The notes beneath the pieces are model-generated. The model was given only the letters and a program-made list of their open reading frames with translations, ran no database searches and was not told where the DNA came from. Positions 1 through 64,000 of a stretch of 64,000 bases of DNA are shown here, in pieces. The stretch spans positions 1,364,001 to 1,428,000 of the forward strand of contig NZ_CP031148.1 in NCBI RefSeq assembly GCF_003342675.1, read 5' to 3'. The position numbers were made by a program, and so were the translations under genes. This stretch comes from Haloplanus rubicundus (GTDB lineage: Archaea; Halobacteriota; Halobacteria; Halobacteriales; Haloferacaceae). The stretch's first letter is position 1, and each line of letters opens with the position of its first letter.

Positions 1-634
1 GCCCGACTCCGGCGACGACCCCCTGGACGATGGCAACGAAGACGTGTCCGAAGAGAACGCCCCACATCACGTCGTTAATCTCGATGTAGAGGTCGCGCTG
101 ACTGTCCATTGGGAGGGGGACCGTTCGGTGGAGCCAGTTGACCAGGTCGTCGCCATCTTTGAGAAGGTAGTACACGAGAAAGAGTGCTAACGCGATTCCG
201 ATGAGGTGGAAGGTGATCGTCCCGAACGCTTGGGTCGACCGTTCGAATACGATCGTCCCGATTTCCCGCCCTGAGCTAACGAGCTCGCCTGTGATATCGA
301 CCTCTTGTCCGGTGAGTTCCTCGATCCGGGATTCGATCATCTCGATCTGCACTGGGTCAGTGTCGAAGTCCTCGAGGACCCGGTCAGCACTATCCACGAC
401 CGTTCCGAGAACGACTACGAGCGGTGCGACGAATCCGGAAACTGCTAGGATCACGAGCGAGAGGGCAGCGACCATCGGCGATACGTACGCTTCGAGGCGG
501 ATCTGCAGCGGATAGAGCACGTAGGCGAGGAGGACGGCACCGAGGACGTACTGGAGAAACGGCTGGATCAGCATGGCCGATAGCACGAGGAGGGTGACGA
601 TGAGGGCGAGGACAAACCCCTTGCTGAGGTTCAC
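1..634 (-). CDS. AI-2E/PerM family membrane transporter, 3' part missing
   Basis: This gene runs off the left edge, so only about 211 codons of a protein usually 340-400 residues long are visible. The N terminus begins MNLSKGFVLALIV and carries two or three closely packed membrane segments in the first 75 residues. A hydrophilic acidic loop containing ELTGQEVDI follows, then another membrane stretch ending LFLVYYLLKDGD. This layout is typical of AI-2E/PerM permeases, a family of putative exporters whose substrates are mostly unknown. I chose the GTG at 634 because the protein then starts like its haloarchaeal relatives; in-frame TTG codons up to 661 are alternatives. It is divergent from the amphi-Trp gene to its right. 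Confidence 0.8.
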   Translation of the reverse strand, partial: MNLSKGFVLALIVTLLVLSAMLIQPFLQYVLGAVLLAYVLYPLQIRLEAYVSPMVAALSLVILAVSGFVAPLVVVLGTVVDSADRVLEDFDTDPVQIEMIESRIEELTGQEVDITGELVSSGREIGTIVFERSTQAFGTITFHLIGIALALFLVYYLLKDGDDLVNWLHRTVPLPMDSQRDLYIEINDVMWGVLFGHVFVAIVQGVVAGVG

Positions 635-790
635 AACTACGAATTTGTCGAGCAATGGCAAAAAGATTCGATATCATCTCAGCTGTAGACCACTTTGATT
701 GCCATCGACTGCCAGGGTTATTCGGACCCGAATCAAAGCCAGTCGGCTACAGCCCCCACTTATGGGTCTGTGTGTCCAACGAGATACCGT

Positions 791-1081
791 ATGCCCGAAG
801 AAGTCCTCTTTCAGTCAGAGGGATCCCAAAGTCGATCGGAGATCGCGTCGTATCTTCGTCGAGTCGCAGACAAACTCGATGCCGGTGACGATATCACCCT
901 GACCGCTGGCGAACAGTCAGTGACAATGACACCCCCTTCCCAACCGACGTTCGAGGTGAAAGCCGAGCGCGAGGGACCGACCGATAGTCCTGGTGAGCTG
1001 AGTATCGAGTTCGAGATCGAGTGGGCTGAAGATGGAGACGTCGGAAACGGTGAAAGCGGTGGTGGGTTGGAAATCGAGTGA
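791..1081 (+). CDS. Amphi-Trp domain protein
   Basis: Small acidic protein of 96 residues beginning MPEEVLFQSEG. A helical segment with RSEIASYLRRVADKLDAG is followed by a beta-rich part containing ITLTAGEQSVTM and ending in an acidic tail. This matches the amphi-Trp domain, a short haloarchaeal family with no established biochemical role. The frame is open further upstream, but the ATG at 791 gives the usual family start and lies a suitable distance from the TATA-like patch before it. A second member lies at 24116, next to a tandem UspA gene, which suggests a link to stress physiology; that link is inferred from context only. Confidence 0.8.
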   Translation: MPEEVLFQSEGSQSRSEIASYLRRVADKLDAGDDITLTAGEQSVTMTPPSQPTFEVKAEREGPTDSPGELSIEFEIEWAEDGDVGNGESGGGLEIE

Positions 1082-1285
1082 AGGCGGTTCTCTGTGGCGA
1101 ATCGGTATTTTTGCGGAGATTTCCGGCGAGAGTCGATATCTCCTGGCTTGTATGGATTATTGTTCTGTCTCCGATTCCAAGACAACATCCCCGCTTGGCG
1201 GCGTTTTTGTCTGACCCAACTGCCAGAGATTTTCTGAATGAGTCTCCAAGTCGGATTCAACAACCACAGGAGACGAAGCACCCGA

Positions 1286-1555
1286 TCACGACTCGATCTC
1301 TCTGATAATTTCGTCGGCTTGCTCACGAGCTTTTTGCTCACCCACGTTCTTCTGGATCAACACAGACTGGACTACCCAATTATCGGGGGCTTCCCGCTTC
1401 CCCATCCGGACCTCGCTTCCCTCCGAGACGGAATCAGAGACACGGTCCGCCCAGTCTGGCGTCCGAATTTGATCGAACTGGTCAGGGTCCCGATACCGAA
1501 CGTGGATGTACTCGTCCTCTGTCGTAATCGACTTGACCTCTGGAATTCGTGCCAT
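1286..1555 (-). CDS. Small hypothetical protein
   Basis: An 89-residue charged protein starting MARIPEVKSITTEDEYIHVRY. Codons show the third-position GC bias of real genes here, and the start codon sits just downstream of an AT-rich patch (about 1580-1600), as expected for a haloarchaeal promoter. The C-terminal half looks helical and ends KAREQADEIIREIES. I do not recognise a family and see no membrane segment, cysteine motif or signal peptide. It stands alone between the amphi-Trp gene and a UspA gene on the same strand, about 150 bases downstream of the latter's stop. Confidence 0.6.
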   Translation of the reverse strand: MARIPEVKSITTEDEYIHVRYRDPDQFDQIRTPDWADRVSDSVSEGSEVRMGKREAPDNWVVQSVLIQKNVGEQKAREQADEIIREIES

Positions 1556-1702
1556 GGCTGTTCGTAGGACAAGGAAATGTAAAAATCAGCATGTCAATTC
1601 GAAACTGAAGGGTTATGAGAAGCACTCGCCAGCTATCCAGATCGAGAGCCTTTTGCTCTGTGGTTCACCGTTTCAGGGCGAATCTGGAGGCACAGTTTGC
1701 GG

Positions 1703-2131
1703 TCACCTGACGACAGTCACAGGCACTGATGCACGCTTCATCACCGTTTCAGCGACCGAACCCATGAGCATTCGAGCGACACCCGAACGTCCGTGGCTCC
1801 CGATGACGATCACGTCGATGCCGTGTGTTTCCGCGTACTTGAGGATCTCGTCTGCGGACTTGCCAACCTTGCTCGCCGTCTGTACCTCCCGGTCGTGCTC
1901 AGCAGCCTTCGCTTCAGCCTCGGCGAGCAGTTCTGCCGAGCGTTCCTGGGCCCGTTTCCGGAGCGTTTCGTCCCCGACCAGTGCTTTCGCGGTGTAGCTC
2001 TCTTCGATGTAGTCGATGACATGGAAGACGGTGATCGATGCATCCGAGTACACGTCGAGCGCGTGTGCCAGCGCCTTCTCCGAGAGCGGGGTCCCATCGA
2101 ACGCGACGAGTACCTCGTCGACGGAGGACAT
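1703..2131 (-). CDS. Universal stress protein, single domain
   Basis: A 142-residue single UspA domain. The N terminus MSSVDEVLVAFDGTPLSEKA is the first strand and helix; the nucleotide-binding signature lies at about residues 108-126 (VIGSHGRSGVARMLMGS), with the G-x2-G-x9-G-S spacing of ATP-binding members, and the protein ends in the usual beta strand VPVTVVR. A TATA-like CTATAT lies about 28 bases before the ATG, pointing to a leaderless transcript. It may share a strand and region with the membrane gene at 2237-3358 but has its own promoter. Role: cytoplasmic stress protein, exact partner unknown. Confidence 0.93.
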   Translation of the reverse strand: MSSVDEVLVAFDGTPLSEKALAHALDVYSDASITVFHVIDYIEESYTAKALVGDETLRKRAQERSAELLAEAEAKAAEHDREVQTASKVGKSADEILKYAETHGIDVIVIGSHGRSGVARMLMGSVAETVMKRASVPVTVVR

Positions 2132-2236
2132 ACTCTGGGAGACGCGTCAAAGCCACATATAGGCACGGGGACAACTGAGCCTGCGGAAGATGAGGTCCCA
2201 CCTCTCCCGATAGAACGGGCTGTCTCGGCCACAGAA

Positions 2237-3358
2237 CTAGAATGGGAGTAGAACCAGCACTATCGGGAGAATAACCAACGAGACGAGAAACCCAGTCAGG
2301 TACCGACGGTTGGTAACGAGACGGGTTTGGATGGTCTCGACGGCTTGGAAGTACGTCGAGAACCGAACCAGTGTTCCGACCGTTATGATCGTGCCGATGG
2401 CCACGAGTGATAGCACGATAGCTACCCCCGGTGGGGATTCCAGAAGCACAGCGATGACGATCGTGTCGAAGAAGGTTCCGATATTAGCCCCCAGAACGTA
2501 GGGAACGATCTCCTGCCGTTTGATGTAGTTACGATTGTAGAGCGGAACAATGACTCCCAGCGAGAACGCAACGCTGGTCGTCGCGCCGGTAATGAGGATA
2601 CCGAGTCCAAACGAGGTCCACTTGTGCTGAAATCGGCGAAAGAACCGCTTGCGGAGCCATTCGGTGTTGATCCGCTTGAGTACCCGATCGAAGAGAGTGA
2701 GGCTACCAAACAACACGAGAATGGCCATCACGAGTGCCAGACCCACACCAACAGTATCGACGATGGCTCCCGTCACCGGATTGAAGACCGCCAGCGGAGC
2801 AAACGAGAGTTCGATCCGGGTACTGATGTCCCCGAATCCCGTCTGGAGTCTCGGCAACAGGAGATATCCGAGGACAGTCGCTGGTAAATAAATTGAGTGT
2901 GACAAGAGGAAGGTCAGCACCCCCAACTCGGTCGCCTCGCTGAACGAATAGCGCCGCTTCTGGAAGTAGTCCAGCGCCCCTATCAGGAGTACGATAGCGG
3001 CGCCCCCGAGGCGTGAGCCAGCAAGCATCAGGAACAGCTGTGAGGCCGTGAGGATGCCGGTCTTGAACAGCGAGACGGACAGGGCCGCTACTACTGATCC
3101 GTTGGTGAGCACGTACGTGGCGAGCCAGCTTGCACCCAGGGCTTGTCCACTCCCGGCGACGTATCGCCTGAAGAACCGTTCGAGCGGAGCGGCCGCGGCC
3201 GCTGTGGACGCACCCAACAACTGGACTGCGAACAGGAACAAGAGCAAAGAGACGAAAGCGCCAACGACTAATTGGCCGGATTCACGCCCTCGGGCCAGTA
3301 TCTCGTCGACGTTCGAAACCACGGATCTTATTTTTATGACCACGCGGCAGGCGCACAA
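2237..3358 (-). CDS. Na/Pi-cotransporter-like membrane protein
   Basis: A polytopic membrane protein of up to 373 residues with about nine hydrophobic segments. Two related halves are visible: an N-terminal one with ASWLATYVLTNGSVVAA and a C-terminal one with ITGATTSVAFSLG followed by YVLGANIGTFFDT. The GANIGT motif and inverted-half design fit the Na-dependent phosphate transporter family (PF02690), but the classic Gln-Ser-Ser repeats are degenerate, so phosphate as substrate is uncertain. The ATG at 3358 gives an odd MCACRVV lead; a GTG at 3319 (VSNVDEILARG) directly after an AT-rich box is an equally good start. Confidence 0.75.
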   Translation of the reverse strand: MCACRVVIKIRSVVSNVDEILARGRESGQLVVGAFVSLLLFLFAVQLLGASTAAAAAPLERFFRRYVAGSGQALGASWLATYVLTNGSVVAALSVSLFKTGILTASQLFLMLAGSRLGGAAIVLLIGALDYFQKRRYSFSEATELGVLTFLLSHSIYLPATVLGYLLLPRLQTGFGDISTRIELSFAPLAVFNPVTGAIVDTVGVGLALVMAILVLFGSLTLFDRVLKRINTEWLRKRFFRRFQHKWTSFGLGILITGATTSVAFSLGVIVPLYNRNYIKRQEIVPYVLGANIGTFFDTIVIAVLLESPPGVAIVLSLVAIGTIITVGTLVRFSTYFQAVETIQTRLVTNRRYLTGFLVSLVILPIVLVLLPF

Positions 3359-3555
3359 AGGTTACGCCGTCAGAGGGAACTTCCCACGATAGGGGCGCGT
3401 TGAATCCTGGGTGGCGTCCTGTTGACCTCACTCCGTTCGAAGTTCCTCGTACCGTCCGTGATTGAGCCTGGAATATTGCCGATGATACCGCTCTGTGTAG
3501 TCGTAGCACTCGCAGTCATGATACGATCTCTCGACTGTCGTCGCGGCCCTCTCCC

Positions 3556-3666
3556 CCGGTTTGGGATCGCTTGGCTCGTTGCACCACCCTTTTCGTCCTG
3601 TATGGATTCGCCGCTGTCAAAGCAGTCATCGAATACGTGGTTCGGGGAACAGGTGACTGGTACTAT
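3556..3666 (+). pseudogene. Possible 3' remnant of a membrane glycosyltransferase
   Basis: In one forward frame this stretch reads LFVLYGFAAVKAVIEYVV followed by GTGDWY, which resembles the C-terminal membrane segment and tryptophan-tyrosine end of family-2 glycosyltransferases. No start or upstream domain can be joined to it, and it runs directly into the palindromic element at 3663. The rest of the 510-base gap between the Na/Pi-like gene and the MgtC gene shows nothing else I recognise. The call rests on pattern alone. Confidence 0.25.
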
Positions 3667-3745
3667 AGTAGCGTTTGGAACTGTTTACACACCTGACCGC
3701 AGGACAGCGTGTCAGGTGTGCAATGACCTACAAACGCTACTATAG
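3663..3745. repeat. 83-bp nested palindromic element (MITE-like)
   Basis: The outer arms are a perfect 15-bp inverted repeat: ctatagtagcgtttg at 3663-3677 and its complement at 3731-3745. Inside lies a second perfect 10-bp pair, cacacctgac at 3688-3697 and gtcaggtgtg at 3711-3720, around a 13-base loop. The two stems are separated by unpaired 10-base stretches on each side. There is no open reading frame. The size, symmetry and gap position suggest a miniature non-autonomous element or the cruciform end of a lost insertion sequence. No clear target duplication is seen. Confidence 0.7.
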
Positions 3746-3869
3746 GTCGAAAAGCATCTATCGAATCGTAAAGACAGATCACCACACGATGTCGGGTTGG
3801 AAGTAGAGTAGTCGGCCTCCACAACCGTGCGAGACGGCGTTCGCGAACGTGCGCGGGTCGGATGACCGT

Positions 3870-5123
3870 TCAAACGACGAGAAAAGCCAGACCGCTCAGG
3901 ACGACGGCGCCGAGGACGATAGACACGAGCCGTCCCAACCTGTGGGTACCGAGAACCCACGCTAACGCGGCCTTGAGGAGGGTGTTTGCGATCGCCGCGA
4001 TGACGATTCCCGTCGTGGCGACCTCCGTCGAGACTGCCCCCTCGGCTGCGAGTTGACTCAACGTGATCGTCATCGCATCGACATCGGCGAGCCCGGAGAC
4101 GAACGCCGTCGCGTACACGCCCGATGCCCCGAACCACTCGTTGGCGTGTTCGGAGACGAGCAATACGGCCGCGAATATGACCCCGAAGAGGAGGGCAGGC
4201 CGCAGGCGAAACGGGTTCTTGAGCTCCTCCGGTTCGACTGTCTCGTTGGATGCAGTCAGCCAGTACAACACCCCGGCAGCAACCGCACCGACGACAGTCA
4301 TCGCTCCCAGCGGCAGCGCGACGCTCGAGAGCAGATCGGGGTTGACCACCGCGATCTCGATGAGTGCTCGGGGGAAGATCACGATGGAGGCGGTGACGAC
4401 CGCGAATGCGCAGACGTGATAGAGCGTCGCGTTTTGGGTCGTCTTCTCCGCCATCGAGACCGTGGTGGCCGTGGACGAAACGGACCCACCGACGATCCCC
4501 GTGAGGGCGATCCCCCGTTCCGGGCCGAGCATTTGTCCGAGCACGTACGCCGCGAATCCGAGGCCAGTGACGAAGACGATCATCAACCAGATGAATCTCG
4601 GATTGAGGCCATAGAGGACGCCGAGCGATCGGTCGGGGAGCGCTGGTAGGACGACGAGGACGACGATGATGAACTTCGCCGACGCCCGCCGTTCGCTTTC
4701 TTCGATCTGATTGGCGAACTCGTGTACGGGGTCTTTCACGGAGAGCAGTACTGTGATGGCGCCGCCGCCGATGATCGCGATGATCGCGCCGCGGTCGGAA
4801 TGCATCGCCATTGCACCGAGGATGACTGTGACGAGGGCGGCCACGAGCGTCGTCAGGCCGATATCACCCTCGTACCAGATCTTCCCGACGTACGCGACCG
4901 TGAGTGGCACGACGAGCGTACCCACAGCGACCGGAAGTACGGACGGGAAGAAGGCCTGAACGAGCGCCCCATAGAGCGCGATCAGCGGAAACGTCCGACT
5001 CCCGGCGAACGATCCGCCCGACTCGCTTTGCTCCCGTTCCAGACCGATGAGTGCGCCGAGGCCAGCTGCGAGCAGGAGATGGAAGATGGTCCCCACAAGA
5101 GGACCAGTTGTAGGATCGACCAT
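3870..5123 (-). CDS. MgtC/SapB and DUF4010 family membrane protein
   Basis: A 417-residue integral membrane protein. The first 140 residues form an MgtC-like domain (LLLAAGLGALIGLEREQ, then SRTFPLIALYGALV); the remainder is a DUF4010 membrane domain with the conserved GIVGGSVSSTATTVSM at about 225 and DVDAMTITLSQLA near 355. At least eleven hydrophobic segments are visible. MgtC proteins are tied to growth at low magnesium in bacteria, while DUF4010 partners are uncharacterised. The ATG at 5123 is well placed and the MscS gene is divergent. Neighbouring phosphate-like and mechanosensitive genes suggest ion or osmotic homeostasis. Confidence 0.88.
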   Translation of the reverse strand: MVDPTTGPLVGTIFHLLLAAGLGALIGLEREQSESGGSFAGSRTFPLIALYGALVQAFFPSVLPVAVGTLVVPLTVAYVGKIWYEGDIGLTTLVAALVTVILGAMAMHSDRGAIIAIIGGGAITVLLSVKDPVHEFANQIEESERRASAKFIIVVLVVLPALPDRSLGVLYGLNPRFIWLMIVFVTGLGFAAYVLGQMLGPERGIALTGIVGGSVSSTATTVSMAEKTTQNATLYHVCAFAVVTASIVIFPRALIEIAVVNPDLLSSVALPLGAMTVVGAVAAGVLYWLTASNETVEPEELKNPFRLRPALLFGVIFAAVLLVSEHANEWFGASGVYATAFVSGLADVDAMTITLSQLAAEGAVSTEVATTGIVIAAIANTLLKAALAWVLGTHRLGRLVSIVLGAVVLSGLAFLVV

Positions 5124-5372
5124 TGTGTAGCCTTTCCAGCCAGTGGATTGTCAAACAATAGGGACGGAGCGAGCGTTTGACGTCCTGTCGTCCTCATTCT
5201 GGCTTTCCGTCCACCTAGGAAGGGGAATATCCGCCGTTACTGCCAGAATCAGCAACTGAACGGAATCCGGTCGAAGCCAGGAGTCATGCACACCGACAAT
5301 ACCTCTTTACCCTAACACGACGTGAGCGGCCAGCGATGAGGCTTTTTATCCGTCTGCTCCGACACGGGGTGT

Positions 5373-6263
5373 ATGATCGGCCAGGTTTCTCCACCCAAGT
5401 GGTTGATAGACATCCTAGCGGCGTACGAGCAGGTGTTGTCGGAATTGTTCTGGTTCATCGTGGGATTTGGCGTCGTGTATCTCATAAGCCGGGTTTTTCT
5501 CATTCCACTCGCGACCCAGGTCGTCAGATCGCGTAATCGCAATAACCCAACAATTGAGACAGCAACAAAAACGTACCTTCGGGTCGTTCTGATCGGATTC
5601 GCCACGCTAACGGGTATCATCGCCGCTGGCTACGGACGGATACTCTCCGAGTCAGCGATCATCATCGCCGCCCTCACCTTCGCCCTCGGCATCGCTGGCC
5701 AGAAAGTGTTTGGGTCGCTTATCAGTGGGATGTTCCTCGTCGCCGATCCAGACTTCAATGTCGGCGACTGGATCGAGTGGCCGGGCGGAGAAGGTACTGT
5801 TGAAGCAGTCGATTTTCGCGTCACCCGTATCCGGACACCGAACCACGAAACGATCTCGGTCCCTAACACTGAACTCACAACCAACGCGATCACCCGGCCC
5901 TACGGTCGGAACAGGTATCGACTGACCGAACAGGTATACGTCGCCTATTACGAGGACACCGAGCGGGCCCTGCTGGAGTTACAACAGATCGCCACGAACC
6001 TCGAATCGGTTCTTGGTGATCCAGCGCCGAACACACGTATCGTCAAACTCGGGGAGAATGCAATCACGATACAAGCCGAATTCTGGACCGAGAATCCGAG
6101 ACACACGGATATTCTAACGATTCGTTCTGACTTCCGCCGATCAGTGAAACGGCACTTCGATGAGGAAGATATTACGCTCGCTCCCCCATCCGCGCAGTTG
6201 CTTTCGGGGGGCGTCACCGTGACAGACAGGAGGTCCGAGTCACCAGCCTCAAATAGCGAATAA
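5373..6263 (+). CDS. MscS-family mechanosensitive channel
   Basis: 296 residues with three N-terminal membrane segments. The pore-lining third helix and start of the beta domain are recognisable in LTFALGIAGQKVFGSLISG (about 91-109) and VGDWIEWPGGEGTVEAVDFR, the typical MscS beta-domain turn. The following PNTELTTNAITRPYG and the alpha/beta C-terminal domain complete a short-type MscS. A TATA-like CTTTTTATCC at about 5341-5350 lies 25-30 bases before the ATG, giving a probable leaderless transcript. Function: gated release of solutes on hypo-osmotic shock, expected to matter in a halophile. The family is confident; gating properties are unknown. Confidence 0.92.
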   Translation: MIGQVSPPKWLIDILAAYEQVLSELFWFIVGFGVVYLISRVFLIPLATQVVRSRNRNNPTIETATKTYLRVVLIGFATLTGIIAAGYGRILSESAIIIAALTFALGIAGQKVFGSLISGMFLVADPDFNVGDWIEWPGGEGTVEAVDFRVTRIRTPNHETISVPNTELTTNAITRPYGRNRYRLTEQVYVAYYEDTERALLELQQIATNLESVLGDPAPNTRIVKLGENAITIQAEFWTENPRHTDILTIRSDFRRSVKRHFDEEDITLAPPSAQLLSGGVTVTDRRSESPASNSE

Positions 6264-6303
6264 AACGGGACAGATCAGAACCGGGGGACGAATCCGTGGA
6301 GAT

Positions 6304-6428
6304 GGCTTTGTTGAAATCCTCTTTACGTCTGGCGATTTGATGAGAAGCCAGATTCTCACCGGATCCGCGAAAACTCGCGTGAGAAGCTGCTCTTCCGAAT
6401 GCCAACTCTAGAGGGCTTCAACAGAGCC
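6304..6428. mobile_element. 125-bp MITE with 18-bp imperfect TIRs
   Basis: The ends are ggctttgttgaaatcctc at 6304-6321 and, in reverse complement, ggctctgttgaagccctc at 6411-6428: 15 of 18 positions match. The element is flanked by a perfect 8-bp direct duplication, gtggagat, at 6296-6303 and 6429-6436. It has no coding capacity. The GGCNCTGTTG-type terminus and 8-bp duplication are hallmarks of the IS6/IS26 family, so an IS6 relative probably moved it. The full IS6-family copy at 43465 has different ends and is not the obvious parent. Confidence 0.88.
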
Positions 6429-6668
6429 GTGGAGATATGCTTCCGCGTGGGTTTCTCGACCGGATGGGAAGCGTTCATTCTCCTGAATGAACTGAATGAT
6501 CCACCGCTTCAGCACCTCAATCTCCTTATCGCCGGGCGACTCGTTTAACCTCTCGCAGGGACTTCTCGTATACGCTCCGACGGGACCCCTCCTTCTGTTT
6601 CGTCTGGCGGCGCGTCCCGAGATCGAACTCCTCTTGGACTGTGTCGTCGATCGATCGGGGCGCCTCAT
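6408..6668 (-). other. Uncertain small ORF whose 3' end is inside the MITE
   Basis: An 86-codon frame whose second half reads EVLKRWIIQFIQENERFPSG, which looks more protein-like than its arginine-rich first half. The MITE inserted near the end. Removing the element and one copy of the target duplication would change the C terminus from HGSVEAL to HGFVPRF, so the insertion would have swapped only the last few residues. I recognise no family. A forward frame (6496-6741) competes for the same DNA, so I cannot say which, if either, is expressed. The remainder of 6264-6767 holds no other gene that I can see. Confidence 0.25.
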
Positions 6669-6719
6669 TTCACGGTTATATCTACTCCTTCCTAATCGAG
6701 CCGCGAAACTCTACGTGGT

Positions 6720-6734
6720 TGTTCCCGTGGAACA
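6720..6734. promoter_or_regulatory. Palindrome upstream of uspA, operator candidate
   Basis: tgttcc-cgt-ggaaca is a perfect 6-bp inverted repeat around three bases, ending 33 bases before the UspA start at 6768. The position would overlap or flank the basal promoter, so a dimeric repressor or activator site is plausible. There is no independent evidence of binding. Confidence 0.35.
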
Positions 6735-6767
6735 GGGTTGATGCCCTCATACGACTAAGTGGACAGT

Positions 6768-7184
6768 ATGTACTCCGATATCTTGATCCCCACGGATGGA
6801 AGCCCGGGAGCGCAGGAAGCTATCGAACACGGACTCGAAATCGCACAACAGTACGAAGCCACGGTTCATGCCTTGTACGTGGTCGATACGCGAGTGTCAC
6901 GATCCGGTCCGCTTCTCGAATCGCTCCAGCTCGAAGGGCGAAAGGCAGTACGGGACCTCGAGGTGGCAGGGACTCAAGCCGGGCTCACCGTCGTCACAGA
7001 GGTCGTTGAAGGGGTTCCACCTCAAGAGATTCTGGAGTATAGTGCGATGCAGGGGATCGATCTCCTCGTGATGGGGACGCAGGGCCGGACTGGCATCGAT
7101 CGCTTCGTGATGGGAAGTGTCGCTGAACGTGTGGTCCGCCACTCTTCGGTTCCCGTTCTCATGGTGCGCAAAGAACAACTGTAG
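6768..7184 (+). CDS. Universal stress protein, single domain
   Basis: A 138-residue UspA domain starting MYSDILIPTDGSPGAQEA. The ATP-loop signature VMGTQGRTGIDRFVMGS is at about 102-118 and the protein ends VPVLMVRKEQL. The frame opens three codons earlier with GTG, but the ATG gives the canonical family N terminus. A palindrome lies at 6720-6734. It is followed, after 130 bases, by a methyltransferase gene in the same direction. The three residues after the first glycine of the loop are TQG rather than SHG or THG, a small variation seen again in the tandem protein at 24474. Confidence 0.93.
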   Translation: MYSDILIPTDGSPGAQEAIEHGLEIAQQYEATVHALYVVDTRVSRSGPLLESLQLEGRKAVRDLEVAGTQAGLTVVTEVVEGVPPQEILEYSAMQGIDLLVMGTQGRTGIDRFVMGSVAERVVRHSSVPVLMVRKEQL

Positions 7185-7315
7185 CCGAACACTCACGAGA
7201 ATGACCACGACAGAGATGCCGACTAGTCTCTATCGCAATCGGTGGCAACTTCAGCCTCAGAATACGTCAAGTGATTTTCCAGTACTCGTAAGGGGACCAC
7301 GCGTGAACGACTACC

Positions 7316-7945
7316 ATGCCCAAGTCCGCACCTTTCGAACGATACACCGAGCGATACGAGGGTTGGTTCGACACACACGAAGCCGCCTACCAGTCCGAAG
7401 TCGAGGCACTCCAGCAACTAATTCCGCAGCCAGATTTCGGTGTGGAGATCGGCGTCGGCAGCGCCCGGTTCGCGGCCCCGCTCGGGATGCAAGTGGGGCT
7501 CGATCCTGCTGGCGACATGCTGGTTCACGCCCGCGAGCGAGGGATCGACGTCGTCAAAGGCGTCGCCGAATCCCTCCCGTTCAGAGACGGAACGTTCGAC
7601 ACTGCGTTGATCGTCACGACGATCTGTTTCGTCGACGACATCCCCCAGACACTGGCTGAAGCCCGGCGAGTGCTGCGTCCGGACGGATCGCTCGTCATCG
7701 GCTACATCGACAAGGACAGCCCAGTCGGTCAGATATATCAGGAGACGAAGTCGGAGAACCCGTTCTATCGGGAGGCGGTGTTCGTCTCGACCGACGAACT
7801 CGTTGACGCGCTCCACGTTGCGGGGTTCTCGGAGTTCGAGTTTGTGCAGACCATCTACCACTGGCCTGACGAGATCGACGAGCCCGAACCGGTTGAAGAA
7901 GGGCACGGTGACGGGTCCTTCGTCGGTATCAAGGCAACCATGTAG
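7316..7945 (+). CDS. Class I SAM-dependent methyltransferase (UbiE-like)
   Basis: 209 residues. The SAM-binding motif VEIGVGSARFAAPLG is at about 43-57, followed by the acidic ribose contact in GLDPAGDML, motif II around GVAESLPFRDGTFD, and the post-core strand RVLRPDGSLVIGYID. The N-terminal 40 residues (FERYTERYEGWFDTHEAAY) form the cap often seen in methyltransferases acting on small molecules or lipids. Substrate cannot be read from sequence. Methyltransferases of this type accompany UspA and CBS genes in other stress clusters; here it stands between a UspA gene and thiL. Confidence 0.85.
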   Translation: MPKSAPFERYTERYEGWFDTHEAAYQSEVEALQQLIPQPDFGVEIGVGSARFAAPLGMQVGLDPAGDMLVHARERGIDVVKGVAESLPFRDGTFDTALIVTTICFVDDIPQTLAEARRVLRPDGSLVIGYIDKDSPVGQIYQETKSENPFYREAVFVSTDELVDALHVAGFSEFEFVQTIYHWPDEIDEPEPVEEGHGDGSFVGIKATM

Positions 7946-8177
7946 CAGCCGCAGCCCAGTATTGGCTCACTTCCACTGCTGAATACGCGCTCCTTCACCT
8001 GGCCCGATCCGGCCGCGTCATTCTGTTGGCGGTCGACGTAACCTATGAAACCACTCCGATGGAAACGAGATTGGATTCCCATCGAGATGACGAACTGTAA
8101 ACGGGGGATCTCCCGTGGACATCGCCAGCAGTGTATTCCGGGGAAAAATAGTCCATCGTGGCTTCCGTGCTCTGAGT

Positions 8178-9053
8178 ATGGACGAACGTGAATCACTCGC
8201 CGCGATTTACGAGTGGCTCCCCGATGCCGGTGACGACGCTGCCGTCGTCGATGATCTGATATTCACGACCGACATGCTCCACCAGCGGACCGATTTTCCG
8301 TCGGGGACGACACGATATACGGCCGGCTGGCGGGCCGTGGGTGCCTCCCTGTCCGATGTCGCCGCAATGGGAGCCGACGCGACCGCCGCCATCGCCGTGT
8401 ACGCAGCCCCCGAATTCGATCCCGACGAACTGCATGCCTTCATTGAGGGGGCCCAAGACGTGTGCGAACTAACGGACAGTCGATACGTCGGCGGTGATCT
8501 TGACCAGCACGATGAATTCACGGTTGCTTCCTCAGTGATCGGACACACCGACACCCCCACGCTCAGGTCGACGGCATCCCCCGGAGACGTCGTCTGTGTG
8601 ACCGGGACGCTCGGACGGACAGGGGCGGCCTTGCGACTGTTCGAGCGGGGCGCGCATGAGCGGGCGAATGCCCTCTTTCAGTTCGAACCCCGAGTCGCGG
8701 CTGGCCAGGCCATCGCCCCGTACGTCTCCGCGATGATGGATTCGAGCGACGGGCTGGCTCGCTCGCTCCATCAGTTAGCTGACGCGAGCGACTGCGGCTT
8801 CGCGATCGAATGGGATCGGGTTCCCCTCGACGAGACAGTCAGCGAGCTGGCGACGACAGACGCGGAAGGACGCGAATTCGGGCTCTACACGGGCGAGGAC
8901 TTCGAACTCGTGTTCACGATTCCCCACGATCGGATCGACGCTGCACGAGACGCATCCCCAGTCCCGATCTCGATCGTCGGAAACGTCACCGATCGTGACG
9001 TGCTAATCGATGACGAGCCGCTTCCCGATAGGGGGTACACGCATGGCCGCTGA
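8178..9053 (+). CDS. thiL: Thiamine-monophosphate kinase
   Basis: 291 residues of the PurM/ThiL fold: phosphorylates thiamine monophosphate to thiamine diphosphate in the cytosol. Seen: the acidic ATP/Mg site DAGDDAAVVDDLIFTTDM near the N terminus, then RAVGASLSDVAAMGADATAA, GDVVCVTGTLGRTGAA in the middle, and MMDSSDGLARSLHQLADAS followed by LYTGEDFELVFT. These are the ordered ThiL blocks. The frame is open to 8115, but MDERESLAAIYEW is the normal start. The N-terminal phosphate loop is shortened compared with bacterial ThiL (no GIGDD), as common in archaea. It is followed at 94 bases by a degraded TrmO-like ORF. Confidence 0.9.
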   Translation: MDERESLAAIYEWLPDAGDDAAVVDDLIFTTDMLHQRTDFPSGTTRYTAGWRAVGASLSDVAAMGADATAAIAVYAAPEFDPDELHAFIEGAQDVCELTDSRYVGGDLDQHDEFTVASSVIGHTDTPTLRSTASPGDVVCVTGTLGRTGAALRLFERGAHERANALFQFEPRVAAGQAIAPYVSAMMDSSDGLARSLHQLADASDCGFAIEWDRVPLDETVSELATTDAEGREFGLYTGEDFELVFTIPHDRIDAARDASPVPISIVGNVTDRDVLIDDEPLPDRGYTHGR

Positions 9054-9146
9054 GACGCGCGACGCGGGCCGACGGCTATCGACTCCGGTTACGCAGACGA
9101 GTGTGACCGTTCCGACGTACGCCGGTGCCGTACGGGAGGTCACACG

Positions 9147-9401
9147 ATGGCCATGGCCACGGTCGTCTACCATCCAATCGGCGTCGTCCGTTCGCCATTC
9201 GACACGCCCGGCCCGATGCGGCCGACCCCGATCAGTCTCACTGTCGTCCGCTTGATCGATATCAGGGATACCGTGCTCCACGTCGAGGGGCTTGATCTGG
9301 TGAATGGGACGCCCGTACTCGACACCAAATTACACTATCCCAAACCAGACGAGTACCATCGAGGACACCCTATAGCAGGCGTCCGAGTAGAGTACTCATG
9401 A
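9147..9401 (+). CDS. Mini TrmO-like protein with internal deletion
   Basis: An 84-residue ORF. Residues 10-20 (PIGVVRSPFDTPG) match the N terminus of TrmO/UPF0066, the SAM-dependent tRNA t6A37 N6-methylase. It then jumps directly to MRPTPISLTVVRLIDI, which corresponds to the K/R-R-P-N-P-I-G block normally about 60-70 residues further on, and continues with VLHVEGLDLVNGTPVLDTK. The middle of the beta-barrel is thus missing. TrmO proteins are usually 130-160 residues. The conserved asparagine and glycine of RPNPIG are T and S here. It is either a decaying gene or a reduced paralogue; I favour loss of the original activity. Confidence 0.6.
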   Translation: MAMATVVYHPIGVVRSPFDTPGPMRPTPISLTVVRLIDIRDTVLHVEGLDLVNGTPVLDTKLHYPKPDEYHRGHPIAGVRVEYS

Positions 9402-9530
9402 TCGCAGACAGGCACTCCGAGCGAGAGCGTGCCGTCCGCCACGGGGTTGGTTACTGAGCATTCCCAACCTGTGAGAATGGGCGAGCCACTGTTCGTACTC
9501 GTGTTTCGAGTATCACATGAGGCCCACACC

Positions 9531-9950
9531 ATGACAGTTGCCGACCTGATGCGGAAGGAAGTCGTAACGACATCCCCCGAGACGCCGGTCAACGAGGTAG
9601 CGACCGCGATGCGGGACGAAAACGTCGGAAGCGCCGTCGTCGTGGAGGATAATATCCCCGCTGGACTCGTGACTGACCGCGACATCACCGTTCGAGTCGC
9701 TGCGGATCAACTCGATCCGGCGGCGATGCCCGCAGAAAACATAATGACCGAGGACCCCGTCACGGTCGATGTCGACACCGGAGTCTTCGAACTGTGTAGC
9801 CGGATGTGTGAGGAAGGAGTCCGCCGGATGCCCGTCGTTGACGACGGTGAACTCGCCGGGATCATTACGCTCGACGACCTGACCGTTCTTCTGACCGGCG
9901 AGTTGAGGAATCTCGCTGGCGTCATCGAGGCGGAATCACCACCCTACTAG
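9531..9950 (+). CDS. CBS-pair protein
   Basis: 139 residues forming a single Bateman module: CBS1 about 1-60 (MTVADLMRKEVVTTSP, ending GLVTDRDI) and CBS2 about 70-130 (ENIMTEDPVTVD, ending GIITLDDL). Free-standing CBS pairs bind adenine nucleotides or SAM and act as sensors. The start ATG at 9531 is chosen because the open frame upstream encodes no CBS sequence. A near-identical architecture is found at 27149-27577 on the other strand. The stop codon runs into a strong hairpin. Actinobacterial Hrp1-type hypoxia proteins have the same design, but that is a parallel, not an assignment. Confidence 0.9.
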   Translation: MTVADLMRKEVVTTSPETPVNEVATAMRDENVGSAVVVEDNIPAGLVTDRDITVRVAADQLDPAAMPAENIMTEDPVTVDVDTGVFELCSRMCEEGVRRMPVVDDGELAGIITLDDLTVLLTGELRNLAGVIEAESPPY

Positions 9951-9974
9951 ACGGCGCCACGGGACGCGCCGTCT
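9949..9974 (+). terminator. Hairpin at CBS gene stop, possible terminator
   Basis: agacggcgc and gcgccgtct form a perfect 9-bp stem around an 8-base loop, beginning inside the TAG stop codon of the CBS gene. No T-tract follows, and haloarchaeal termination usually relies on T-runs, so it may instead stabilise the transcript 3' end. Confidence 0.45.
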
Positions 9975-10026
9975 CGGTCGGCTTCGATCCGTTTGAATTT
10001 GTAGGCAGAGGGAGGATACAACACTC

Positions 10027-10764
10027 GTGAACGAACCCGTATACATCATCGGCAGTCTCCTCGTCGCCAGCTTGCTTTCGGCAAGTGGGGCACTGATCAT
10101 CGTGTTCGGTGAGGAACGACTCGACGTGTGGAAGCGCTACCTGACATCTCTTTCTGTCGGGGCGATCTTCGGCGGTGCATTCATCCATCTGATTCCTCGA
10201 TACGCCGCCGGATTCGGGTTCACTCAGTTGGCGGGGCTCGTCGTCGTGCTCAGCCTCGTTGGCTCGTACGCGCTCGAAGAGGTGGTTCACTGGCACTGTC
10301 ACCGCCACTGTGAATTCGAGGCGTTCTCGGTCACGCTCGTCGTCGGTGACGCCATCCACAACGTCATCGACGGCATCATCGTCGCGAGCAGTTACTACGT
10401 CTCGCTGCCCGTAGGCGTCGCAGCGACGCTCGCGATCATGTTTCACAAGGTTCCCAAGGAGATCGGCGACTTCGGTGTCCTGCTGCAGGGTGGTATTTCC
10501 AAGTGGCGCGCTGTCGAGATCAACGTCCTCACCAACGTCTTCGGGTTCGCCGGTGCCATCGGCGTTATCGTCTTCTCGGGTGTCGGAGGACTCATCGGAT
10601 TCCTCCTCCCGCTGGCGATCGGGAACTTCGTCTACGTGGCCGGTGCCGATCTGTTGCCCGAGATACGCACCGAAGAGTCTAATTCGCTGCTCCAGCTCGC
10701 CATCATCCTCGGAGGTATCGGGATCATGTACGGCATCACATTTCTCAAGCCGCTGCTCTCGTGA
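10027..10764 (+). CDS. ZIP-family divalent metal transporter
   Basis: 245 residues with about eight membrane segments. The diagnostic fourth-helix motif GDAIHNVIDGIIV and fifth-helix motif HKVPKEIGDF carry the metal-ligand His, Asn, Asp and Glu residues of ZIP zinc/iron importers. A histidine-rich loop (WHCHRHCE, near residue 88-95) between helices three and four is a likely metal-sensing or delivery loop. Translation starts at GTG. It follows the CBS gene after a hairpin and is convergent with the APC permease gene at 10892. Zinc, iron or manganese are all possible substrates. Confidence 0.9.
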   Translation: MNEPVYIIGSLLVASLLSASGALIIVFGEERLDVWKRYLTSLSVGAIFGGAFIHLIPRYAAGFGFTQLAGLVVVLSLVGSYALEEVVHWHCHRHCEFEAFSVTLVVGDAIHNVIDGIIVASSYYVSLPVGVAATLAIMFHKVPKEIGDFGVLLQGGISKWRAVEINVLTNVFGFAGAIGVIVFSGVGGLIGFLLPLAIGNFVYVAGADLLPEIRTEESNSLLQLAIILGGIGIMYGITFLKPLLS

Positions 10765-10891
10765 TTCGGCCGATTCACTCCAATCCTGGGCGGTGATAGG
10801 GAGCGTTACCTGCTTTCGTGACCACCAAGCACTACCGTGCTTCCCGTAGTAGATGGGGTCTCCGGAGTGGCCGTTCGAATCGGCAGTCATG

Positions 10892-12103
10892 TTACCACGT
10901 GAGTACGTAGAACACGATCAGCCCGAGACACGAAACCAGCCCTGCAACTGCGGTGATCGACAGTTGGCCGACGTTAAGCGGCGTTCGAAACCCCCGTTCC
11001 AGATCTGGTCGTGAATACCGGAGTTTCAGTAACGCGGCGTTCACCAGCACGAAGACAATTAATAGCATGAGATTGGCCAATCCTGCCACGAGTCCGATAT
11101 CGCCGAGGAAAATGAAAGGAATCGTGATGAGTCCGACTACCACCACTGCATAGTGTGGTGTTTGACGGGACGAGTGAACACGAGAGAACATCTCCGGAAA
11201 TACGTGGTACTCCGATTTCGACACGCCGTAGAACAGGCGCGAGGTCGAGATCTGGAGGATGAGTACAGTGTTCGTCGTCGAGAAGAGAGCGATTGCGCCG
11301 AGCACTGTTGACCCGAGCGGTCCCCAACCGACCCGGGCAACCTCTGCCAGCGGCGACGCCGAACGGCCTAGAACGCGCCAGTCGACCAGCGCGACCGCGG
11401 ATAACCCGACCAGTACGTACAGGAGCGTCGTAATACCGATAGAGAGGAGGATAGCGCGCGGGATCGTCACGGTCGCGTCCTCGGTCTCCTCGGAGAGATT
11501 GACGATCGATCCGAAGCCAAGATAGGCGAAGAAGATCAGAAACGCCGCGTGGATGACGCCGAATACGCCGTTCGGGGCGTGGAGGACCTCGGCGTTACCC
11601 CAAGAACCACTCGCGATCCAGATGATTATCACCAGTCCGGCGACCTCGATCCCGGTAAAGAGGATATTTATTTTGGTGGATAGTTCGATCCCCCAGTAGT
11701 TGACGCCGGTCATGACTACGACGAGGAGAACGGCGATCGGGATCGACGGCACGTCGACGAAGGAAGAGAGATAGCCCGAGAAGGCCAATGCCACCGCCGC
11801 GGACGAGATGGCGCCCATGGATAACCGGCCGAGGGCTGTCACGTCTGAGATAATTTCTCGGTCGAACGCCTCGCGAACGTAGATGTAATCACCTTCCGCT
11901 TTGGGGAAAATCGAGGCGAGTTCGGCATAGCTCAAGCCCGTCAATGACGCGATCAGGGCAGCCAGCAGAAACGATATCGCGATCGAGCCGCCGGTCACGC
12001 CCGTCGCCTCGCCGAGAATCGCGTAAATACCGGCGCCGAGGATCAGGCCAACGCCGTAGACGATCGCTTCGAGGAGTCCGAGTTCCCGACGCAACTCCGG
12101 CAT
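10892..12103 (-). CDS. APC-superfamily amino acid permease
   Basis: 403 residues with 11-12 membrane segments. The first helix carries the APC unwinding motif in GVGLILGAGIYAILGEATG and the next region SYAELASIFPKAEGDYIYV is the conserved cytoplasmic block of cationic or neutral amino acid permeases. NLSEETEDATVTIPRAILLS around residue 200 is another family signature. Haloarchaeal relatives often have a C-terminal UspA domain; this one does not. Substrate is unknown. The start ATG is followed upstream by 760 bases with no intact gene. Confidence 0.88.
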   Translation of the reverse strand: MPELRRELGLLEAIVYGVGLILGAGIYAILGEATGVTGGSIAISFLLAALIASLTGLSYAELASIFPKAEGDYIYVREAFDREIISDVTALGRLSMGAISSAAVALAFSGYLSSFVDVPSIPIAVLLVVVMTGVNYWGIELSTKINILFTGIEVAGLVIIIWIASGSWGNAEVLHAPNGVFGVIHAAFLIFFAYLGFGSIVNLSEETEDATVTIPRAILLSIGITTLLYVLVGLSAVALVDWRVLGRSASPLAEVARVGWGPLGSTVLGAIALFSTTNTVLILQISTSRLFYGVSKSEYHVFPEMFSRVHSSRQTPHYAVVVVGLITIPFIFLGDIGLVAGLANLMLLIVFVLVNAALLKLRYSRPDLERGFRTPLNVGQLSITAVAGLVSCLGLIVFYVLTW

Positions 12104-12599
12104 CAGTCACCCTGTCTCGTAGACGACATAAAAAACACCGCGTTCGAGGGGACCGACGCGCAGCGAGGCCGACCACAGTGCCGGGAACGGGGTGGCCGCC
12201 AGGTCGTGATTGGACAACGCACGTATTTCAGGTCTATCTGGACGCGAAACGACCCTGCATGGATCCACAGCGAACTCTGCTGCCACAGTAGCCGGGACAA
12301 CGGACCAATCTGCCTTCACCGTACGTGTCTCGACGGCCACCCCGGGCCGTAACTCCGCAGAACCCGTTACATGTCGATCAGATGTGGTGGGAGATGCGAT
12401 AGTTGCCTGTGTTTGGATATTCCCGTAACAAGAGTATAGATGTTACAAAAAATGTTGCTAAAATATACATATTAAGAATTTGTACTTTATAGTAGCCGAT
12501 GCGGGCTCAGTGACCGAGTCCGTGGATAGTTCGGAGGGGCCCGCTCCGACGACGTGACCGTCCCTCCCTCTCTCCTCGAGTCCCTTCCGCCTGACCTCC
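12104..12599. other. Gap with AT-rich patch, no gene recognised
   Basis: No ORF here has convincing coding character. The most distinct feature is an AT-rich patch at about 12425-12495, with several overlapping TATA-like boxes, which contrasts with the surrounding GC-rich DNA. A 9-base string tatagtagc at about 12490 matches the tip of the palindromic element at 3663 but lacks a partner arm. Confidence 0.5.
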
Positions 12600-12720
12600 G
12601 AGAACCTCGTGTTCGCCGATAAGCACGATATCAGCTTCCATCTCCTCGGAGTAGTTGAGAACGACTTCGTGTGGATTCGCGTCGAATACCCCCTTCGGCT
12701 GCCTCGTTGAATCGAGTCGG
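12600..12720 (-). pseudogene. UspA fragment
   Basis: Read on the reverse strand, one frame gives VFDANPHEVVLNYSEEMEAD followed by IVLIGEHEVL. This is the fourth strand region and start of the ATP loop of a universal stress protein (compare PHEVILDYAEEHDADLIVMG in the family). Just upstream, NEAAEGG in a different frame matches the preceding UspA helix, implying a frameshift. The loop ends in GEHE with no GRTG, and nothing N- or C-terminal is left. A clear fossil, not an expressed gene. Confidence 0.6.
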
Positions 12721-12726
12721 GATCAC

Positions 12727-12869
12727 TCTTTGATGTCTCGCTGGAGGTGGGTGGCGGCGGCCGAGCGGAGATCGTCGACTCGATCGGTCAGGAAACGCAC
12801 CTCGTATCCAGCATAGCCGCCGACCCCGACACCGTTCGACGACGTCGGAACCCCGTTCTGTCTCGACCG
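12727..12869 (-). other. Unassigned coding-like fragment
   Basis: Immediately after the stop of the DUF2267 gene a frame without start codon reads GYAGYEVRFLTDRVDDLRSA and ends HLQRDIKE. The amino acid composition is acidic and plausible for a haloarchaeal protein C terminus. I cannot name the family. It could be the tail of a lost gene between the UspA fossil and the DUF2267 gene. Confidence 0.25.
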
Positions 12870-13247
12870 CTAGGAGAACAACGTGTCGTAGGATGCGGGC
12901 AGTTGTGTCTGCATGCGGTCGAGTTCTGGTTCCGTGACGTCGACCCGAAGCGCCTCGAATACAGCTTGTGCGTAGGTCAACGCTTGATTCTTCGAGTCGA
13001 GACCGGCACGCTCTGCAACTCGTGACAAGAATTCGTCGAAGGAGAACGAACCTTCGGACCACGATTCGGGATCGACCGACCACGTCTGGAGAGCGGCTGG
13101 AAGAAAGTCCGCGATGTCAAGCCCCTCCTCGTGCGAGATGCGCTCGGCGAGTGTCCGAAGCGTCGCCTCGATCACCTCCAGCGCGCGCTCCTCCGTCTCG
13201 ATGTCCGTTCGCTCTCTGAGTCCGTCGACGATGGCAGCGGTCGTCAT
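12870..13247 (-). CDS. DUF2267 protein, single domain
   Basis: 125 residues, all one DUF2267 domain: an all-helical unit with ALEVIEATLRTLAERISHEE near 23-42, the DIADFLPAALQ block, and SFDEFLSRVAERAG followed by DRMQTQLPASYDTLFS at the end. The LPxxxxxLF tail is shared with the other two DUF2267 genes here. Function is unknown; in bacteria the domain travels with universal stress and acetate-metabolism genes in hypoxia or dormancy clusters. It ends close to gene fossils and may have been trapped at a breakpoint. Confidence 0.87.
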   Translation of the reverse strand: MTTAAIVDGLRERTDIETEERALEVIEATLRTLAERISHEEGLDIADFLPAALQTWSVDPESWSEGSFSFDEFLSRVAERAGLDSKNQALTYAQAVFEALRVDVTEPELDRMQTQLPASYDTLFS

Positions 13248-13559
13248 ATTAGGTCACCACTTACACCATCGAACCGAGTACACGTCAAGATACGGGCCAC
13301 CCCATCCGCCGCCACAGGCTCACGTCCGATCGATTGCGAGGCCGTAGTCAGCGTCGCCGTTATATCGGCATCGACGAACCCGGTCCTGCGGAACCGAATC
13401 ATCCGTCCTGTTCGACGACGGAGATAGTATGCAACGCCGCCTCGAACGCGACAGCTGGATCGATACTGTTTCCACGGCCTCCTCCGAACCCTCTCTTCGG
13501 ACCGGTGGAATCACGATTTGGCGATGCATCCCGAGTGGTCGCCGGGGAGTGAGCGAGTG
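13248..13559. other. Intergenic stretch, nothing recognised
   Basis: Both strands contain only short arginine-rich frames that look like chance reading of GC-rich DNA. I see no RNA fold, repeat or gene remnant of note. Presumably it carries the promoter for the DUF2267 gene at its left end, where ATATTAGG precedes the ATG in reverse. Confidence 0.5.
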
Positions 13560-13877
13560 TCAGACGCCCCGGTCACGTTTCGGATCGCGGCCGAGTATAC
13601 TCGCGACGGATTCGACGCGGTCCTCGACGTGCTGTTCGCGATCTCGTAGTTCGTCGATCTCCAGCGACGAGATGACGCGATCGCCCCCAACGGCGTTGTG
13701 TGCCGCACGGACGGCGTCGAACACCGTATCAACGTCGTCGGCTTCGATGACGGTGTCAGTCGCGGTTAATTCGTACGAGATGTCGTACTCTTCGAGCGCC
13801 TCGATTGCCTGTGCGATGTCGTCCGAAAGACTCCCGTCGTGGACTGGAATCACTTCGAACCGAGCGATTACTGTCAT
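13560..13877 (-). CDS. MTH1187-family thiamine-binding protein
   Basis: 105 residues. The fold of the MTH1187/YkoF-type thiamine-binding family is suggested by MTVIARFEVIPVHDGSLSDD at the N terminus, the central YELTATDTVIEADDVDTVFDAV, and AHNAVGGDRVISSLEID. Members bind thiamine or its precursor HMP and lack catalytic residues. The frame is open for another 159 codons upstream, but only the part from the ATG at 13877 shows family similarity. Together with thiL at 8178 it is the second thiamine-related gene in this region, although they are not in one operon. Confidence 0.82.
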   Translation of the reverse strand: MTVIARFEVIPVHDGSLSDDIAQAIEALEEYDISYELTATDTVIEADDVDTVFDAVRAAHNAVGGDRVISSLEIDELRDREQHVEDRVESVASILGRDPKRDRGV

Positions 13878-14060
13878 GGGCGATGGCTCCATCGGTGAAA
13901 CGGTGGTTGCTCCACCTTCGACCAGCATTCGTTGGCAATACATATAATCGTCCCGACCAGTCACCGGGAGACTGTGGACCCTTCGATGCCCTTCCAATCT
14001 TAGCGACGAGACCGGGCCATCTCCCAAGTCTTTACCTCCGTAGCTCTCCACACCTGAGTC

Positions 14061-14342
14061 GTGCCACTGAACGAGATAGCGACCACGATGGGCGAGATCG
14101 GTTCCGGTGCGTGGGAACTCCGGATCGAAGGTGGGGAGACCATCGACGCATTTTTCGACGAAGTCGAGGTGAGCGAGGAGCGTGGGTTCCACGCAGAGGG
14201 CCGCAACGAAGAACGAGGGATGTTGTACGAACTCACGACTGGCAAGCAACCGGGCGGACCGGTTCGTCTCCGTCGCAGACCACTCGACAGCGAGGAGTGG
14301 GAAGAGGCCGGAGCCGTCGTCGAGGCCGTCAAGCAGGGGTGA
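14061..14342 (+). CDS. Small hypothetical protein
   Basis: 93 residues from a GTG start (MPLNEIATTMGEIGSGAWEL), acidic, with EVEVSEERGFHAEGRNEERG in the centre and charged strands after. An ATG ten codons in is an alternative. No known domain is recognised; the mixed alternating charge pattern suggests a small beta-rich soluble protein. It is divergent from the thiamine-binding gene and followed by the YwbE gene with about 90 bases between, so the two could share an mRNA. Confidence 0.6.
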   Translation: MPLNEIATTMGEIGSGAWELRIEGGETIDAFFDEVEVSEERGFHAEGRNEERGMLYELTTGKQPGGPVRLRRRPLDSEEWEEAGAVVEAVKQG

Positions 14343-14435
14343 GAGCGTACTCACGAAATACCGATACGACGCGGCTCTTTTCGGCGGCTGAGAACGATGT
14401 GCACCATCTATATGTGCGCCGTCGGAGGTCGAAGT

Positions 14436-14630
14436 ATGTCAGCTGATCTACCTACGAGAGACGAACTCAGACAAGGAATGACCGTGGAGATCGAGCAGGT
14501 GAACGGGGATCGCATCGTGGGCGAGGTAGGCGTCGTCCTCACGGATGAACGAACTCATCCCGAGGGAATCCTCGTGAAGCTAAAATCCGGGGCGGAGGGG
14601 CGCGTCAAACAGATCGGCCCCGAGATCTGA
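14436..14630 (+). CDS. YwbE family small protein
   Basis: 64 residues. RQGMTVEIEQ, then VLTDERTHPEGILVKLKSG and GRVKQI match the YwbE/DUF2196 family almost throughout its length: a small beta-barrel of unknown function found in bacteria and haloarchaea. I start at the ATG at 14436 because it gives MSADLPTRDELRQGM, aligning with relatives; an upstream ATG at 14397 would add a cysteine-containing lead not seen in the family. A TATA-like CTATATG lies about 25-30 bases before the ATG. Confidence 0.85.
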   Translation: MSADLPTRDELRQGMTVEIEQVNGDRIVGEVGVVLTDERTHPEGILVKLKSGAEGRVKQIGPEI

Positions 14631-14933
14631 CAAGCAGCGCCCCCGTTCGTCAGCCTGTTCTGCCAAACGCGGTGAGACCGACGGGCGCGTCCGCTGCAGT
14701 AGTGACCGGCGATGGGAACGCCTCCCTACGAACCCCGGGACTTCCCCAGCGGTCGAACCATTCGGGACTATCGGTTGATGAGGCGATCCTAGCCATATCG
14801 TCGGTGCGAATGAGCACGCATCGGTGCCTCATACCGACAGTCATTCCCCCGAAGAACAACCTGTGAGGGTAGCCGACAACGCGTACGACGACGAGTTGTG
14901 GGGAAAAGAGAGTAATAGAGTCGATTGAGGCAT

Positions 14934-15701
14934 TCAGACTTCGAAGTCGAACAGTGAGTCGAACTCGGTCGGTAGTTGGTCGAGAGCGTGCTCGAGTTCG
15001 TGGGACGGAACCACCTCAGCCAGTACGCCGGCGACGACGCGAACCCATTTGCGAGCTGCCTCGTTGGAGACATCAGCTCGCCGGGCGACTCGGTCGACGA
15101 ACTCGTCCGCCGAGAACGCTGCCGCGTTGGGAGACTCTTGATCGATCACCCACGTCCCCGCCTCACCCTCGAGATAGCGCGAGAGGTCCTCGGCCTCACC
15201 CCGAGTGAGCCGCTCGCCCAGCGTTTCGATGACGGCACGGGCGACTGTTTCTGCCTCGACGTCCGGGGGGAAGGCGGCACGTTCGGCGACGAGGGTCACG
15301 AACGGTCGTCCGACCGGCACGGGCTCCACGTCGAAGAGGCGTCCGTAGTTCGAGGGGAGCTGGGCTTGTGCGTTTTCGAGTTCGTCGACGCCAACACGCC
15401 CCGCGACGACAGCGACGACCGCCCGTGCGCACCGCTCGACATCACTATCGGCGATGTCAGCCTCTCCCCCCACCTGTTCGAGGAACGTTTCGTAGGGCAT
15501 CGGTTCGTCTCTTTTCCGACTCGCTCCGACGAGTACATTACCGGAATCTGAGGGAAGAAACTCCGCGAGGTCGCGGGCCTCGCCGACGGAGAGACTGCTC
15601 CCGAGATTCCGGAGCGTCGCACGCGTCACCGCCTTGGCCTGCTCTCGTGACGCGAAGTCGCCCGTACGATACACCTGGTCGAGGATGTCAGTTTCGGTCA
15701 T
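14934..15701 (-). CDS. Tandem DUF2267 protein
   Basis: 255 residues made of two DUF2267 domains. Domain 1 spans about 1-125 (ATLRNLGSSLSVGEARDLAE, ending AQLPSNYGRLFD); domain 2 about 132-255 (AVIETLGERLTRGEAEDLSR, ending DQLPTEFDSLFD). The repeated LPxxxxxLFD ends show an internal duplication. The family has no known activity. A palindrome, ccggac-ggagc-gtccgg at 15714-15730, lies 12 bases before the start codon and could be an operator. It is one of three DUF2267 genes in 20 kb. Confidence 0.87.
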   Translation of the reverse strand: MTETDILDQVYRTGDFASREQAKAVTRATLRNLGSSLSVGEARDLAEFLPSDSGNVLVGASRKRDEPMPYETFLEQVGGEADIADSDVERCARAVVAVVAGRVGVDELENAQAQLPSNYGRLFDVEPVPVGRPFVTLVAERAAFPPDVEAETVARAVIETLGERLTRGEAEDLSRYLEGEAGTWVIDQESPNAAAFSADEFVDRVARRADVSNEAARKWVRVVAGVLAEVVPSHELEHALDQLPTEFDSLFDFEV

Positions 15702-15995
15702 GATCGATCTGATCCGGACGGAGCGTCCGGTCGCTTTCCGCCAGCCATGATGGAACGCCGAATCGGCCAGTGGTCTGGATAACGCAAGCCGATTGCTCTG
15801 ACTCGACTCTCTATCCGCTCGTGTAATGACGGCTGGGAGGTAGTTAGACGAACGGGGACATTCTCACTGAGTGACAGGGGCCCGTGTCCGGAACCGGCAT
15901 CGCACCTGGTGAGCTTCCGAACATATCTTCCTCGACCGTGTTCGGCCGGTGCACGCGCCGACAACGTGGCTGTGTTTCGCTGTGGCGGTGTTCCT

Positions 15996-17024
15996 TCACT
16001 CGCGACCGCCGCGGTATCCCAGTTCGTCGCCGAGGTCCGCGAAAATGCTCTCCTCGCGGTCGGCGATGTCACTAACCATGCTCGCAGCCTCAGCGAAGAG
16101 TTCCGGCTGGGGCTCATTCTGTTCCAGAATCTCGGCCAGATGCTCCGAGACGGTTTGCCACTCTCTACTGACGAGCTGCATCCGGTCGGCGAGATCGGGG
16201 GTGAGGTCGGTCTGCTGTCCCAGTTCCCCGAGTGCTTCGGCGTAGAGGCTGCGGAACGCTGCGCCCTCTCCGTGCTCGTCGATAGCTCGACGGGCCGCAC
16301 GTACCGGCCTGTCCGCGTCCGGAAGGTCCGGCCACCTGCCGAGATAGTCCGCGAACGACCGTAGTGCGGGGAGTCCTTCCTCGCCGGGACCGCGCGCATC
16401 CCGTTTCACGTCGAGTGGATTCAGCATGTACGTTGCGGCCTGTCTGAGGCCGGCTGCGGTTGCGTCAGTTTCGTCTTCGGTGCGTGCGGCTCGCGTCACG
16501 ACGAGATATTCGTTCTGCAGAGACACGAACCGCTCATCGACCCAGGCGTCCGCGAGCGTCGAGCGGGAAATCGTCTGGCGGTTTTCCATTGTCCCGTCCG
16601 AGAGCTGTACGGTCTCGTCCTCGTACCCGATCAACACGGCGACGTGCGGTGGGACGTGATCCGGTTCTTCCGAGAGATAGTCTAGGGACGTCGGGTCGAG
16701 AAACAGGACTACCGGATCATCTTCGTCGATGTGTCCGGTCACGCTGTCCCAAGCCGTCTCGAAGTCATCTCCCCGCCGATACGAATTCGGGATGCCGAGT
16801 CGCTCGAAAAAGGCCCGTTCCAGCCAGGTTGGACTGGCCCGGAACGTGACCCAAGACTCGTCCGGGTACTCGTAGAGGACGAACGCCGGGCCGCCACCGA
16901 TGCCGAAACAGGCAGCCTCGCTGTAGTTCCATCCGTAGTACTCCGCAACGTTCCGGAGCGCCATCGCTCCGCAGTGTCCGCCAGATTGGTGATCGTACCC
17001 TTCGATTATCTCCATACCTGCCAT
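15996..17024 (-). CDS. BtrH N-terminal domain / DUF4872 protein
   Basis: 342 residues. Residues 1-160 match the BtrH-type papain-like domain: GYDHQSGGHCGAMALRNVAE contains the candidate nucleophile Cys18, and PPHVAVLIGYED about residue 126 supplies a candidate histidine. Residues 165-342 fit DUF4872, a helical partner domain (MLNPLDVKRDARG and later AEALGELGQQTD). BtrH transfers an acyl side chain from a carrier protein in butirosin synthesis; no carrier protein or biosynthetic partner is visible here, so the substrate is unknown. An ATG three codons in is a possible alternative start. Confidence 0.75.
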   Translation of the reverse strand: MAGMEIIEGYDHQSGGHCGAMALRNVAEYYGWNYSEAACFGIGGGPAFVLYEYPDESWVTFRASPTWLERAFFERLGIPNSYRRGDDFETAWDSVTGHIDEDDPVVLFLDPTSLDYLSEEPDHVPPHVAVLIGYEDETVQLSDGTMENRQTISRSTLADAWVDERFVSLQNEYLVVTRAARTEDETDATAAGLRQAATYMLNPLDVKRDARGPGEEGLPALRSFADYLGRWPDLPDADRPVRAARRAIDEHGEGAAFRSLYAEALGELGQQTDLTPDLADRMQLVSREWQTVSEHLAEILEQNEPQPELFAEAASMVSDIADREESIFADLGDELGYRGGRE

Positions 17025-17255
17025 TCGTCAGACGGGAAGTTAACTCTCACCCGTGGCGGATCATCGTACTCTGGGCTACAAAACCTCGATTTCCGTGGAC
17101 CGCCCCGACGAGCCACTGGTTGTGGAAACTGGAGGAAACGTCTGCACCACTGCAACCGAAGAGGGAGATGTGTACTCGCGCGCTCCGGACAAACCAGTCG
17201 CAGGAAGGAGATGCTACGCAACGATTAACGACGCGGGTGATGAACCACGTCGTAG

Positions 17256-17592
17256 ATGCGTACCTCAGACGGAGTCACGTGGGTAACGGTCATGGGATTC
17301 GTCGTCGGGGTCGGCATCCTACTCGTTTTGCTCGCCGTCGTCGGTGTTGGCGACGTTCTGACCGCGGTGTCGACGCTCGCCCCGTCGCTTCAGGTAGGCA
17401 CTCTTGGCGTTGCCGTTCTCTGGATGGCCACGTGGAGCGGATCGCTTTACTTGACATCACGAACCACCGGTGTGAATATTACCATCCTGGGCTCGTTTCT
17501 CGTCTACGTACACATGGTGTTTCTGGACAACGTCGTTCCGCTCACGTCGATCAGCGCCGATCCGTTCGCCGCACTCGCGGTTGCGACCTGTG
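17256..17592 (+). pseudogene. Truncated flippase-like (LPG synthase membrane domain) gene
   Basis: The frame gives four hydrophobic segments: VMGFVVGVGILLVLLAVVG, VGTLGVAVLWMATWSGSLY, a third ending FLVYVHMVFLDN, then VVPLTSISADPFAALAVA. The last block is the conserved N-x-x-P-x-x-x-x-G/A-x-x-P-F motif of the flippase-like membrane domain, normally about 100 residues into a 300-residue protein. The sequence then breaks off at about 17590 and continues only as the antisense of a UspA start. Two thirds of the gene are missing, so it is a remnant. Confidence 0.6.
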
Positions 17593-17635
17593 CAACATCG
17601 CTCCCGTCGGTTGGGAGCAAGATATGATCGTACAT
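17588..17635 (-). pseudogene. UspA N-terminal fragment
   Basis: The reverse strand starts MYDHILLPTDGSD, the unmistakable first strand of a universal stress protein, including its ATG at 17635 and an upstream region. After about 16 codons similarity ends and the frame enters the antisense of the flippase remnant. Two truncated genes meeting head-on mark a deletion or recombination junction. Confidence 0.65.
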
Positions 17636-17747
17636 AGTCTTCTCGACCGACACTTGGTTTCGAATCGGCCTTACCCCTGGAGTCTGTTCTCGTCTTGTGG
17701 AAGCATCGGGAGTGCGATAGCAGCCGAGGGTCCGATGTCTGAGTGGA

Positions 17748-18590
17748 TCAATCGCCCGTCCGTAACTCCCGAATCTTCTCGATATTCCACTCGTAGCCGT
17801 TCCCGTCTTCCGGTGTCTCGAGAACCATCGGCTTCTCGCGAAGCGCGTCGTGGTTGACGAACTGGCGAAAGCCCGCCTCACCGATTTCACCCTCCCCGAT
17901 GTGCTCGTGCTCGTCTTTTTCCGAGCCGAGCGGATGTTTCGAATCGTTGAGGTGGAGATACTGCACGTGCTCGATACCGACGGTCGAATCGACCTCCGCG
18001 ACGAGGTCATCCATCGCTGTCTCGTCGGTGAAGTCGTACCCCGCGGCGAAGAGGTGGCAGGAATCGAGGCAGATCCCGAGATCACCGTACTCGTAGGCTG
18101 ATGTCTCCACCATGTCGTCGAGGTCGTCGAGTCGCTTGCCGACGGTGGTACCCTTTCCGGCCGTGTTCTCCAGCAGAAGCGTCACGTTGCTCGGTACGTC
18201 GACCTCGGACAGCCGCTCGCCGACGTTCTCGATGCCAGTCTCCTCGCCGGCGCCGGTATGGGCTCCGGGGTGAAACACGTAGTACGGAACGTCTAGCGTC
18301 GCCGCTGCATCGAGTTCATCCTGCACACAGTCGAGAGACTTGCTCGCGAGGTCGTCCTTCGGCGTAGCGAGATTGATGAGGTATGTGCCGTGGACGATCC
18401 ACGGGCCGACATCCTGTTCGTCAGCGGCGGTTCGAAACGCTTCGGCTTCCGTCTCGTCGATCTCACTGACTGCCCACCCGCGCGGGGATCCGACGAAAAT
18501 CTGTCCACAGGTTCCGCCCAGTTCCACCTCGTGGTCGACGACTGCCTCGACTCCATCCGAGATCGAGACGTGGGCACCGATTCTGAACAT
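17748..18590 (-). CDS. nfo: Endonuclease IV (AP endonuclease)
   Basis: 280 residues, the normal length. Cleaves 5' to abasic sites in base excision repair using three zinc ions. All metal ligands are in place: His67, His107 (FHPGAHTG), Glu141 (LLENTAGKG), Asp176 and His179 (CLDSCHLFAAGYDF), His213 (LHLNDSKHP), Asp226 and His228, and Glu258 (LETPEDG). The N-terminal GAHVSISDG is also canonical. It precedes polX on the same strand by under 1 kb on the upstream side, and a BRCT gene follows, forming a repair neighbourhood. Confidence 0.96.
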   Translation of the reverse strand: MFRIGAHVSISDGVEAVVDHEVELGGTCGQIFVGSPRGWAVSEIDETEAEAFRTAADEQDVGPWIVHGTYLINLATPKDDLASKSLDCVQDELDAAATLDVPYYVFHPGAHTGAGEETGIENVGERLSEVDVPSNVTLLLENTAGKGTTVGKRLDDLDDMVETSAYEYGDLGICLDSCHLFAAGYDFTDETAMDDLVAEVDSTVGIEHVQYLHLNDSKHPLGSEKDEHEHIGEGEIGEAGFRQFVNHDALREKPMVLETPEDGNGYEWNIEKIRELRTGD

Positions 18591-18883
18591 ACTCGGACAA
18601 TACGATGCTTGCGGTTAATGTTTCGTGAGAACACCGCCAGGGGGCACGTTGTGACGCCAACCAGAGGATCACCAGACTCACTCTCGCGTGAGGGAGGAAG
18701 AGAGCTGTAGGGTTGCGATCTGGTGCAAATAGGCCCTGCTGAGAAATATCCCGCACCGGCGGCTGATGTAGTCTTCGACCACGCTTTCGTCGTACAGAGT
18801 CACTACCCCCGTCCTCGGGCGTTCCCAAGAGATGAGAACACTACGGACGATTAATCACTTGGACAAACAACATAACTCACGTC
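18591..18883. other. Gap between nfo and small helical protein gene
   Basis: No gene. At 18738-18757 the string ggccctgctgagaaatatcc resembles an IS-type terminus, but no second end or target duplication is near, so I do not call an element. The promoter for the small gene at 18884 is likely the AT-richer patch at about 18850-18880. Confidence 0.4.
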
Positions 18884-19048
18884 ATGAGCGAGTCCGACAG
18901 CGTCGATGAGGCGATGCAGCGAGTCAGGGATACCTTCGAGAACGTGGTCAACGAAACCGAAGAAATGAGCGAACAAGCAAAGCAGAGCGTCGAGGACGCC
19001 ATCGACGATCTCGAACAGCGAATCGAGTCACTCAAAGAAGGCGAGTAA
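18884..19048 (+). CDS. 54-residue acidic coiled-coil protein
   Basis: A short, entirely helical acidic protein: MSESDSVDEAMQRVRD at the start and DLEQRIESLKEGE at the end, with hydrophobic residues every three to four positions (V, M, V, F, V, V, M, A, V, A, I, L, I, L), the pattern of a coiled coil. There are no cysteines or membrane segments. The ATG is preceded by a patch with TTAATCA and followed by a proper TAA. No family recognised; small coiled-coil proteins of this type are common in haloarchaea and often form dimers or adaptors. Confidence 0.6.
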   Translation: MSESDSVDEAMQRVRDTFENVVNETEEMSEQAKQSVEDAIDDLEQRIESLKEGE

Positions 19049-19161
19049 GCACGCCAACCTGTGACGAGCGGTCTCGAGGCCGAGTAGCGATACGGTACCC
19101 GACGGGACGTGACGGAGCATTCGGTTCGATAGTACGATGCAGAGCATCACCCGACGAGCGG

Positions 19162-20868
19162 TTAGATCTCGAAAACAGACCGAACGTCGTCGAGCGAGCG
19201 TGTATTCAGAATATTGCTCGCTTCACACCACCCGCGACGGGCCTGCGCGATCCCGAGGTGCATGAAATCCAGTTCGCCGGTCGTGTGAGCGTCCGTACTG
19301 ACGACGTACGAAACAGTCTCGCGATACTCCTTGACGGACGCCCAATCGAGGTCCAGCCGTTCTGGCTGGGCGTTGATTTCGACCGCGACATCCTCCTCGG
19401 CGGCCGTTTCCATCACCGTCTCCATATCGAGATTCAGCGGCTCTCGCTCGTTGATCAACCGGTTCGAGGGGTGTGCGAAGATATCGACGGGGAAGTCCTG
19501 CAGCGCAGTGACCACTCGCTCGGTTGAATTCGACGGATCGCTGTGCATCCCCGCAACGATCAGATCACAGTGTTCGTACCAGTCGTCGGAAAGTTCCAGT
19601 CCCGAGTCGGTAATCTCGGCCTCGATTCCCTGGAGAACTGTGATGTCGAGGTCGTCGTTCACCGTCTCGATATCCGCCTGCTGTTCCTCGAACGAATCTC
19701 GATCGAGTGTGCTGGGAATCGGCGCATGCGGCCCGTGATCGGTAACGAGGATGTACTCCAGGTCTCGCTCGACTGCAGCCTCGGCCATCTCGCGGACGCT
19801 ATGAGAGCCGTCGGAGTAGTCGGTATGCAGTTGTAAGTCGCCGCGAACCTCGTCCAGTTCGATCAGATTCGGGAGGTCTCCTGTGGCTGCCGCGTCGACC
19901 TCACCCGTGTCCTCTCGGAGTTCCGGCGGAATCCAGTCGAGGTCGAGTGTGTCGTAGACGCCGTCCTCTGTTTCCCCGGCGCGTCGTTCGCCCTCTCCAT
20001 CGTCGATGTCACCGACGTCGAAGAGGCCGTATTCGTTGAGCTTCCAGTCGTGGTCGATCGCCCGATTCCTGAGCGTGATGTTGTGGTCCTTCGAGCCGGT
20101 GAAGTAGACGAGGGCCGCACCGTATTCCGTCTCGTCGACGACCCGGAGGTCCATCTGGAGGTCACCAGAGACGACGACCGACGACTTCGTCTCCCCCCGG
20201 GAGAGGACCTCCTTGACGTCGTCGTGGCTGCAGAAGACCTCCATTGCCGCTTCTGGGTCGGGGGCAGTCGCTAGGATGTCGATATCGCCGACGGTGGGTC
20301 GGCGCCGTCGGAACGAGCCGACGATGTCAACCTGGTCGAACGCATCGTCGTCGTGAAGCCGGGTTTCGATGTCCTGCGCGATGGGGAAGGCCCGGCCAAG
20401 AAGCATCCGCTCTTGACTTTCTTTCGCTCGTCCGATGTGGTCGAGGATATTCTGCTGTGACTTCTCGCCGAATCCCTCGAGATCAGCGACATCTCCCTTT
20501 TCGGCCGCGCTCTCGAGATCGTCGAGCGTCCGGACATCGAGTTCTAAGTACAGTTTCTTGGCCGTCTTTGGACCGACGCCCTCGACGCTCGTGATCGCCT
20601 CGATGTCCACGGGAAGGTCCGCTTTGAGGTCCTCGTAGTACTCCAGTTCCCCGGTTTCGAGATACTCCCCGATCTTCTCGCTGATGGACTCCCCGACGCC
20701 CTCGATCTCTTCGAGTTCCCCACGATCGTGTATGTCTTCGATGTCTTCCGAGAGCGACTCGATATTCCGTGCGGCCGTCCGATAGGCGCGTGGCTTGTAC
20801 TCTTCCTCTTGAATTTCGAGGAAATCCGCGATCTCGCGGAGCATGGTGGCGATTTCCTGGTTCTTCAT
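19162..20868 (-). CDS. polX: DNA polymerase X with PHP domain
   Basis: 568 residues in the bacterial/archaeal PolX architecture. An 8-kDa-like helical N terminus with helix-hairpin-helix segments (EIEGVGESISEKIGEYL, ITSVEGVGPKTAKKLY) covers 1-130. The palm domain has GSFRRRRPTVGDIDILATAP near 190, with catalytic Asp pair in GDIDIL and the third Asp in QMDLRVV. The C-terminal PHP exonuclease domain from about 340 has LHTDYSDGSHSV and LVTDHGPHAP metal ligands, and ends VSTDAHTTGELD. It fills short gaps in repair and trims 3' ends. It lies near nfo and a BRCT gene. Confidence 0.96.
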   Translation of the reverse strand: MKNQEIATMLREIADFLEIQEEEYKPRAYRTAARNIESLSEDIEDIHDRGELEEIEGVGESISEKIGEYLETGELEYYEDLKADLPVDIEAITSVEGVGPKTAKKLYLELDVRTLDDLESAAEKGDVADLEGFGEKSQQNILDHIGRAKESQERMLLGRAFPIAQDIETRLHDDDAFDQVDIVGSFRRRRPTVGDIDILATAPDPEAAMEVFCSHDDVKEVLSRGETKSSVVVSGDLQMDLRVVDETEYGAALVYFTGSKDHNITLRNRAIDHDWKLNEYGLFDVGDIDDGEGERRAGETEDGVYDTLDLDWIPPELREDTGEVDAAATGDLPNLIELDEVRGDLQLHTDYSDGSHSVREMAEAAVERDLEYILVTDHGPHAPIPSTLDRDSFEEQQADIETVNDDLDITVLQGIEAEITDSGLELSDDWYEHCDLIVAGMHSDPSNSTERVVTALQDFPVDIFAHPSNRLINEREPLNLDMETVMETAAEEDVAVEINAQPERLDLDWASVKEYRETVSYVVSTDAHTTGELDFMHLGIAQARRGWCEASNILNTRSLDDVRSVFEI

Positions 20869-21040
20869 CTCGAACTGATTCTCCTACCCCTGACTATCGC
20901 AGTCGTCGGGTAAGTAATCGTGTCTCGAGGCCGGAGGCTCTCCCACGAAGTACGCCGAACGTGGTGCCCGAGGAAATCGTATAGTGCCCAGTAGATCGAC
21001 GGCGGTCGAGTGACAGCAGCACGTGAATTTGGCTCCGGGA

Positions 21041-21415
21041 TCATTGACTGCTCTCCCGTTCGAAGTCGACGCCCCGATCCGCAAGCAGGTCGAAGAATTC
21101 GCCTGGATCGAGTTCTGAAATATTATCGGCCTCAGCGTCCTCCTGGTTCGTCTCGCCGGGATTCTCGCCGACCACGAGGTACTCGGTGTTCCGGGAGACG
21201 CTATCGGTCGCGTCACCGCCGTGGCGCTCGACGAGTGCCTCCAGCTCGTCCCGGGTCCAGCTCTCGACGCTCCCGGTGAACACGATCGTCACATCAGTCA
21301 GTTCGTCGCCGGTTTCCGCTTGCGTTCGTTCCGGTTCGACAATATACGGATTGTCCTCGCTGACGTTCTCGGCGCCGTCAAGATCCCCTTTGGCCATGGT
21401 GTTCTGTTGTCCCAT
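21041..21415 (-). CDS. BRCT-domain protein
   Basis: 124 residues. After a 40-residue acidic lead, residues 41-124 form a single BRCT domain: VTIVFTGSVESWTRDELEAL, then HGGDATDSVSRNTEYLVVGE and the closing DPGEFFDLLADRG. It resembles the C-terminal BRCT of NAD-dependent DNA ligase (the TGS and YLVVGENPG blocks) but has no ligase parts. A free BRCT protein upstream of polX could act as a docking adaptor for repair enzymes. The ATG at 21415 is used; one six codons in is possible. The frame opens much further upstream with no similarity. Confidence 0.85.
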   Translation of the reverse strand: MGQQNTMAKGDLDGAENVSEDNPYIVEPERTQAETGDELTDVTIVFTGSVESWTRDELEALVERHGGDATDSVSRNTEYLVVGENPGETNQEDAEADNISELDPGEFFDLLADRGVDFERESSQ

Positions 21416-21667
21416 CAGACACAAAACGCTACGTCCGAGGGGTCCGGCGACAAGCCATCTCACGCCATCCGGAGCGAATCGCCCGTTCAACCCAGAATGC
21501 TCGTCAGCCGCTGAGCGCTTCAGTACGTTGTATACGGTCGTTCTCAAAACAGCACATCTCCCATATATCTCGGGTGCCGAGGTGATGGTGGTCGTACCAT
21601 TTCGATACCACACTGATGAGTAGGGTATTCCTCCTCCCCGGTCGATTTACAGAATACCGAGGAGAAT

Positions 21668-21687
21668 GCCTGACCCTTTAGGGTCAG
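21668..21687. repeat. Left-end palindrome of the IS1341-type element
   Basis: cctgaccct-tt-agggtcagg is a perfect 9-bp inverted repeat around two bases. Subterminal hairpins are the recognition sites of Y1 transposases in IS200/IS605 elements, and this one lies about 95 bases before tnpB, as expected for a left end. Confidence 0.75.
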
Positions 21688-21781
21688 GATGAATCCGACA
21701 GTCGGCTACACAATCCACCGTCGATAGCACGGCCTGATATTCCAACAGCTACTTAAGAAAACGCAACTAATTACATTTGTA

Positions 21782-23075
<1,294 letters not shown>

Positions 23076-23083
23076 AGCACCGA

Positions 23084-23842
23084 TCACTGGAACATCGTCC
23101 GAGTCTGGGTCGGTTCGCCCTCCTGCTGTTGTTGCATCTGTTGGAGTTGTCGAGCTATCTGTTGTTTTTGTTCTCGGATCTTCTCGGCCTGTTCTTCGAG
23201 TTCTTTCGTGTCGATGTCGAACTCGACGAGTGGTTCGAGGGCGTTCTCGATGACCGCCTGTGCGGCACTGGGGTCGGGGAGACGCGGGTCGCAGCGGACG
23301 ATGAGGACGGCGGCCGGAATGTCGTTGTGGTAGCAGTCGACCACCAGTCCTCCGGTGACGCCCCCGATCGCTCCCGATTCCTCGGCCAACGAGATGCCGG
23401 CGTCGGTCAACGCCGATGCCATCTCGTCGGAGGTGGCGACCCCGGAGACCGCTCCGATCTGGTCCTCCGACTCCGCCTGTGCCCCGACGAGGAAGATAGC
23501 CCGGTCGAATTCGTCTGCGAGGTCTCGATAGACGCACTCGCTCAACGATTGGATGGCGTTCGGCGGGATGGGTACGTCGCTCTGGAGCGTCATCACGGAG
23601 GGCTCCCGCCCCGCGTAAACGCGGACGGCATCGCGGATACGCCCCTCGTTAAACGCAGCCAGGGGTGGCAACGCGTCCGACTGGATGTTCCCGTGGTAGT
23701 CGAGATCGAGTTGGGAGGTGATCTGGTCCACTGCTATCGAGGCGACCATCCCCAGTCCGGGCAACCCCTCGATGAGGGTTGGCGATTCCGCGTCGATGTC
23801 GGATACACGCTCGAAATGTGCTGTGGGAGCTTCTTGGGACAT
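23084..23842 (-). CDS. PAC2-family proteasome assembly chaperone homologue
   Basis: 252 residues. The first 200 form a PAC2 domain: PTLIEGLPGLGMVASIAVDQ, SDALPPLAAFNEGRIRDAVR, then DRAIFLVGAQAE and SGAIGGVTGGLVVDC. The C-terminal 45 residues are a glutamine-rich coiled coil (EQKQQIARQLQQMQQQQEG), usual in haloarchaeal members. Archaeal PAC2 proteins such as PbaA and PbaB assist proteasome or other complex assembly. The stop lies about 10 bases from the right end of the tnpB element, which therefore did not damage it. Confidence 0.9.
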   Translation of the reverse strand: MSQEAPTAHFERVSDIDAESPTLIEGLPGLGMVASIAVDQITSQLDLDYHGNIQSDALPPLAAFNEGRIRDAVRVYAGREPSVMTLQSDVPIPPNAIQSLSECVYRDLADEFDRAIFLVGAQAESEDQIGAVSGVATSDEMASALTDAGISLAEESGAIGGVTGGLVVDCYHNDIPAAVLIVRCDPRLPDPSAAQAVIENALEPLVEFDIDTKELEEQAEKIREQKQQIARQLQQMQQQQEGEPTQTRTMFQ

Positions 23843-24115
23843 AGCTCGGTCCGTTCCACTACTCGCCGACGCGGATTATATGTATTCTGCAAATCGGTAC
23901 TGGATTACAATTGCCCCTCTCAATTCAGGCGTTCGCCGACGTTGGAGCCTGCTTTCTTCGTCATTCTAGCATAGAAACTGACCGCTTCGCAGGGATGGAA
24001 CCCCTGATCACTGCTATCGGACGTATCATGACCCCACTATTCATATCCAGGGGGCTGTTCCCGAAAGATGAGATTTGTCGACTTATTGAACAGGTTGTTC
24101 GCGCTACACGAGGTC

Positions 24116-24403
24116 ATGGGAGAACTCGAGACGGAAGCGCAGAAAACCCGGGCCGAAGTCGCCTCGTATCTCCGTCAATTGGCCGATCAGCTCGACGAAG
24201 GTGGCGCTGTGACGCTCGAACTCGGGACTCAACGCGTGGAGCTTGATCCCGCCGATCCGATCACGTTCAAACTCGAAGGCGAATCGGACTGGACCGAGGG
24301 CGATACCGAGGCCAAACAGAGCATCGAATTCGAGCTGGTATGGCGACAGGAAGCACAGACCGCCGAAGAGGGATCTCTGAATATCGAACAGACGAGGCCC
24401 TAA
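24116..24403 (+). CDS. Amphi-Trp domain protein
   Basis: 95 residues from the ATG at 24116 (MGELETEAQKTRAEVASYLR), preceded by gaggtc, or 111 from an ATG at 24068 that adds a hydrophobic lead (MRFVDLLNRLF). The domain runs RQLADQLDEGGAVTLELG, VELDPADPITFKLEGE, then SIEFELVWRQEA. It is a paralogue of the protein at 791. It sits 70 bases before the tandem UspA gene in the same direction, so co-transcription is likely. The role of the domain is unknown. Confidence 0.78.
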   Translation: MGELETEAQKTRAEVASYLRQLADQLDEGGAVTLELGTQRVELDPADPITFKLEGESDWTEGDTEAKQSIEFELVWRQEAQTAEEGSLNIEQTRP

Positions 24404-24473
24404 GCAGTCCCAGCACTAATTTTCGGATATTTGACACAATTACTACGCCGTAATCGAATCCCACGTGAGGACA

Positions 24474-25349
24474 ATGTACGACTCCATACTCGTTCCAACC
24501 GACGGTAGTGAAGGGGCCGAAGCCGCGGCGCGACATGGGCTGAATCTCGCGACGGCATTCGATAGCCAGATTCATTTCCTGAGTGTCGTCGACGAGCGGT
24601 CGTACAGTAGTGCGCTGGCGGACCTCGACCCGACGGTCGGAGAGCAACGAGAAGGGTTCGAACAACAGGCCACCGAGGCTGTCGAGTGTCTCGAAGAGAT
24701 GGTCACTGAACCTCCCGTCACGTGCCAGACAGCAGTCAAACACGGAGTCCCCCACGAGGAAATTCGGTCCTACGCCGCAGACCACGACATCGACCTCATT
24801 TCGATGGGAACTCAGGGACGAACCGGTCTCGACCGATTGCTGCTTGGAAGCGTCACGGAACGCGTCGTTCGGACGAGTGACGTGCCCGTTCTCACGACCC
24901 GACACGAACCAGACCGTTCACGCTACGATCGCATCCTGATCCCGACGGATGGCAGTGAGGCAGCGACTGCAGCAATCGCTCACGGAGTTGCTATCGCCGA
25001 CCGATTCGATTCGACTGTCCACGCGCTCTCGGTCGTCGATGTCGGTGGCGTCGTGGGGGCCTACGACGCCGGACCCGGCATTCCCGAGTTGATCGATAGC
25101 CTCGAAGAGGAATGCGAGCAAGCCGTGACGGTCGTCGAGGAGGAATGCGAGAACCGTGACATCGATATCGTGACGGAAGTCGTCCAGGGACCGCCGTATC
25201 GCGCGATCCAAGAGTACGTCGACCGGGAGGGTATCGACTTCGTTTCGATGGGAACGCACGGCCGGACTGGCCTCGAACGCTATCTCATCGGCAGCGTCAC
25301 CGAGCGGACGGTCCGAACGAGCGACGTGCCTGTCCTCACCGTGCGGTAG
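24474..25349 (+). CDS. Tandem-domain universal stress protein
   Basis: 291 residues with two UspA domains. Domain 1 (1-142) starts MYDSILVPTDGSEGAEAA and carries SMGTQGRTGLDRLLLGSVTE; domain 2 (about 148-291) restarts YDRILIPTDGSEAATAA and carries SMGTHGRTGLERYLIGSVTE. Both ATP-loop signatures are intact, which differs from many tandem proteins with one degenerate domain. Tandem Usps behave like an intramolecular dimer. An inverted repeat attac-tacgcc-gtaat at about 24441-24456 lies upstream. It is probably transcribed with the amphi-Trp gene before it. Confidence 0.95.
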   Translation: MYDSILVPTDGSEGAEAAARHGLNLATAFDSQIHFLSVVDERSYSSALADLDPTVGEQREGFEQQATEAVECLEEMVTEPPVTCQTAVKHGVPHEEIRSYAADHDIDLISMGTQGRTGLDRLLLGSVTERVVRTSDVPVLTTRHEPDRSRYDRILIPTDGSEAATAAIAHGVAIADRFDSTVHALSVVDVGGVVGAYDAGPGIPELIDSLEEECEQAVTVVEEECENRDIDIVTEVVQGPPYRAIQEYVDREGIDFVSMGTHGRTGLERYLIGSVTERTVRTSDVPVLTVR

Positions 25350-25379
25350 ATGCCGCTCCCAGTTGGGTGCCGACTGGTG

Positions 25380-26948
25380 TTACGAGGCCCGACGGCGAAT
25401 GAGGTAGACGAGAAAAAAGGCGGCCGCGACGGCGAGGACGGGCAATTCGTACGGACGAGCGTGGAACGTCAGAATCGATGCTGCCACGACGAGCGCTCCG
25501 ACAACCACTGCGTATCCGAGGTAGGGATCGCCCACTCTCCGGTCATCGACGGGCTCTGTGCGGACGACGACTTCGCCACGTTCGAGCCGATACAGCGTTC
25601 GATCGAACCGAGCGGGAATCCGTGTCAGTGCAGGAAGCGATTGGCGCGCATCCCTCCACGTCTCCTCGATGATCGTATCGAGTTCGCTCTCGATCAGCCC
25701 CTGCTCGGCGAGGAACGAGCGCACGACTGCGAGGAAGTCGAACTCCGGATCTAGCTGCCGACAGACGCCTTCCCCGACCGTCCCGACCCGAATGAGTAGC
25801 ATCACGTCCGGCGGGATGCGAAACGGAAAGTCCCGAAGCATCGTCGTCAATTCTGTAATGATCATCCGCCAGGTGACCTCCGACCGGCCTTCGAGATTCT
25901 CGATGACGAGTTCGAGAACCCGACCGACCTCGGAACGATTGACGTGTGGTTCGAGGACATCCAGCGCGATGAGCGCGTCTACCAGGTCGTCCACGTCGCG
26001 ACGGACGAGCGCTCGATAGAGCCCGACGATATCTTCCTGAATAGTGGCTGAAAGGCGTTCGCTCATCCCAAAGTCGAAGAGGAGGAGACGGCCGTCGTCC
26101 GTGACAGCGAGGTTGCCCGGATGTGGATCCGCGTGGAACACTCCGTCGACGAGACCCATCTCCAGATACACGTCGATGATTCGAGTTGCCATCTCGTGTG
26201 GCGTCACGTCGACCCCGTCGAAGGCGTCATCGTCGGTTATTTTTCGGCCTGTCAGGTACTCCATGGCTAGCACACGCTCCGAGGACAGGGTTTCGTAGAC
26301 CTCGGGGATGACGACGCGATCGTCGTCGGCAAAATTCTCCCTGATGTCTCTCATGATCGTCCCCTCTCGGTCGAAATCCAGCTCGTCCGAGATGATGTCC
26401 TCGAAGTCGTCGGCAGCGTTTTCGATCGAATATTGCTGGCGTTCGGTAGCGAAGAGACTAACCAGCGGAATCAGCCCGCGGACGACCCGGAGGTCACGCT
26501 CGATCAGGGGTTCCAGACCGGGACGACGCACTTTCAGCGCGATTCGCTTCCCTTGATACTGGGCAGTATAGACGTACGCGAGTGAGCCACCGGCGATCGG
26601 TTCGAGCGTCGACCGATCGAGTTCGTCACCGAATTCCTCGTCGACGATCCGCGTTGGATCTCCCCCTGCGTCTTCAGGGACTTCGTCCTGAAGCGTCCCG
26701 AAAACGTCGGCATAGATCGGTGGGACAATGTCGGGGCGTGTTGAGAGTACCTGCCCGATTTTGACGAAGGCCGGTCCGAGTTCGAGCATCGTGTCACGCA
26801 TCCGTTCGGCTCTCTGTCGATGTCTGTCGTCAGTAACCTGCCGTCCCGATCCGAACAGTACGAACCGCCGCCGATCACGAAGAAATGCCAGCGCGAAGGG
26901 GAGAAATTGGAAGATGACGACCAGATATCGACGGGACATCCCTCTCAT
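25380..26948 (-). CDS. ABC1/AarF (UbiB) atypical kinase
   Basis: 522 residues. The family blocks are seen in order: LGPAFVKIGQVLSTRPDIVP (the KxGQ motif near 60), IAGGSLAYVYTAQYQGKRIALKV with the A-rich loop and lysine, RVLAMEYLTGRKI, DGVFHADPHPGNLAVT (catalytic His-Asp), and LLLFDFGMS (metal Asp). Two C-terminal membrane segments (VVVGALVVAASILTF and LAVAAAFFLVYLI) are typical of UbiB-like proteins that support quinone lipid metabolism. It acts at the membrane; the substrate is uncertain. Convergent with the tandem UspA gene. Confidence 0.93.
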   Translation of the reverse strand: MRGMSRRYLVVIFQFLPFALAFLRDRRRFVLFGSGRQVTDDRHRQRAERMRDTMLELGPAFVKIGQVLSTRPDIVPPIYADVFGTLQDEVPEDAGGDPTRIVDEEFGDELDRSTLEPIAGGSLAYVYTAQYQGKRIALKVRRPGLEPLIERDLRVVRGLIPLVSLFATERQQYSIENAADDFEDIISDELDFDREGTIMRDIRENFADDDRVVIPEVYETLSSERVLAMEYLTGRKITDDDAFDGVDVTPHEMATRIIDVYLEMGLVDGVFHADPHPGNLAVTDDGRLLLFDFGMSERLSATIQEDIVGLYRALVRRDVDDLVDALIALDVLEPHVNRSEVGRVLELVIENLEGRSEVTWRMIITELTTMLRDFPFRIPPDVMLLIRVGTVGEGVCRQLDPEFDFLAVVRSFLAEQGLIESELDTIIEETWRDARQSLPALTRIPARFDRTLYRLERGEVVVRTEPVDDRRVGDPYLGYAVVVGALVVAASILTFHARPYELPVLAVAAAFFLVYLIRRRAS

Positions 26949-27148
26949 TCTTTAAAATATACGAAGGGGGTGGTCGACAACTTGCAGTACGAACGTCGTT
27001 TTCGAGCAAGGAACATATGTGAGCGAATGAGCGACCGCCTCAATTTCGGCGTATCCACCCTGAACCAATTACATGAGCGGTCGGACACGAGATGAAGTTA
27101 CTGATCGGGGGACGAATCCTGTGAGAACCCGCTGCGACGGGGGACGGA

Positions 27149-27577
27149 TTACTCGTTCGGCTCGAATTCGCGGGACTGGCTCTCGATCACGGCAGCGACG
27201 TCGTCCAGCATTTCGCCGGCAGTCGCGACGACGTCGTCGAGCGTGGCGATCCCGACGAGCCTGCCATCGTCGTCGACGACTGGAATTCGCCGAACCCGGC
27301 CGTCGGCCATCGTCGCGGGGAGGTCGACTGCCGTAGCATCTTCCTGAATTGTCACCGGATCCGGCGTCATGATATCCTCGGCAGTCAGCTCGGACAGATC
27401 GTCGTATCGGGCCACTGCGAGGGCGATGTCGCGGTCGGTGACGATGCCGACCGGCTTGTCGTCCTCGGCGATCACGAGGTCGCCGAGTTCCTCGTCCAGC
27501 ATCGTCCGAGCGAGGTCTTTGACTGACGCGTCCGCACTGGCCGTGACGACACCGACCGCGAGATTCTTGACTGGCAT
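27149..27577 (-). CDS. CBS-pair protein
   Basis: 142 residues. CBS1 spans 1-60 (MPVKNLAVGVVTASADASVK, GIVTDRDIALAV) and CBS2 about 66-125 (AEDIMTPDPVTIQED, GIATLDDVVATAGE). It has the same length and layout as the protein at 9531, with which it shares the closing pattern of TLDDL/V plus a short acidic tail, indicating paralogy. The ATG at 27577 removes a 25-residue hydrophobic lead that has no CBS character. It is divergent from the second APC permease gene and may bind adenine nucleotides. Confidence 0.9.
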   Translation of the reverse strand: MPVKNLAVGVVTASADASVKDLARTMLDEELGDLVIAEDDKPVGIVTDRDIALAVARYDDLSELTAEDIMTPDPVTIQEDATAVDLPATMADGRVRRIPVVDDDGRLVGIATLDDVVATAGEMLDDVAAVIESQSREFEPNE

Positions 27578-27687
27578 AGTACACGGAGAAAGTTGTCGTT
27601 CGGTTACAAATAGCCAACCTGCTTCTATCAGTAGATGGGAATCTTGAGTCATGAAGAAGACGAACTGAACAACGATTGTGACGTGAT

Positions 27688-29034
27688 ATGAATTCGTTTC
27701 GATCGCTCCTAACGCGGAGTCGACCGGGGAAACTCGGGTTACTGGAGGTCATCGCGATGGGCGTCGGGGGGATGGTCTCGGGCGGAATCTACGCCGTGCT
27801 CGGCGTCGCGATGGCACAGGCCGGGAACGCCGTCCCGATATCGTATCTCATCGCGGGCATCATCACGCTGCTGACCGCCTACTCCTATCTCAAACTCACC
27901 CTGCACTTTGGCGAGCACGGCGGCGTCTTCTCCTTCGTCGAGCACGTCGTCGACCGTCCGACGGTGGCTGCGTACGTCGGGTGGGTACTTGTTGTCGGCT
28001 ACGTCGGCGTGATGGCGATGTACGCGTTTGCGTTCGGTGCATACACTCTCACGGCCGCCCGGGCGGTCTTCGGAATCGCGCTTCCACAGTATCTTCGTCC
28101 GATTATGTCTATCCTGATCGTCGCTGGCTTCGTCGGGCTCAATCTGAAGGGTGTCAACGAAACGGGTCTCTTCGAGGACATCGCGGTGTACATCAAAATC
28201 GCGATTTTGCTCTCCCTCGCAGTCCTAGGGATCGTCTTCTACGACGGGAGCGTGACGGCTGTCACCTTCTTCAGCGAGGGGGTCGTCAGCCCAATTACCG
28301 GGTTTGCGATCATCTTCGTCTCCTACGAGGGGTTTCAGCTGCTGGTGTACGACTACGAGGACATCGAGAACGTAGAGCGAGTGTTGCCGGTCGGGATGTA
28401 CGCCGCCATCGCCATCGCGATCCTGATCTACGTCTCGGTCTCGTTCATGGCGACGCTTCACCTGACGCCCGAGCAACTCGTGGCTCACGAGGAAGTGGCA
28501 CTCGCCGAAGCGGTCTCTCATATCCCGGTTCTGGGTGCCGCCGGGTTCGTCCTCGTCATCCTCTCGGCGATGAAGAGCACCTCCTCGGGGATCAACGCAA
28601 CCCTCTTCGGAACGGCGCGGCTCGTCCACAAAATCTCGACGGAGGGAGCGCTTCCTCGGGCCTTCTCCTTCCGAAATCGGGAGGGAATTCCCGTGTATGC
28701 GCTTGTCGTCATGGGCGGGCTCACAGCCGCGTTCGCCGCCCTCGGCTCGCTCAAGCAGATTACCGAGTTTGGCTCTGTCGCATTCCTTCTCTCGTTCGCC
28801 GTCACGAACTACACGAACCTCCGACTCGCCGACGTGACAGCGTCGAACCGGCTCGTTCCCGCGCTCGGTCTCGTTGGAACGGGCGTCGCGATCCCGATCG
28901 TCCTCTATCACCTCTATCTCACCGATGTCGAAATACTGCTCTGGATCCTCGGCATTTTCGTCGCGATCTTTCTGCTCGAATTCCTCTATCTGGAGCGGAG
29001 TCCATTCGACCCCGATGTCGAAAGCGATGGGTGA
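27688..29034 (+). CDS. APC-superfamily amino acid permease
   Basis: 448 residues, about 12 membrane segments. The first helix contains the family motif GVGGMVSGGIYAVLGVAMA; LKLTLHFGEHGGVFSFVEH follows, and YEGFQLLVYDYEDIENVERV is the conserved cytoplasmic block with acidic residues. SAMKSTSSGINATLFGTARL is another APC signature. It belongs to a different APC subgroup from the permease at 10892. Substrate unknown. Divergent from the CBS gene, sharing about 110 bases of promoter DNA, so joint regulation is possible. Confidence 0.88.
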   Translation: MNSFRSLLTRSRPGKLGLLEVIAMGVGGMVSGGIYAVLGVAMAQAGNAVPISYLIAGIITLLTAYSYLKLTLHFGEHGGVFSFVEHVVDRPTVAAYVGWVLVVGYVGVMAMYAFAFGAYTLTAARAVFGIALPQYLRPIMSILIVAGFVGLNLKGVNETGLFEDIAVYIKIAILLSLAVLGIVFYDGSVTAVTFFSEGVVSPITGFAIIFVSYEGFQLLVYDYEDIENVERVLPVGMYAAIAIAILIYVSVSFMATLHLTPEQLVAHEEVALAEAVSHIPVLGAAGFVLVILSAMKSTSSGINATLFGTARLVHKISTEGALPRAFSFRNREGIPVYALVVMGGLTAAFAALGSLKQITEFGSVAFLLSFAVTNYTNLRLADVTASNRLVPALGLVGTGVAIPIVLYHLYLTDVEILLWILGIFVAIFLLEFLYLERSPFDPDVESDG

Positions 29035-29253
29035 TCGGTCTAGCGCCGCCTCGTCGACCGATATGGGTGCCCAGAACGTCTCGACCGAGTCGACGGAACC
29101 GATGACCTCTACGACGACACGGTCGTTCTGACCGAAGATATCGGTTCCAGAAACGTCGATGACGAGGGGCACGTCCTCCAGGAACCGGAGCTCGTTCGTC
29201 GGATGGTAACCGAGGTGGAGAGCTACTGAGTCATACTGTTTATTATAAGTCAT
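28990..29253 (-). other. Uncertain ORF start overlapping the permease 3' end
   Basis: The reverse strand has an ATG at 29253 with TTATAATAAACAG-like DNA nearby, and its first 70 codons read LHLGYHPTNELRFLEDVPLV, then VVVEVIGSVDSVETFWAPIS, which look like real protein. Beyond that the frame runs on as antisense to the permease and is then meaningless. It may be a small gene overlapping the permease stop, or a fragment. The gap between 29035 and 29359 holds nothing else except the hairpin at 29254. Confidence 0.3.
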
Positions 29254-29293
29254 TACCGGTGGTTCGCCGGACTGTTTCGGCGAACCACCGGTA
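29254..29293. terminator. 16-bp hairpin between convergent genes
   Basis: accggtggttcgccg at 29255-29269 and its exact complement at 29278-29292, extended one pair outwards, surround an 8-base loop. It lies between the ends of the permease gene and the phosphoribosyltransferase gene, so a two-way terminator is the simplest reading. With no T-tract on either side and unusual strength for a haloarchaeon, an operator or a small mobile palindrome is also possible. Confidence 0.5.
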
Positions 29294-29359
29294 CACAGTT
29301 ACAATAATCCGTATCAGTCGATGAGACTGCGGTCCGACGGTGGCGGACGAATCCGCGGT

Positions 29360-30004
29360 TCAGGACGACGATTCGAAATACGCCATCGCCTCTTCGTCGG
29401 AGACCTGATCGAAGCGCTCGTAGAACTGTCCGACCCCCCTGAAGCTGCTCGGCGTCTCGAGACAGATCACCTCGTCGGCCAACTCCCGTAACTCGCGAAC
29501 GGTGTCGGGCGGTCCGACGGGGACTGCCAGCACGACGCGATCGGCGTCGGTCTTCCGGAGCATCTCGAGGCACGCTCTGACGGTCGAACCCGTGGCCACA
29601 CCGTCGTCGACGACGGCGACGGTCTTCCCGGCCAAGTCGGGCTCGGAGCGTTCGCCCCGGTAGCGCTCGGCTTTCTGACGCGCGTTCTCGGCTTCCTTCT
29701 CCTTCTCCTGTTGGAAGTATTCCTCGTCGGATCCCGTCCCACGAAACGCTCTCTCGTTGCGCCAGACGCTCCCGTCGCTGGCGACGGCACCGATGGCATA
29801 CTCCGGGTTGCCTGGCGCGCCGATCTTCGACGCGACGACGATATCGAGCGGGACGTCGAGCACGTCGGCGACGGCTCGTCCGAGCGGAAGGCCACCTCGC
29901 GGGATCGCGAGCACCATATCCACGTCGACCTCTCGCTCGCGGAGTGCTTTTCCGAGTTGCTCGCCAGCCTCAGTACGATCTTTGAATCGGGAAGTGTTTG
30001 GCAT
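29360..30004 (-). CDS. Phosphoribosyltransferase
   Basis: 214 residues. Contains the PRPP-binding loop VAVVDDGVATGSTVRACLEM (about 128-147), preceded by the hood sequences AIPRGGLPLGRAVAD and VVASKIGAPGNPEYAIGAV. These fit the stress-associated phosphoribosyltransferase group often fused or adjacent to an alpha/beta hydrolase; the DosR-regulated mycobacterial proteins are examples. The substrate base is unknown. It is divergent from the hydrolase gene at 30111, with 106 bases in between. Confidence 0.9.
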   Translation of the reverse strand: MPNTSRFKDRTEAGEQLGKALREREVDVDMVLAIPRGGLPLGRAVADVLDVPLDIVVASKIGAPGNPEYAIGAVASDGSVWRNERAFRGTGSDEEYFQQEKEKEAENARQKAERYRGERSEPDLAGKTVAVVDDGVATGSTVRACLEMLRKTDADRVVLAVPVGPPDTVRELRELADEVICLETPSSFRGVGQFYERFDQVSDEEAMAYFESSS

Positions 30005-30110
30005 AAGTCCTCGATAAAACGAGTTGCCACAGTCGCCTGTAACATGTGACTATTCTCACAAAATCGGAATTACCGTGGAGATAATACCCACAGCAGGTGT
30101 CGGGCTCACT

Positions 30111-30752
30111 ATGTCCCAGCCGACCGAGAATCGCGTACATATTCCGGTCGAAGATGTCGAACTCGAGGGAATGCTCGATATTCCGGACGGGGCGGAGGGA
30201 CTGGTGGTCTTCGCCCACGGGAGCGGATCGAGTCGGAAGAGCCCGCGCAACAACTTCGTGGCGGAGGTCATCCGCGAACGCGGGCTCGGAACCCTCCTGT
30301 TCGACCTCCTGACCGAAGAGGAGGACCGGATCCGAGAGAATCGATTCGACATCCCGTTGTTGACGGATCGGCTCGTTGCCGTCACCGAGTGGCTGGGTTC
30401 GCGTACTGCTACTCGTGATCTGAACGTGGGCTATTTCGGATCCAGCACGGGTGCGGCGTCCGCCCTCCGAGCAACGGCTCGGCTGGAAGACGAGATCGAT
30501 GCAGTCGTCTCGCGTGGCGGACGCGTCGACATGGCATCGGAGGTTCTCGACGAAATCACGGTGCCGACGCTGTTTATCGTCGGCGGCGCCGACACGCAGG
30601 TGCTCGAACGCAACCGCGAGGCCTACGACCAACTCGCCTGCGAGAAGGAACTGCACGTCGTCGAGGGCGCGGGGCATCTCTTCGAGGGCGAGGGTGAGCT
30701 CGAAGAAGTCGCTGACGTAGCGGCCGACTGGTTCGCCGAGTCGCTGCGGTGA
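30111..30752 (+). CDS. Alpha/beta hydrolase (dienelactone-hydrolase-like)
   Basis: 213 residues. VVFAHGSGSSRKSPRNNFVA supplies the oxyanion-hole HGSG block, GYFGSSTGAASAL contains the nucleophile Ser in G-x-S-x-G, PTLFIVGGADTQVLERN holds the acid Asp, and VVEGAGHLFEGEG the catalytic His. The ATG at 30111 gives the known start; the frame opens earlier without similarity. In many prokaryotes this hydrolase is fused to the phosphoribosyltransferase found here divergently at 29360-30004. Substrate unknown. Confidence 0.9.
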   Translation: MSQPTENRVHIPVEDVELEGMLDIPDGAEGLVVFAHGSGSSRKSPRNNFVAEVIRERGLGTLLFDLLTEEEDRIRENRFDIPLLTDRLVAVTEWLGSRTATRDLNVGYFGSSTGAASALRATARLEDEIDAVVSRGGRVDMASEVLDEITVPTLFIVGGADTQVLERNREAYDQLACEKELHVVEGAGHLFEGEGELEEVADVAADWFAESLR

Positions 30753-30909
30753 GCGCGAACTGCCTCGGAGGTACACTCCGGAGGCGTGCGACTCGGCTAC
30801 CCGTCGTCATCTGCTCAGAGTGTCCACCCAGTGGATCAGACACGCCGACATTCCAAGGTGTTGGGAAAAATCTACAATATCAATAGCGCTGCGGGATCCA
30901 GGGACACAC

Positions 30910-31122
30910 ATGGACAAGAACGTGGGCGGAATCGACCGAACTGGCCGCATCGTCGTGGGTATCGTCATAGCGATAGCGGGTATAGCCGCACTTACCGGCT
31001 ACTGGGCTGCTGGAGCGGTGATCGGAGGGCTCGCTCTCGTTATCGGAGCGATCCTCCTCGTGACCGGAACGACACAAAAGTGTCCCATCAACGAGGCCGC
31101 AGGCATCGACACGACCGAGTGA
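30910..31122 (+). CDS. DUF2892 membrane protein
   Basis: 70 residues beginning MDKNVGGIDRTGRIVVGIVI. Two membrane segments (residues 12-31 and 35-55) are followed by a short tail with a single cysteine in TTQKCPINEAAG. This is the complete YgaP-type DUF2892 unit, which in bacteria occurs alone or fused to rhodanese domains; the KCP-x-N motif after the second helix is conserved in the family. It follows the hydrolase gene by 157 bases. Possibly linked to sulfur or redox handling at the membrane, but untested. Confidence 0.87.
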   Translation: MDKNVGGIDRTGRIVVGIVIAIAGIAALTGYWAAGAVIGGLALVIGAILLVTGTTQKCPINEAAGIDTTE

Positions 31123-31254
31123 TCGACGCTCAGTAGCCCGACCCCGACGCGCCGCTCCGATCGGAAAATATCGGGCCACTCGGAGGAAAGAGCCGTTCGG
31201 GCCGGGCCGCTGGTCAGCCGCCAGCGGGGACGTTCGGGACGCCGTCCAGCGCCG

Positions 31255-32190
31255 TCACGCCGACAGCGCCTCGTCCAGTCGCGTCTCGAGGTTCAGAAGT
31301 TCCTCGCGCAGTTCCTCGGCCGTCTCGTCGTCCTCCAGCTCCTCGATTCGCTCCGCGAGCCCTTGCAGTCTGGCGTACTTCTCGTCCTCTTCGACCTCGG
31401 TTTTCTGGACGTAGACCTGTTCCTCGACATCGTACACTTCGTCTTCCTCGAGATCGGTCGCGGTCAAGACGATGTCGAGTTTGTCGGGATCAACTCCGAG
31501 CACCCATTCCCGGGGAATATCGTGCTCGTTCAAAGCATCGAAAATCGTCTCGTCGTCCTTCGGTCGTCGGCGTTCGCGTGTCGTCCGGCGGACCGTGCCG
31601 AACCGGCCGTGTAACTCCTGATCCGGACCGAGGCGGCTCAGAAGTGCCTCTCGAGCAGTCTGGCGAAGTCGATCGGCCTCGTGTTGCACGTCCGAGAGGA
31701 GGACGTACAGATCGGTTAGTGTGTCCGTCTCGAGTGTCTCGGGAGCGACGGGAGCCGACGTATCGAGCAAGTCTGCCAGTAGGAGCGCATCATCGTGGAG
31801 GCGTTCCGGACGAGTGCGTGCTTCCGCCGGCGAAAGGAGATACGGACTTCCCCCGCCCGTCTCGAGTTCGGGGACGTAGGAAATTTCGTCGTCTTCGACG
31901 CCGAAGTCGGCTAGCAGCGTCAAGACCGTCGTGTACGGTTCGACACCGGGTGGGAGTTCGGACACTGCGAGTCGATGCTCCTCTAAGCGATCGGCAAGAA
32001 CCGCGAACTGCTCGCGCCAGAGAAAACGCTTCTCGCCGCTATCGTCGAAACGAATCTGGAGGTGGTCGATCGAGATCTCCCTGACTCGAAACGGCCGGTT
32101 CGAGAGCGGCGTCACCAGCTCGGTCCCAGGCTCTAGGGCTGCACACCGTTCTCGGACGGCGTTCCAAAGTTCTTCGTGTTCGGTGATCAC
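31255..32190 (-). CDS. Hypothetical acidic protein
   Basis: 311 residues, very acidic and soluble. The first 75 residues look like a small beta domain (PLSNRPFRVREISIDHLQIRF). A middle helical part has LHDDALLLADLLDTSAPVA and a basic patch TVRRTTRERRRPKDDE near 205, followed by FDALNEHDIPREWVLGVD. The C-terminal 60 residues are a coiled coil rich in glutamate. I recognise no family. The basic patch within an acidic protein could bind nucleic acid. It is divergent from the DUF2267 gene at 32373, about 180 bases away. Confidence 0.65.
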   Translation of the reverse strand: MITEHEELWNAVRERCAALEPGTELVTPLSNRPFRVREISIDHLQIRFDDSGEKRFLWREQFAVLADRLEEHRLAVSELPPGVEPYTTVLTLLADFGVEDDEISYVPELETGGGSPYLLSPAEARTRPERLHDDALLLADLLDTSAPVAPETLETDTLTDLYVLLSDVQHEADRLRQTAREALLSRLGPDQELHGRFGTVRRTTRERRRPKDDETIFDALNEHDIPREWVLGVDPDKLDIVLTATDLEEDEVYDVEEQVYVQKTEVEEDEKYARLQGLAERIEELEDDETAEELREELLNLETRLDEALSA

Positions 32191-32372
32191 AATGCTAACT
32201 GTGCAGTTTTGAGGTAAAAAACGTGTACCTGAAGTGGGACGTGCTGTTTTTGACTGTCCAGATCGATCCGGCCGCTCATCACGAGTGGAGCCGTCGAGCC
32301 GTTGTCCCCTTTTTCGTGCGGTGGGAAAGGGTACGTCGATTCATGTTGGTGCTCGACCAACAGGTCGGTCGT

Positions 32373-32882
32373 ATGAACTTCGACGAATTCACCGGCACGG
32401 TACAACATCGACTCGAATTACCCGGTACCGGCGAGTCGCTCCGGGCGATCCGGGCGACACTAATGACACTTGGTCAGCGTCTTCCCGAGGGCAACGCCGA
32501 AGATCTCGCCGCGTCGCTCCCAGTAGAGATCAAGTGGTATCTGACCGGCGCGGTCCACGAACACGGCCAGCGCTTCGACTGGCAGGAATTCGTCTCGCGT
32601 GTCAGCGACATCGAACAGGCCGACCCGGCCGACGCGGCCTACCACGCTCGCGTCATCGTCGACATCGTACAGACGCTGGTTCCGGGGTCGGATTTCCAAC
32701 AACTGCGCGACTCGCTCCCCCAAAGCGAGGACGAGGAGAACTGGCGCAAGCTTTTCGAAATCGTCGATGCTGGCGGATGGAGTGAAGCCGCAGAGGCACA
32801 GACAGGTGGCGGTCCCCAGCCCGACGCGACGAGTCGAGACGAACTCGACGATGTGGATCGTGGCTCCGACACAGCAGAGTAA
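32373..32882 (+). CDS. DUF2267 protein with acidic tail
   Basis: 169 residues. Residues 1-130 are a DUF2267 domain: MNFDEFTGTVQHRLELPGTG, ATLMTLGQRLPEGNAEDLAA, then DWQEFVSRVSDIEQADPADA and QQLRDSLPQSEDEENWRKLF. A disordered acidic tail of 40 residues follows. The ATG at 32373 is chosen over earlier in-frame ATGs at 32223 and 32343, as MNFDEF begins the domain. It is more diverged than the other two DUF2267 genes. A tRNA gene begins 99 bases after its stop. Confidence 0.83.
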   Translation: MNFDEFTGTVQHRLELPGTGESLRAIRATLMTLGQRLPEGNAEDLAASLPVEIKWYLTGAVHEHGQRFDWQEFVSRVSDIEQADPADAAYHARVIVDIVQTLVPGSDFQQLRDSLPQSEDEENWRKLFEIVDAGGWSEAAEAQTGGGPQPDATSRDELDDVDRGSDTAE

Positions 32883-32980
32883 GCCGCAACTCCGGAGCGC
32901 TGATCCCCACTGGCGAAAACCCACATTTCGAGCGATTGGCAATGGTCCCTTACGCGCCCGGCCCAACGAACATCGTGAGT

Positions 32981-33064
32981 GGTGGGATGACAGAGTGGAC
33001 TATCGTGCCTGCTTGGAAAGCAGGTGGCCGAGAGGCCTCGTGGGTTCGAATCCCACTCCCACCG
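32981..33064 (+). tRNA. tRNA-Ser (anticodon GGA)
   Basis: Acceptor ggtggga pairs perfectly with tcccacc, discriminator G at 33064, CCA not encoded. The anticodon arm cctgc-ttggaaa-gcagg puts GGA at 33015-33017. A long variable arm (ggcc-gaga-ggcc) marks a class II tRNA, and the T arm gtggg-ttcgaat-cccac is perfect. The D stem has A-U and C-G pairs but an A-C mismatch at the third position. No intron is seen. It reads UCC and UCU serine codons. No integrase or repeated 3' end is found next to it. Confidence 0.93.
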
Positions 33065-33295
33065 TATCGGTAGCACAAGTCGAATCGGGCGCTGGCCAGC
33101 GGTTCTGACAACATCTATCCGTGCGCAATCAATCTATATCGTCCTGACTTTCTCACCTCACTACCGACGGCGGCGAAGGATGTTCGAACTGGCAGAAACG
33201 CGAATGGTGGCGAGTATCGAGCGGAATACCACAGAGACGTCGATACTTCGTTCGGAGAGAGAGACGATGGCCGATTAGACACGGAGACGCGTTCG

Positions 33296-33499
33296 TTAGC
33301 GCATGTCGTCGAGTGGGACGAACGATCCCTCCGTGGCGGTGATCCACTCGGACTCCAACATCCCCTCGCTCCTCGGCAGCGGCGATATCGAACACGTCTC
33401 CACGTCGTCCGCTCGTTCTGTGATGTTCGCCACGAACGCTTCGTCGTGTGCTGGCCGGAATGGCTCCCAGTCGTCCGATTCAGGGGGAACGGAACTCAT
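33296..33499 (-). CDS. Small haloarchaeal protein (DUF7511-like)
   Basis: 67 residues from the ATG at 33499: MSSVPPESDDWEPFRPAHDE, then ETCSISPLPRSEG and ESEWITATEGSFVPLDDMR. The ending with W-I/L-T-x-x-x-G-S-F/Y-V-x-L-x-x-M-R is shared by a family of short haloarchaeal proteins (DUF7511 as I remember it) of unknown function. The frame is open 60 codons further upstream without family character. It lies between the tRNA-Ser gene and the CBS gene, on the strand of the latter. Confidence 0.6.
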   Translation of the reverse strand: MSSVPPESDDWEPFRPAHDEAFVANITERADDVETCSISPLPRSEGMLESEWITATEGSFVPLDDMR

Positions 33500-33685
33500 C
33501 TTTTTCACCTCGTGGTCGATAGCGTCGATTTCGTAGAGGGACGTTGGACCTAGCCGCACAAAAACATCGTATCCGATTACAACTCGCTGGGACTCCCCCG
33601 GCGTGCTCCGTACACGTACCGCGCTGTCGCAGTGTAACCAAGGGAGGGCACCGATCTTCGGCGATGCGACAGGAGCCACGGGCCA

Positions 33686-34915
33686 TCATTCGAGCATCCA
33701 GCCGAAGCGCTTCTCCCAGAACTCCTTGGTCTGGGGCTTCTTGCTTTCGCCGTACGTCTTGCGATCACGAATCTGCCGTTCGAGCACGTCGCGTGCCTCG
33801 TTGAGTGCGTGACTCGCCCCATAGCCTTCTCCGGAGGCGATGTACAGCCCTCGATCCGTGTGTAGACGGATGCGGGCAAGCAGAAGAGGCGTCCCTCGAA
33901 GTTTCTCGTCGTGTTCGTGAAGGTGGATCTTCGCGTCTAGAACGGACATCCCGTGGTCACGGTCGTCGAACTTCTCGATCATCGCAACGACGTCCTCGTA
34001 TTGCACGTCATCCAGCAAATCGGTGCCATAGACTTGGACGGCTCGATTGCCGCCAGCCTCCCACGTGAGCGAATCGAGGACGTCGGTCTTCGTGACGATA
34101 CCGAAGGGCCGGCCGTCTTCCGTGACGACGAGCGACGATCCGCCGATGGCGAACATCTCCTCGACGGCCGTCTCGAGTGTCGCGTCCGGGTAAATCGTGC
34201 GTACCGGCGAGACCATGACGTCCCTGACGGGGAGATCCAAAATGCGGGCGAGTTCTCCTTCCCGGGCGCCGAAACCGCCGTGAGCCCGACCGGAACTGGC
34301 CGAAATGTCCCCGCCGAACGAGTCCGTGCCACCTGCATCGCCGCCTTGGCTCTGTTTCGCGGAACGAACCGTTAGATCGGTCACGTCGTAGAGGCTCAGG
34401 ATGCCAATTGCGGTGTCGTCCTCGACGACCGGGAGATGTGTAATCCGATTCTCTCGGAACACGTGGAGTGCTTCACCGAAGGTCGACTCCGGATCGAGCG
34501 TGACGAGGTCGGCAGTGGAGGCCTCGGCGACGGTCGCCGCGTCGAGAAACGGCCGGACTTTCTCCAGAATCGCATCGACGGTGACGACGCCCGCTAGTTC
34601 GCCCCCGTCGAAGACCGGGAGGAGTTGTGCATCACTGTCGATCATGAGCTGGGCAACCTTGCGGATGTCCTCATCGGGGGCCAGTCTGGGGACGTGCCAG
34701 ACGAGCGAACCGACCTTTTCGTCGGGTTGGTGGTGCGAGGTGGCGAGCTGTCTCCTCGTGACGATTCCCTCGAATTCGTCGCCGTGTACGACGACCCCCT
34801 TGACGGTCGGATCGTCGAACGCACCGACGAGCTTCGACACGGGCGTGTCCGGTGAGAGCGCTACGTACTCTCCTGAGACGATATCGGCAATGTCCATGGT
34901 TGCTTGGATGTCCAC
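33686..34915 (-). CDS. Four-CBS protein with HPF/RaiA-like C-terminal domain
   Basis: 409 residues. Four CBS motifs form two Bateman modules: about 7-60, 70-120 (VPRLAPDEDIRKVAQLMIDS), 130-185 (LVTLDPESTFGEALHVFREN), and, after a glycine-rich linker (185-222), 232-285 (RDVMVSPVRTIYPDATLETA). The last 100 residues resemble the S30AE ribosome-hibernation fold: VLDAKIHLHEHDEKLRGTP, then GLYIASGEGYGASHALNEAR and DVLERQIRDRK. A nucleotide sensor joined to a ribosome-binding-like domain suggests energy-controlled translation arrest; this is inference. A second ATG six codons in (MDIADI) is an alternative start. Confidence 0.82.
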   Translation of the reverse strand: MDIQATMDIADIVSGEYVALSPDTPVSKLVGAFDDPTVKGVVVHGDEFEGIVTRRQLATSHHQPDEKVGSLVWHVPRLAPDEDIRKVAQLMIDSDAQLLPVFDGGELAGVVTVDAILEKVRPFLDAATVAEASTADLVTLDPESTFGEALHVFRENRITHLPVVEDDTAIGILSLYDVTDLTVRSAKQSQGGDAGGTDSFGGDISASSGRAHGGFGAREGELARILDLPVRDVMVSPVRTIYPDATLETAVEEMFAIGGSSLVVTEDGRPFGIVTKTDVLDSLTWEAGGNRAVQVYGTDLLDDVQYEDVVAMIEKFDDRDHGMSVLDAKIHLHEHDEKLRGTPLLLARIRLHTDRGLYIASGEGYGASHALNEARDVLERQIRDRKTYGESKKPQTKEFWEKRFGWMLE

Positions 34916-35202
34916 TCCGGTTGATTGTCGGTCGGGTCGGCCGCGGCCGTAGTGGTAACACGTGCCATTTCAATATAGATTTACAAGTATTCGCTGGTCG
35001 TTCCCGATATTTGGAAAGCGACGAACAGCGCCCGTCGCGAAACGAGTTGCCCCAGCGGCTACTCGACGCCCATCCCTGCTAATCGACACGTTCGACGGTG
35101 TATCGTCGCCCGAGAGGGCGTTAGCAAGAGAAATTGGAAGGCGGCCCGAAGACACCCAGTACGAGCGCTCCAGTGAGCGTCCGACGAGAGAACCGCGCGC
35201 GG

Positions 35203-36537
35203 TTAGAATCCCCACGGGTACAGATCCGGGATCGCCTCGATGTCGGCGTGGACATCGAGCGGATGGAGGGCGCTCGTCTCGTCGAGATAGATGAATGCGT
35301 CGTATCGGTCGGGAAGAACCGTCGGCACGTAGTTCCCGGCTTCGTGAGCCGGGTGATACACGACACCGATGGCGCGATGCCCCCGAGGTCGGGTGAGCGG
35401 CGAGTCGTCGGAAAGCTCCCCGGTTACGAGGAAACAGTCGCCTCCACCCGCCCGCTCGAAGACGTGTTCGTAACTTCCCTCCTGTGCGGGTGGGACCGTC
35501 ATCTCCTCCAACCGTGCGCCCCACGAATCCGCGGCGATCACCGTGCCCTGGTGTGAACCCATACCAATCAACGCCACGTCGGCGCTGCCTTCGTGTTCGC
35601 GAACGAGTTGGCCGACATTGAGTCGTCCCCGTGCTTCCATGTCGGTCGCTCTAGCGTCACCGATATGGGTGTTGTGGGCCCAGACGATGCCCTTGCTATC
35701 CGATCCGTGATGCTTCTGCAAACGCTCCAGCGTTTCGACCATGTGCCGGTCCCGGATGTTCCAGGAGTCGACCTCGCCACGAACCATCTCTCGGTAGTAC
35801 TGTTCCGCGTTTTTTGCGACCAAGGCGTTCTGTTCGGCGTTGAAGTAGTCGTCGCGGCTGTGGTCGTACGCTGCGACCTGCTCGCGGAGCCGCGTCAACA
35901 GTTCCACCACCTCGTCCTCGCAGGTCTCGGGAACCATCTGGAGCGCCCGCGCGTACTCCTGTGCGTCTTCACCGTACGGTTCGAAACACCGGTAGGCGGC
36001 CTTGGCCTCGGCTGCCGCATCCGGGTCTACGTCTTCGAGATAATCCACGACTGCGTCCATCGACTCGAACAGGCTGTACACGTCGAGGCCGTAGAACCCG
36101 ATTCGATCGTCTTCGGGGAGACGCTGGTTGTGACGCTCCAGCCAATCGAGGAATTCGAGGGTCTCCCAGTTCGCCCACATCCATGTCGGCCACCGTTCGA
36201 ACGCCTCGAGAGCGTCGCGGATCGTCTCGGGGGACTCCGGGAGACCCTTGACGAACCGATTGATCTCGTAACAGTCCGTCCAGTCACCCTCCACAGCGAC
36301 GAACGAGAAATCTTTCTCTTGGACGAGTCGGGCCGTCAGCCGCGTACGCCAGCGGTAGTACTCCGTGGTGCCGTGCGAAGCTTCCCCCAGCAACACGTAT
36401 TTTCGATCTCCGAATTGCTCGACAAGACGATCCAGATCGGAGGGCTGTTCCAGTCCGTGCGCCGTCGAGCGGACGTCGGCGACGGCCGCGTCGATGTCGC
36501 CCGGTTCGGTCCACGACGTGCGATCCTGGAGCGTCAT
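35203..36537 (-). CDS. Erythromycin-esterase family protein
   Basis: 444 residues. Family blocks: YVLLGEASHGTTEYYRWRTR (the GExSHG motif with the catalytic-type Glu and His), VAVEGDWTDCYEINRFV, IGFYGLDVYSLFESM, then KGIVWAHNTHIGDARATDME with the key HN-x-H-x-G. These match EreA/EreB-like and succinoglycan-type homologues. Genuine macrolide hydrolysis is unlikely in this setting; mycobacterial and other stress clusters hold such domains next to phosphoribosyltransferases. Its start overlaps the end of the DUF5828 gene by four bases, so the two are translationally coupled. Confidence 0.93.
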   Translation of the reverse strand: MTLQDRTSWTEPGDIDAAVADVRSTAHGLEQPSDLDRLVEQFGDRKYVLLGEASHGTTEYYRWRTRLTARLVQEKDFSFVAVEGDWTDCYEINRFVKGLPESPETIRDALEAFERWPTWMWANWETLEFLDWLERHNQRLPEDDRIGFYGLDVYSLFESMDAVVDYLEDVDPDAAAEAKAAYRCFEPYGEDAQEYARALQMVPETCEDEVVELLTRLREQVAAYDHSRDDYFNAEQNALVAKNAEQYYREMVRGEVDSWNIRDRHMVETLERLQKHHGSDSKGIVWAHNTHIGDARATDMEARGRLNVGQLVREHEGSADVALIGMGSHQGTVIAADSWGARLEEMTVPPAQEGSYEHVFERAGGGDCFLVTGELSDDSPLTRPRGHRAIGVVYHPAHEAGNYVPTVLPDRYDAFIYLDETSALHPLDVHADIEAIPDLYPWGF

Positions 36538-37130
36538 ACGTCCCCTCGGCCGGCCTCTTCGACCACGTCGAGTCGCTGGCTGACTTTCTCTTTGAGTTGG
36601 TCGTCGTGAATGTTCACCTGGAATACGAACTCGTCTCCATCTTCCAGCCGTGTCGTCTCTCGAAGGTTCGCACTCACGAGTTCGTTATCGAAGTAATATG
36701 GTGCAAATCGAGTCATCACTCGCTCGTAGACAGCTGTTTCTAGCGTGCGGATGGCCTTCCGCGTGGTCGTGTCGACCGCACGGAGCCCATGTTCGAGGGC
36801 GTCCTCCCACTTCTCGAGCATGTCCTCGGGGCCGTCCCCTTCGGCTTTCTCGATCGATTCGAGAGCGTGCTCGCTCGCCCGTTCGAGATCCTCCGTGGCA
36901 GCCTGTCCGGCCCGTTCGCCAGCACCTCGTTCGAGACTGGCCTTCTCGACGGTCTTCTCGCTCACTTCCTCACCGAGGTCTTCGTGGGCTTTCGGCCGCC
37001 AGTCGTCCCACTCGGCGAGTGCGTCCTCATCGACATCGCTCTCCCGCAACGCACGGGTGATCCGCTCACCGTGTGCGACGACGTCTTCCCACGATCCGCG
37101 GACACGAAAGCCGGAGACGCGTTCTTCCAT
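36534..37130 (-). CDS. DUF5828 family protein
   Basis: 198 residues, acidic. An N-terminal part (MEERVSGFRVRGSWEDVVAH) leads to a long helical central region with EHALESIEKAEGDGPEDMLE, and the last 70 residues (YERVMTRFAPYYFDNELVSA, DEFVFQVNIHDDQLKEKVS) are a compact alpha/beta end. The family is confined to haloarchaea and has no known role. Its stop overlaps the start of the erythromycin-esterase-like gene, so they form an operon, and the 49-residue gene at 37157 lies downstream of nothing else, just 26 bases upstream on the same strand. Confidence 0.78.
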   Translation of the reverse strand: MEERVSGFRVRGSWEDVVAHGERITRALRESDVDEDALAEWDDWRPKAHEDLGEEVSEKTVEKASLERGAGERAGQAATEDLERASEHALESIEKAEGDGPEDMLEKWEDALEHGLRAVDTTTRKAIRTLETAVYERVMTRFAPYYFDNELVSANLRETTRLEDGDEFVFQVNIHDDQLKEKVSQRLDVVEEAGRGDV

Positions 37131-37156
37131 AGCGGACGTTCACCTCGAACGGTGAC

Positions 37157-37306
37157 TCACTCCGAATATCCCTCTTGGAGGAATTCCCCTTCCGTCTCGT
37201 AGATGGAAACTAACTCCGTGATGAACTCCTCGTACGATTCGTCCTCCTCGAGGTGGTCGTCCAGTCGGTCTTTGAGGCCGTCGCTGATTTCGAGCGTGTA
37301 GGTCAT
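37157..37306 (-). CDS. 49-residue DUF7557-like protein
   Basis: A tiny acidic protein, MTYTLEISDGLKDRLDDHLE followed by ESYEEFITELVSIYETEG. The short beta strand plus two helices with EISDxLKxRLDxHLExxES fit the ribbon-helix-helix-like antitoxin-type small proteins of haloarchaea (DUF7557 group). No toxin partner lies next to it. It is the first gene of a three-gene run with the DUF5828 and esterase genes. The ATG at 37306 is chosen because the upstream extension is basic and unrelated. Confidence 0.7.
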   Translation of the reverse strand: MTYTLEISDGLKDRLDDHLEEDESYEEFITELVSIYETEGEFLQEGYSE

Positions 37307-37435
37307 GATCGGGAAAGTCCTGTTTCGACGTCTTCTTAGTCGTAGACGATTTCCAAAAACCTTGACAGCTATTCTCGCTCGATAGTAATCGTCGACCAGT
37401 ACATCCAACTCCCATCGTTATATCAGCATATATCG

Positions 37436-39250
37436 ATGCCTGCAGCGACCGTTGGGACGTTCCTCGTCTTTCTGATTATCCTCGCCGCTCTCGTTTTGTT
37501 CGTCACCGAGCCGGTCCCGATCGACGTCACAGCGATCGGGATCATGGTCACGCTGATGATACTCGGTCCGTGGACGGGCGTCTCGCCGCGCGAGGGCGTC
37601 TCCGGCTTCTCGAACCCCGCAACGATCACGATTCTCGCGATGATGATCCTGAGCGAAGGCGTCCGTCGGACGGGTGCGATTCAGCGTCTCGAAAAGACGG
37701 TCGCCTCCTACACGGGCGAGAGCGAACACAAGCAACTCGGCGCAACGGTCGGGCTCGTCGGTCCGCTCTCGGGAATCATCAACAACACCGCTGCCGTCGC
37801 CGTCTTGCTGCCGATGGTGAGCGATCTTGCTCACGAGAACGGGACATCGCCGTCAAAGTTGCTCATTCCGCTTTCCTACGCGTCGATGGCTGGTGGGATG
37901 CTCACGCTCATCGGAACGTCCACGAACCTTCTGGCCAGCGACGTGGCGAGTCGACTCGCCACCGACTATCCCTCCTTGCACGCGTTCTCGATGTTCGAGT
38001 TCACCCACCTCGGTCTCGTGGTATTTCTCGTCACCGGGGTGTACCTCCTTACGATCGGGTACTGGCTTGCTCCGTCTCACGTGACCCCTCGCAGTAAGCT
38101 CGAAACGACACAAAAGGAGGAGTTTCTCACCGAGGTGATCGTGGGCGAAGAATCACCGTTCATCGGCTCGACGATCCGGGAAGCGCTCGAAGAGGTCGAC
38201 TTCGAAGCGAACGTCACCCAACTTATTCGTGACGGTGACTATCATCGAGAGCCGAGACTGTCGATGACGATACGGGAGGGGGACACGTTCACGATCCGGC
38301 TCACCGAAGACGCGTTACGGACGCTCCACGAGGTAGAGGGGATCGAGTTCGTTCCGGAAGTCACGCCGCCAGGTGGGCTCGATGCGCTCGGCCCCGGGCA
38401 AACGCTCATCGAAATCGTCGTCACCGCCGGGTCCGATCTCGTCGGCGAAACGGTCGAGTCGTCACGGTTTCAAGACCAGTATCAGACGGCTGTGCTGGCC
38501 ATCCGCCGTGGCGGTGAGACCGCCTACGAACGCCTCACAGAGTACCGAATCCGTCCGGGCGACCTGCTCCTCATCGAGTCCGAACCGGACACTGTCGACC
38601 GACTTGCAGACGATCCGAACGTGATCGTGGCTGGTGAACTCGCCCTCCAGCAGTTCCGGTCGTCGAAACTCCCGATCGCAGTCGGTGTCGTGCTCTCGGT
38701 CGTCGGAGTGGCAGCATTCGGACTCCTGCCGGTCATGGTCGCAGCGCTTGGCGGCGTCATGGTGATGATCGTGACTGGAATCGTCAAGCCGGCGGAGGCC
38801 TACGGGGCCGTCCAGTGGGACGTGATCTTCCTGCTCGCCGGCGTCATTCCCCTCGGCAGGGCGCTGTCGGAGACGGGCGGTGCCGATCTGCTCGGTACGT
38901 TCGTCGTCTCCACGGCTGACTTCCTGCCCGAAATCGCCGTTCTCGGGCTGTTCTATCTGCTGACCGTGGCGATGACCAACCTCATCAGCAACCAGGCCAG
39001 CGTCGTGTTGCTCATCCCTGTCGCCGTCGACGCGGCCGCTCGGCTGAACGCGAACGCGTTCGCGTTCGTTCTCGCGGTCACGTTCGCCGCCAGCACGGCG
39101 TTCATGTCGCCGGTCGGGTATCAGACCAACCTCTTTGTCTACGGTCCGGGAGGGTACGATTTCAGTGACTACGCTCGTGTCGGCGGGCCGCTCCAAGTGA
39201 TTCTGGGAATCGTAACGACGCTCGGAATCGCCACGTTCTGGGGCATCTAA
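37436..39250 (+). CDS. SLC13/DASS-type ion transporter with two TrkA-C domains
   Basis: 604 residues. N-terminal membrane half (1-205) with GFSNPATITILAMMILSEGV and GIINNTAAVAVLLPMVSDLA, the family SNT-like motifs plus GTSTNLLAS. Two soluble RCK-C (TrkA-C) domains occupy about 225-300 and 310-395 (PFIGSTIREALEEVDFEANV; LIEIVVTAGSDLVGETVESS). The membrane part resumes with NLISNQASVVLLIPVAVDAA and GYQTNLFVYGPGGY. Proteins of this plan import dicarboxylates, sulfate or other anions with sodium. It is divergent from the DUF7557-like gene. Confidence 0.93.
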   Translation: MPAATVGTFLVFLIILAALVLFVTEPVPIDVTAIGIMVTLMILGPWTGVSPREGVSGFSNPATITILAMMILSEGVRRTGAIQRLEKTVASYTGESEHKQLGATVGLVGPLSGIINNTAAVAVLLPMVSDLAHENGTSPSKLLIPLSYASMAGGMLTLIGTSTNLLASDVASRLATDYPSLHAFSMFEFTHLGLVVFLVTGVYLLTIGYWLAPSHVTPRSKLETTQKEEFLTEVIVGEESPFIGSTIREALEEVDFEANVTQLIRDGDYHREPRLSMTIREGDTFTIRLTEDALRTLHEVEGIEFVPEVTPPGGLDALGPGQTLIEIVVTAGSDLVGETVESSRFQDQYQTAVLAIRRGGETAYERLTEYRIRPGDLLLIESEPDTVDRLADDPNVIVAGELALQQFRSSKLPIAVGVVLSVVGVAAFGLLPVMVAALGGVMVMIVTGIVKPAEAYGAVQWDVIFLLAGVIPLGRALSETGGADLLGTFVVSTADFLPEIAVLGLFYLLTVAMTNLISNQASVVLLIPVAVDAAARLNANAFAFVLAVTFAASTAFMSPVGYQTNLFVYGPGGYDFSDYARVGGPLQVILGIVTTLGIATFWGI

Positions 39251-39565
39251 CTGCCAGTGTGCCGTTCTTCGGGTGAGGTCGGGACTAGGTCCTCGGGGTA
39301 GTAGTTCAATCCGCAACGTCTTCGCACGTGATCTAGCTCTGTTTCGACATCAGCCACACAAACCGAATCAGTGACTGCCCTCGTCGTACCAGAGCTCCGA
39401 ATCTTCGTCGCGTAGACCGTCTATTCTTACCGCTCTTGAGTCGGCTCGACTCTTCACTGCGTTGTCGCAAAACTATCTCATTACGAAGTTCCTCGTGGCA
39501 CCGACGGCTCCGACGACGGAGACTATCGCGTCCGATTTTTGTGTGCTCGCGCCGTCATCGAAGGT
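39251..39565. other. Gap before tandem uspA, no gene seen
   Basis: Neither strand holds a convincing ORF, RNA fold or repeat. The final part is the promoter region of the tandem UspA gene, but there is no sharp TATA box; a T-run at about 39534-39540 precedes the GTG starts. Confidence 0.45.
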
Positions 39566-40462
39566 GTGTTCGAACAGATTCTCTTTCCCACTGACGGGAG
39601 TGACGGAGCAGCATTCGCTTTCAATCACGTCGTAGACCTCGCAGCCCGCCACGACGCAACAGTCCACATCCTCAACGTCGCAGATACGACGGGGAACGGT
39701 ATTCTACAGATTCGAGGCGACGATATCGACTCTCTCGAACAGGAGGGAGATCGAATAGTCAGCGAGGCTGCCAACCGGGCACACCAGCGTGGAATAGACA
39801 CCGTCACGGAAGTCCGCCAGGGAGAACCGTATCGCGAAATCGCCGACTACGCCGAAACACACGGATTCGATCTCGTCGTCATGCCAACGCACGGACGCCG
39901 GGGACTCGAACGGTTTCTGCTCGGTAGCACCTGCGAGCGAGTCGTCCGTCGGGCAGATGTTCCCGTACTCACGATTCGACCCGACGACGACGTCAGGGTT
40001 ACTCATCCCTACCAGAACGTCCTCGTCCCCACCGACGGGAGTAACTGTGCCAATCAAGCACTCGCCATCGGCGCCGACGTCGCTGACGGTGAGGATGCAA
40101 CACTGCACCTCCTATCCGTGATCGCTATCACGGCGCTGGGGGCCGATGCTCGCCCCGATATCCAGATGGGGATGTTAGAAGAGAATGCCCACGAACTGCT
40201 TGACGAGGCTGCGGCGTTCGCCGAAAACGCTGGTATCGAAACAGCGTCGACAACGGTCGAATACGCCCCCTCGATTCACAAGGCGATCCTCACTCACATC
40301 GACGACCACGACATTGACCTCGTCGTCGTCGGCACACACGGGCGTACGGGCTTCGACCGGTACGTGCTGGGAAGCGTCACCGAGTATCTTGTTCGTACAT
40401 CGCCGATTCCGGTACTGACGGTCCGAGCACCCGAAGCGGACACAAAGGACGGTTCCGGGTAG
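39566..40462 (+). CDS. Tandem-domain universal stress protein
   Basis: 298 residues from GTG 39566 (VFEQILFPTDGSDGAAFAFN); a GTG nine codons earlier (39539) is possible. Domain 1 has VMPTHGRRGLERFLLGSTCE, where the first glycine of the ATP loop is a proline, so nucleotide binding in this half may be weakened. Domain 2 (from NVLVPTDGSNCANQ) has the full VVGTHGRTGFDRYVLGSVTE. The protein ends with a short acidic tail. It lies upstream of the cation ATPase gene in the same direction, 149 bases away, possibly as one unit. Confidence 0.92.
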   Translation: MFEQILFPTDGSDGAAFAFNHVVDLAARHDATVHILNVADTTGNGILQIRGDDIDSLEQEGDRIVSEAANRAHQRGIDTVTEVRQGEPYREIADYAETHGFDLVVMPTHGRRGLERFLLGSTCERVVRRADVPVLTIRPDDDVRVTHPYQNVLVPTDGSNCANQALAIGADVADGEDATLHLLSVIAITALGADARPDIQMGMLEENAHELLDEAAAFAENAGIETASTTVEYAPSIHKAILTHIDDHDIDLVVVGTHGRTGFDRYVLGSVTEYLVRTSPIPVLTVRAPEADTKDGSG

Positions 40463-40611
40463 TGTTGAGAACGGCGTACGCTCTTCGGGAGTGTTTTGCG
40501 TATCGCCCGTGTTTCGTCGCGTGACTATGACACGCGGCAGATCGGCGTGGAACGAATTTACAGATCGAACGAAGCCGCGTGCAGTGCCCCTACCAGAAGC
40601 CATCCAACAGT

Positions 40612-43341
40612 ATGACTCGGCCTGATTCGGAGATCTCGGAGCCTTGGCACACGATGTCGACTGACGACGTCTTCTCGGCGTTGGCGACCGGTGAGACGGG
40701 ACTTTCGTCCGATGAAGCGGCTCGCAGACTGTCGGAGTACGGCACGAACGACATCCACGACGCTGAACGGACATCGGTTTTCGAGCTACTTGTCTCACAG
40801 TTCCGTGACCCACTCATCTATCTCCTCGTCGTAGCAGCACTCCTGTCTCTCGGTATCGGGTTCATCCCTGGCGGTGAGCCCAATTACACCGAAACAGCGT
40901 TCATCGTTCTCATCATCGGTGTCAACGGGCTGTTCGGATTTGTTCAGGATTATCAGGCCACCCGGTCAATCGAAGCGCTTCGTGAACTCGCAAGCCCGGA
41001 TACGACCGTCTACCGCGACGGGCGGAAGCAGACGATCGATGCCGAACAGGTCGTCCCCGGTGATATCATCCACCTCGAACAAGGGGATGCAATTCCAGCC
41101 GACGCTCGAGTGCTGGAGAGTGACGAGTTGCGGACGAGCGAGTCACCGCTCACTGGGGAAAGCGCACCCGTCGAGAAAGCGACCGAGACCGCAGACGAAG
41201 AGACGCCGCTGGCCGAGCGCCGCAATATGGTCTATAAGAACACAACCGTCGTGAAAGGTCGCGGAAGCGCGGTCGTCGTCGAAACCGGCATGGAGACCGA
41301 GGTCGGTGGGATCGCGACCCAGCTCGGTGAGGCTGACGATCAACAGACACCGTTTCAGGCAGAGGTCGAGCATCTCGGAAAACAGATCGGTGGGCTGGTC
41401 GTCGCGCTGATCGTCTTGGTCGTCGCGGTTCAATTTCTGTTCACCGCAACGGATCCAGTTGCCATCCTCCTCGTTGGAATCACCCTTGCCGTTGCCGGCG
41501 TACCGGAGGGATTGCCTGCAGTCGTGACGTTCACGCTGGCGTTGGGCGCACGAGAGATGGTTGACCGGAACGCGTTGGTCAGACGACTCCCGGTCGTCGA
41601 AAGTCTCGGCTCGGTCGACGTCATTGTCACCGACAAGACTGGGACGATCACTGAAAACCGGATGACAGTGACGCGGCTGTACACGTCGGGCTCCGTCGTT
41701 GATCTGTCCGATTCGACCACGAAATCGGAGGGTGATCCCGGGGAAAGCGCGCAAAGTACCGCCGACGGCGACCAACTGACGACTCCAGCACTCGTTCCAC
41801 TGTTACGATGTGGCGCGCTCTGTAACAACGTCGAGCGGACGGACGACGAGTATCGTGGTGAGCCGACCGAGGTCGCCCTCCAGCGGATCGCGGACGAGGC
41901 GGATGTCGAACCCACTGGAGAGCGGTGCCGTGACATTCAGTTCTCCTCGGAACGGAAACGGATGACCGTACTCGTCGACGATGGAGCGGTGACAGCCTAT
42001 ATGAAGGGGGCACCGGAAGTCGTCCTAGATCGATGTAATACTATCCTCGAGGACGGTGAGACACACGATCTCACGGACGACAAACGCCAGGAAATTCTCG
42101 ACCAAACGGAGTCGTTTGCCGGGGACGCGCTTCGAGTGCTGGGATTCGCGTCGAAGGCTATCGACGATCCGTCGGCCGAACCGGATCAGATCGAGGACGA
42201 AATGGTGTTTCTCGGCCTGCAGGGGATGCTCGATCCACCCCGAGAAGGGGTCGAAGCGGCCATCGACGACTGCCAATCAGCCGGTGTCCGGACTGTACTG
42301 GCGACTGGAGACAACCTCACCACGGCCGAGGCTGTCGGCGAGCAGGTCGGGCTCGATCCCGACGGTGCCGTTACGGGCAGTGACATCGACGACCAATCGG
42401 ACGATCAGCTCACGAGTACGGTCGAAGATATCGATGTGTTCGCTCGAGTGACGCCAGATCACAAGGTTCGTCTGCTTAACGCGCTTCAGAACAATGGACA
42501 CACTGTCGTGATGACTGGCGACGGTGTCAACGATGCGCCAGCACTCACGCAGGCGGACGTGGGGGTCGCGATGGGAGGGCGTGGTACCGACGTCGCTCGG
42601 CAGGCGTCCGATATGATTCTGCGGGACGACAACTTCGCGACAATCCGTGACGCGATCCGGGAGGGACGGGGCATCTTCGAGAACGTGCGCAAGTTCGTCA
42701 ACTATCTGGTCTCGACCAACACCGGGGAGGTACTGGTGGTGTTCCTCGGCGTATTGCTTGGGAGTCTGCTCTTCCCCGCACAGTTCTCGGGGACGTCGCA
42801 AGCGTTGATTTTGACGCCGATTCTGATCCTCTGGATCAACCTCGTTGCGGATACGCTTCCCGCGCTTGCACTCGGGGCCGATCCACACGCTGATGGGCTC
42901 ATGGACCAGCCACCACGACCCCCTGACGAAGGCGTGATTAACACTCGCGTGTTGGTGTCGATTCTGACGATTGCAACCCTGCTAGCAGTGACGGGCCTCG
43001 GGCTCTTCTTCTACGCCCTCGATACCACTGGGTCGCTGCTGCGAGCCCAGTCGCTACTGTTTACGTTCATCGTCGTTGTCGAGTTGATCCGTATCCAAGT
43101 TATCCGCTCGCGGTACGACCAGCCGTTGCGTTCGAATCTGTGGCTCGTCGGTGCTATCGGTGTCTCGCTCCTCGTTCACATCACAGTCCTGTATACCCCG
43201 CTTCACGACGTTTTTCAGGTCGTTCCCCTCACCCTCGTCGAGTGGGCGTTGATCGCCGCTGGATTCGTCGTTTTCCTCCTGCTCAACGTGGTCATATCCG
43301 CATCGAATAACCGACTCTTCGAGTCACGGGCATCGGAGTAA
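40612..43341 (+). CDS. P2-type cation-transporting ATPase
   Basis: 909 residues. Domain order: cation-ATPase N terminus (about 10-75), actuator with SPLTGESAP, membrane helix 4 with AGVPEGLPAVVT, phosphorylation site VTDKTGT (Asp341), nucleotide domain with MKGAPE, hinge MTGDGVNDAPALTQADVGVA, and six C-terminal membrane segments. PEGL in helix 4 and the length place it in the P2A/P2B calcium-type or related Na/K-type group rather than heavy-metal pumps. Mycobacterial CtpF, a dormancy gene, is of this class. The ATG at 40612 is chosen; a GTG at 40579 is upstream. Confidence 0.95.
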   Translation: MTRPDSEISEPWHTMSTDDVFSALATGETGLSSDEAARRLSEYGTNDIHDAERTSVFELLVSQFRDPLIYLLVVAALLSLGIGFIPGGEPNYTETAFIVLIIGVNGLFGFVQDYQATRSIEALRELASPDTTVYRDGRKQTIDAEQVVPGDIIHLEQGDAIPADARVLESDELRTSESPLTGESAPVEKATETADEETPLAERRNMVYKNTTVVKGRGSAVVVETGMETEVGGIATQLGEADDQQTPFQAEVEHLGKQIGGLVVALIVLVVAVQFLFTATDPVAILLVGITLAVAGVPEGLPAVVTFTLALGAREMVDRNALVRRLPVVESLGSVDVIVTDKTGTITENRMTVTRLYTSGSVVDLSDSTTKSEGDPGESAQSTADGDQLTTPALVPLLRCGALCNNVERTDDEYRGEPTEVALQRIADEADVEPTGERCRDIQFSSERKRMTVLVDDGAVTAYMKGAPEVVLDRCNTILEDGETHDLTDDKRQEILDQTESFAGDALRVLGFASKAIDDPSAEPDQIEDEMVFLGLQGMLDPPREGVEAAIDDCQSAGVRTVLATGDNLTTAEAVGEQVGLDPDGAVTGSDIDDQSDDQLTSTVEDIDVFARVTPDHKVRLLNALQNNGHTVVMTGDGVNDAPALTQADVGVAMGGRGTDVARQASDMILRDDNFATIRDAIREGRGIFENVRKFVNYLVSTNTGEVLVVFLGVLLGSLLFPAQFSGTSQALILTPILILWINLVADTLPALALGADPHADGLMDQPPRPPDEGVINTRVLVSILTIATLLAVTGLGLFFYALDTTGSLLRAQSLLFTFIVVVELIRIQVIRSRYDQPLRSNLWLVGAIGVSLLVHITVLYTPLHDVFQVVPLTLVEWALIAAGFVVFLLLNVVISASNNRLFESRASE

Positions 43342-43464
43342 TTCGCCCACGAAAGTGAGTAGTTTCGTGATCCGAACGACTGCAATCGCCGCAACCTATC
43401 CTACCCTATCCAAGAAAACCTACAATAAACGTCGGCGAATCAAGAGTATTACTCGACATCGAGA

Positions 43465-44161
43465 CTTCGTGTTTAGTTTGGAGCATTGTGCCAGCGAGCG
43501 AAACTCTGCAACCAGTTTTCAGCTGTTGCTGGTTCGACGTGGCTAAAACAGTTTGAAAACGAAGAGGTTCGTCGTTTTACTTCTCTAAAGATACGTTCAA
43601 TGGCATTCCGATTTCCGTGGCGTTCTGTCTGAAATCGGAGCCCCGATCGGTCGAGTGCAGTTTGGAGATGTTTGGCGCCATCGACGAGAAACAGGGCGGA
43701 TTCGACATCGTGTTTCTCCCGCAGTTCGTTGAGAAAGAGTTCGGTGAGACCGATTGTAGTGGTCGAAAACAGCCGTAGATGGAGTAATTCGTTCGTCTGT
43801 GGATCCGCGGCGGCGTACAGCCAGAACTGCTGATCGTTGATTCGAATCACGGTTTCGTCAACCGCAACCTGATTCGGAGCCTTTCCGCTGACCGGCTGTA
43901 GATCGGCCTTCTGTACCCAATCGTGAACCGCTTTTCGAGAACGTTCGACACCCAAACTATCAAGAGCAGAGACGGTATTCGAAAGTGATAGTCCAGCCAG
44001 ATGCATCTGAATACCGAGCTTCATCGCCGGCTCGGGTGTCCGCTCTCGCTCCACAAAATCCAAATCAATCCAGTCGTTATTCCCGCTGAGGCGTGTGATT
44101 TCTGCCATAGACCAGCAAGAAATTCACTCGCCTCACTCTTCATCGTTAACTAAACACGAAG
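43465..44161 (-). mobile_element. Complete IS6-family insertion sequence
   Basis: 697 bp. Terminal inverted repeats are perfect over 14 bases (cttcgtgtttagtt at 43465-43478 and its complement at 44148-44161). Flanking direct repeats catcgaga at 43457-43464 and 44162-44169 are an intact 8-bp target duplication. A single transposase gene fills the interior. Sharp ends, an identical target duplication and an unbroken gene point to a recent insertion, in the gap between the ATPase and a UspA gene. Confidence 0.96.
43473..44108 (-). CDS. tnp: IS6-family transposase
   Basis: 211 residues, within the usual size of haloarchaeal IS6 transposases. The DDE residues are in NQVAVDETVIRI (first Asp), ALFLVDGAKHLQTAL (second Asp) and NAIERIFREVKRRT (Glu). 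The N-terminal part has a helix-turn-helix-like segment (LAGLSLSNTVSALDSLGVER, HDWVQKAD). Replicative transposition giving cointegrates is the normal mode of the family. The start is at 44108, and the stop lies inside the terminal repeat region. Confidence 0.95.
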   Translation of the reverse strand: MAEITRLSGNNDWIDLDFVERERTPEPAMKLGIQMHLAGLSLSNTVSALDSLGVERSRKAVHDWVQKADLQPVSGKAPNQVAVDETVIRINDQQFWLYAAADPQTNELLHLRLFSTTTIGLTELFLNELREKHDVESALFLVDGAKHLQTALDRSGLRFQTERHGNRNAIERIFREVKRRTSSFSNCFSHVEPATAENWLQSFARWHNAPN

Positions 44162-44221
44162 CATCGAGACGACCGTCGAATATACCGCTCTTGGAATCCG
44201 TACGAACGATGCGCTGTCCGA

Positions 44222-44668
44222 TTACGAAGACTCGTCGGAGGATTCAGCAGGCATACCAACCGTCAACACCGGAGCATCGGAGCGGCGGACGACTTTTTCA
44301 GTAACGCTGCCGAGGAGATATCGATCCAGCCCCGTTCGGCCGTGCGTTCCCATAACGACAAGATCGATATCGTGTTCGTCGATATGATCGAGAATTGCCT
44401 GGTGAGGTGTGCCCTGTGCAACGACGCCTTCGATCGTTTTCACGCCGGCTGCCTCTGCTTGCTGGAGCACCCCATCGATCGCGTTCTCTCCAGCTTCTTC
44501 GAGGGTATCGAGCGTCCCAGGGACTGAAGCATCGATCCCGACGTTCGTATCGACGACGTAAATTGTGTGGAGCGTGGCGTCGTAGGTCGTTGCGAGATTA
44601 ATTGCGTGTTCGACGGCGCCTCGCGTTCCTTCACTTCCATCCGTCGGGAGCAGTATCTGCTCGTACAT
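44222..44668 (-). CDS. Universal stress protein, single domain
   Basis: 148 residues: MYEQILLPTDGSEGTRGAVE at the start, TPHQAILDHIDEHDIDLVVM then GTHGRTGLDRYLLGSVTEKV with all nucleotide-loop positions kept, and a serine-rich tail (SSDESS). Canonical ATP-binding type. The IS6 copy was inserted 60 bases after its stop codon, so the gene is unharmed. On its upstream side lies the solo IS1341-type hairpin at 44776, which may have disrupted or replaced part of its promoter region, as the hairpin starts only about 105 bases before the ATG. Confidence 0.95.
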   Translation of the reverse strand: MYEQILLPTDGSEGTRGAVEHAINLATTYDATLHTIYVVDTNVGIDASVPGTLDTLEEAGENAIDGVLQQAEAAGVKTIEGVVAQGTPHQAILDHIDEHDIDLVVMGTHGRTGLDRYLLGSVTEKVVRRSDAPVLTVGMPAESSDESS

Positions 44669-44775
44669 ACCGAACTATCACCAACGGAGGGACAAAGAGA
44701 ACCCGTCAATTACGAGAGATTGGGAAGTGTTCAGTAGCCCATTTCGGGTAGATTCAGCATAATTCAAGGTGGAGC

Positions 44776-44818
44776 CTCCGACCTCAAGGAGCGAGCGTCG
44801 CGAGCGAGTAGGTCGGAG
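44776..44818 (+). ncRNA. Solo IS1341-type right-end / omega-RNA-like hairpin
   Basis: ctccgacct and aggtcggag form a perfect 9-bp stem around a 25-base loop with the pattern caa-gga-gcga ... gcgagt. The same layout, with different stem bases, ends the tnpB element at 46196-46245. Three stem pairs differ between the two copies and all are compensated, which supports a conserved RNA or DNA fold. No tnpB belongs to this copy, so it is a relic or a miniature derivative of such an element. Confidence 0.6.
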
Positions 44819-44920
44819 AGGAAGCCGACACGGTACTACACTAACTACGCTCGATGGCTGGCCGACTCCCCCACCGAATCGTGACTAATATAAAGACATA
44901 GACTCACACCTGAAGTACGG

Positions 44921-46238
44921 ATGGAGATACGTCGCACCGTCCCCGTTAAACTCGACGTGGCCGACAGCGACGCCGACCTTCTCCACGAAACCATCTCCGA
45001 GTTCCTGTGGGCCGCCAACTACGTCGTCGACCACGCGTGGCAAGGCGAGTACAAGACCACGAGCAAAGCCGAGCTCCAACGGGAAACATACGACGACGTG
45101 CGGGCCGAAACGAGGCTCCAAGCTAACCTCGTTCAGAACGCTCGCAACAAGGCCGCCGACGCCGTACAGAGCGTCGTCTCTCGGTGGAAGCAAGGTGACT
45201 GCGCGGGGAAGCCGCGCTTCACCGCCCCGACGCTCGTCTACGACAAGCGGTGTGCGACGTTCAACGACGACCACGCGACGCTCTCAACCGTCGAAGGGCG
45301 TATCACCGCCAAGTACGTCCTCCCCGACGAGAGCCGCGAGACGCCCCACTCGGAGTATCTGTTCAACGATGACTACGAAGTGACGGGCGGGGAACTCCAC
45401 TACCGCGACGGTGAGTTCTACCTTCACGTCCGAACAAAGGCGGATGTGGAGTTCGAGACCGCCGACAAAGGCGGATGTGGAGTTCGAGACCGCCGACAAA
45501 GGCAACGACGAGCACAGCACAGTCCTCGGCGTTGACCTCGGCATCGAGAACGTCGCCGTCACTTCGACAGGTTCGTTCTGGAACGGGTCGGAGTTGAACC
45601 ACTGGCACCGCGAGTTCGAGAAACGGCGTGGGTCGCTCCAACAGCATGGAACACGGGCCGCCCACGAAACCATCCAGTCGATCGGATGCACCGAGACGGG
45701 TCGCTACGACCACTTCTTACACACTGTCTCGAAGGAACTCGTCGCGGAAGCCGTCGAAAACAACTGTGACGTGATCGCGTTCGAGTACCTGACTGGGATT
45801 CGTGAGCGGATGCCGAACGCCAAGAAATTCCACGCGTGGGCGTTCCGACGCCTGTTTGAGTACGTCGAATACAAAGCCGAAGTCGTCGGCATCTCGGTTG
45901 AACAGGTGAGTCCCGCATACACGAGCCAGCGGTGTTCTAAGTGCGGCTTCACTCACGAAAACAACCGCCCGGCCTCGGACAGACAGGCTGTATTCGAGTG
46001 CCTGAAATGCGGGTACTCACCACACGCGGACTACAACGCGGCGAAGAATATCGGTCTAAAGTATCTCCGCTCGGCGCAAAAGTCGTCGGGCGGAGGCGCA
46101 CCCGTAAACGTGCGCTTGAATCGCGGGACATTGAACGTGAACGGCAATTACCGGCCTGCCGCCGACGGCGGCCAGAACGGGAGTCCACGCGAAAGCCCCA
46201 CCCTCAACGAAGCGAACGGTGGAGCCGTGAGCGAGTAG
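44921..46238 (+). pseudogene. tnpB: tnpB broken by a 31-bp tandem duplication
   Basis: The first part (MEIRRTVPVKLDVADSDADL to [19 protein letters not shown]) and the second part ([20 protein letters not shown] to the end) belong to one TnpB but lie in different frames. The cause is the tandem repeat at 45435-45496. The second part contains RuvC Asp ([11 protein letters not shown]), Glu ([14 protein letters not shown]), zinc-ribbon cysteines ([15 protein letters not shown]) and the final [12 protein letters not shown]. Apart from the shift all catalytic residues are kept, and dropping one repeat unit restores a protein of roughly 428 residues. It is unlike the shorter TnpB at 21782. Confidence 0.92.
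45435..45503 (+). repeat. 31-bp tandem duplication inside tnpB
   Basis: The unit at 45435-45465 is repeated exactly at 45466-45496, followed by a further seven matching bases (caaaggc). Both full copies are identical, indicating a very recent event. Because 31 is not a multiple of three the reading frame is shifted by one base. The seven-base direct repeat at the borders (caaaggc) is the likely slippage or recombination seed. Confidence 0.97.
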
Positions 46239-46249
46239 GGTGGGGTAGT

Positions 46250-46672
46250 TTACGTGGCGACCAAGACCGGTCTTCCCGCATTCTGGACGACGCGGTCGGT
46301 CACGCTCCCAATCTGCTCTCCCTTTGCGTGGGAGTGCCCGTGGTAGCCGAGAACTACCAGATCGGCGTCAATCTCGTCAGCGTAGTTGATAATCTCGATA
46401 TATGGCTTCCCATGACAACACTGAGTAGTAACCGCAATATCGAGTTCTTCGCCCCGGTCGGCAATCTCCGAGAGTTCCTGATTGCCCCACTCTTCGATCT
46501 CCATGGTTTCCAGTTCCGTGCTACTCAGGGCCGGTTCGGCGTATCGATCGGTATCGACGACGAAGATCGCATGAAGTTCAGCGTCGTGCTGTTCGGCCTG
46601 TTCGAGTGCGTGTGTCGCTGCGCGGTTCGCGTCGGCACTTCCATCGGTCGCGACCAATATGGTATCGTACAT
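46250..46672 (-). CDS. Universal stress protein with altered ATP loop
   Basis: 140 residues starting MYDTILVATDGSADANRAAT. The loop region is VVLGYHGHSHAKGEQIGSVTDRV, in which the usual G-x-H-G-R-T-G reads GYHGHSHAKG, so the arginine and spacing are changed and nucleotide binding is doubtful. The PYIEIINYADEIDADLVVLG block is otherwise typical. The ATG at 46672 is preferred to one 16 codons upstream. The right end of the tnpB element abuts its stop codon. Confidence 0.9.
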   Translation of the reverse strand: MYDTILVATDGSADANRAATHALEQAEQHDAELHAIFVVDTDRYAEPALSSTELETMEIEEWGNQELSEIADRGEELDIAVTTQCCHGKPYIEIINYADEIDADLVVLGYHGHSHAKGEQIGSVTDRVVQNAGRPVLVAT

Positions 46673-46759
46673 ACTGTTCAAGACGCGATGAGTCCTTTTG
46701 TAGCTGCTGTCAATTCTCAAATGTTGGTAGGATTACTATTCGTTTCAGAACAACCGGAC

Positions 46760-46992
46760 ACGCGGACTGTCTTTTGGCGATTCTTCGGTTCTGGGAGCAC
46801 CCCAGTGTCGTCGGACACATCAGCTGCCGACAGTGCGGACAGCACTTCCGCAAGCGCGTCCACGATGAGGAGAATGACTTTCCAGCGGCCTCAGATTACG
46901 TGACGGACCCTACTTCATTATTCGTCAAGGCTCCCTTGGCTGGTCTGTCGACGAACGGATCGAATCAAATTTTGCTCAACCGAACCGCTTGA
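46760..46992 (+). other. Unassigned coding-like stretch with a zinc-motif remnant
   Basis: In one forward frame: LLAILRFWEHPSVVGHISCR, then QCGQHFRKRVHDEEN, ending in ILLNRTA. The C-x2-C-G-x-x-F-R arrangement looks like a zinc knuckle, but no second cysteine pair follows and no sensible start is found. It may be the relic of a DNA-binding or transposase protein. The rest of 46673-47110 contains nothing else that I can identify. Confidence 0.25.
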
Positions 46993-47109
46993 AGGAGGTA
47001 GATCCGAAGCATCACGGAAACCACCACCGATAGTTCTGGCCGGCTGCGGCCCGAGTGACACTCCTTGATTTCGTGGGTTAACTGACGCAAACTCTTCACC
47101 GTGATCGAT

Positions 47110-47400
47110 TCGGGGAGTTGGGGCGATTCAGAAAGCACAGACGAGTGGCTGACCAGACGTGAAATCCATCCCCCAATCCCCGAGAGGGCGTCTCGGTCGC
47201 CGGTGACGAAGTCGCGGATTGCGTCCTAGTGTTTGCCGACGTGGATCGACGCGCCCACGACCACGGCGTCATACTCTTCGGGAGTGAACGAGTCCGGTCG
47301 GTCACGCACGTCGACCGCACTTGCCTCGTGACCGCGCTCGCTGATCGTTCTCGTCGCCGCCGACGGCTCCCCGCTTGTCGAGCGTGCGCTCACGTACGTT
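47110..47400 (-). pseudogene. HemG-type flavodoxin fragment with in-frame stop
   Basis: On the reverse strand: STSGEPSAATRTISERGHEA, AVDVRDRPDSFTPEEYDAVV and VGASIHVGKH, then a TAG (47226-47228), then DAIRDFVTGDRDAL. This matches the N-terminal half of menaquinone-dependent protoporphyrinogen oxidase / flavodoxin-domain proteins, where the residue at the stop is often Q or R, so one base change could have made it. After about 47120 the similarity ends. The start codon and first strand are also degraded. A dead gene. Confidence 0.65.
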
Positions 47401-47410
47401 CTCGAGAATT

Positions 47411-47960
47411 ACATTTTGGCTGACTTGTGGGGTGGCCGCCGCGCGGACACACCGAGTTCCCGGCGCCCCGACGGTCCCACGTCCCGACCAGTTCCCTGCC
47501 GTTTCGTCGACTGGGAACGTCGTCATAGTAGCGGTTCCGACCCCGTCCGAGGCGGCGACCACTGGCGCCACCGCCGCAACTATCGGCGGAGAGTCGTGAG
47601 TCCAGTCGAGACGTGTTTCCGATCCTCTCACCGAAAATATCAGAAAAATATATATTAAGAAAGTAGTGAATTTGACGAAATGACCGCGGTCGCTCGTTGC
47701 ACCATCTTACTCCTCGATAGCCAACAAAACGCCTGAAACACCGAAAAACTCCAATAACTCGTAATCGATCCGGTCGATCAACTCGTCGTTCGTATCGAAT
47801 TAAAAAAGGGAAATAAAAAATAGTATCGCATCGAAAAAGCTTCGAAAAGGCGTTAGCTCGTCGTACGTGTCACTGAAGACGCCCCTCGCACGCATTCGTA
47901 TCATCTACCTTTTATTTTTCGAATATAATATTTATATGACATTTCTGCCGATCACCGTCC
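47411..47960. other. Gap with strongly AT-rich segment
   Basis: 47411-47630 has competing frames on both strands with no recognisable family. From about 47640 to 47950 the base composition falls far below the surrounding GC level, with runs such as gaattaaaaaagggaaataa and ttcgaatataatatttatat. No repeats with regular spacing (iterons) or ORB-like motifs are obvious to me, so I do not call an origin. It may be decayed DNA at a breakpoint. Confidence 0.5.
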
Positions 47961-47965
47961 TCTCG

Positions 47966-48058
47966 TCACCAATCACACCCCACCGAGACGCTGTGCACCG
48001 GCACGGGCGACTGGCGGGTCACCTTCTGTGCGACGCTCCCGAACAGCGCCTTCCCGGT
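47966..48058 (-). pseudogene. UspA C-terminal fragment
   Basis: Reverse strand reads TGKALFGSVAQKVTRQSPVPV then HSVSVGCDW and a stop. The LFGSVAQKVTRQSPVPV stretch is the last helix and strand of a universal stress protein. No N-terminal part remains. It abuts the IclR-like HTH fragment that runs the other way. Confidence 0.65.
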
Positions 48059-48087
48059 CGGTGAGCGCTGTCGGCCGCCTGTGAGAC

Positions 48088-48279
48088 GAGGTTCTCGCCC
48101 ACCTGCTGGACCTCGTAGTTCTCGCTGAACGACTGTCCGCGACCGTCACGGAACTCGCCGCTGACCTCGACGCCTCGAAGAGTACGATTCACAACCACCT
48201 CACGACGCTCGTCGAGTTGGGCTACGTCGTCACCGAGGGGAACGTCTACCACCTCGGGCTCCGAGCGACGTACTCCTGA
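48088..48279 (+). pseudogene. IclR-type HTH fragment
   Basis: [20 protein letters not shown] then [20 protein letters not shown] is the N-terminal winged helix-turn-helix of IclR regulators, ending abruptly at TGA (48277-48279). There is no start codon at a sensible place and the 180-residue effector domain is absent. The wing is similar in kind to the intact IclR at 51346 but clearly a different sequence. Confidence 0.65.
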
Positions 48280-48461
48280 CCCACGCGCGCCGACCCACCG
48301 AAATTCACTCCTGCCGAACAGCCGTTCGGATCGGTGATTCGCCGAAACTGACTAACATCAATAATTTTGTTATCTCCAATCGCCATCACTCGGCTCCATC
48401 ATATGGCCGTCGGCTCCTCGGCACGCAATTTATATATTCGGCCCTCCTCGATTACGGAAAT

Positions 48462-49088
48462 ATGGCACACGACGGCGACGACGGCGGCCGACCATCCAGC
48501 AAGGTCGCCCGACTGATCGACGAGTACGACCTCGGCGTGACGTACGGCGACGAACTCGAACGACGCTGGACGGCCGACGGCGACGAGCGGGAGAGTCTCC
48601 GTGACCTCGCCGACCGCTTCAACCGGCGGCTCCTCGAGAGCGCGCTGACCGCGGCCGGGGCATCGACGGTCAGCGGCGAGGTGGAGAACCTCTATCGACT
48701 CCTCACGGCCGACGACGTGAGCAGCGGGATGCGGACGGAGGCGCGGGCGCGCCTCGAACGCGACGGCGTCGACGTCGACGGACTCGAACGCGACTTCGTC
48801 ACGTATCAGGCCATTCGCTCCTACTTGACCGAGTACCGCGACGCCGAGTACGAGGAGCCGTCCGCGACCGAACAGATCGAGAGCGTTCTGGAGACGATCC
48901 AGCGCCTTCGATCCCGTCTGCGCTCGATCACCGAGGGGAGTCTGGATCGCCTCCGGTCGACCGACCGGCTCACCCTCGGCACGTTCCGCCTGTTCGTCGA
49001 CGTCGACGTGCTCTGTGAGGACTGTGGCGCCCAGTACGGCGTCGCCGAACTGCTCGAACGCGGTGGGTGTGACTGCGAGGACGACTAG
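48462..49088 (+). CDS. rdfA: Rod-determining factor RdfA
   Basis: 208 residues. The N terminus (SSKVARLIDEYDLGVTYGDE) and LERRWTADGDERESLRDLAD, the central TVSGEVENLYRLLTADDVSS, and the C-terminal cysteines in VLCEDCGAQYGVAELLERGG are the features of haloarchaeal RdfA, needed for rod cell shape in Haloferax. A TATA-like ATTTATATATTC about 25-35 bases before the ATG gives a leaderless promoter. It converges on the SMC-related gene with the two stop codons overlapping by four bases, the usual partner arrangement. Confidence 0.9.
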   Translation: MAHDGDDGGRPSSKVARLIDEYDLGVTYGDELERRWTADGDERESLRDLADRFNRRLLESALTAAGASTVSGEVENLYRLLTADDVSSGMRTEARARLERDGVDVDGLERDFVTYQAIRSYLTEYRDAEYEEPSATEQIESVLETIQRLRSRLRSITEGSLDRLRSTDRLTLGTFRLFVDVDVLCEDCGAQYGVAELLERGGCDCEDD

Positions 49089-51022
49089 ATCTCCGTCACG
49101 CGGGTGTAGTCGTCGTCGAGTGCCTGTGCGTCCTCGGGCAGGAGGGCGGCGACGAGGAACTCGGCGTAGTCGGCGACGTACTCGATCAGCGCGGCGATGC
49201 GTTCGGAGTCGATGGCCTCCAGCGAGTCGAGCAGCATGAACGGCACCGTCTCGTACACCTCGTGGACGAGATAGCCCGCGAGCGCGAACACGAGGCCGGT
49301 CACCTCGCGCTCGCTCTCCGAGAGGTGGTCGATGGTGTCCTCGAACGTCGCGCCGCTCTCGGTGCTGCGGACGATGTGGAGTTCGAACAGCGTCTTGTCG
49401 ACGTTCCGTCGTCCCTCCCGGACGGTGCGCTCGACCCGCTCGATCCAGATGCGTTCGAGGTTGTCGTAGCCGAGGATGTCGAGGACGGCCGCCATGTGCT
49501 CGTTGAACTGCTCGACGGCGTTCTCCTCGATCCGGTCGATCCGTGTCCGGAGGTTCCGCAGTTCCGCGTCGACCTCCTCGCGCTGGGAGCGGAGCTGCTC
49601 CTCCTCGGTCAGGCGCTCCTCTATCGACCCGATCCGGTCGGTCACGTCGTCGAGGTCGGATTCGAGGCGGCCGAGTTCGAACTCCAGCTGGTTCGCCTCC
49701 TTGTGGAGGTCGAGTACGTCGCCGAAGTCGTCGGACTCCAGAGTCTCGATCTCCGCTTCCAGCGCCTCGATGTCGTCGTTGAGGTCTTCGCGCTCCTCGC
49801 GGAGGCTCTCGAGTTGTTCCTCGCGGTCGTCGAGTTCGGTCGCGACGTCGTCGAGCTTGCGGTCGATGGACTCCCGGCGCTGTTGTTGCTTCCGGTACGT
49901 CCGGCGCTGCTCTTTCAACTCGTCCAGCTCGGATTCGAGCGACCGCGTCGTCTCCAACTTCTCCTGGCGGACCGACCGCAGTTGATCGAGCGTGCTCGTG
50001 ATTCGCTCCGTCTCGACGGTGGAGCCACAGGTCCAACAGACCACCGAGTCGTCGACGAGCGCGTCCGTCACGGCCCCCTCGTCGTCACCCGCGTCCAGAT
50101 GTGACGTGATCGCCCCCGTCTCGTCGAGCTGGTCCTCGTTGAACCCGATGACGTCCTGGAGGTCGCTCACTTCGCGTTCCAGGCTGTCGATTCGTCCACG
50201 AAGCCGCTCGATTTCGTCGTCGAGTTCGGCGTGTTCGCCCATCGGCGCGTCGGGAAGCTCCTCGCGTTCGGCCTCCAGCTCCCGTCGCTCGGCCGTGAGC
50301 GACTCGATGCTGTCCTGCTGGAGATCGATGTCCGAGCGGACCCGCTCCAGCGCCGACCGCTTCTCGCGTAAGTCGTCGAGCCGCGATTCCAGCTCCCGTT
50401 TCTCCTCTCGCGTCTCGTCGACGTCGGCGTCCAGCGCCTCGATGTCTTCCTCTTTCGCCGCTAGCTCCTCGCGTTTCGCTTCGATGTCGTCCTCGAGCCG
50501 ACTCCGCTTCCGTTCGAGCTCCGGCAGGTCACCTTTCAGGTCCTCCAAGTCGTCGAGTTCGTCGTCGATCCGGGACTTCTCGCGTTCGAGTTCCCGAATC
50601 TCGGCGTGAATGGCGTCGGTGTCGACCGGGCGCATGATGAGTTCGCGCAGGTCCTCGCTCATCGCCACCGACCGTCTGGCCTCGTTCGACTCCAGCAGAA
50701 ACGCGAAGAGGTCGGCGAGCTCCGGATCGTCCAGAAATGGCTCGCCGCCGGTCGTCACGGTGCCGTTCGACCGCGTGAACGTTCGCACGTAGCATTCGTC
50801 CCCGACCGTCAGGTCGACGCGTCCCTCGTCCGCGTCCGCCTTGAGGGAGGCGTCGTCGCTTCCCATGACCGCCATGATCGAGCGAAGCAACGACGTGCGG
50901 TTCGTCGCGTTCCGTCCCGTCAGAATCGTGATCCCGGGGTCGAACGCGACGGCCGTCTCGTCGATGCCGCCGACGTTCCGTACCTCGAGGCTGGCTTGCT
51001 GTCCGAGCAGTTCCGTATCCAT
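49085..51022 (-). CDS. Archaea-specific SMC-related protein
   Basis: 645 residues from the ATG at 51022 (MDTELLGQQASLEVRNVGGI). The P-loop is GRNATNRTSLLRSIM (about 35), lacking the usual GK(S/T) lysine, a family trait. Long coiled coils cover about 140-290 and 360-530 around a zinc-hook-like VVCWTCGST (Cys329, Cys332). The C-terminal block FEDTIDHLSESEREVTGLVF holds the signature and Walker-B-like parts. Smaller than true SMC, it resembles Sph proteins of haloarchaea. The frame opens 49 codons further upstream without similarity. Linked to rdfA. Confidence 0.9.
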   Translation of the reverse strand: MDTELLGQQASLEVRNVGGIDETAVAFDPGITILTGRNATNRTSLLRSIMAVMGSDDASLKADADEGRVDLTVGDECYVRTFTRSNGTVTTGGEPFLDDPELADLFAFLLESNEARRSVAMSEDLRELIMRPVDTDAIHAEIRELEREKSRIDDELDDLEDLKGDLPELERKRSRLEDDIEAKREELAAKEEDIEALDADVDETREEKRELESRLDDLREKRSALERVRSDIDLQQDSIESLTAERRELEAEREELPDAPMGEHAELDDEIERLRGRIDSLEREVSDLQDVIGFNEDQLDETGAITSHLDAGDDEGAVTDALVDDSVVCWTCGSTVETERITSTLDQLRSVRQEKLETTRSLESELDELKEQRRTYRKQQQRRESIDRKLDDVATELDDREEQLESLREEREDLNDDIEALEAEIETLESDDFGDVLDLHKEANQLEFELGRLESDLDDVTDRIGSIEERLTEEEQLRSQREEVDAELRNLRTRIDRIEENAVEQFNEHMAAVLDILGYDNLERIWIERVERTVREGRRNVDKTLFELHIVRSTESGATFEDTIDHLSESEREVTGLVFALAGYLVHEVYETVPFMLLDSLEAIDSERIAALIEYVADYAEFLVAALLPEDAQALDDDYTRVTEI

Positions 51023-51087
51023 CGTACGCGTGTCTCGAACGCGGATCGTAAAAACGTTGCTGTGAGACGGCCGCTCCCGCCATTCAA

Positions 51088-51109
51088 ATAACAAGCATAT
51101 TGTTGTTAT
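51088..51109. promoter_or_regulatory. Inverted repeat in the SMC / IclR intergenic region
   Basis: ataacaa (51088-51094) and ttgttat (51103-51109) form a perfect 7-bp repeat around 8 bases. It lies 66 bases before the SMC-related gene and about 240 before iclR. The element ttgttatc also occurs at about 48367, upstream of rdfA, so it may link the two convergent shape genes. The rest of 51023-51345 shows no gene. Confidence 0.4.
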
Positions 51110-51345
51110 CACAGTCGTCGGCACGCCAGCACCGTTCGTTCGCATTTCAAAAACGCCTCTGCGCGTCACGCCGCCGGTTCGAGGCGGGTCCCACGCCCCG
51201 AGAGTGGACGGACAGTCGCGATTCGACGTATCGGACCCTCGTTCGGGTACTGAATCGCCGCTGGACTGATCGGTCCGTCCAATCTCCCGTCTTCGTCGTT
51301 CGCGAGAGGTAAACGATTAAGTGCGACCGTGCTGTACGGGAACGC

Positions 51346-52158
51346 ATGACAGCCGAACCGAATCCGGACGGGTCGCCGCGCACGCTGAAGACTGTGGAGC
51401 GCACCGCGCAGGTCATCAAGGCGCTCGAAACGCTCGACGGTGCCGGCGTCACCGAGTTGGCCGACCACCTCGACATGTCGAAGAGTTCCACGTACCACTA
51501 TCTCGCCACGCTCCGGGCGGAGGATTTCGTCGTCAAGAACGGCGACCAGTACGAACTCGGCCTGCAACTGCTCCTCTCCGGTGAGTACGTCCGGAACCGC
51601 AACCTCCTCTATCGGTACGGCAAGGAGGAGGTGGAGGAACTCGCGGAGACGACCGGCGAGTACGCGAACCTCTTCACCGAGCAGCACGGCAAGGGGATCA
51701 ACCTCTACAAGGTCCGCGGCAGCGACGCCGTCGGGAGCGGCTACCAGACGGACAAACTCCAGCAGCCGGACCAGCTCCACTGCACGGCGACGGGAAAGGC
51801 CATCCTCGCCTTTCTCCCCGAGGACCGCGTCGACGACATCCTCGACGAACACGGCCTGCCCGAGCGGACGGAAAACACCATCACCGATCGGGACGAACTC
51901 CACGACGAACTGGCGACGGTTCGCGAGCGCGGCTACGCGTACAACGACGAGGAGGAAGTTGAGGGGCTTCGCGCCGTCGGCGCCCCGGTCATCGACCGCG
52001 ACGACACCGTCCTCGGCTCGCTGAGCGTCGCCGGCCCGACGAGTCGGCTGAAGGGCACGCCGTTCGACGAGGAACTCCCCGAGCAGGTCCAGCGCGCCGC
52101 GAACGTCATCGAGGTGAACATCAACATGGCCACCCACGGGTCGGAGTCGAGGGTCTGA
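51346..52158 (+). CDS. IclR-family transcriptional regulator
   Basis: 270 residues. HTH domain about 14-75: RTAQVIKALETLDGAGVTEL then DHLDMSKSSTYHYLATLRAE and NGDQYELGLQLL. The effector domain (about 85-260) has TGEYANLFTEQHGKGINLYK, HCTATGKAILAFLPEDRVDD and GLRAVGAPVIDRDDTVLGSL. It is the first gene of the purine-degradation locus and is convergent with the M20 hydrolase gene; IclR proteins such as AllR control allantoin genes in bacteria, so control of this locus by glyoxylate or allantoin is a sensible but untested guess. Confidence 0.93.
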   Translation: MTAEPNPDGSPRTLKTVERTAQVIKALETLDGAGVTELADHLDMSKSSTYHYLATLRAEDFVVKNGDQYELGLQLLLSGEYVRNRNLLYRYGKEEVEELAETTGEYANLFTEQHGKGINLYKVRGSDAVGSGYQTDKLQQPDQLHCTATGKAILAFLPEDRVDDILDEHGLPERTENTITDRDELHDELATVRERGYAYNDEEEVEGLRAVGAPVIDRDDTVLGSLSVAGPTSRLKGTPFDEELPEQVQRAANVIEVNINMATHGSESRV

Positions 52159-52229
52159 TCGCGTCTCGACGTGTCGGTCGCACACCTGTTTTCATTCGAC
52201 GAACGCTTAGTGACTCTCGGTACCGTGCC

Positions 52230-53504
52230 TCATTCGCGTGCCAGCGTCGCCAGTCCGGCCGTCAGCACCCGCGTCGCCGTCGCACAGCTACTCCAGTCCG
52301 TCCACTCGCGGGGGCTGTGCGAGAACCCGCCGCGAGAGGGCGCGAACAGCAACCCCGCCTCGGTGACGCTCGCAATATGCATGGTGTCGTGGCCCGCCCC
52401 GGAGTGCAGCGACAGCGACGGTACGTCCATCGCCGCCGCCGCGTCCCGGAGTGCGGTCGTACACCGCTCGCTCATCGCGCTCGGGGCGATGTCGTACGGC
52501 CGCTCGAACGTCGTCTCGACGCCGCGGTCGGTTTCGAGCGTCGACAGACAGTCCCGAACACGGGCGACGATCCATTCCATCGACTCGTACTCCACGTCGC
52601 GGACGTCGATGCCCAGTTCGACGCGCCCGGGGACGACGTTGATCGCGTTGGGCGCCACGTCGAGTTTCCCGACCGTTCCGACGACGGTGTCGCCGTTCTC
52701 GGCGACCACGTCGTTCGTCGCGCGCTCGACTTCGAGGACGAGTTCGCTCGCGGCGGTCAGCGCGTCCGTCCGTTCCGCCATCGTCGTCGACCCGGAGTGG
52801 TCCGCTTCCCCCTCGATTTCGACCGCACACCGGATGGTCCCGGTGATCGCCGAGACGATCCCCACGGCCGCACCCGCGTCCTGAAGGCGTTCCCCCTGTT
52901 CGACGTGGAGTTCGAGCCACGAGTCCCACGCGCTCGCGTCGAGGCGGTCGGTGCCCCGAAAGCCGATGTCGGTGAGGGCGGCGTCGAGTGTCACCCCGTC
53001 GCCGTCCTCGAGTGCGAGGGCGTCCTCGACGCTCCGTTTCCCGCTCGCGACCGACGAGCCGAGGACGCCGTTGGAGAACCGCCCGCCCTCCTCCTCGGTG
53101 AAACAGACGACCTCTATCGGCCGGTCGACGTCGGCGTCGGCCGCCTGAAGCGCCCGCACGGCTTCCAGCCCGCCGTAGACGCCGAGGACGCCGTCGAAGA
53201 TGCCACCTTCGGGCACGGAGTCCAGGTGGCTCCCGCACGCCACCGCCCGCGTCGTCGGATCGGCGCCGTCGGGCACCCACCGGCCGGTGATGTTACCGAC
53301 GGCGTCGACCCGCACGTCGAGGCCGGCGGCGTCGAGTCGGTCGACCAGATACTCCCGCGCTCGCCGGTTCGCGTCCGTCCCGGTCAGTACCGTGCGGCCG
53401 TGTCCCTCGTCGGTCCGGATGGCGCCGAACTCCGCGTTCGTGGTGATGTCGTCGCGGAGGCGCTCCTCGCTTACACATCGGTGTACGGACTCCGTGGTGC
53501 TCAT
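52230..53504 (-). CDS. M20 amidohydrolase (allantoate / N-carbamoyl amino acid type)
   Basis: 424 residues. Metal ligands are visible in AVACGSHLDSVPEGGIFDGV (His, Asp), ICFTEEEG-like VCFTEEEGGRFSNGVLGS (Glu), SWLELHVEQGERLQDAGAAV and SGAGHDTMHIASV (His). This is the AllC/AmaB/HyuC group that opens ureido bonds. In this locus allantoate is the most likely substrate, giving ureidoglycine or ureidoglycolate plus ammonia and carbon dioxide, but carbamoyl amino acids remain possible. The dimerisation domain (about 215-330) is present. Confidence 0.9.
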   Translation of the reverse strand: MSTTESVHRCVSEERLRDDITTNAEFGAIRTDEGHGRTVLTGTDANRRAREYLVDRLDAAGLDVRVDAVGNITGRWVPDGADPTTRAVACGSHLDSVPEGGIFDGVLGVYGGLEAVRALQAADADVDRPIEVVCFTEEEGGRFSNGVLGSSVASGKRSVEDALALEDGDGVTLDAALTDIGFRGTDRLDASAWDSWLELHVEQGERLQDAGAAVGIVSAITGTIRCAVEIEGEADHSGSTTMAERTDALTAASELVLEVERATNDVVAENGDTVVGTVGKLDVAPNAINVVPGRVELGIDVRDVEYESMEWIVARVRDCLSTLETDRGVETTFERPYDIAPSAMSERCTTALRDAAAAMDVPSLSLHSGAGHDTMHIASVTEAGLLFAPSRGGFSHSPREWTDWSSCATATRVLTAGLATLARE

Positions 53505-53618
53505 GCTCTACCGCCCCTTGCAGCCGCTCCAATGTTAATATACCGGCGCGTCGGCCGGATCACGGACTCACAGCCGCGGCTCTCCACCACGATACCGAAA
53601 AAATCGCCCGACAGCCCG

Positions 53619-54035
53619 CTACCGTTCCCGGACGACGATATCCTTCGCGCCGGTCTGTAGCGTCGCCTCCTCCAGTTCGCGGAGTTCCTCCCGCGACGCG
53701 TTCAGGCGGGCGACGTGGTTGCCGGCGAGCTCGCCCGCGGGACTCTTGAAACACGTCGGCCCACAGGGGACCAGAATCTCCTGTTCGTTCCGGTAGCCCG
53801 GATAGAGCAGGATGTCGCCCCGTGAGGGGTAGACCGTGTGGTTCTCGCGTGGAATCTCCGGGAGATCGATCTCGTCGATGTTGATCCACGTCGCGTGGCC
53901 GCTCCAGCGCACGTGCATCAACTCCGATTCGAGCGGGAGGAAGTCCCGGAGCGCTTCGACCGACCGAGGCGCTTCGTCCTCGAGCAGGTCGGCTACGAAC
54001 ACCTGTCCGTCGACGTCGAACTCTAACTGTGTCAC
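53619..54035 (-). CDS. DUF3830 family protein
   Basis: 138 residues from GTG 54035 (VTQLEFDVDGQVFVADLLED). The family blocks are ALRDFLPLESELMHVRWSGH, ENHTVYPSRGDILLYPGYRN and EILVPCGPTCFKSPAGELAG followed by NHVARL. The cyclophilin-like barrel of DUF3830 is found next to hydantoinases and carbamoylases in bacteria, with no proven function. It lies 45 bases downstream of the allantoinase gene in the same direction and 115 bases before the M20 gene, so the three are probably one operon. It is missed by an ATG-only search as no ATG fits. Confidence 0.87.
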   Translation of the reverse strand: MTQLEFDVDGQVFVADLLEDEAPRSVEALRDFLPLESELMHVRWSGHATWINIDEIDLPEIPRENHTVYPSRGDILLYPGYRNEQEILVPCGPTCFKSPAGELAGNHVARLNASREELRELEEATLQTGAKDIVVRER

Positions 54036-54079
54036 GTTCCTCGCAACGACGGCGTCTCGAATAAAAGTTCCGTCGCGCC

Positions 54080-55453
54080 TCAACTCCAGTCCGGCACGGC
54101 ACGCGTCAGGAACTCGCCGTGACCCGGGTCGGCGACGATGTCGCCGTCGTCGGCCACGAGCGTCCCCCGCACGAAGGTCCGTTTCACGCGACCCGTCACC
54201 GTCCGCCCCTCGTACACGGAGTAGTCCGCGTTCGAGTGGTTCCGGGCCGCCGTGATGGTGTACGTCTCGTCCGGGTCGAAGACGACGAGGTCGGCGTCGG
54301 CACCGGGTTCGATCCGCCCCTTCCGCGGCAGGCCGAACGTCCGCGCCGGGTTGCGGCACATGAGCCTGACGAGCGCCGGATACGAGAGGCCCCGCTCGTT
54401 GACGGCCACGTCGTGAAAGACCGGGAGGCTCGTCTGGAGGCTGTTGATCCCGAACGCGCTCTCCCACCACGGGCCGCCCTCCTTCCGGTCGCGGGGCAGG
54501 GGGACGTGATCCGTCGAGACGACCGAGAGCGTCCCGTCGCGGAGGCGGTCGAAGAGGGCGTCCACGTCGCGGGGCGTCCGGAGCGGCGGGGCCATGATCG
54601 CCCGGTTGCCGAGGCGTTCGTAGGTCTCCTCGGTGAGCGCGGTGTAGTGCGTACACGTCTCCGCCCGGACGTTCGAGCCGTCGGTTCGCACCGCGTCGAT
54701 GGCCTCTGCCGCCGCTTCGGACGTGGTGTGGACGCCGTAGTACTTCGCGTCGGCCGCGACGGCGAGGCGCGCGACCGACCCCGCCGACATCGCCTCCGCG
54801 TAGTCCGGCCGTGACCGCGGGTAGGCCGCCGTCGACGCCCCGTCGGGCGCGGCCTTCACTGCTTCCGTCCGGTGCTCGCAGACGGAGTAGTCCTCCGTGT
54901 GGACCATCCCGACGGCGCCGAGGTCGGCGAGCCGTCGGAACACCTCGCCGATGAACCCGTTCGACAGCCGGATGTCGTCGGTGGTGAACAGTTTGAACGA
55001 CGTGACCCCGTCGTCGACGAGTCCCGGCAGTTCCTCGAGGGTCGCCCGCGACTCCCGCGTGACGACCGGATGCACCCCGCAGTCGACGAGCGGTTCGGCC
55101 CCCCGCCGGTGTCGCTCGACGGCGTCGGCGAGCGTCCCTTCGTCGTCCCACTCGCCGTCGTCCCAGCCCTGCCAGGCGAAGGTCAGGAGGCTGGTGACGC
55201 CGCCGGCCGCCGCCGCGGCCGTCCCGGTCGCGTAGGAGTCGATCGAGTTGTAGCCCGCGAGGTGGGTGTGCGGGTCCACCACGCCCGGGAGGACGAGGTT
55301 GCCCGCTACGTCGATCCGTTCCTCCGCCGCCGGAAACGCGCGTTCGTCGCCCACGCCGACGATGGTGCCGTCGTCGATACCGACCGCGCCATCGAACGTC
55401 GCGTCGGCGGTGACGACCGTTCCCCCGGTGAGGACGGTGTCGATCCGTGCCAT
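54080..55453 (-). CDS. allB: Allantoinase / cyclic amidohydrolase
   Basis: 457 residues. Metal site in GVVDPHTHLAGYNSIDSYAT, the lysine normally carboxylated in GVTSFKLFTTDDIR, then VGMVHTEDYSV, CTHYTALTEETYE and VVSTDHVPLPRDRKEGG with the final Asp. These are the dihydroorotase-type hydrolase motifs; the placement among uricase, HIU hydrolase and OHCU decarboxylase genes points to allantoin as substrate. Dihydropyrimidine or hydantoin use cannot be excluded from motifs alone. It is divergent from uraD, with TATA-like boxes for both directions in the 160-base gap. Confidence 0.9.
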   Translation of the reverse strand: MARIDTVLTGGTVVTADATFDGAVGIDDGTIVGVGDERAFPAAEERIDVAGNLVLPGVVDPHTHLAGYNSIDSYATGTAAAAAGGVTSLLTFAWQGWDDGEWDDEGTLADAVERHRRGAEPLVDCGVHPVVTRESRATLEELPGLVDDGVTSFKLFTTDDIRLSNGFIGEVFRRLADLGAVGMVHTEDYSVCEHRTEAVKAAPDGASTAAYPRSRPDYAEAMSAGSVARLAVAADAKYYGVHTTSEAAAEAIDAVRTDGSNVRAETCTHYTALTEETYERLGNRAIMAPPLRTPRDVDALFDRLRDGTLSVVSTDHVPLPRDRKEGGPWWESAFGINSLQTSLPVFHDVAVNERGLSYPALVRLMCRNPARTFGLPRKGRIEPGADADLVVFDPDETYTITAARNHSNADYSVYEGRTVTGRVKRTFVRGTLVADDGDIVADPGHGEFLTRAVPDWS

Positions 55454-55613
55454 CGTCAGCCACCTCGCTCCACGGGGACGGGCGTCGCGCCGTCGAGTCG
55501 TCTCGCGTCGGTCTCCGTGCTGAACATGCGCCGGGCTACTCGGGGGCCGCTCTTAACGCTTGTTCCGCTCGGCACGAGGTTTAAGTGGCGGGCGGACCGA
55601 CGACAGGAAGACG

Positions 55614-56117
55614 ATGAGCGACCTTACGATAGCGGCGTTGAATCGAGCGGACAGGGACTCCTTCGTGGAGCGACTCGGGAGCGTCTACGAACACTCACCG
55701 TGGGTGGCCGAGCGATCGTGGGCCGACCGCCCCTTCGACTCGGTCGACGATCTGCACGCGTCGATGAAACGGGTCGTCGAGGACGCCGACCGGGAGCGGC
55801 GACTCGAACTCCTGCGGGCGCATCCGGACCTCGGCGAGCGCACCGAGATGACCGACGCCTCCGTCGAGGAACAGGCCTCCGCCGGGCTCGATCAGCTGAC
55901 GCCGGACCAGTACGAGGCGTTCCAGCGGTTGAACGAGCGGTATCGGGACGCCTTCGGCTTCCCGTTCATCATGGCGGTCCGGGACGAGTCGCCCGACGCA
56001 ATCAGGGCGGCGATGGAAGAGCGGGTCGAACACTCCCGGGACGAGGAGTTCCGAACCGCCATCGACGAGGTCCACACCATCGCCCGCCTGCGACTCGAGG
56101 AACGACTGGAGTCGTAA
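55614..56117 (+). CDS. uraD: OHCU decarboxylase
   Basis: 167 residues. Decarboxylates 2-oxo-4-hydroxy-4-carboxy-5-ureidoimidazoline to S-allantoin. LELLRAHPDLGERTEM contains the catalytic His of HPDL, and LNERYRDAFGFPFIMAVRDE is the second conserved block. The usual SAAEQ-like helix appears as EEQASAGLDQLTPDQ. The ATG at 55614 is used because the frame upstream is unrelated; ggtttaag 35 bases before it is a good TATA box. It is followed by uricase after 170 bases. Confidence 0.95.
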   Translation: MSDLTIAALNRADRDSFVERLGSVYEHSPWVAERSWADRPFDSVDDLHASMKRVVEDADRERRLELLRAHPDLGERTEMTDASVEEQASAGLDQLTPDQYEAFQRLNERYRDAFGFPFIMAVRDESPDAIRAAMEERVEHSRDEEFRTAIDEVHTIARLRLEERLES

Positions 56118-56132
56118 CGACGGTCTCAGTAA

Positions 56133-56147
56133 TTGTCGATCAGACAA
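56133..56147. promoter_or_regulatory. Short inverted repeat upstream of uricase
   Basis: ttgtc-gatca-gacaa lies in the uraD / uricase gap, immediately before the AT-rich box aaagaatttt. The position suits a regulator controlling a separate uricase promoter. The following 130 bases to the ATG would be an unusually long leader for a haloarchaeon. Confidence 0.35.
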
Positions 56148-56289
56148 CAAAAGAATTTTAACCTCGCGTATGAATCGGATTGGTAGACGGTGACGAGCAC
56201 AGCACGGCGAGCTACGCTCCGCAGGCCGGCGCACAGCGATCACTGCACGCGGTGGCAGCGATAACCGACGACGATACCAACGACAATCC

Positions 56290-57258
56290 ATGACCGACGA
56301 CCAACGAGACGCCAACGAACGGACGATGAACTACGGTAAGAAACACGTCAACGTCTACCGGACGTACGCGACCCCGCTGACGGGGCTTCGCGAGATCCCC
56401 GAATCGGACTTCACCGGGAAGCCGAACACGCTTCTCGGGATGGAGGTGCGCGCTCAGGTCGAGGGCGAGGAGTTCCTCCCCTCGTTCCGCGACGGCGACA
56501 ACTCCAAAGTCGTGGCGACGGACTCGATGAAGAACTTCATCCTGCACCACGCCGGCGACTACGACGGCGCGACGGTGGAGGGGTTCCTTCACTACGTCGG
56601 CTCGGAGTTCCTCGACACCTACGACCAGATGGAGGCGGTCCGCATGTCCGCCGACGAACTCCAGTTCGACGAGCGGCCCGTCCCGGACGGCGAGGGTGGC
56701 TTCGAGCCGAGCGAACTGGTCTTCCGCGTCTCCGACAACGAATCCGCGTTCGGCGAGTACTACCTCAAACGCGAGGACGGCGACGTCGTCATCGAGGACC
56801 AGCGAAGCGGCGTCACCGGCATCGAACTGGTGAAGGTGAAGGACAACTCCTTCGTCGGCTACGTTCAGGACGAGTACACCACGCTGCCGGAGCGGGAGAA
56901 CCGGACGCTGTACATCGGTCTCGACATCTTCTGGACCTACGACGACCCCGAGGCGGCGCTCGGCGAGGACCCCGAGGAGTACGTCCCGGCCGAGCAGGTT
57001 CGGGACATCGCCCAGGTGGTCTTCGACGAGAAGGACGTCAACTCGATTCAGGACCTCGTCTATCAGATCGGACTGCGGGTGCTCGAGCGCTTCCCGCAGC
57101 TGGCCGAGGTGAACTTCGAGTCCCGGAACCAGACCTGGCTGGGCGTGCGCAAAGACGACCTGGAGGGTGACGCGAAGGTGCTGCGGGAGCCGCCCCGCCC
57201 GACCGGCTTCCAGCGGTTCTCGATGGACCACAGCGACCTCGAGGGGGGAGCGGAGTGA
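56290..57258 (+). CDS. Urate oxidase (uricase)
   Basis: 322 residues, cofactor-free oxidation of urate to 5-hydroxyisourate. MNYGKKHVNVYRTYATPLTG is the first strand with the catalytic-type lysine; KVVATDSMKNFILHHAGDYD is the conserved T-D-S-x-K-N block (threonine of the diad); LVKVKDNSFVGYVQDEYTTL and GLDIFWTYDDPEAALG are further T-fold blocks, and FESRNQTWLGVRKDDLEGDA closes the second T-fold. Full length, no gaps. Overlaps uraH by four bases. Two in-frame ATGs exist; the first gives a longer acidic N terminus. Confidence 0.96.
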   Translation: MTDDQRDANERTMNYGKKHVNVYRTYATPLTGLREIPESDFTGKPNTLLGMEVRAQVEGEEFLPSFRDGDNSKVVATDSMKNFILHHAGDYDGATVEGFLHYVGSEFLDTYDQMEAVRMSADELQFDERPVPDGEGGFEPSELVFRVSDNESAFGEYYLKREDGDVVIEDQRSGVTGIELVKVKDNSFVGYVQDEYTTLPERENRTLYIGLDIFWTYDDPEAALGEDPEEYVPAEQVRDIAQVVFDEKDVNSIQDLVYQIGLRVLERFPQLAEVNFESRNQTWLGVRKDDLEGDAKVLREPPRPTGFQRFSMDHSDLEGGAE

Positions 57259-57602
57259 CCGCCGGCCTGACCACGCACGTCCTGGACACGAGCCGCGAGG
57301 GGCCGGCCGAAGGCGTCGACGTGACGCTCTACCGACTCGAAGACGGCGAGCGCGAGCGGGTGACGGCCGCGACGACGAACCACGACGGCCGGGTCGACGA
57401 GCCGTTGCTCGACGCCGACGAAATCGAGGCCGGCACCTTCGAACTCGTCTTCGAGGTGGGCGACTACTACCGCGAGCGCGCCGCCGAGTCGACGTTTCTC
57501 GACGCGGTGCCGGTTCGGTTCCTGATCGACGACCCGACCGAGCATTACCACGTCCCCCTGTTGCTCTCCCCCGGGAGCTACACCACGTACCGGGGGAGCT
57601 GA
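57255..57602 (+). CDS. uraH: 5-hydroxyisourate hydrolase
   Basis: 115 residues from a GTG that overlaps the uricase TGA (GTGA), so translation is coupled. The transthyretin-like fold is clear: LTTHVLDTSREGPAEGVDVT at the start and the family's C-terminal signature Y-R-G-S in LLLSPGSYTTYRGS. It opens 5-hydroxyisourate to OHCU, the substrate of the decarboxylase encoded just upstream. HVLD His and the terminal motif are the active-site residues. Confidence 0.96.
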   Translation: MTAGLTTHVLDTSREGPAEGVDVTLYRLEDGERERVTAATTNHDGRVDEPLLDADEIEAGTFELVFEVGDYYRERAAESTFLDAVPVRFLIDDPTEHYHVPLLLSPGSYTTYRGS

Positions 57603-57617
57603 CGCCGTCTCGGCCCG

Positions 57618-58763
57618 CTACTGGGTTTCGAGGCGCGCGTGGATCGGCCCTTCCCTCCGTTTCAACCGCGCCCCCTCGCGGTCGTTGCTCACGGCGAGGG
57701 CCTCGCTCACGACACTGAGCGCGATTTCCGCCGGCTCCCCGCCGCCCAGGTCGAGACCGACCGGCGTCGCGACGCGGTCGAGGGCTTCGTCCGTGATCGT
57801 ATCGCTCTCGGCCCGAAGCCGTTCGAACCGCTCGCGCGGTCCCATCACGCCGACGTACGGAACCGCCGTCTCGGACAGGAGCGTCTCGACGGCGAGGCGG
57901 TCGTCGACGAGGTTGTGCGTCATGACGACCGCGTACGTGTATTCGGGAACCGCGACGCTCCCGGCGACCGTCGACGGCCGACCGGTCTCGACCCGCTCCG
58001 CGCTCGGGAAGTCCTCGGGGCCGCGCGCGCCGCGGGTCGAGTGGACGGTCACCTCGAACCCCGCGTTCGAGCCGACGCGGCCGACCGGGTGGACGTCCGG
58101 CTGACTGCCGACCAACAGCAGTTTCCGGACGGGTTCGAGCCCCTCGACGAGCAGCGACACCGTCCCTCGTTCGTGCTCGACGTCGACCGTCGTCGCCTTC
58201 TCACGGCCGTGTACCGCCGAGACGGTCGCGTCCGCACCGTCGACGACGCCCGTCGGCACGGGGTCGCGGTCCGCCACCCCGCGGGGCCGCCCGCCGTCGA
58301 CCACGTAGGATCGGGCGCCCACCGGCACCTCGGATGTCGTCGAGTCGGTCACCGTCAGCACCGTCACCGGCGTCCCGGTGCCGAGTTCGTCGAGCGGAGC
58401 GCCCCAGCTCCGGTCGAGCGGTTCGAGCAGGACGTCGACGACGCCGTTACAGCCGAGGCCGAGGCCCCAGGTGTCGTCGTCGTCTTCCGTCAGGTCGAAC
58501 GTCTCCCGCCGCGGCGTCCCCGCATCGAGCACGTCCATCGACGATTCGGTGATCGGATCCTCGAGACACCCGGCGGTGACCGCACCGACGGGCGCGCCGT
58601 CGGCGTCGACGAGCATCTTCGCCCCGGGTCGGCGGTACGCGGCCCCGTCGACGTCCGCCACGGTCACGACGACGCCGTCGGCGTCGCGGTCCAACTCCCG
58701 TCGCATCCGTCGCCGCAGATCACCGGTCGTGACGCTCCACGGATGAGTGCTTCCGTCGCTCAT
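57618..58763 (-). CDS. XdhC/CoxI family protein
   Basis: 381 residues. The N-terminal XdhC-CoxI domain (about 1-110) includes YRRPGAKMLVDADGAPVGAV and GCLEDPITESSMDVLDAG; the C-terminal Rossmann domain starts KLLLVGSQPDVHPVGRVGSN and contains MTHNLVDDRLAVETLLSETA with YVGVMGPRERFERLR. XdhC proteins sulfurate or deliver the molybdenum cofactor to xanthine dehydrogenase. The Xdh structural subunits are not in the window, so the client enzyme must lie elsewhere. Convergent with uraH; the two stops are 15 bases apart. Confidence 0.92.
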   Translation of the reverse strand: MSDGSTHPWSVTTGDLRRRMRRELDRDADGVVVTVADVDGAAYRRPGAKMLVDADGAPVGAVTAGCLEDPITESSMDVLDAGTPRRETFDLTEDDDDTWGLGLGCNGVVDVLLEPLDRSWGAPLDELGTGTPVTVLTVTDSTTSEVPVGARSYVVDGGRPRGVADRDPVPTGVVDGADATVSAVHGREKATTVDVEHERGTVSLLVEGLEPVRKLLLVGSQPDVHPVGRVGSNAGFEVTVHSTRGARGPEDFPSAERVETGRPSTVAGSVAVPEYTYAVVMTHNLVDDRLAVETLLSETAVPYVGVMGPRERFERLRAESDTITDEALDRVATPVGLDLGGGEPAEIALSVVSEALAVSNDREGARLKRREGPIHARLETQ

Positions 58764-58946
58764 ATCCGAAACTGTGTGGCTGCGGTTTTATAGATATCCC
58801 CCTCTCGGCGGCCGTCCGCGTCGAGCGGGCACCGAGCGTGCCGTCGGCTCACCGCCCGAATAGTATTATTTCGATATTCAAGAGGTGGAAAATACTCTCT
58901 CGATAGAAGATTTTAATTATCAGTAGTTGCATTGGTATGGCGAGAC

Positions 58947-60317
58947 ATGCCTGACAGCCCAGACGAGGGAATAGATCTCGCCTACGGTCTGGAAGAGAAG
59001 CCACCGTTGACGAAATCGTTCCTGCTCGCACTCCAACACGTATCGGTTATGATCGTCCCCTCGACGGCCGTCGCGTTCATCGTCGCGGGGGCAGCGGGGG
59101 TAAGCGCCGCGGATACGACGTTCCTGGTCCAGATGGTGATCCTCTTCGCGGGGGTGGCGACCGTCGTCCAGGCCTACACCGTCGGCCCGGTCGGCGCGAA
59201 GCTCCCGATCGTGATGGGGACGAGTTTCGCCTTCGTCGGCGCGATGTCCTCCATCGGCGCGAACTCGGGCCTCGACGTCGTGTTCGGCTCCATCGTGGCC
59301 GCGGCGGTCGTCGTCCCGTTCCTGCTGGGCTGGCAGTTCAAGCGGCTCCAGTCCTTCTTCCCACCGCTCGTCACGGGACTCATCGTCGTCATCATCGGCC
59401 TGTATCTCGTCCCGGTCGGCATCCAGTACGCCGCCGGCGGCGTCGGCGCCGAGAACTTCGGCTCGATGCAGAACCTCGGGCTCGCGGGACTGGTCCTCTC
59501 CATCGCCGTCCTGTTCAACCTGCTCCTGCGCGGCGTCTGGCGGATGTTGAGCGTCATCATCGGCATCAGCGTCGGCTACGTCGTCGCCATCGCGTTCGGC
59601 GTCGTCGACTTCAGCCCCTTCTACGAAGCGGCGTGGATCGCGGTGCCCACCCCCGGCCGGTTCGGGTTCAGCTTCGAGGTGATCCCGCTGCTCACGTTCG
59701 CCTTCCTCTTTCTGGTCTCGGGGATGGAGACCATCGGCGACATGTCCGGCATCACCGCCGCCGAGGGTCGTAACCCGACCGAGGATGAGTTCCGCGGCGG
59801 CATCTTCGCCGACGGGTTCATCAGCGCCCTCGGCGCCGTCTTCGGCTCGTTCCCCCAGACCTCGTTCTCCCAGAACGTCGGCATCATCAACTTCACGGGC
59901 GTCATGAGCCGACACATCGTCGGCATCGGCGGCGGCATCCTGATCGTGCTCGGACTGGTGCCGAAGATCGGTGCCATCGTGACGACGATTCCCTCCGCCG
60001 TCTTCGGCGGCGCCGTGCTCATCATGGTCGGGATGGTGGCCGCCAGCGGGATGCGGCTCCTCTTCCTGAACATCGAGATGAACCGTCGGAACATGGTCAT
60101 CATCGCCACGTCGCTCGGTCTCGGACTCGGCGTCGCGACGGTGCCGAACGCGCTCTCGGGGCTGCCGACCGGCGCCCAGACGTTCTTCGGCGAGCCGGTC
60201 ATCGTCACCGGTCTGGTGGCGCTCGGGCTGAACACGTTCGTCCCCGGCGAGTCCAGCCCGCTGTTCGACCGGACTGAGGAGGTCCCGCCCATCTCCGAAC
60301 CGGTCGACGACGACTGA
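58947..60317 (+). CDS. NCS2 xanthine/uracil-type permease
   Basis: 456 residues with about 12-14 membrane segments. Family blocks: KSFLLALQHVSVMIVPSTAV (first helix), KLPIVMGTSFAFVGAMSSIG (QxG-like helix), VSGMETIGDMSGITAAEGRN (Glu and Asp of the substrate site), and GSFPQTSFSQNVGIINFTGV (the NVG motif). Proton symport of xanthine, urate or uracil is typical of this branch. The ATG at 58947 gives MPDSPDEGIDLAYGLEEKPP; a TTG five codons earlier is possible. AT-rich promoter DNA precedes it. Confidence 0.93.
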   Translation: MPDSPDEGIDLAYGLEEKPPLTKSFLLALQHVSVMIVPSTAVAFIVAGAAGVSAADTTFLVQMVILFAGVATVVQAYTVGPVGAKLPIVMGTSFAFVGAMSSIGANSGLDVVFGSIVAAAVVVPFLLGWQFKRLQSFFPPLVTGLIVVIIGLYLVPVGIQYAAGGVGAENFGSMQNLGLAGLVLSIAVLFNLLLRGVWRMLSVIIGISVGYVVAIAFGVVDFSPFYEAAWIAVPTPGRFGFSFEVIPLLTFAFLFLVSGMETIGDMSGITAAEGRNPTEDEFRGGIFADGFISALGAVFGSFPQTSFSQNVGIINFTGVMSRHIVGIGGGILIVLGLVPKIGAIVTTIPSAVFGGAVLIMVGMVAASGMRLLFLNIEMNRRNMVIIATSLGLGLGVATVPNALSGLPTGAQTFFGEPVIVTGLVALGLNTFVPGESSPLFDRTEEVPPISEPVDDD

Positions 60318-60440
60318 ACCCCGGTCGCGGACGGACGCCCCCGCCGAACGGGTCACCACCGCGATTTCGGCCGCGACGGTCCCCGATTCGGCCCTCCGAC
60401 GGGGGAACGCTTTTGTTCCGCGACTGCTTTCAACTAACGT

Positions 60441-61775
60441 ATGTTACTGACCGGAACCGTAGTCGCGGACTCGGAGACGGTGATCGCCGACGGGGCGGTC
60501 GTCGTCTCGGGATCGCGGATCGAGGCGGTGGGCGAGCGGTCGACGGTCGCCCCACAGTACGCCGACCACGAGCACCAGTCCTACGACGTGCTGTTGCCGG
60601 GGCTGGTCGGCGGGCACATCCACTCCGTCCAGAGCCTCGGGCGCGGCATCGCCGACGACACCGAACTGCTGGACTGGCTGTTCGACTACATCCTCCCCAT
60701 GGAGGCCTCGCTCTCCGCCGAGGAGATGGCGATTGCGGCGAAGCTGGGCTACCTGGAGATGATCGAGAGCGGGACGACGACCTGTGTCGATCACCTCTCG
60801 GTCGCCCACGCCGACGAGGCGTTCGAGGCCGCGGGCGAAATCGGCATTCGCGGCGTCCTCGGCAAGGTCCTGATGGACCAGCGGTCGCCCGACGACCTGC
60901 TCGAAGACACCCAGGCGGCCCTCGACGAGTCCGAACGGCTCATCCAGCAGTACCACGGCTCGTTCGACGACCGCATCCGCTACGCCGTGACGCCGCGCTT
61001 TGCCGTCTCCTGCTCCGAGGAGTGCCTCCGCGGCGCGCGCGAGCTGGCGGACGCGTACGACGGCGTCCGCATCCACACCCACGCCAGCGAGAATCGGAGC
61101 GAAATCGAGACGGTGGAGGCGGACACCGGGATGCGTAACATCCACTGGCTCGACGAGGTCGGTCTCACCGGCGAGGATGTGGTGCTGGCACACTGCGTCT
61201 GGACCGACGAGAGCGAGCGCGAGGTGCTCGCCGAGACGGGCACGCACGTCACGCACTGCCCGTCCTCGAACATGAAACTCGCGAGCGGCGTCGCGCCGGT
61301 CTGGGACTACCTCGACCGCGGCATCAACGTCGCCCTCGGCAACGACGGCCCGCCGTGTAACAACACGCTCGACGCGTTCACGGAGATGCGCCAGGCCAGC
61401 CTCCTGGGGAAGGTCGATCGACTGGACCCGACGGCGACGCCGGCGAGCGACATCTTCGAGATGGCGACGATCAACGGCGCGCGGGCCGCCGGCTTCGACG
61501 AACTCGGCGCGATTCGGGAGGGCTGGCGCGCCGACATCGTGGGGCTCAGCACGGACCTCACGCGTGCGACCCCGCTCCACGACGTGCTCTCGCACCTGGT
61601 CTTCGCCGCCCACGGCGACGACGTGCGCTTTACGATGGTCGACGGCACCGTCCTGCAGGAGGGCGGCGAGGTGACCGCCATCGACGCCGAGGCGGTCCGC
61701 CGGGAGGCGTCGGAAGTCGGCCTCGGCATGGATCTGGAGGACGCACGGCGGTCCGCACGGCAGCACAAGCCCTGA
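60441..61775 (+). CDS. Amidohydrolase, probable guanine / 8-oxoguanine-type deaminase
   Basis: 444 residues of the TRZ/ATZ deaminase group. Metal and active-site motifs: LPGLVGGHIHSVQSLGRGI (HxH), RIHTHASENRSEIE, VVLAHCVWTDESERE, THVTHCPSSNMKLASG, and ALGNDGPPCNNTLDAF with the catalytic Asp. These fit deamination of an aromatic ring: guanine, oxoguanine, cytosine or 5'-deoxyadenosine. Context (urate pathway, two purine permeases) favours guanine to xanthine. Helix content and length match the family. An inverted repeat ggaac-gctttt-gttcc precedes the ATG by about 20-35 bases. Confidence 0.85.
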   Translation: MLLTGTVVADSETVIADGAVVVSGSRIEAVGERSTVAPQYADHEHQSYDVLLPGLVGGHIHSVQSLGRGIADDTELLDWLFDYILPMEASLSAEEMAIAAKLGYLEMIESGTTTCVDHLSVAHADEAFEAAGEIGIRGVLGKVLMDQRSPDDLLEDTQAALDESERLIQQYHGSFDDRIRYAVTPRFAVSCSEECLRGARELADAYDGVRIHTHASENRSEIETVEADTGMRNIHWLDEVGLTGEDVVLAHCVWTDESEREVLAETGTHVTHCPSSNMKLASGVAPVWDYLDRGINVALGNDGPPCNNTLDAFTEMRQASLLGKVDRLDPTATPASDIFEMATINGARAAGFDELGAIREGWRADIVGLSTDLTRATPLHDVLSHLVFAAHGDDVRFTMVDGTVLQEGGEVTAIDAEAVRREASEVGLGMDLEDARRSARQHKP

Positions 61776-61954
61776 ATTCGGAGCGGGCGACGGCGGGCCG
61801 ACACGCCGTCGGGACGAACGCCCTCGATCCGCGCGCCACGACTGCTGTCGACCCGTCGTTCGGGGTCGGCCGCCGAACGACACTCCCCTCAGTCGGCCGA
61901 ACGCGTTCGCCTGAATCACAAACTTTTTTATATTGGTGTGAGACGGTGACATGG

Positions 61955-63349
61955 ATGACAGACACTAGCGAGAGCCAGTCACGCGTAGCGTCGTTTTTCG
62001 AGTTCGACAAGCACGGCACGGACGCGAAGACGGAGGTCGTCGCGGGGATCACGACCTTCCTGACGATGTCGTACATCATCGTCGTGAACCCCGCGATCCT
62101 GTCGGCGGCCATCTCCATCGAGGGCTACTCCGACGGGCAGGTGTTCCAGATGCTCGCCATCACGACGATTCTGGCCGCCGCCGTCGGCTCGACCGTGATG
62201 GCGCTGTACGCGAACCGACCGTTCGGCCTCGCGCCCGGCATGGGGCTGAACGCGTACTTCGCGTTCACCGTCGTGATCGCGCTCGGAATCCCGTGGCAGA
62301 CCGCGCTCGCGGCGGTGTTCGTCGAGGGCATCGTCTTCATCGCCATGTCCAGCGTCGGCGCGCGGCGGTACATCATCGAGTTCTTCCCGGAGCCGGTGAA
62401 GTTCGCCGTCGGCGCCGGCATCGGCCTCTTTTTGCTCCTGCTCGGCCTCATCGAGATCAACGTCGCCGTCGCGGACGAGGCGACGCTGGTCTCGCTCGGC
62501 AACGTCGCCTCCGACCCCGTTGCCCTGCTGGCGCTGGCCGGACTCGCCTTTACCATCGTCCTCTACGCGATGGACGTGACCGGCTCCATCATCACCGGCA
62601 TCGTCGCGACGGCGGCCGCCGGATGGGGGCTGACGCTCGCCGGCGTCGTCGACGGCGGTGTGCTCACCCCCGACGGCCTCCCGCCGATCAACTACGACAT
62701 CACGCCGCTGGTCGGGGCGTTCGTCGATGGCTTTCAGAACATCGAGCCGATATCGTTCCTGATCGTCGTGCTCACGTTCTTCTTCGTCGACTTCTTCGAC
62801 ACCGCCGGCACGCTCATCGGCGTCTCCCAGTTCGGGGACTTCCTCGACGACGACGGAAATCTTCCGGAGATGGAGAAGCCGCTGATGGCCGACGCCGTCG
62901 CCACCACCTTCGGCGCCATCGTCGGCACGACCACCGTGACCACCTACGTCGAGAGTTCGACCGGCGTCGAGGAGGGCGGGCGGACGGGGATGACCGCGCT
63001 CGTCGTCGCGCTCCTCTTTCTGGCATCGCTCGTCCTCGTCCCCGTCGTCGCGGCCATCCCGACCTACGCCTCCTACCTCGGCCTCGTGCTCGTCGGCCTC
63101 ATCATGCTCCAGGGCGTCACCGACATCCAGTGGGACGACGCCGAGTGGCTCATCCCGGGCGGTCTCACCATCGTCATGATGCCCCTCACGGCCTCCATCG
63201 CCAACGGCATCGCCGCCGGGATCATCAGCTACCCCATCGTCAAGGCGGCACAGGGTGAACACCGCTCGATCCACGTCGCTCAGTGGATCCTGGCGGGGTC
63301 GTTCGTCCTCTACTTCTACGTCACCGCCGGCGGCGTGATGGGCGGCTGA
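61955..63349 (+). CDS. NCS2 AzgA-like purine permease
   Basis: 464 residues. Starts MTDTSESQSRVASFFEFDKH; then TEVVAGITTFLTMSYIIVVN (the first-helix motif), GLAPGMGLNAYFAFTVVIAL, and FFVDFFDTAGTLIGVSQFG with the substrate-site acidic pair, ending GTTTVTTYVESSTGVEEGGR. This is the AzgA branch that carries adenine, guanine and hypoxanthine, complementing the xanthine-type permease at 58947. The GTG three codons earlier is in frame; the ATG follows a box tttttatatt by about 30 bases, which supports a leaderless start there. Confidence 0.93.
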   Translation: MTDTSESQSRVASFFEFDKHGTDAKTEVVAGITTFLTMSYIIVVNPAILSAAISIEGYSDGQVFQMLAITTILAAAVGSTVMALYANRPFGLAPGMGLNAYFAFTVVIALGIPWQTALAAVFVEGIVFIAMSSVGARRYIIEFFPEPVKFAVGAGIGLFLLLLGLIEINVAVADEATLVSLGNVASDPVALLALAGLAFTIVLYAMDVTGSIITGIVATAAAGWGLTLAGVVDGGVLTPDGLPPINYDITPLVGAFVDGFQNIEPISFLIVVLTFFFVDFFDTAGTLIGVSQFGDFLDDDGNLPEMEKPLMADAVATTFGAIVGTTTVTTYVESSTGVEEGGRTGMTALVVALLFLASLVLVPVVAAIPTYASYLGLVLVGLIMLQGVTDIQWDDAEWLIPGGLTIVMMPLTASIANGIAAGIISYPIVKAAQGEHRSIHVAQWILAGSFVLYFYVTAGGVMGG

Positions 63350-63418
63350 GACGGGGGGCGCGCCTCCCACGATACGAGGCTTTTTGTTCGCGGCGACGGA
63401 TGCACGAGAGGAGAGCGC

Positions 63419-64000
63419 ATGTCCGCAGAGCAGCGTGTCGAGATTCCCTGGTCGTCCGCCGCCTTCCGGACGATACTCGCCTGTTCGCTCATCGGCGTCA
63501 TGGGCGTCCCGCTCATCAGTCCCATCCTGCCGGAACTCCGGACCGTGTTCGGTATCTCCGATACGCAGGCCGGGCTCATCATCACGGCCTACACCCTCCC
63601 GGGCGTGTTCCTCACGCCCTTTATCGGGCTGCTCTCGGATCACTTCGGCCGCCGACCCGTCGTCCTGCCGCTGCTCTTCCTGTTCGGCCTGTCCGGCGCC
63701 GCCATCGGCTTCGCCCCGGCCTTCGAGGTCGTGTTGCTCCTCCGTCTCCTGCAGGGGGTCGGCGCGAGCGGCCTGATGGTGCTGGCGATCACCCTCATCG
63801 GCGACTTCTACGACGGTCCACAGCGTCACGCGGTCATCGGCGTCAACGGCAGCGCCATCGGCATCGGCGCGGCGTCGTACCCGCTGATCGGCGGCGCCCT
63901 CGCCTCCGTCGGCTGGAACGTCCCCTTCGCCTTCTTCGGGGTCAGCCTCGTCGTGGGCGTCGTCGCCCTCTTTTCGCTCACCGAGCCCGCCATCGACGAC
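63419..64000 (+). CDS. MFS transporter, 5' part
   Basis: The gene runs off the right edge; 194 codons are visible from MSAEQRVEIPWSSAAFRTIL. About six membrane segments are seen. The A-loop motif between helices two and three is GLLSDHFGRRPVVL, and GVGASGLMVLAITLIGDFYD around helix four with FGVSLVVGVVALF at the cut end fit a drug/H+ antiporter or sugar-type MFS member. Substrate unknown. It is in the same direction as the purine permease gene, about 70 bases behind it, with a T-rich box at about 63380. Confidence 0.9.
   Translation, partial: MSAEQRVEIPWSSAAFRTILACSLIGVMGVPLISPILPELRTVFGISDTQAGLIITAYTLPGVFLTPFIGLLSDHFGRRPVVLPLLFLFGLSGAAIGFAPAFEVVLLLRLLQGVGASGLMVLAITLIGDFYDGPQRHAVIGVNGSAIGIGAASYPLIGGALASVGWNVPFAFFGVSLVVGVVALFSLTEPAIDD

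What the first reader, a model, noticed from the sequence alone, without database searches (positions are those of the whole stretch)
1..46672. A haloarchaeal dormancy/stress island with a DosR-like gene inventory
In 46 kb the window gathers six intact UspA genes (eight domains), two small CBS-pair genes plus a four-CBS gene, a phosphoribosyltransferase beside a hydrolase, an erythromycin-esterase-like gene, a P2-type cation ATPase, a small-molecule methyltransferase and three DUF2267 genes. Actinobacterial DosR regulons and related bacterial hypoxia clusters contain the same families (Usp, Hrp1-type CBS, phosphoribosyltransferase with hydrolase or erythromycin esterase, CtpF). The parallel could reflect shared descent of a mobile stress cassette or repeated assembly. 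The families are established; the grouping as one system is my inference.
Basis: partly seen in the sequence, partly recalled or inferred. Interest (0 to 1): 0.72.

Follow-up and report, generated by a model that had tools for sequence, protein, structure and literature searches.

The report
Mobile haloarchaeal stress-survival gene island
A salt-loving archaeon carries a mobile block of stress genes that recurs on plasmids and chromosomes of other haloarchaea and resembles the gene kit that some bacteria use to survive dormancy; whether it does the same job is not yet tested.

Summary
The grouping is partly right. A core cassette (about 27.1-39.3 kb) recurs on named plasmids and in another genome of the genus, where 9.5 kb is 94% identical at a different chromosomal place while core DNA is 70-84%. 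Two or more other cassette markers lie within about 20 kb in 9 of 20 four-CBS and 10 of 24 esterase anchors, 0 of 20 random windows; 7 of 20 and 9 of 24 anchors have none. The richest relatives are more DosR-like than this window. PRTase, hydrolase and esterase lie together in several bacterial phyla and are one gene on a Rhizobium plasmid; each haloarchaeal family is one clade against the bacteria sampled, so shared descent of this trio is plausible. Against one DosR-like regulon: no DosR/DosS-type gene among the window proteins scanned, no shared operator, CBS pairs not Hrp1-specific, methyltransferase not linked. Joint induction is untested. New variant of a known kind.

The parts
27091..36547 (.). 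Core cassette block, 94% DNA identity over 9,468 bp to another genome of the genus (G173), where it lies at a different chromosomal place
27149..27577 (-). two-CBS protein
   Evidence: Pfam; G173 96%, plasmid XH8 86%
29360..30004 (-). phosphoribosyltransferase (clade I); the family profile matches solved structure 1wd5 best
30111..30752 (+). alpha/beta hydrolase, divergent from the PRTase
30910..31122 (+). YgaP-like transmembrane protein
   Evidence: in plasmids L061, L062, L064
31255..32190 (-). conserved cassette protein of unknown function (g35), 61-95% identical in six relatives
   Evidence: no Pfam family
32343..32882 (+). DUF2267 protein of the cassette type
32980..33065 (+). cassette-borne tRNA-Ser(GGA), downstream of DUF2267; distinct from the genome's other tRNA-Ser(GGA)
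33296..33559 (-). DUF7511 small protein
   Evidence: also in L062 and L212
33686..34915 (-). four-CBS protein
35203..36537 (-). erythromycin-esterase-like protein (window type)
36534..37130 (-). DUF5828 protein
   Evidence: L061 and L064
37157..37306 (-). 49-residue protein (g41)
37436..39250 (+). SLC13/CitMHS permease with TrkA_C domains, 95-96% identical on two plasmids
39566..40462 (+). double Usp protein
40654..43341 (+). P2-type cation ATPase (best NCBIfam models are calcium type, below their cut-offs)
44222..44668 (-). Usp, shared with two plasmids (84-86%)
46250..46672 (-). Usp, shared with the Salinigranum plasmid (94%)
24474..25349 (+). double Usp protein
23084..23842 (-). PAC2 protein, also in cassettes elsewhere
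25380..26801 (-). ABC1-type kinase, 89% on plasmid XH8
1703..5096 (-). Usp, Na/Pi cotransporter and MgtC-DUF4010 block; the three recur together near a four-CBS gene on the Haloferax mediterranei plasmid
6768..7184 (+). Usp

Best explanation
The window lies in a low-G+C, mosaic stress-survival island of a haloarchaeon. Its core is a horizontally moving cassette of about 9.5-12 kb (PRTase, alpha/beta hydrolase, YgaP-like, g35, DUF2267, tRNA-Ser, four-CBS protein, esterase-like protein, DUF5828, SLC13). Usp genes, a P2 ATPase, PAC2, MgtC-DUF4010 and other genes gather round it, in varying order, on plasmids and chromosomes of Halobacteria. Proposed working: when energy falls, Usp and CBS proteins bind ATP/AMP-type ligands and gate metabolism and transport; PRTase, and in relatives AMP phosphorylase and nicotinate PRTase, recycle nucleobases, PRPP and NAD; the hydrolases remove damaged or blocking esters; the P2 ATPase, SLC13, MscS and MgtC-type proteins hold ion balance. 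So it would work like the bacterial DosR/lxa survival sets without their regulator. Shown here: gene content, recurrent co-location, mobility, trans-domain adjacency and one fusion of PRTase, hydrolase and esterase. Inferred: joint expression, the inducing signal, each biochemical role and the survival benefit.
For: Content. Collinear or shuffled copies on plasmids of Salinigranum marinum, Haloferacaceae XH8 and Salinirubellus. Anchored tests: clade I PRTase windows hold 28 Usp domains in 10 windows, against 3 in 29 clade II windows and 6 in 20 random ones; four-CBS anchors 75 Usp domains in 20 windows against 6 in 20, DUF2267 9 of 20 against 0, P2 ATPase 5 of 20 against 0; esterase anchors PRTase 9 of 24 against 0 of 20, hydrolase 6 of 24 against 0. 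Mobility: 94% over 9,468 bp at another place in G173, against 70-84% for other DNA compared; esterases of the cassette type group across three family codes (f1, f4, f6) while other esterases of f1 lie elsewhere in the tree. Some relatives add Hsp20, SagB-type nitroreductase, AMP phosphorylase, nicotinate PRTase and PNPOx. Outside Halobacteria: PRTase within 10 kb of 13 of 77 esterase loci, 11 of the 13 within 1.3 kb; those 13 carry Usp or Hsp20 more often than the other 64 (6 of 13 against 5 of 64, p 0.0021); all three proteins are one open frame on a Rhizobium plasmid. Literature (passages only): hypoxia-induced gene list of M. tuberculosis, Rv2030c as PRTase plus esterase, lxa with six Usps and low-oxygen induction.
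Against: No shared operator in 42 upstream regions; no two-component or other obvious regulator among the window proteins scanned. 9 of 24 esterase and 7 of 20 four-CBS anchors have no other marker; presence of any Usp is not significant round the esterase (8 of 24 against 6 of 20, p 0.54) or the four-CBS gene (11 of 20 against 6 of 20, p 0.1), and the Usp counts are significant only round the latter. Over all 20 four-CBS anchors Hsp20, SagB, AMP phosphorylase, nicotinate PRTase and PNPOx are not significantly enriched (p 0.10-0.26). 64 of 77 non-haloarchaeal esterase loci lack the PRTase. Several genes of 6-22 kb (for example PolX, BRCT, ZIP, AIR-synthase-like) were not seen in the cassettes compared. 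Several anchors come from the same genus and are not independent. No expression data.
Confidence: 0.6

Rival explanations
1. A plasticity zone: a variable low-G+C stretch beside RdfA and an SMC-like gene collects accessory genes, and stress families gather there because they are common accessory cargo, with no joint function.
For: The stretch left of the RdfA region is low in G+C and different in G281, and G173 holds pieces of it there; 7 of 20 and 9 of 24 anchors lack partners; no operator; TnpB genes and a transposase-like piece inside.
Against: Specific families recur together at four-CBS and esterase anchors but not in random windows; windows round clade II PRTases are not enriched for Usp or DUF2267. 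The same divergent PRTase/hydrolase pair is kept across family codes.
Confidence: 0.25
2. Repeated assembly: Usp and CBS genes are so numerous in haloarchaea that clusters form repeatedly by local duplication, and the bacterial likeness is convergent.
For: 71 Usp domains in this genome; up to 15 Usp domains in 20 kb; round the bacterial trio DUF2267 and CBS are not significantly enriched (2 of 13 each, p 0.072 and 0.13).
Against: PRTase, hydrolase and esterase stay adjacent across domains and each haloarchaeal family is one clade against the bacteria sampled; collinear plasmid blocks show descent within Halobacteria.
Confidence: 0.1

Closest known systems
DosR (DevR) dormancy regulon of mycobacteria
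   Same: Usp proteins, CBS protein, PRTase with esterase domain, cation P-type ATPase; in some relatives also Hsp20 and nitroreductase. Compared with the hypoxia-induced gene list in PMC4082495 (table passage), Rv2030c domains in PMC4410610 (passages) and Rv0571c as putative PRTase and Rv2032/Rv3131 as nitroreductases in PMC5309233 (passages). The hydrolase domain of Rv0571c and the family names of other Rv genes are recalled.
   Different: No DosR/DosS found, no shared operator, separate PRTase, hydrolase and esterase genes here, plasmid-borne mobile block, different domain of life; induction unknown.
OsdR core regulon of Streptomyces coelicolor
   Same: Usp genes and a nitroreductase gathered in one chromosomal stretch (PMC5069765, passages).
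   Different: OsdKR regulator and binding sites are present there; none found here.
[quoted passage not shown]
   Same: About 50 genes with six Usps, alpha-crystallin and phosphofructokinase, involved in anoxic persistence (PMC6127331, PMC9104464; passages).
   Different: Induction shown there, not here; the words erythromycin, phosphoribosyl and CBS do not occur in the main text of PMC6127331, so that part of its content was not established.

Membership tests
DosR regulon | DosR response regulator and DosS/DosT heme sensor kinases in or near the set | tested here: not met
   No response regulator or histidine kinase among the window proteins scanned; genes outside the window were not Pfam-scanned.
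DosR regulon | shared operator upstream of member genes | tested here: not met
   No dyad in more than 2 of 42 upstream regions; shuffles reached 1 or 2. TGTGA-N6-TCACA is exact at one place only.
DosR regulon | gene families of the set | tested here: inconclusive
   Met in part in the window, more fully in relatives L237, L240 and L063, but the extra families are not significantly enriched over all anchors.
DosR regulon | Hrp1-type CBS protein | tested here: not met
   27.1-kb CBS protein: Hrp1 not among 31 PDB hits at 1e-8; 9.5-kb one hits Rv2626c at 3e-12, but seven other CBS sequences score better.
DosR regulon / lxa locus | induction by low oxygen | not testable with these tools
   No expression data available.
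mobile genomic island | atypical composition and discordant identity or location against relatives | tested here: met
mobile genomic island | own integrase or defined attachment ends | tested here: inconclusive
   Only TnpB and a DDE transposase-like piece among the proteins scanned; ends not defined; tRNA-Ser lies inside the cassette.
macrolide-inactivating erythromycin esterases (EreA/B/C/D) | match to the curated resistance-enzyme models | tested here: not met
   PF05139 is met, but EreB 32.7 of 750 bits and EreD 31.5 of 800.

The most novel reading that the evidence does not exclude
PRTase, alpha/beta hydrolase and esterase-like protein form one ancient survival module shared by Bacteria and Archaea, at the heart of DosR-type regulons and of a plasmid-borne haloarchaeal cassette that recruits Usp, CBS, DUF2267 and P2-ATPase genes. 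In one haloarchaeal lineage the cassette also carries its own tRNA-Ser, which would tune translation in the dormant state.
Probability: 0.25. Interest if true: 0.78.

Novelty: new variant of a known kind. Interest (0 to 1): 0.6.

Why it matters
Dormancy regulons are studied mainly in bacteria (general knowledge). A mobile archaeal counterpart, part of it on a plasmid of the laboratory strain Haloferax mediterranei, would let the conserved but poorly understood PRTase/esterase/Usp/CBS proteins be tested in a harmless organism, and would show which parts of the bacterial dormancy sets are an old, transferable kit rather than a mycobacterial invention.

Tried and rejected
Shared operator: dyads and 8-mers in 42 upstream regions gave nothing clearly above shuffles. 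The motif I recalled for the anaerobic regulator NarO was in excess in the window (18 against 8.0 expected, 0 of 100 shuffles), but 8 of the 18, both exact copies among them, lie outside the island; the listing did not confirm the motif and I opened none of those papers. Fold of g35: mean pLDDT 54, not used further. Four-CBS gene in viral contigs: no relative. Hrp1-type CBS and macrolide-resistance readings were rejected. Supply of serine codons as the reason for the tRNA: TCC+TCT is 25.5% of serine codons in the island and 26.1% in the flank, so no support. My note that PRTase and hydrolase share one frame in L240 was wrong: they are divergent there. Literature: the listings (some capped, for example 12 of 1,948) show no paper that, by title and start of abstract, describes this haloarchaeal cassette or compares it with DosR; subscription papers are not held, so this is not proof of absence.

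Rows dropped or cut: five PRTase loci (G024, G053, G085, G078, G097) were fetched because DUF2267 or a partial copy lay close and were left out of the comparison; L067 and L069 were left out of the esterase trees because they repeat L003 and L006, and the three haloarchaeal loci L067-L069 out of the non-haloarchaeal counts. The 20 four-CBS anchors were taken down the list (about 70 matches at 70% identity or more); DUF2267 positions had already been seen for four of those genomes (G007, G045, G101, G109). The random windows are at round coordinates in seven genomes. Five of 24 esterase windows are cut by contig ends. The first profiles were built partly from loci L021-L064, which include some tested windows; the windows were not used for them, but were for the Hsp20-type profiles.
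Full report
WHAT IS THERE. Gene calls and Pfam confirm every family in the finding: six Usp genes with eight domains, two CBS pairs, a four-CBS gene, a PRTase divergent from an alpha/beta hydrolase, an erythromycin-esterase-family gene, a P2-type ATPase, a methyltransferase and three DUF2267 genes. Also present are two Amphi-Trp proteins, MgtC-DUF4010, MscS, a Na/Pi cotransporter, ZIP, two APC permeases, SLC13, PAC2, an ABC1-type kinase, a thiamine-binding protein, a PolX-like protein, a TIM-barrel AP endonuclease, a YgaP-like protein and two TnpB genes. The window lies on a 3.4-Mb contig of a 3.77-Mb genome. G+C is 56-62% up to 48 kb and 64-70% beyond. To the left it stays mostly at 54-63% for about 80 kb, with one 4-kb step at 67%, and drops to 41-52% near contig position 1.26-1.28 Mb, so position 1 of the window is not a boundary.

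IS THE GROUPING MORE THAN CHANCE? Within the genome, 71 Usp domains predict 0.88 in 46.7 kb; eight are seen. Co-location was then tested in other haloarchaea. PRTases fall into a clade near the window's (70% identity or more, clade I) and others (clade II). In windows of about 20 kb, clade I (n = 10, window excluded) has Usp in 7, hydrolase in 7 and DUF2267 in 3; clade II (n = 29) has 3, 1 and 0; random windows (n = 20) 6, 0 and 0. Usp domains number 28, 3 and 6. With the four-CBS gene as anchor (20 of about 70 matches of 70% identity or more), Usp domains are 75 against 6 in random windows, DUF2267 9 of 20 against 0 of 20, P2 ATPase 5 against 0, PRTase 5 against 0, DUF4010 4 against 0; the presence of any Usp is 11 of 20 against 6 of 20, not significant. 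The window-type esterase is in 25 of 391 genomes; of the 24 others, 9 have the PRTase, 6 the hydrolase and 5 DUF2267 in the window, against none of 20 random windows; the four-CBS profile is found in 8 of 24 against 2 of 20 (p 0.068) and Usp in 8 of 24 against 6 of 20. Two or more other markers: 10 of 24, 9 of 20, 0 of 20. No other marker at all: 9 of 24, 7 of 20, 18 of 20. The association is real but loose. The other esterase type of haloarchaea showed no marker in 6 of 6 windows. Some anchors belong to the same genus, and five esterase windows were cut short by contig ends.

IT MOVES. Window 27,091-36,547 is 94% identical over 9,468 bp to G173, a genome of the same genus. Elsewhere the two agree less: 77% for the best part of a 2.2-kb flank, 70-74% for stretches just right of the island, 81-84% for a 9-kb core sample. 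In G173 the block lies near 1.90 Mb, while the flank's counterpart is near 1.02 Mb. Plasmids of Salinigranum marinum and Haloferacaceae archaeon XH8 carry most of 29.4-39.2 kb in the same order, reversed, at 78-90% DNA identity, along with Usp, PAC2, DUF4010 and APC genes found elsewhere in the window. XH8 lacks the esterase between DUF5828 and the four-CBS gene. A Salinirubellus plasmid (family Haloarculaceae by its record) has PRTase, hydrolase, g35, YgaP, DUF2267, part of DUF5828, the four-CBS gene and DUF7511.

SOME RELATIVES ARE MORE DosR-LIKE. Three four-CBS anchors (L237, L240, L242) hold 14, 12 and 15 Usp domains in 20 kb, each with PRTase and hydrolase. Pfam and NCBIfam on selected genes show, in L237, a SagB-type nitroreductase, Hsp20, AMP phosphorylase and a P2 ATPase and, in L240, nicotinate PRTase, a HAD protein and two PNPOx proteins. 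Hsp20, SagB, AMP phosphorylase, nicotinate PRTase and PNPOx are each not significantly enriched over all 20 anchors (p 0.10-0.26), so this describes the richest islands only. A Natrinema caseinilyticum plasmid has PRTase, two four-CBS genes, Usps, two Hsp20s, a SagB-type protein, a site-2 protease and PNPOx. The Haloferax mediterranei plasmid pHME505 has a four-CBS gene with Usps, SagB, a B12-dependent ribonucleotide reductase, MgtC, a Na/Pi symporter and deoxyribonuclease IV; its Na/Pi, Usp, MgtC, AP-endonuclease and g22 genes match the left part of the window. The published hypoxia-induced list of M. tuberculosis holds ctpF, hspX and pfkB (PMC4082495, table passage); Rv2030c has PRTase and esterase domains (PMC4410610, passages). 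Matching other Rv genes to families rests partly on recall.

BACTERIA. PRTase lies within 10 kb in 13 of 77 and hydrolase in 10; 11 of the 13 PRTases lie within 1.3 kb of the esterase. All three lie together in Bacteroidota, Actinomycetota and a Lujinxingiaceae genome and on a Sphingobium plasmid. On a Rhizobium leguminosarum plasmid PRTase, hydrolase and esterase are one open frame of 866 codons, and on a Rhodococcus plasmid PRTase and esterase are one frame. Fusion argues for joint work of the three. The 13 loci with PRTase have Usp in 4 and Hsp20 in 4; the other 64 have 3 and 2 (p 0.014 and 0.0064). PRTases of a Paracoccus and a Peptoclostridium plasmid lie in unrelated neighbourhoods. In trees, 27 haloarchaeal esterases of this type form one clade against 79 others (support 98; nine rows), and haloarchaeal PRTases (99) and hydrolases (95) are each separated from the bacteria sampled. 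These are quick trees with few, partly selected bacteria. They favour one old entry of each gene into Halobacteria, or shared descent, over repeated recent import. Within Halobacteria the esterases of the cassette type (window, G173, G135, Salinigranum, G096, G291, G388, G147) group across family codes f1, f4 and f6, while other f1 members lie elsewhere, as expected of transfer between families.

A tRNA IN THE CASSETTE. The tRNA-Ser(GGA) at 32980-33065 follows DUF2267 on the same strand. The same tRNA beside DUF2267 is found in G173, Salinigranum, XH8, Salinirubellus and G349 (there with anticodon AGA). It is absent near several other cassettes (L043, L063, L240, L241, L245, L248). Its nearest relative elsewhere in the genome is tRNA-Ser(UGA), 83%, although the genome has another tRNA-Ser(GGA). 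Copies of 92% or more occur in 11 of 391 genomes; in only 4 of the 11 does a four-CBS match listed lie within 3 kb. Its role is open.

HOW IT PROBABLY WORKS. Usp and CBS proteins commonly bind adenine nucleotides (general knowledge of the families). With a PRTase, and nucleotide- and NAD-salvage enzymes in some relatives, the simplest reading is a kit for energy-starved, non-growing cells. Gene content, recurrence and mobility are shown; everything about expression, signal and benefit is inferred. No DosR/DosS-type gene was seen among the window proteins scanned and no shared operator was found, so this is not shown to be a member of the DosR regulon even if it works like one.

VERDICT. Observation confirmed; interpretation partly supported. 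New variant of a known kind.

Noticed in passing
window 32980-33065: A second tRNA-Ser(GGA), with a body like tRNA-Ser(UGA), travels with the cassette downstream of DUF2267 in six loci; one copy has anticodon AGA.
   Followed up: partly
window 30045-30060: Exact palindrome TGTGA-N6-TCACA in the divergent PRTase/hydrolase promoter; nearly kept on two plasmids (L061, L064), not evident in the more distant loci aligned.
   Followed up: partly
window 48462-51022: RdfA and an SMC-like gene flank the island; both also lie near the cassette on the Salinirubellus plasmid (L062), and the region left of them differs in related genomes.
   Followed up: partly
L064 10574-10636: Plasmid XH8 lacks the esterase gene exactly between DUF5828 and the four-CBS gene, a natural presence/absence pair.
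   Followed up: no
G000:C1:57457-73296: Another Usp cluster in the same genome on a different contig, at least eight domains in 16 kb (capped list).
   Followed up: no
L051 9957-10208, L054 9933-10181: Partial PRTase copies (83-84 residues matched) beside DUF2267 in G085 and G078, probably remnants of the cassette.
   Followed up: no
L061 27735-28644: The DUF2267 gene of the Salinigranum plasmid matches only in pieces, while its tRNA-Ser is intact.
   Followed up: no
window 31255-32190: g35, a 311-residue protein without Pfam match, is kept in the cassette (61-95% identity in six relatives); its predicted fold was poor.
   Followed up: partly
window 21782-22831 and 45477-46238: Two TnpB genes inside the island, the second short; a DDE transposase-like piece at 43473-44108.
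   Followed up: no
L318 12034-14631: PRTase, alpha/beta hydrolase and esterase fused in one 866-codon frame on a Rhizobium leguminosarum plasmid.
   Followed up: partly

Follow-up and report, generated by a model that had tools for sequence, protein, structure and literature searches.

A probable accessory HibA-type ribosome hibernation factor with an extended loop in a haloarchaeal stress-gene island

A gene located in a 64,000-nucleotide stretch of the Haloplanus rubicundus genome (NZ_CP031148.1, positions 1,364,001 to 1,428,000; hereafter the window) very probably encodes an accessory member of the HibA family, a stress-specific auxiliary hibernation factor beside a housekeeping core HibA. 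This explanation is based on four CBS domains followed by an S30AE-like tail, relatives in the PDB, conserved Asp residues, an extended loop, a distinct core clade, four paralogues in one genome, and the published work on HibA (Madru et al., Nat Commun 2026, PMC13324472). The HibA family and its CBS-HPF architecture have already been published, and a close orthologue is already present in the PDB. What is added here is the core/accessory split, the difference in loop length, and the island and plasmid setting, none of which is mentioned in the available portion of that paper; a term search of its main text gave a single occurrence of "halo" (Halobacteriota, about Balon) and no relevant passage on paralogues.

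Gene structure and domain architecture

The open reading frame spans positions 33686-34915 on the minus strand, with GTG at 34915 and the stop at 33686 (409 aa). The preliminary description had taken this frame at its full length. The frame was confirmed, but the GTG start is probably six residues too early: 72 of the 74 homologues compared carry a Met opposite residue 7, which places the true start probably at the ATG at 34897 (403 aa). The features of the gene are as follows.

33686-34897, minus strand: HibA-type gene (open reading frame list; likely ATG start at 34897 from the homologue alignment)
34736-34891, minus strand: CBS1, residues ~9-60 (Pfam CBS x4; secondary structure of the model)
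34562-34699, minus strand: CBS2, residues ~73-118 (Pfam CBS x4; model)
34370-34534, minus strand: CBS3, residues ~128-182, with ribose-type Asp177 (Pfam; alignment)
34244-34369, minus strand: Gly/Ser-rich extended "PTC loop", residues 183-224 (alignment; pLDDT <50 at residues 181-220)
34067-34234, minus strand: CBS4, residues ~228-283, with Asp278 (Pfam; alignment)
33752-34042, minus strand: C-terminal HPF/S30AE-like domain (Pfam, full-length model, tail-only model, Foldseek)
33689-33751, minus strand: C-terminal tail, residues 389-409 (...FWEKRFGWMLE), different from the core HibA tail (alignments)

Four CBS stretches were detected by Pfam (E 2e-36), and a search of NCBIfam returned generic CBS matches only. 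The C-terminal region (residues 313-387) matched Ribosomal_S30AE below threshold; when searched alone against PF02482, the tail scored 17.6 bits (E 0.007) and did not reach the gathering cut-off of 23.7, and all 12 aligned tails matched the same family, with a best E of 9e-4. An AlphaFold model of the full-length protein, built with 23 homologues (pLDDT 75), consists of the CBS module followed by a C-terminal domain of E-H-E-E-E-H order, with low confidence at residues 181-220 (pLDDT <50). Its Foldseek list was swamped by CBS and AMPK gamma folds, including AMP-bound CBS proteins, and the tail (residues 293-409) was therefore modelled separately. The resulting model (pLDDT 83) has the same E-H-E-E-E-H order, and its top 18 PDB matches are all of the YfiA/pY/HPF type (E 8e-5 to 2e-3), confirming at the level of predicted structure that the C-terminal domain is HPF/S30AE-like. 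Thus, the four CBS domains and the HPF-like C-terminus proposed earlier are both borne out, the latter, originally a by-eye call, in spite of the sub-threshold Pfam score.

Relationship to HibA and other ribosome-associated CBS proteins

HibA has been described as an archaeal hibernation factor in which a four-CBS module is fused to an HPF/RaiA domain carrying two archaeal insertions, and its role in hibernation has been shown experimentally in Pyrococcus and Thermococcus (PMC13324472). According to the same text, cryo-EM places the C-terminal domain inside the mRNA/tRNA channel of the 30S subunit; the CBS module was seen to adopt three positions on the 50S subunit, in one of which a loop lies in the peptidyl-transferase center. 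When the window protein was compared with PDB sequences by phmmer, the strongest relatives included 9l96_a (E 9e-206) and 9sr9_H (E 9e-33). A separate profile search also matched 9sr9_H (E 6e-12), in line with an HPF-like C-terminal domain. The 9sr9_H chain is read as P. abyssi HibA from its length of 392 aa, its architecture, and the companion P. abyssi ribosome chains. It shares with the window protein the four CBS domains, the CBS3-CBS4 loop, the C-terminal HPF/RaiA domain, and an Asp at the ribose position of both CBS3 and CBS4; however, the two proteins are only 29% identical, the loop of the window protein is ~24 residues longer, and the window gene has three paralogues in its genome and sits inside a stress-gene island.

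The closest solved orthologue, 9l96_a, is 75% identical to the window protein over 403 residues and 100% identical over 404 aligned residues to a gene on plasmid pHME505 of Haloferax mediterranei (WP_004060604.1). The latter shares with the window gene the long loop (48 vs. 47 residues), the clade, and an adjoining universal stress protein (Usp) gene, although it is plasmid-borne and the window gene resides on a 3.4-Mb chromosome-sized contig. This orthologue is chain a in entries 9L96, 9L98, 9L9C, and 9L9V, which also contain haloarchaeal uL2, a 50S protein. No haloarchaeal small-subunit chain was found in the PDB copy with uS19, uS3, and uS12 of this genome as queries, so that only the large subunit seems to have been modelled in these entries. 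Literature searches did not find a paper describing them.

Several other known systems resemble the window protein in part. Bacterial YfiA/RaiA/HPF proteins have the fold of its C-terminal domain, as judged by Foldseek, but lack the CBS module and show marginal sequence similarity. Dri, the dual ribosomal inhibitor of Pyrobaculum (9e6q/9e7f), is likewise a CBS-module protein in ribosome entries; it has two CBS modules and no HPF/RaiA domain (PMC13324472), and identification of the window protein as Dri was rejected because the window protein carries a single four-CBS module and, in addition, an HPF-like domain. The Sri proteins of M. acetivorans (9znf/9zng/9zni), whose paper was not found in a literature search, are also CBS-module proteins in ribosome entries, yet appear to lack the HPF/RaiA domain, judging from entry titles only. 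In addition, the Haloferax CBS-RHF protein HVO_2384 (PMC12607858) probably belongs to the core HibA type, based on its mass of 42.5 kDa.

Core and accessory HibA genes in haloarchaea

Four HibA genes are present in the H. rubicundus genome, one core (contig C2, 2725830-2726921) and three accessory; the paralogues of the window gene comprise a 75% identical copy, a 52% identical copy, and the divergent core copy. Of 59 haloarchaeal genomes, this one included, almost every one has a core copy; the distribution of accessory copies is patchy. Many plasmids of haloarchaea also carry accessory genes, with 40 records in which the match spans 80% or more of the query. Core HibA has the same domain order and conserved residues as the window protein but is only ~40% identical to it, with a short loop and another C-terminal tail.

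The difference in the loop was analyzed in an alignment of 74 haloarchaeal sequences (8 core and 66 accessory), with P. abyssi HibA for comparison. The stretch between CBS3 and CBS4 (residues 183-229) has 47 residues in the window protein and 38-48 in the accessory sequences, compared with 23 in all core sequences and in P. abyssi, which makes the accessory loop 15-25 residues longer than that of the core in 66/66 sequences. Seven positions (G191, G192, G213, G214, G216, R218, and G220) are invariant in every accessory loop although overall identity drops to ~40%, indicating that the loop is constrained. A DNA pattern for the accessory loop signature, GG[FY]Gxx-E-G, matched 141 of the 391 haloarchaeal genomes searched; a share of these matches must be due to chance, as a reversed control pattern matched in a few genomes too. 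When the loop columns were left out of the tree, core sequences formed a single clade (support 99/99), and one sequence with a mid-length loop (L028) fell outside both main groups. Because the distant P. abyssi sequence roots this tree weakly, the direction of the change in loop length is not settled.

A second accessory subgroup (locus L080, 2826-4064; L023, L024, L026, and L027) has GGQ in the loop, for example RGGGQNRGGFG. The occurrence of this tripeptide, as in class-I release factors, in a Gly-rich accessory loop is probably due to chance, and mimicry of release factors was rejected as GGQ, present in several mid-length loops, is absent from the window type. In Natronomonas sp. LN261 (L053, 2684-5490), accessory and core-type HibA open reading frames are arranged in tandem. 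HibA remnants were also observed in related genomes, including a G002 fragment interrupted by two stops (C7, 944120-944377) and short C-terminal pieces in G005 (C1, 446837-447139), G026 (C2, 242358-242621), and G029, which suggest turnover of accessory copies.

Stress island and gene neighborhood

From its left end to ~47.5 kb, the window has a GC content of 56-62% with GC3 mostly 0.57-0.79, compared with 64-70% and 0.85-0.94 beyond 48 kb. The sharp change of composition at ~47000-48500 suggests the border of an island, and the low-GC part is likely an integrated stress island extending beyond the window on its left side. Pfam matches in this part include several Usp genes, stand-alone CBS proteins, DUF2267 proteins, a phosphoribosyltransferase, an alpha/beta hydrolase, an erythromycin esterase, DUF5828, a CitMHS transporter, and a P-type ATPase. 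The main neighbors are listed below together with their recurrence among 39 window-type accessory loci, counted in flanks of up to ~6 kb on each side.

12870-13247, 14934-15701, and 32223-32882: three DUF2267 proteins, a family of unknown function (near 17/39 loci)
27149-27652, minus strand: stand-alone two-CBS protein (Pfam)
29360-30004, minus strand: phosphoribosyltransferase (Pfam; near 20/39 loci)
35203-36537, minus strand: erythromycin-esterase family protein, upstream neighbor of HibA (Pfam)
36534-37130, minus strand: DUF5828 protein of the same conserved block (Pfam)
39539-40462, plus strand: tandem universal stress protein (Pfam; Usp near 28/39 loci)
40579-43341, plus strand: cation-transporting P-type ATPase (Pfam; near 13/39 loci)

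Part of this arrangement is conserved elsewhere. A plasmid of Salinigranum marinum has the same succession of DUF5828, erythromycin esterase, and HibA, with phosphoribosyltransferase and hydrolase genes nearby, and a related arrangement with DUF5828 adjoining HibA is found on a Salinirubellus plasmid. Usp genes flank 28/39 window-type accessory loci vs. 1/21 core loci (Fisher p 4e-7, the loci not being phylogenetically independent). This enrichment depends on the larger set of 39 loci and was not significant in a smaller second genome sample (3/12 and 2/13 vs. 1/21). Inspection of 18 accessory upstream regions by eye revealed no obvious common motif. The reading of the region as a dormancy island, already put forward in the preliminary description, agrees with the Usp, CBS, phosphoribosyltransferase, erythromycin esterase, and cation ATPase neighbors, and these genes together are reminiscent of the DosR dormancy regulon of mycobacteria, to which the HPF protein RafH belongs.

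TnpB-like open reading frames were also noticed within the island, one at 21782-22831 with a Cas12f1-like TNB match in Pfam and two overlapping ones at 44921-46238 called by eye. On a plasmid of Natrinema caseinilyticum (L135, 16946-18681), a gene annotated as 50S ribosomal protein P1 adjoins a second CBS-domain gene, near Hsp20 genes.

Proposed function and alternative explanations

By analogy with the characterized HibA proteins, the window protein most likely serves to park ribosomes that stand idle under stress. Its four-CBS disc should occupy the vacant tRNA sites on the 50S subunit, with the CBS3-CBS4 loop reaching toward the peptidyl-transferase center, and the docked protein would block translation and shield idle ribosomes. 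The accessory subgroup, with its longer, motif-bearing, Gly-rich loop and its association with Usp islands and plasmids, may be induced by stress and may have a role specific to the loop, which could hypothetically plug the active site of the 50S subunit more deeply. Against the HibA assignment stand the Pfam S30AE score below the gathering value and the low identity to P. abyssi HibA; as to the auxiliary role, the three accessory paralogues of one genome could be partly redundant. A more specific version, a two-tier system in which a near-universal short-loop core HibA is complemented by mobile stress-island HibAs whose extended loop plugs the peptidyl-transferase center and possibly the exit tunnel, is tentative and somewhat doubtful. 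If true, accessory HibAs could be able to hold on to free 50S subunits, whereas P. abyssi HibA was not seen in a complex with the 50S subunit. That the accessory protein of H. mediterranei occurs in entries with 50S proteins, where no haloarchaeal 30S protein could be detected, is consistent with this two-tier version but does not show it.

It is also conceivable, albeit rather unlikely, that accessory copies duplicate the function of core HibA, with differences confined to expression, the long loop being a neutral low-complexity expansion. The variable length and middle sequence of the loop and the gene remnants would fit such redundancy, which is at odds with the seven invariant Gly/Arg positions across all 66 accessory sequences. 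Recruitment of the HPF-like fusion to another partner, such as the acetyltransferase Pat2 or DNA-replication/repair proteins, with hibernation not its main role, appears very improbable. HVO_2384 did co-purify with a Pat2 variant (PMC12607858), and pull-downs with Thermococcales HibA are reported to contain DNA recombination and replication proteins (PMC13324472); however, the closest solved orthologue sits in entries with 50S proteins, and deletion in T. barophilus led to loss of 70S ribosomes and delayed regrowth (PMC13324472).

A further question concerns control by nucleotides. Asp177 and Asp278, at the ribose position of CBS3 and CBS4, are present in 74/74 haloarchaeal homologues and in P. 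abyssi, whereas the CBS1 and CBS2 counterparts vary. The pattern matches the single AMP/ATP site reported at the CBS3/CBS4 interface of P. abyssi HibA, which binds AMP with a Kd of about 12 uM (PMC13324472), and may point to an equivalent site here. Together with the AMPK gamma and AMP-bound CBS proteins among the best full-length fold matches, it would suit a switch in which AMP or ATP between CBS3 and CBS4 toggles ribosome binding, so that energy charge directly controls shutdown. Such a switch seems improbable on present evidence because, in P. abyssi, AMP left the conformations of HibA on the ribosome unchanged, ATP had only a minor effect, and native complexes contained no visible nucleotide (PMC13324472). 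The earlier suggestion that the protein could tie energy charge to ribosome shutdown is supported as regards hibernation, through the HPF-like fold, the orthologue in entries with 50S proteins, and the role of the family; neither of the two findings that would have overturned it, an unrelated fold or no ribosome association, was obtained. The coupling itself is unproven, as AMP and ATP had no clear effect on P. abyssi HibA at the ribosome.

Implications

These findings locate a probable hibernation factor within a stress island of an archaeon and raise the questions of why a genome may keep as many as four copies of HibA and what role the conserved longer loop might have at the catalytic center of the 50S subunit. 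They suggest that haloarchaea layer accessory, often plasmid-borne hibernation factors over a core one.
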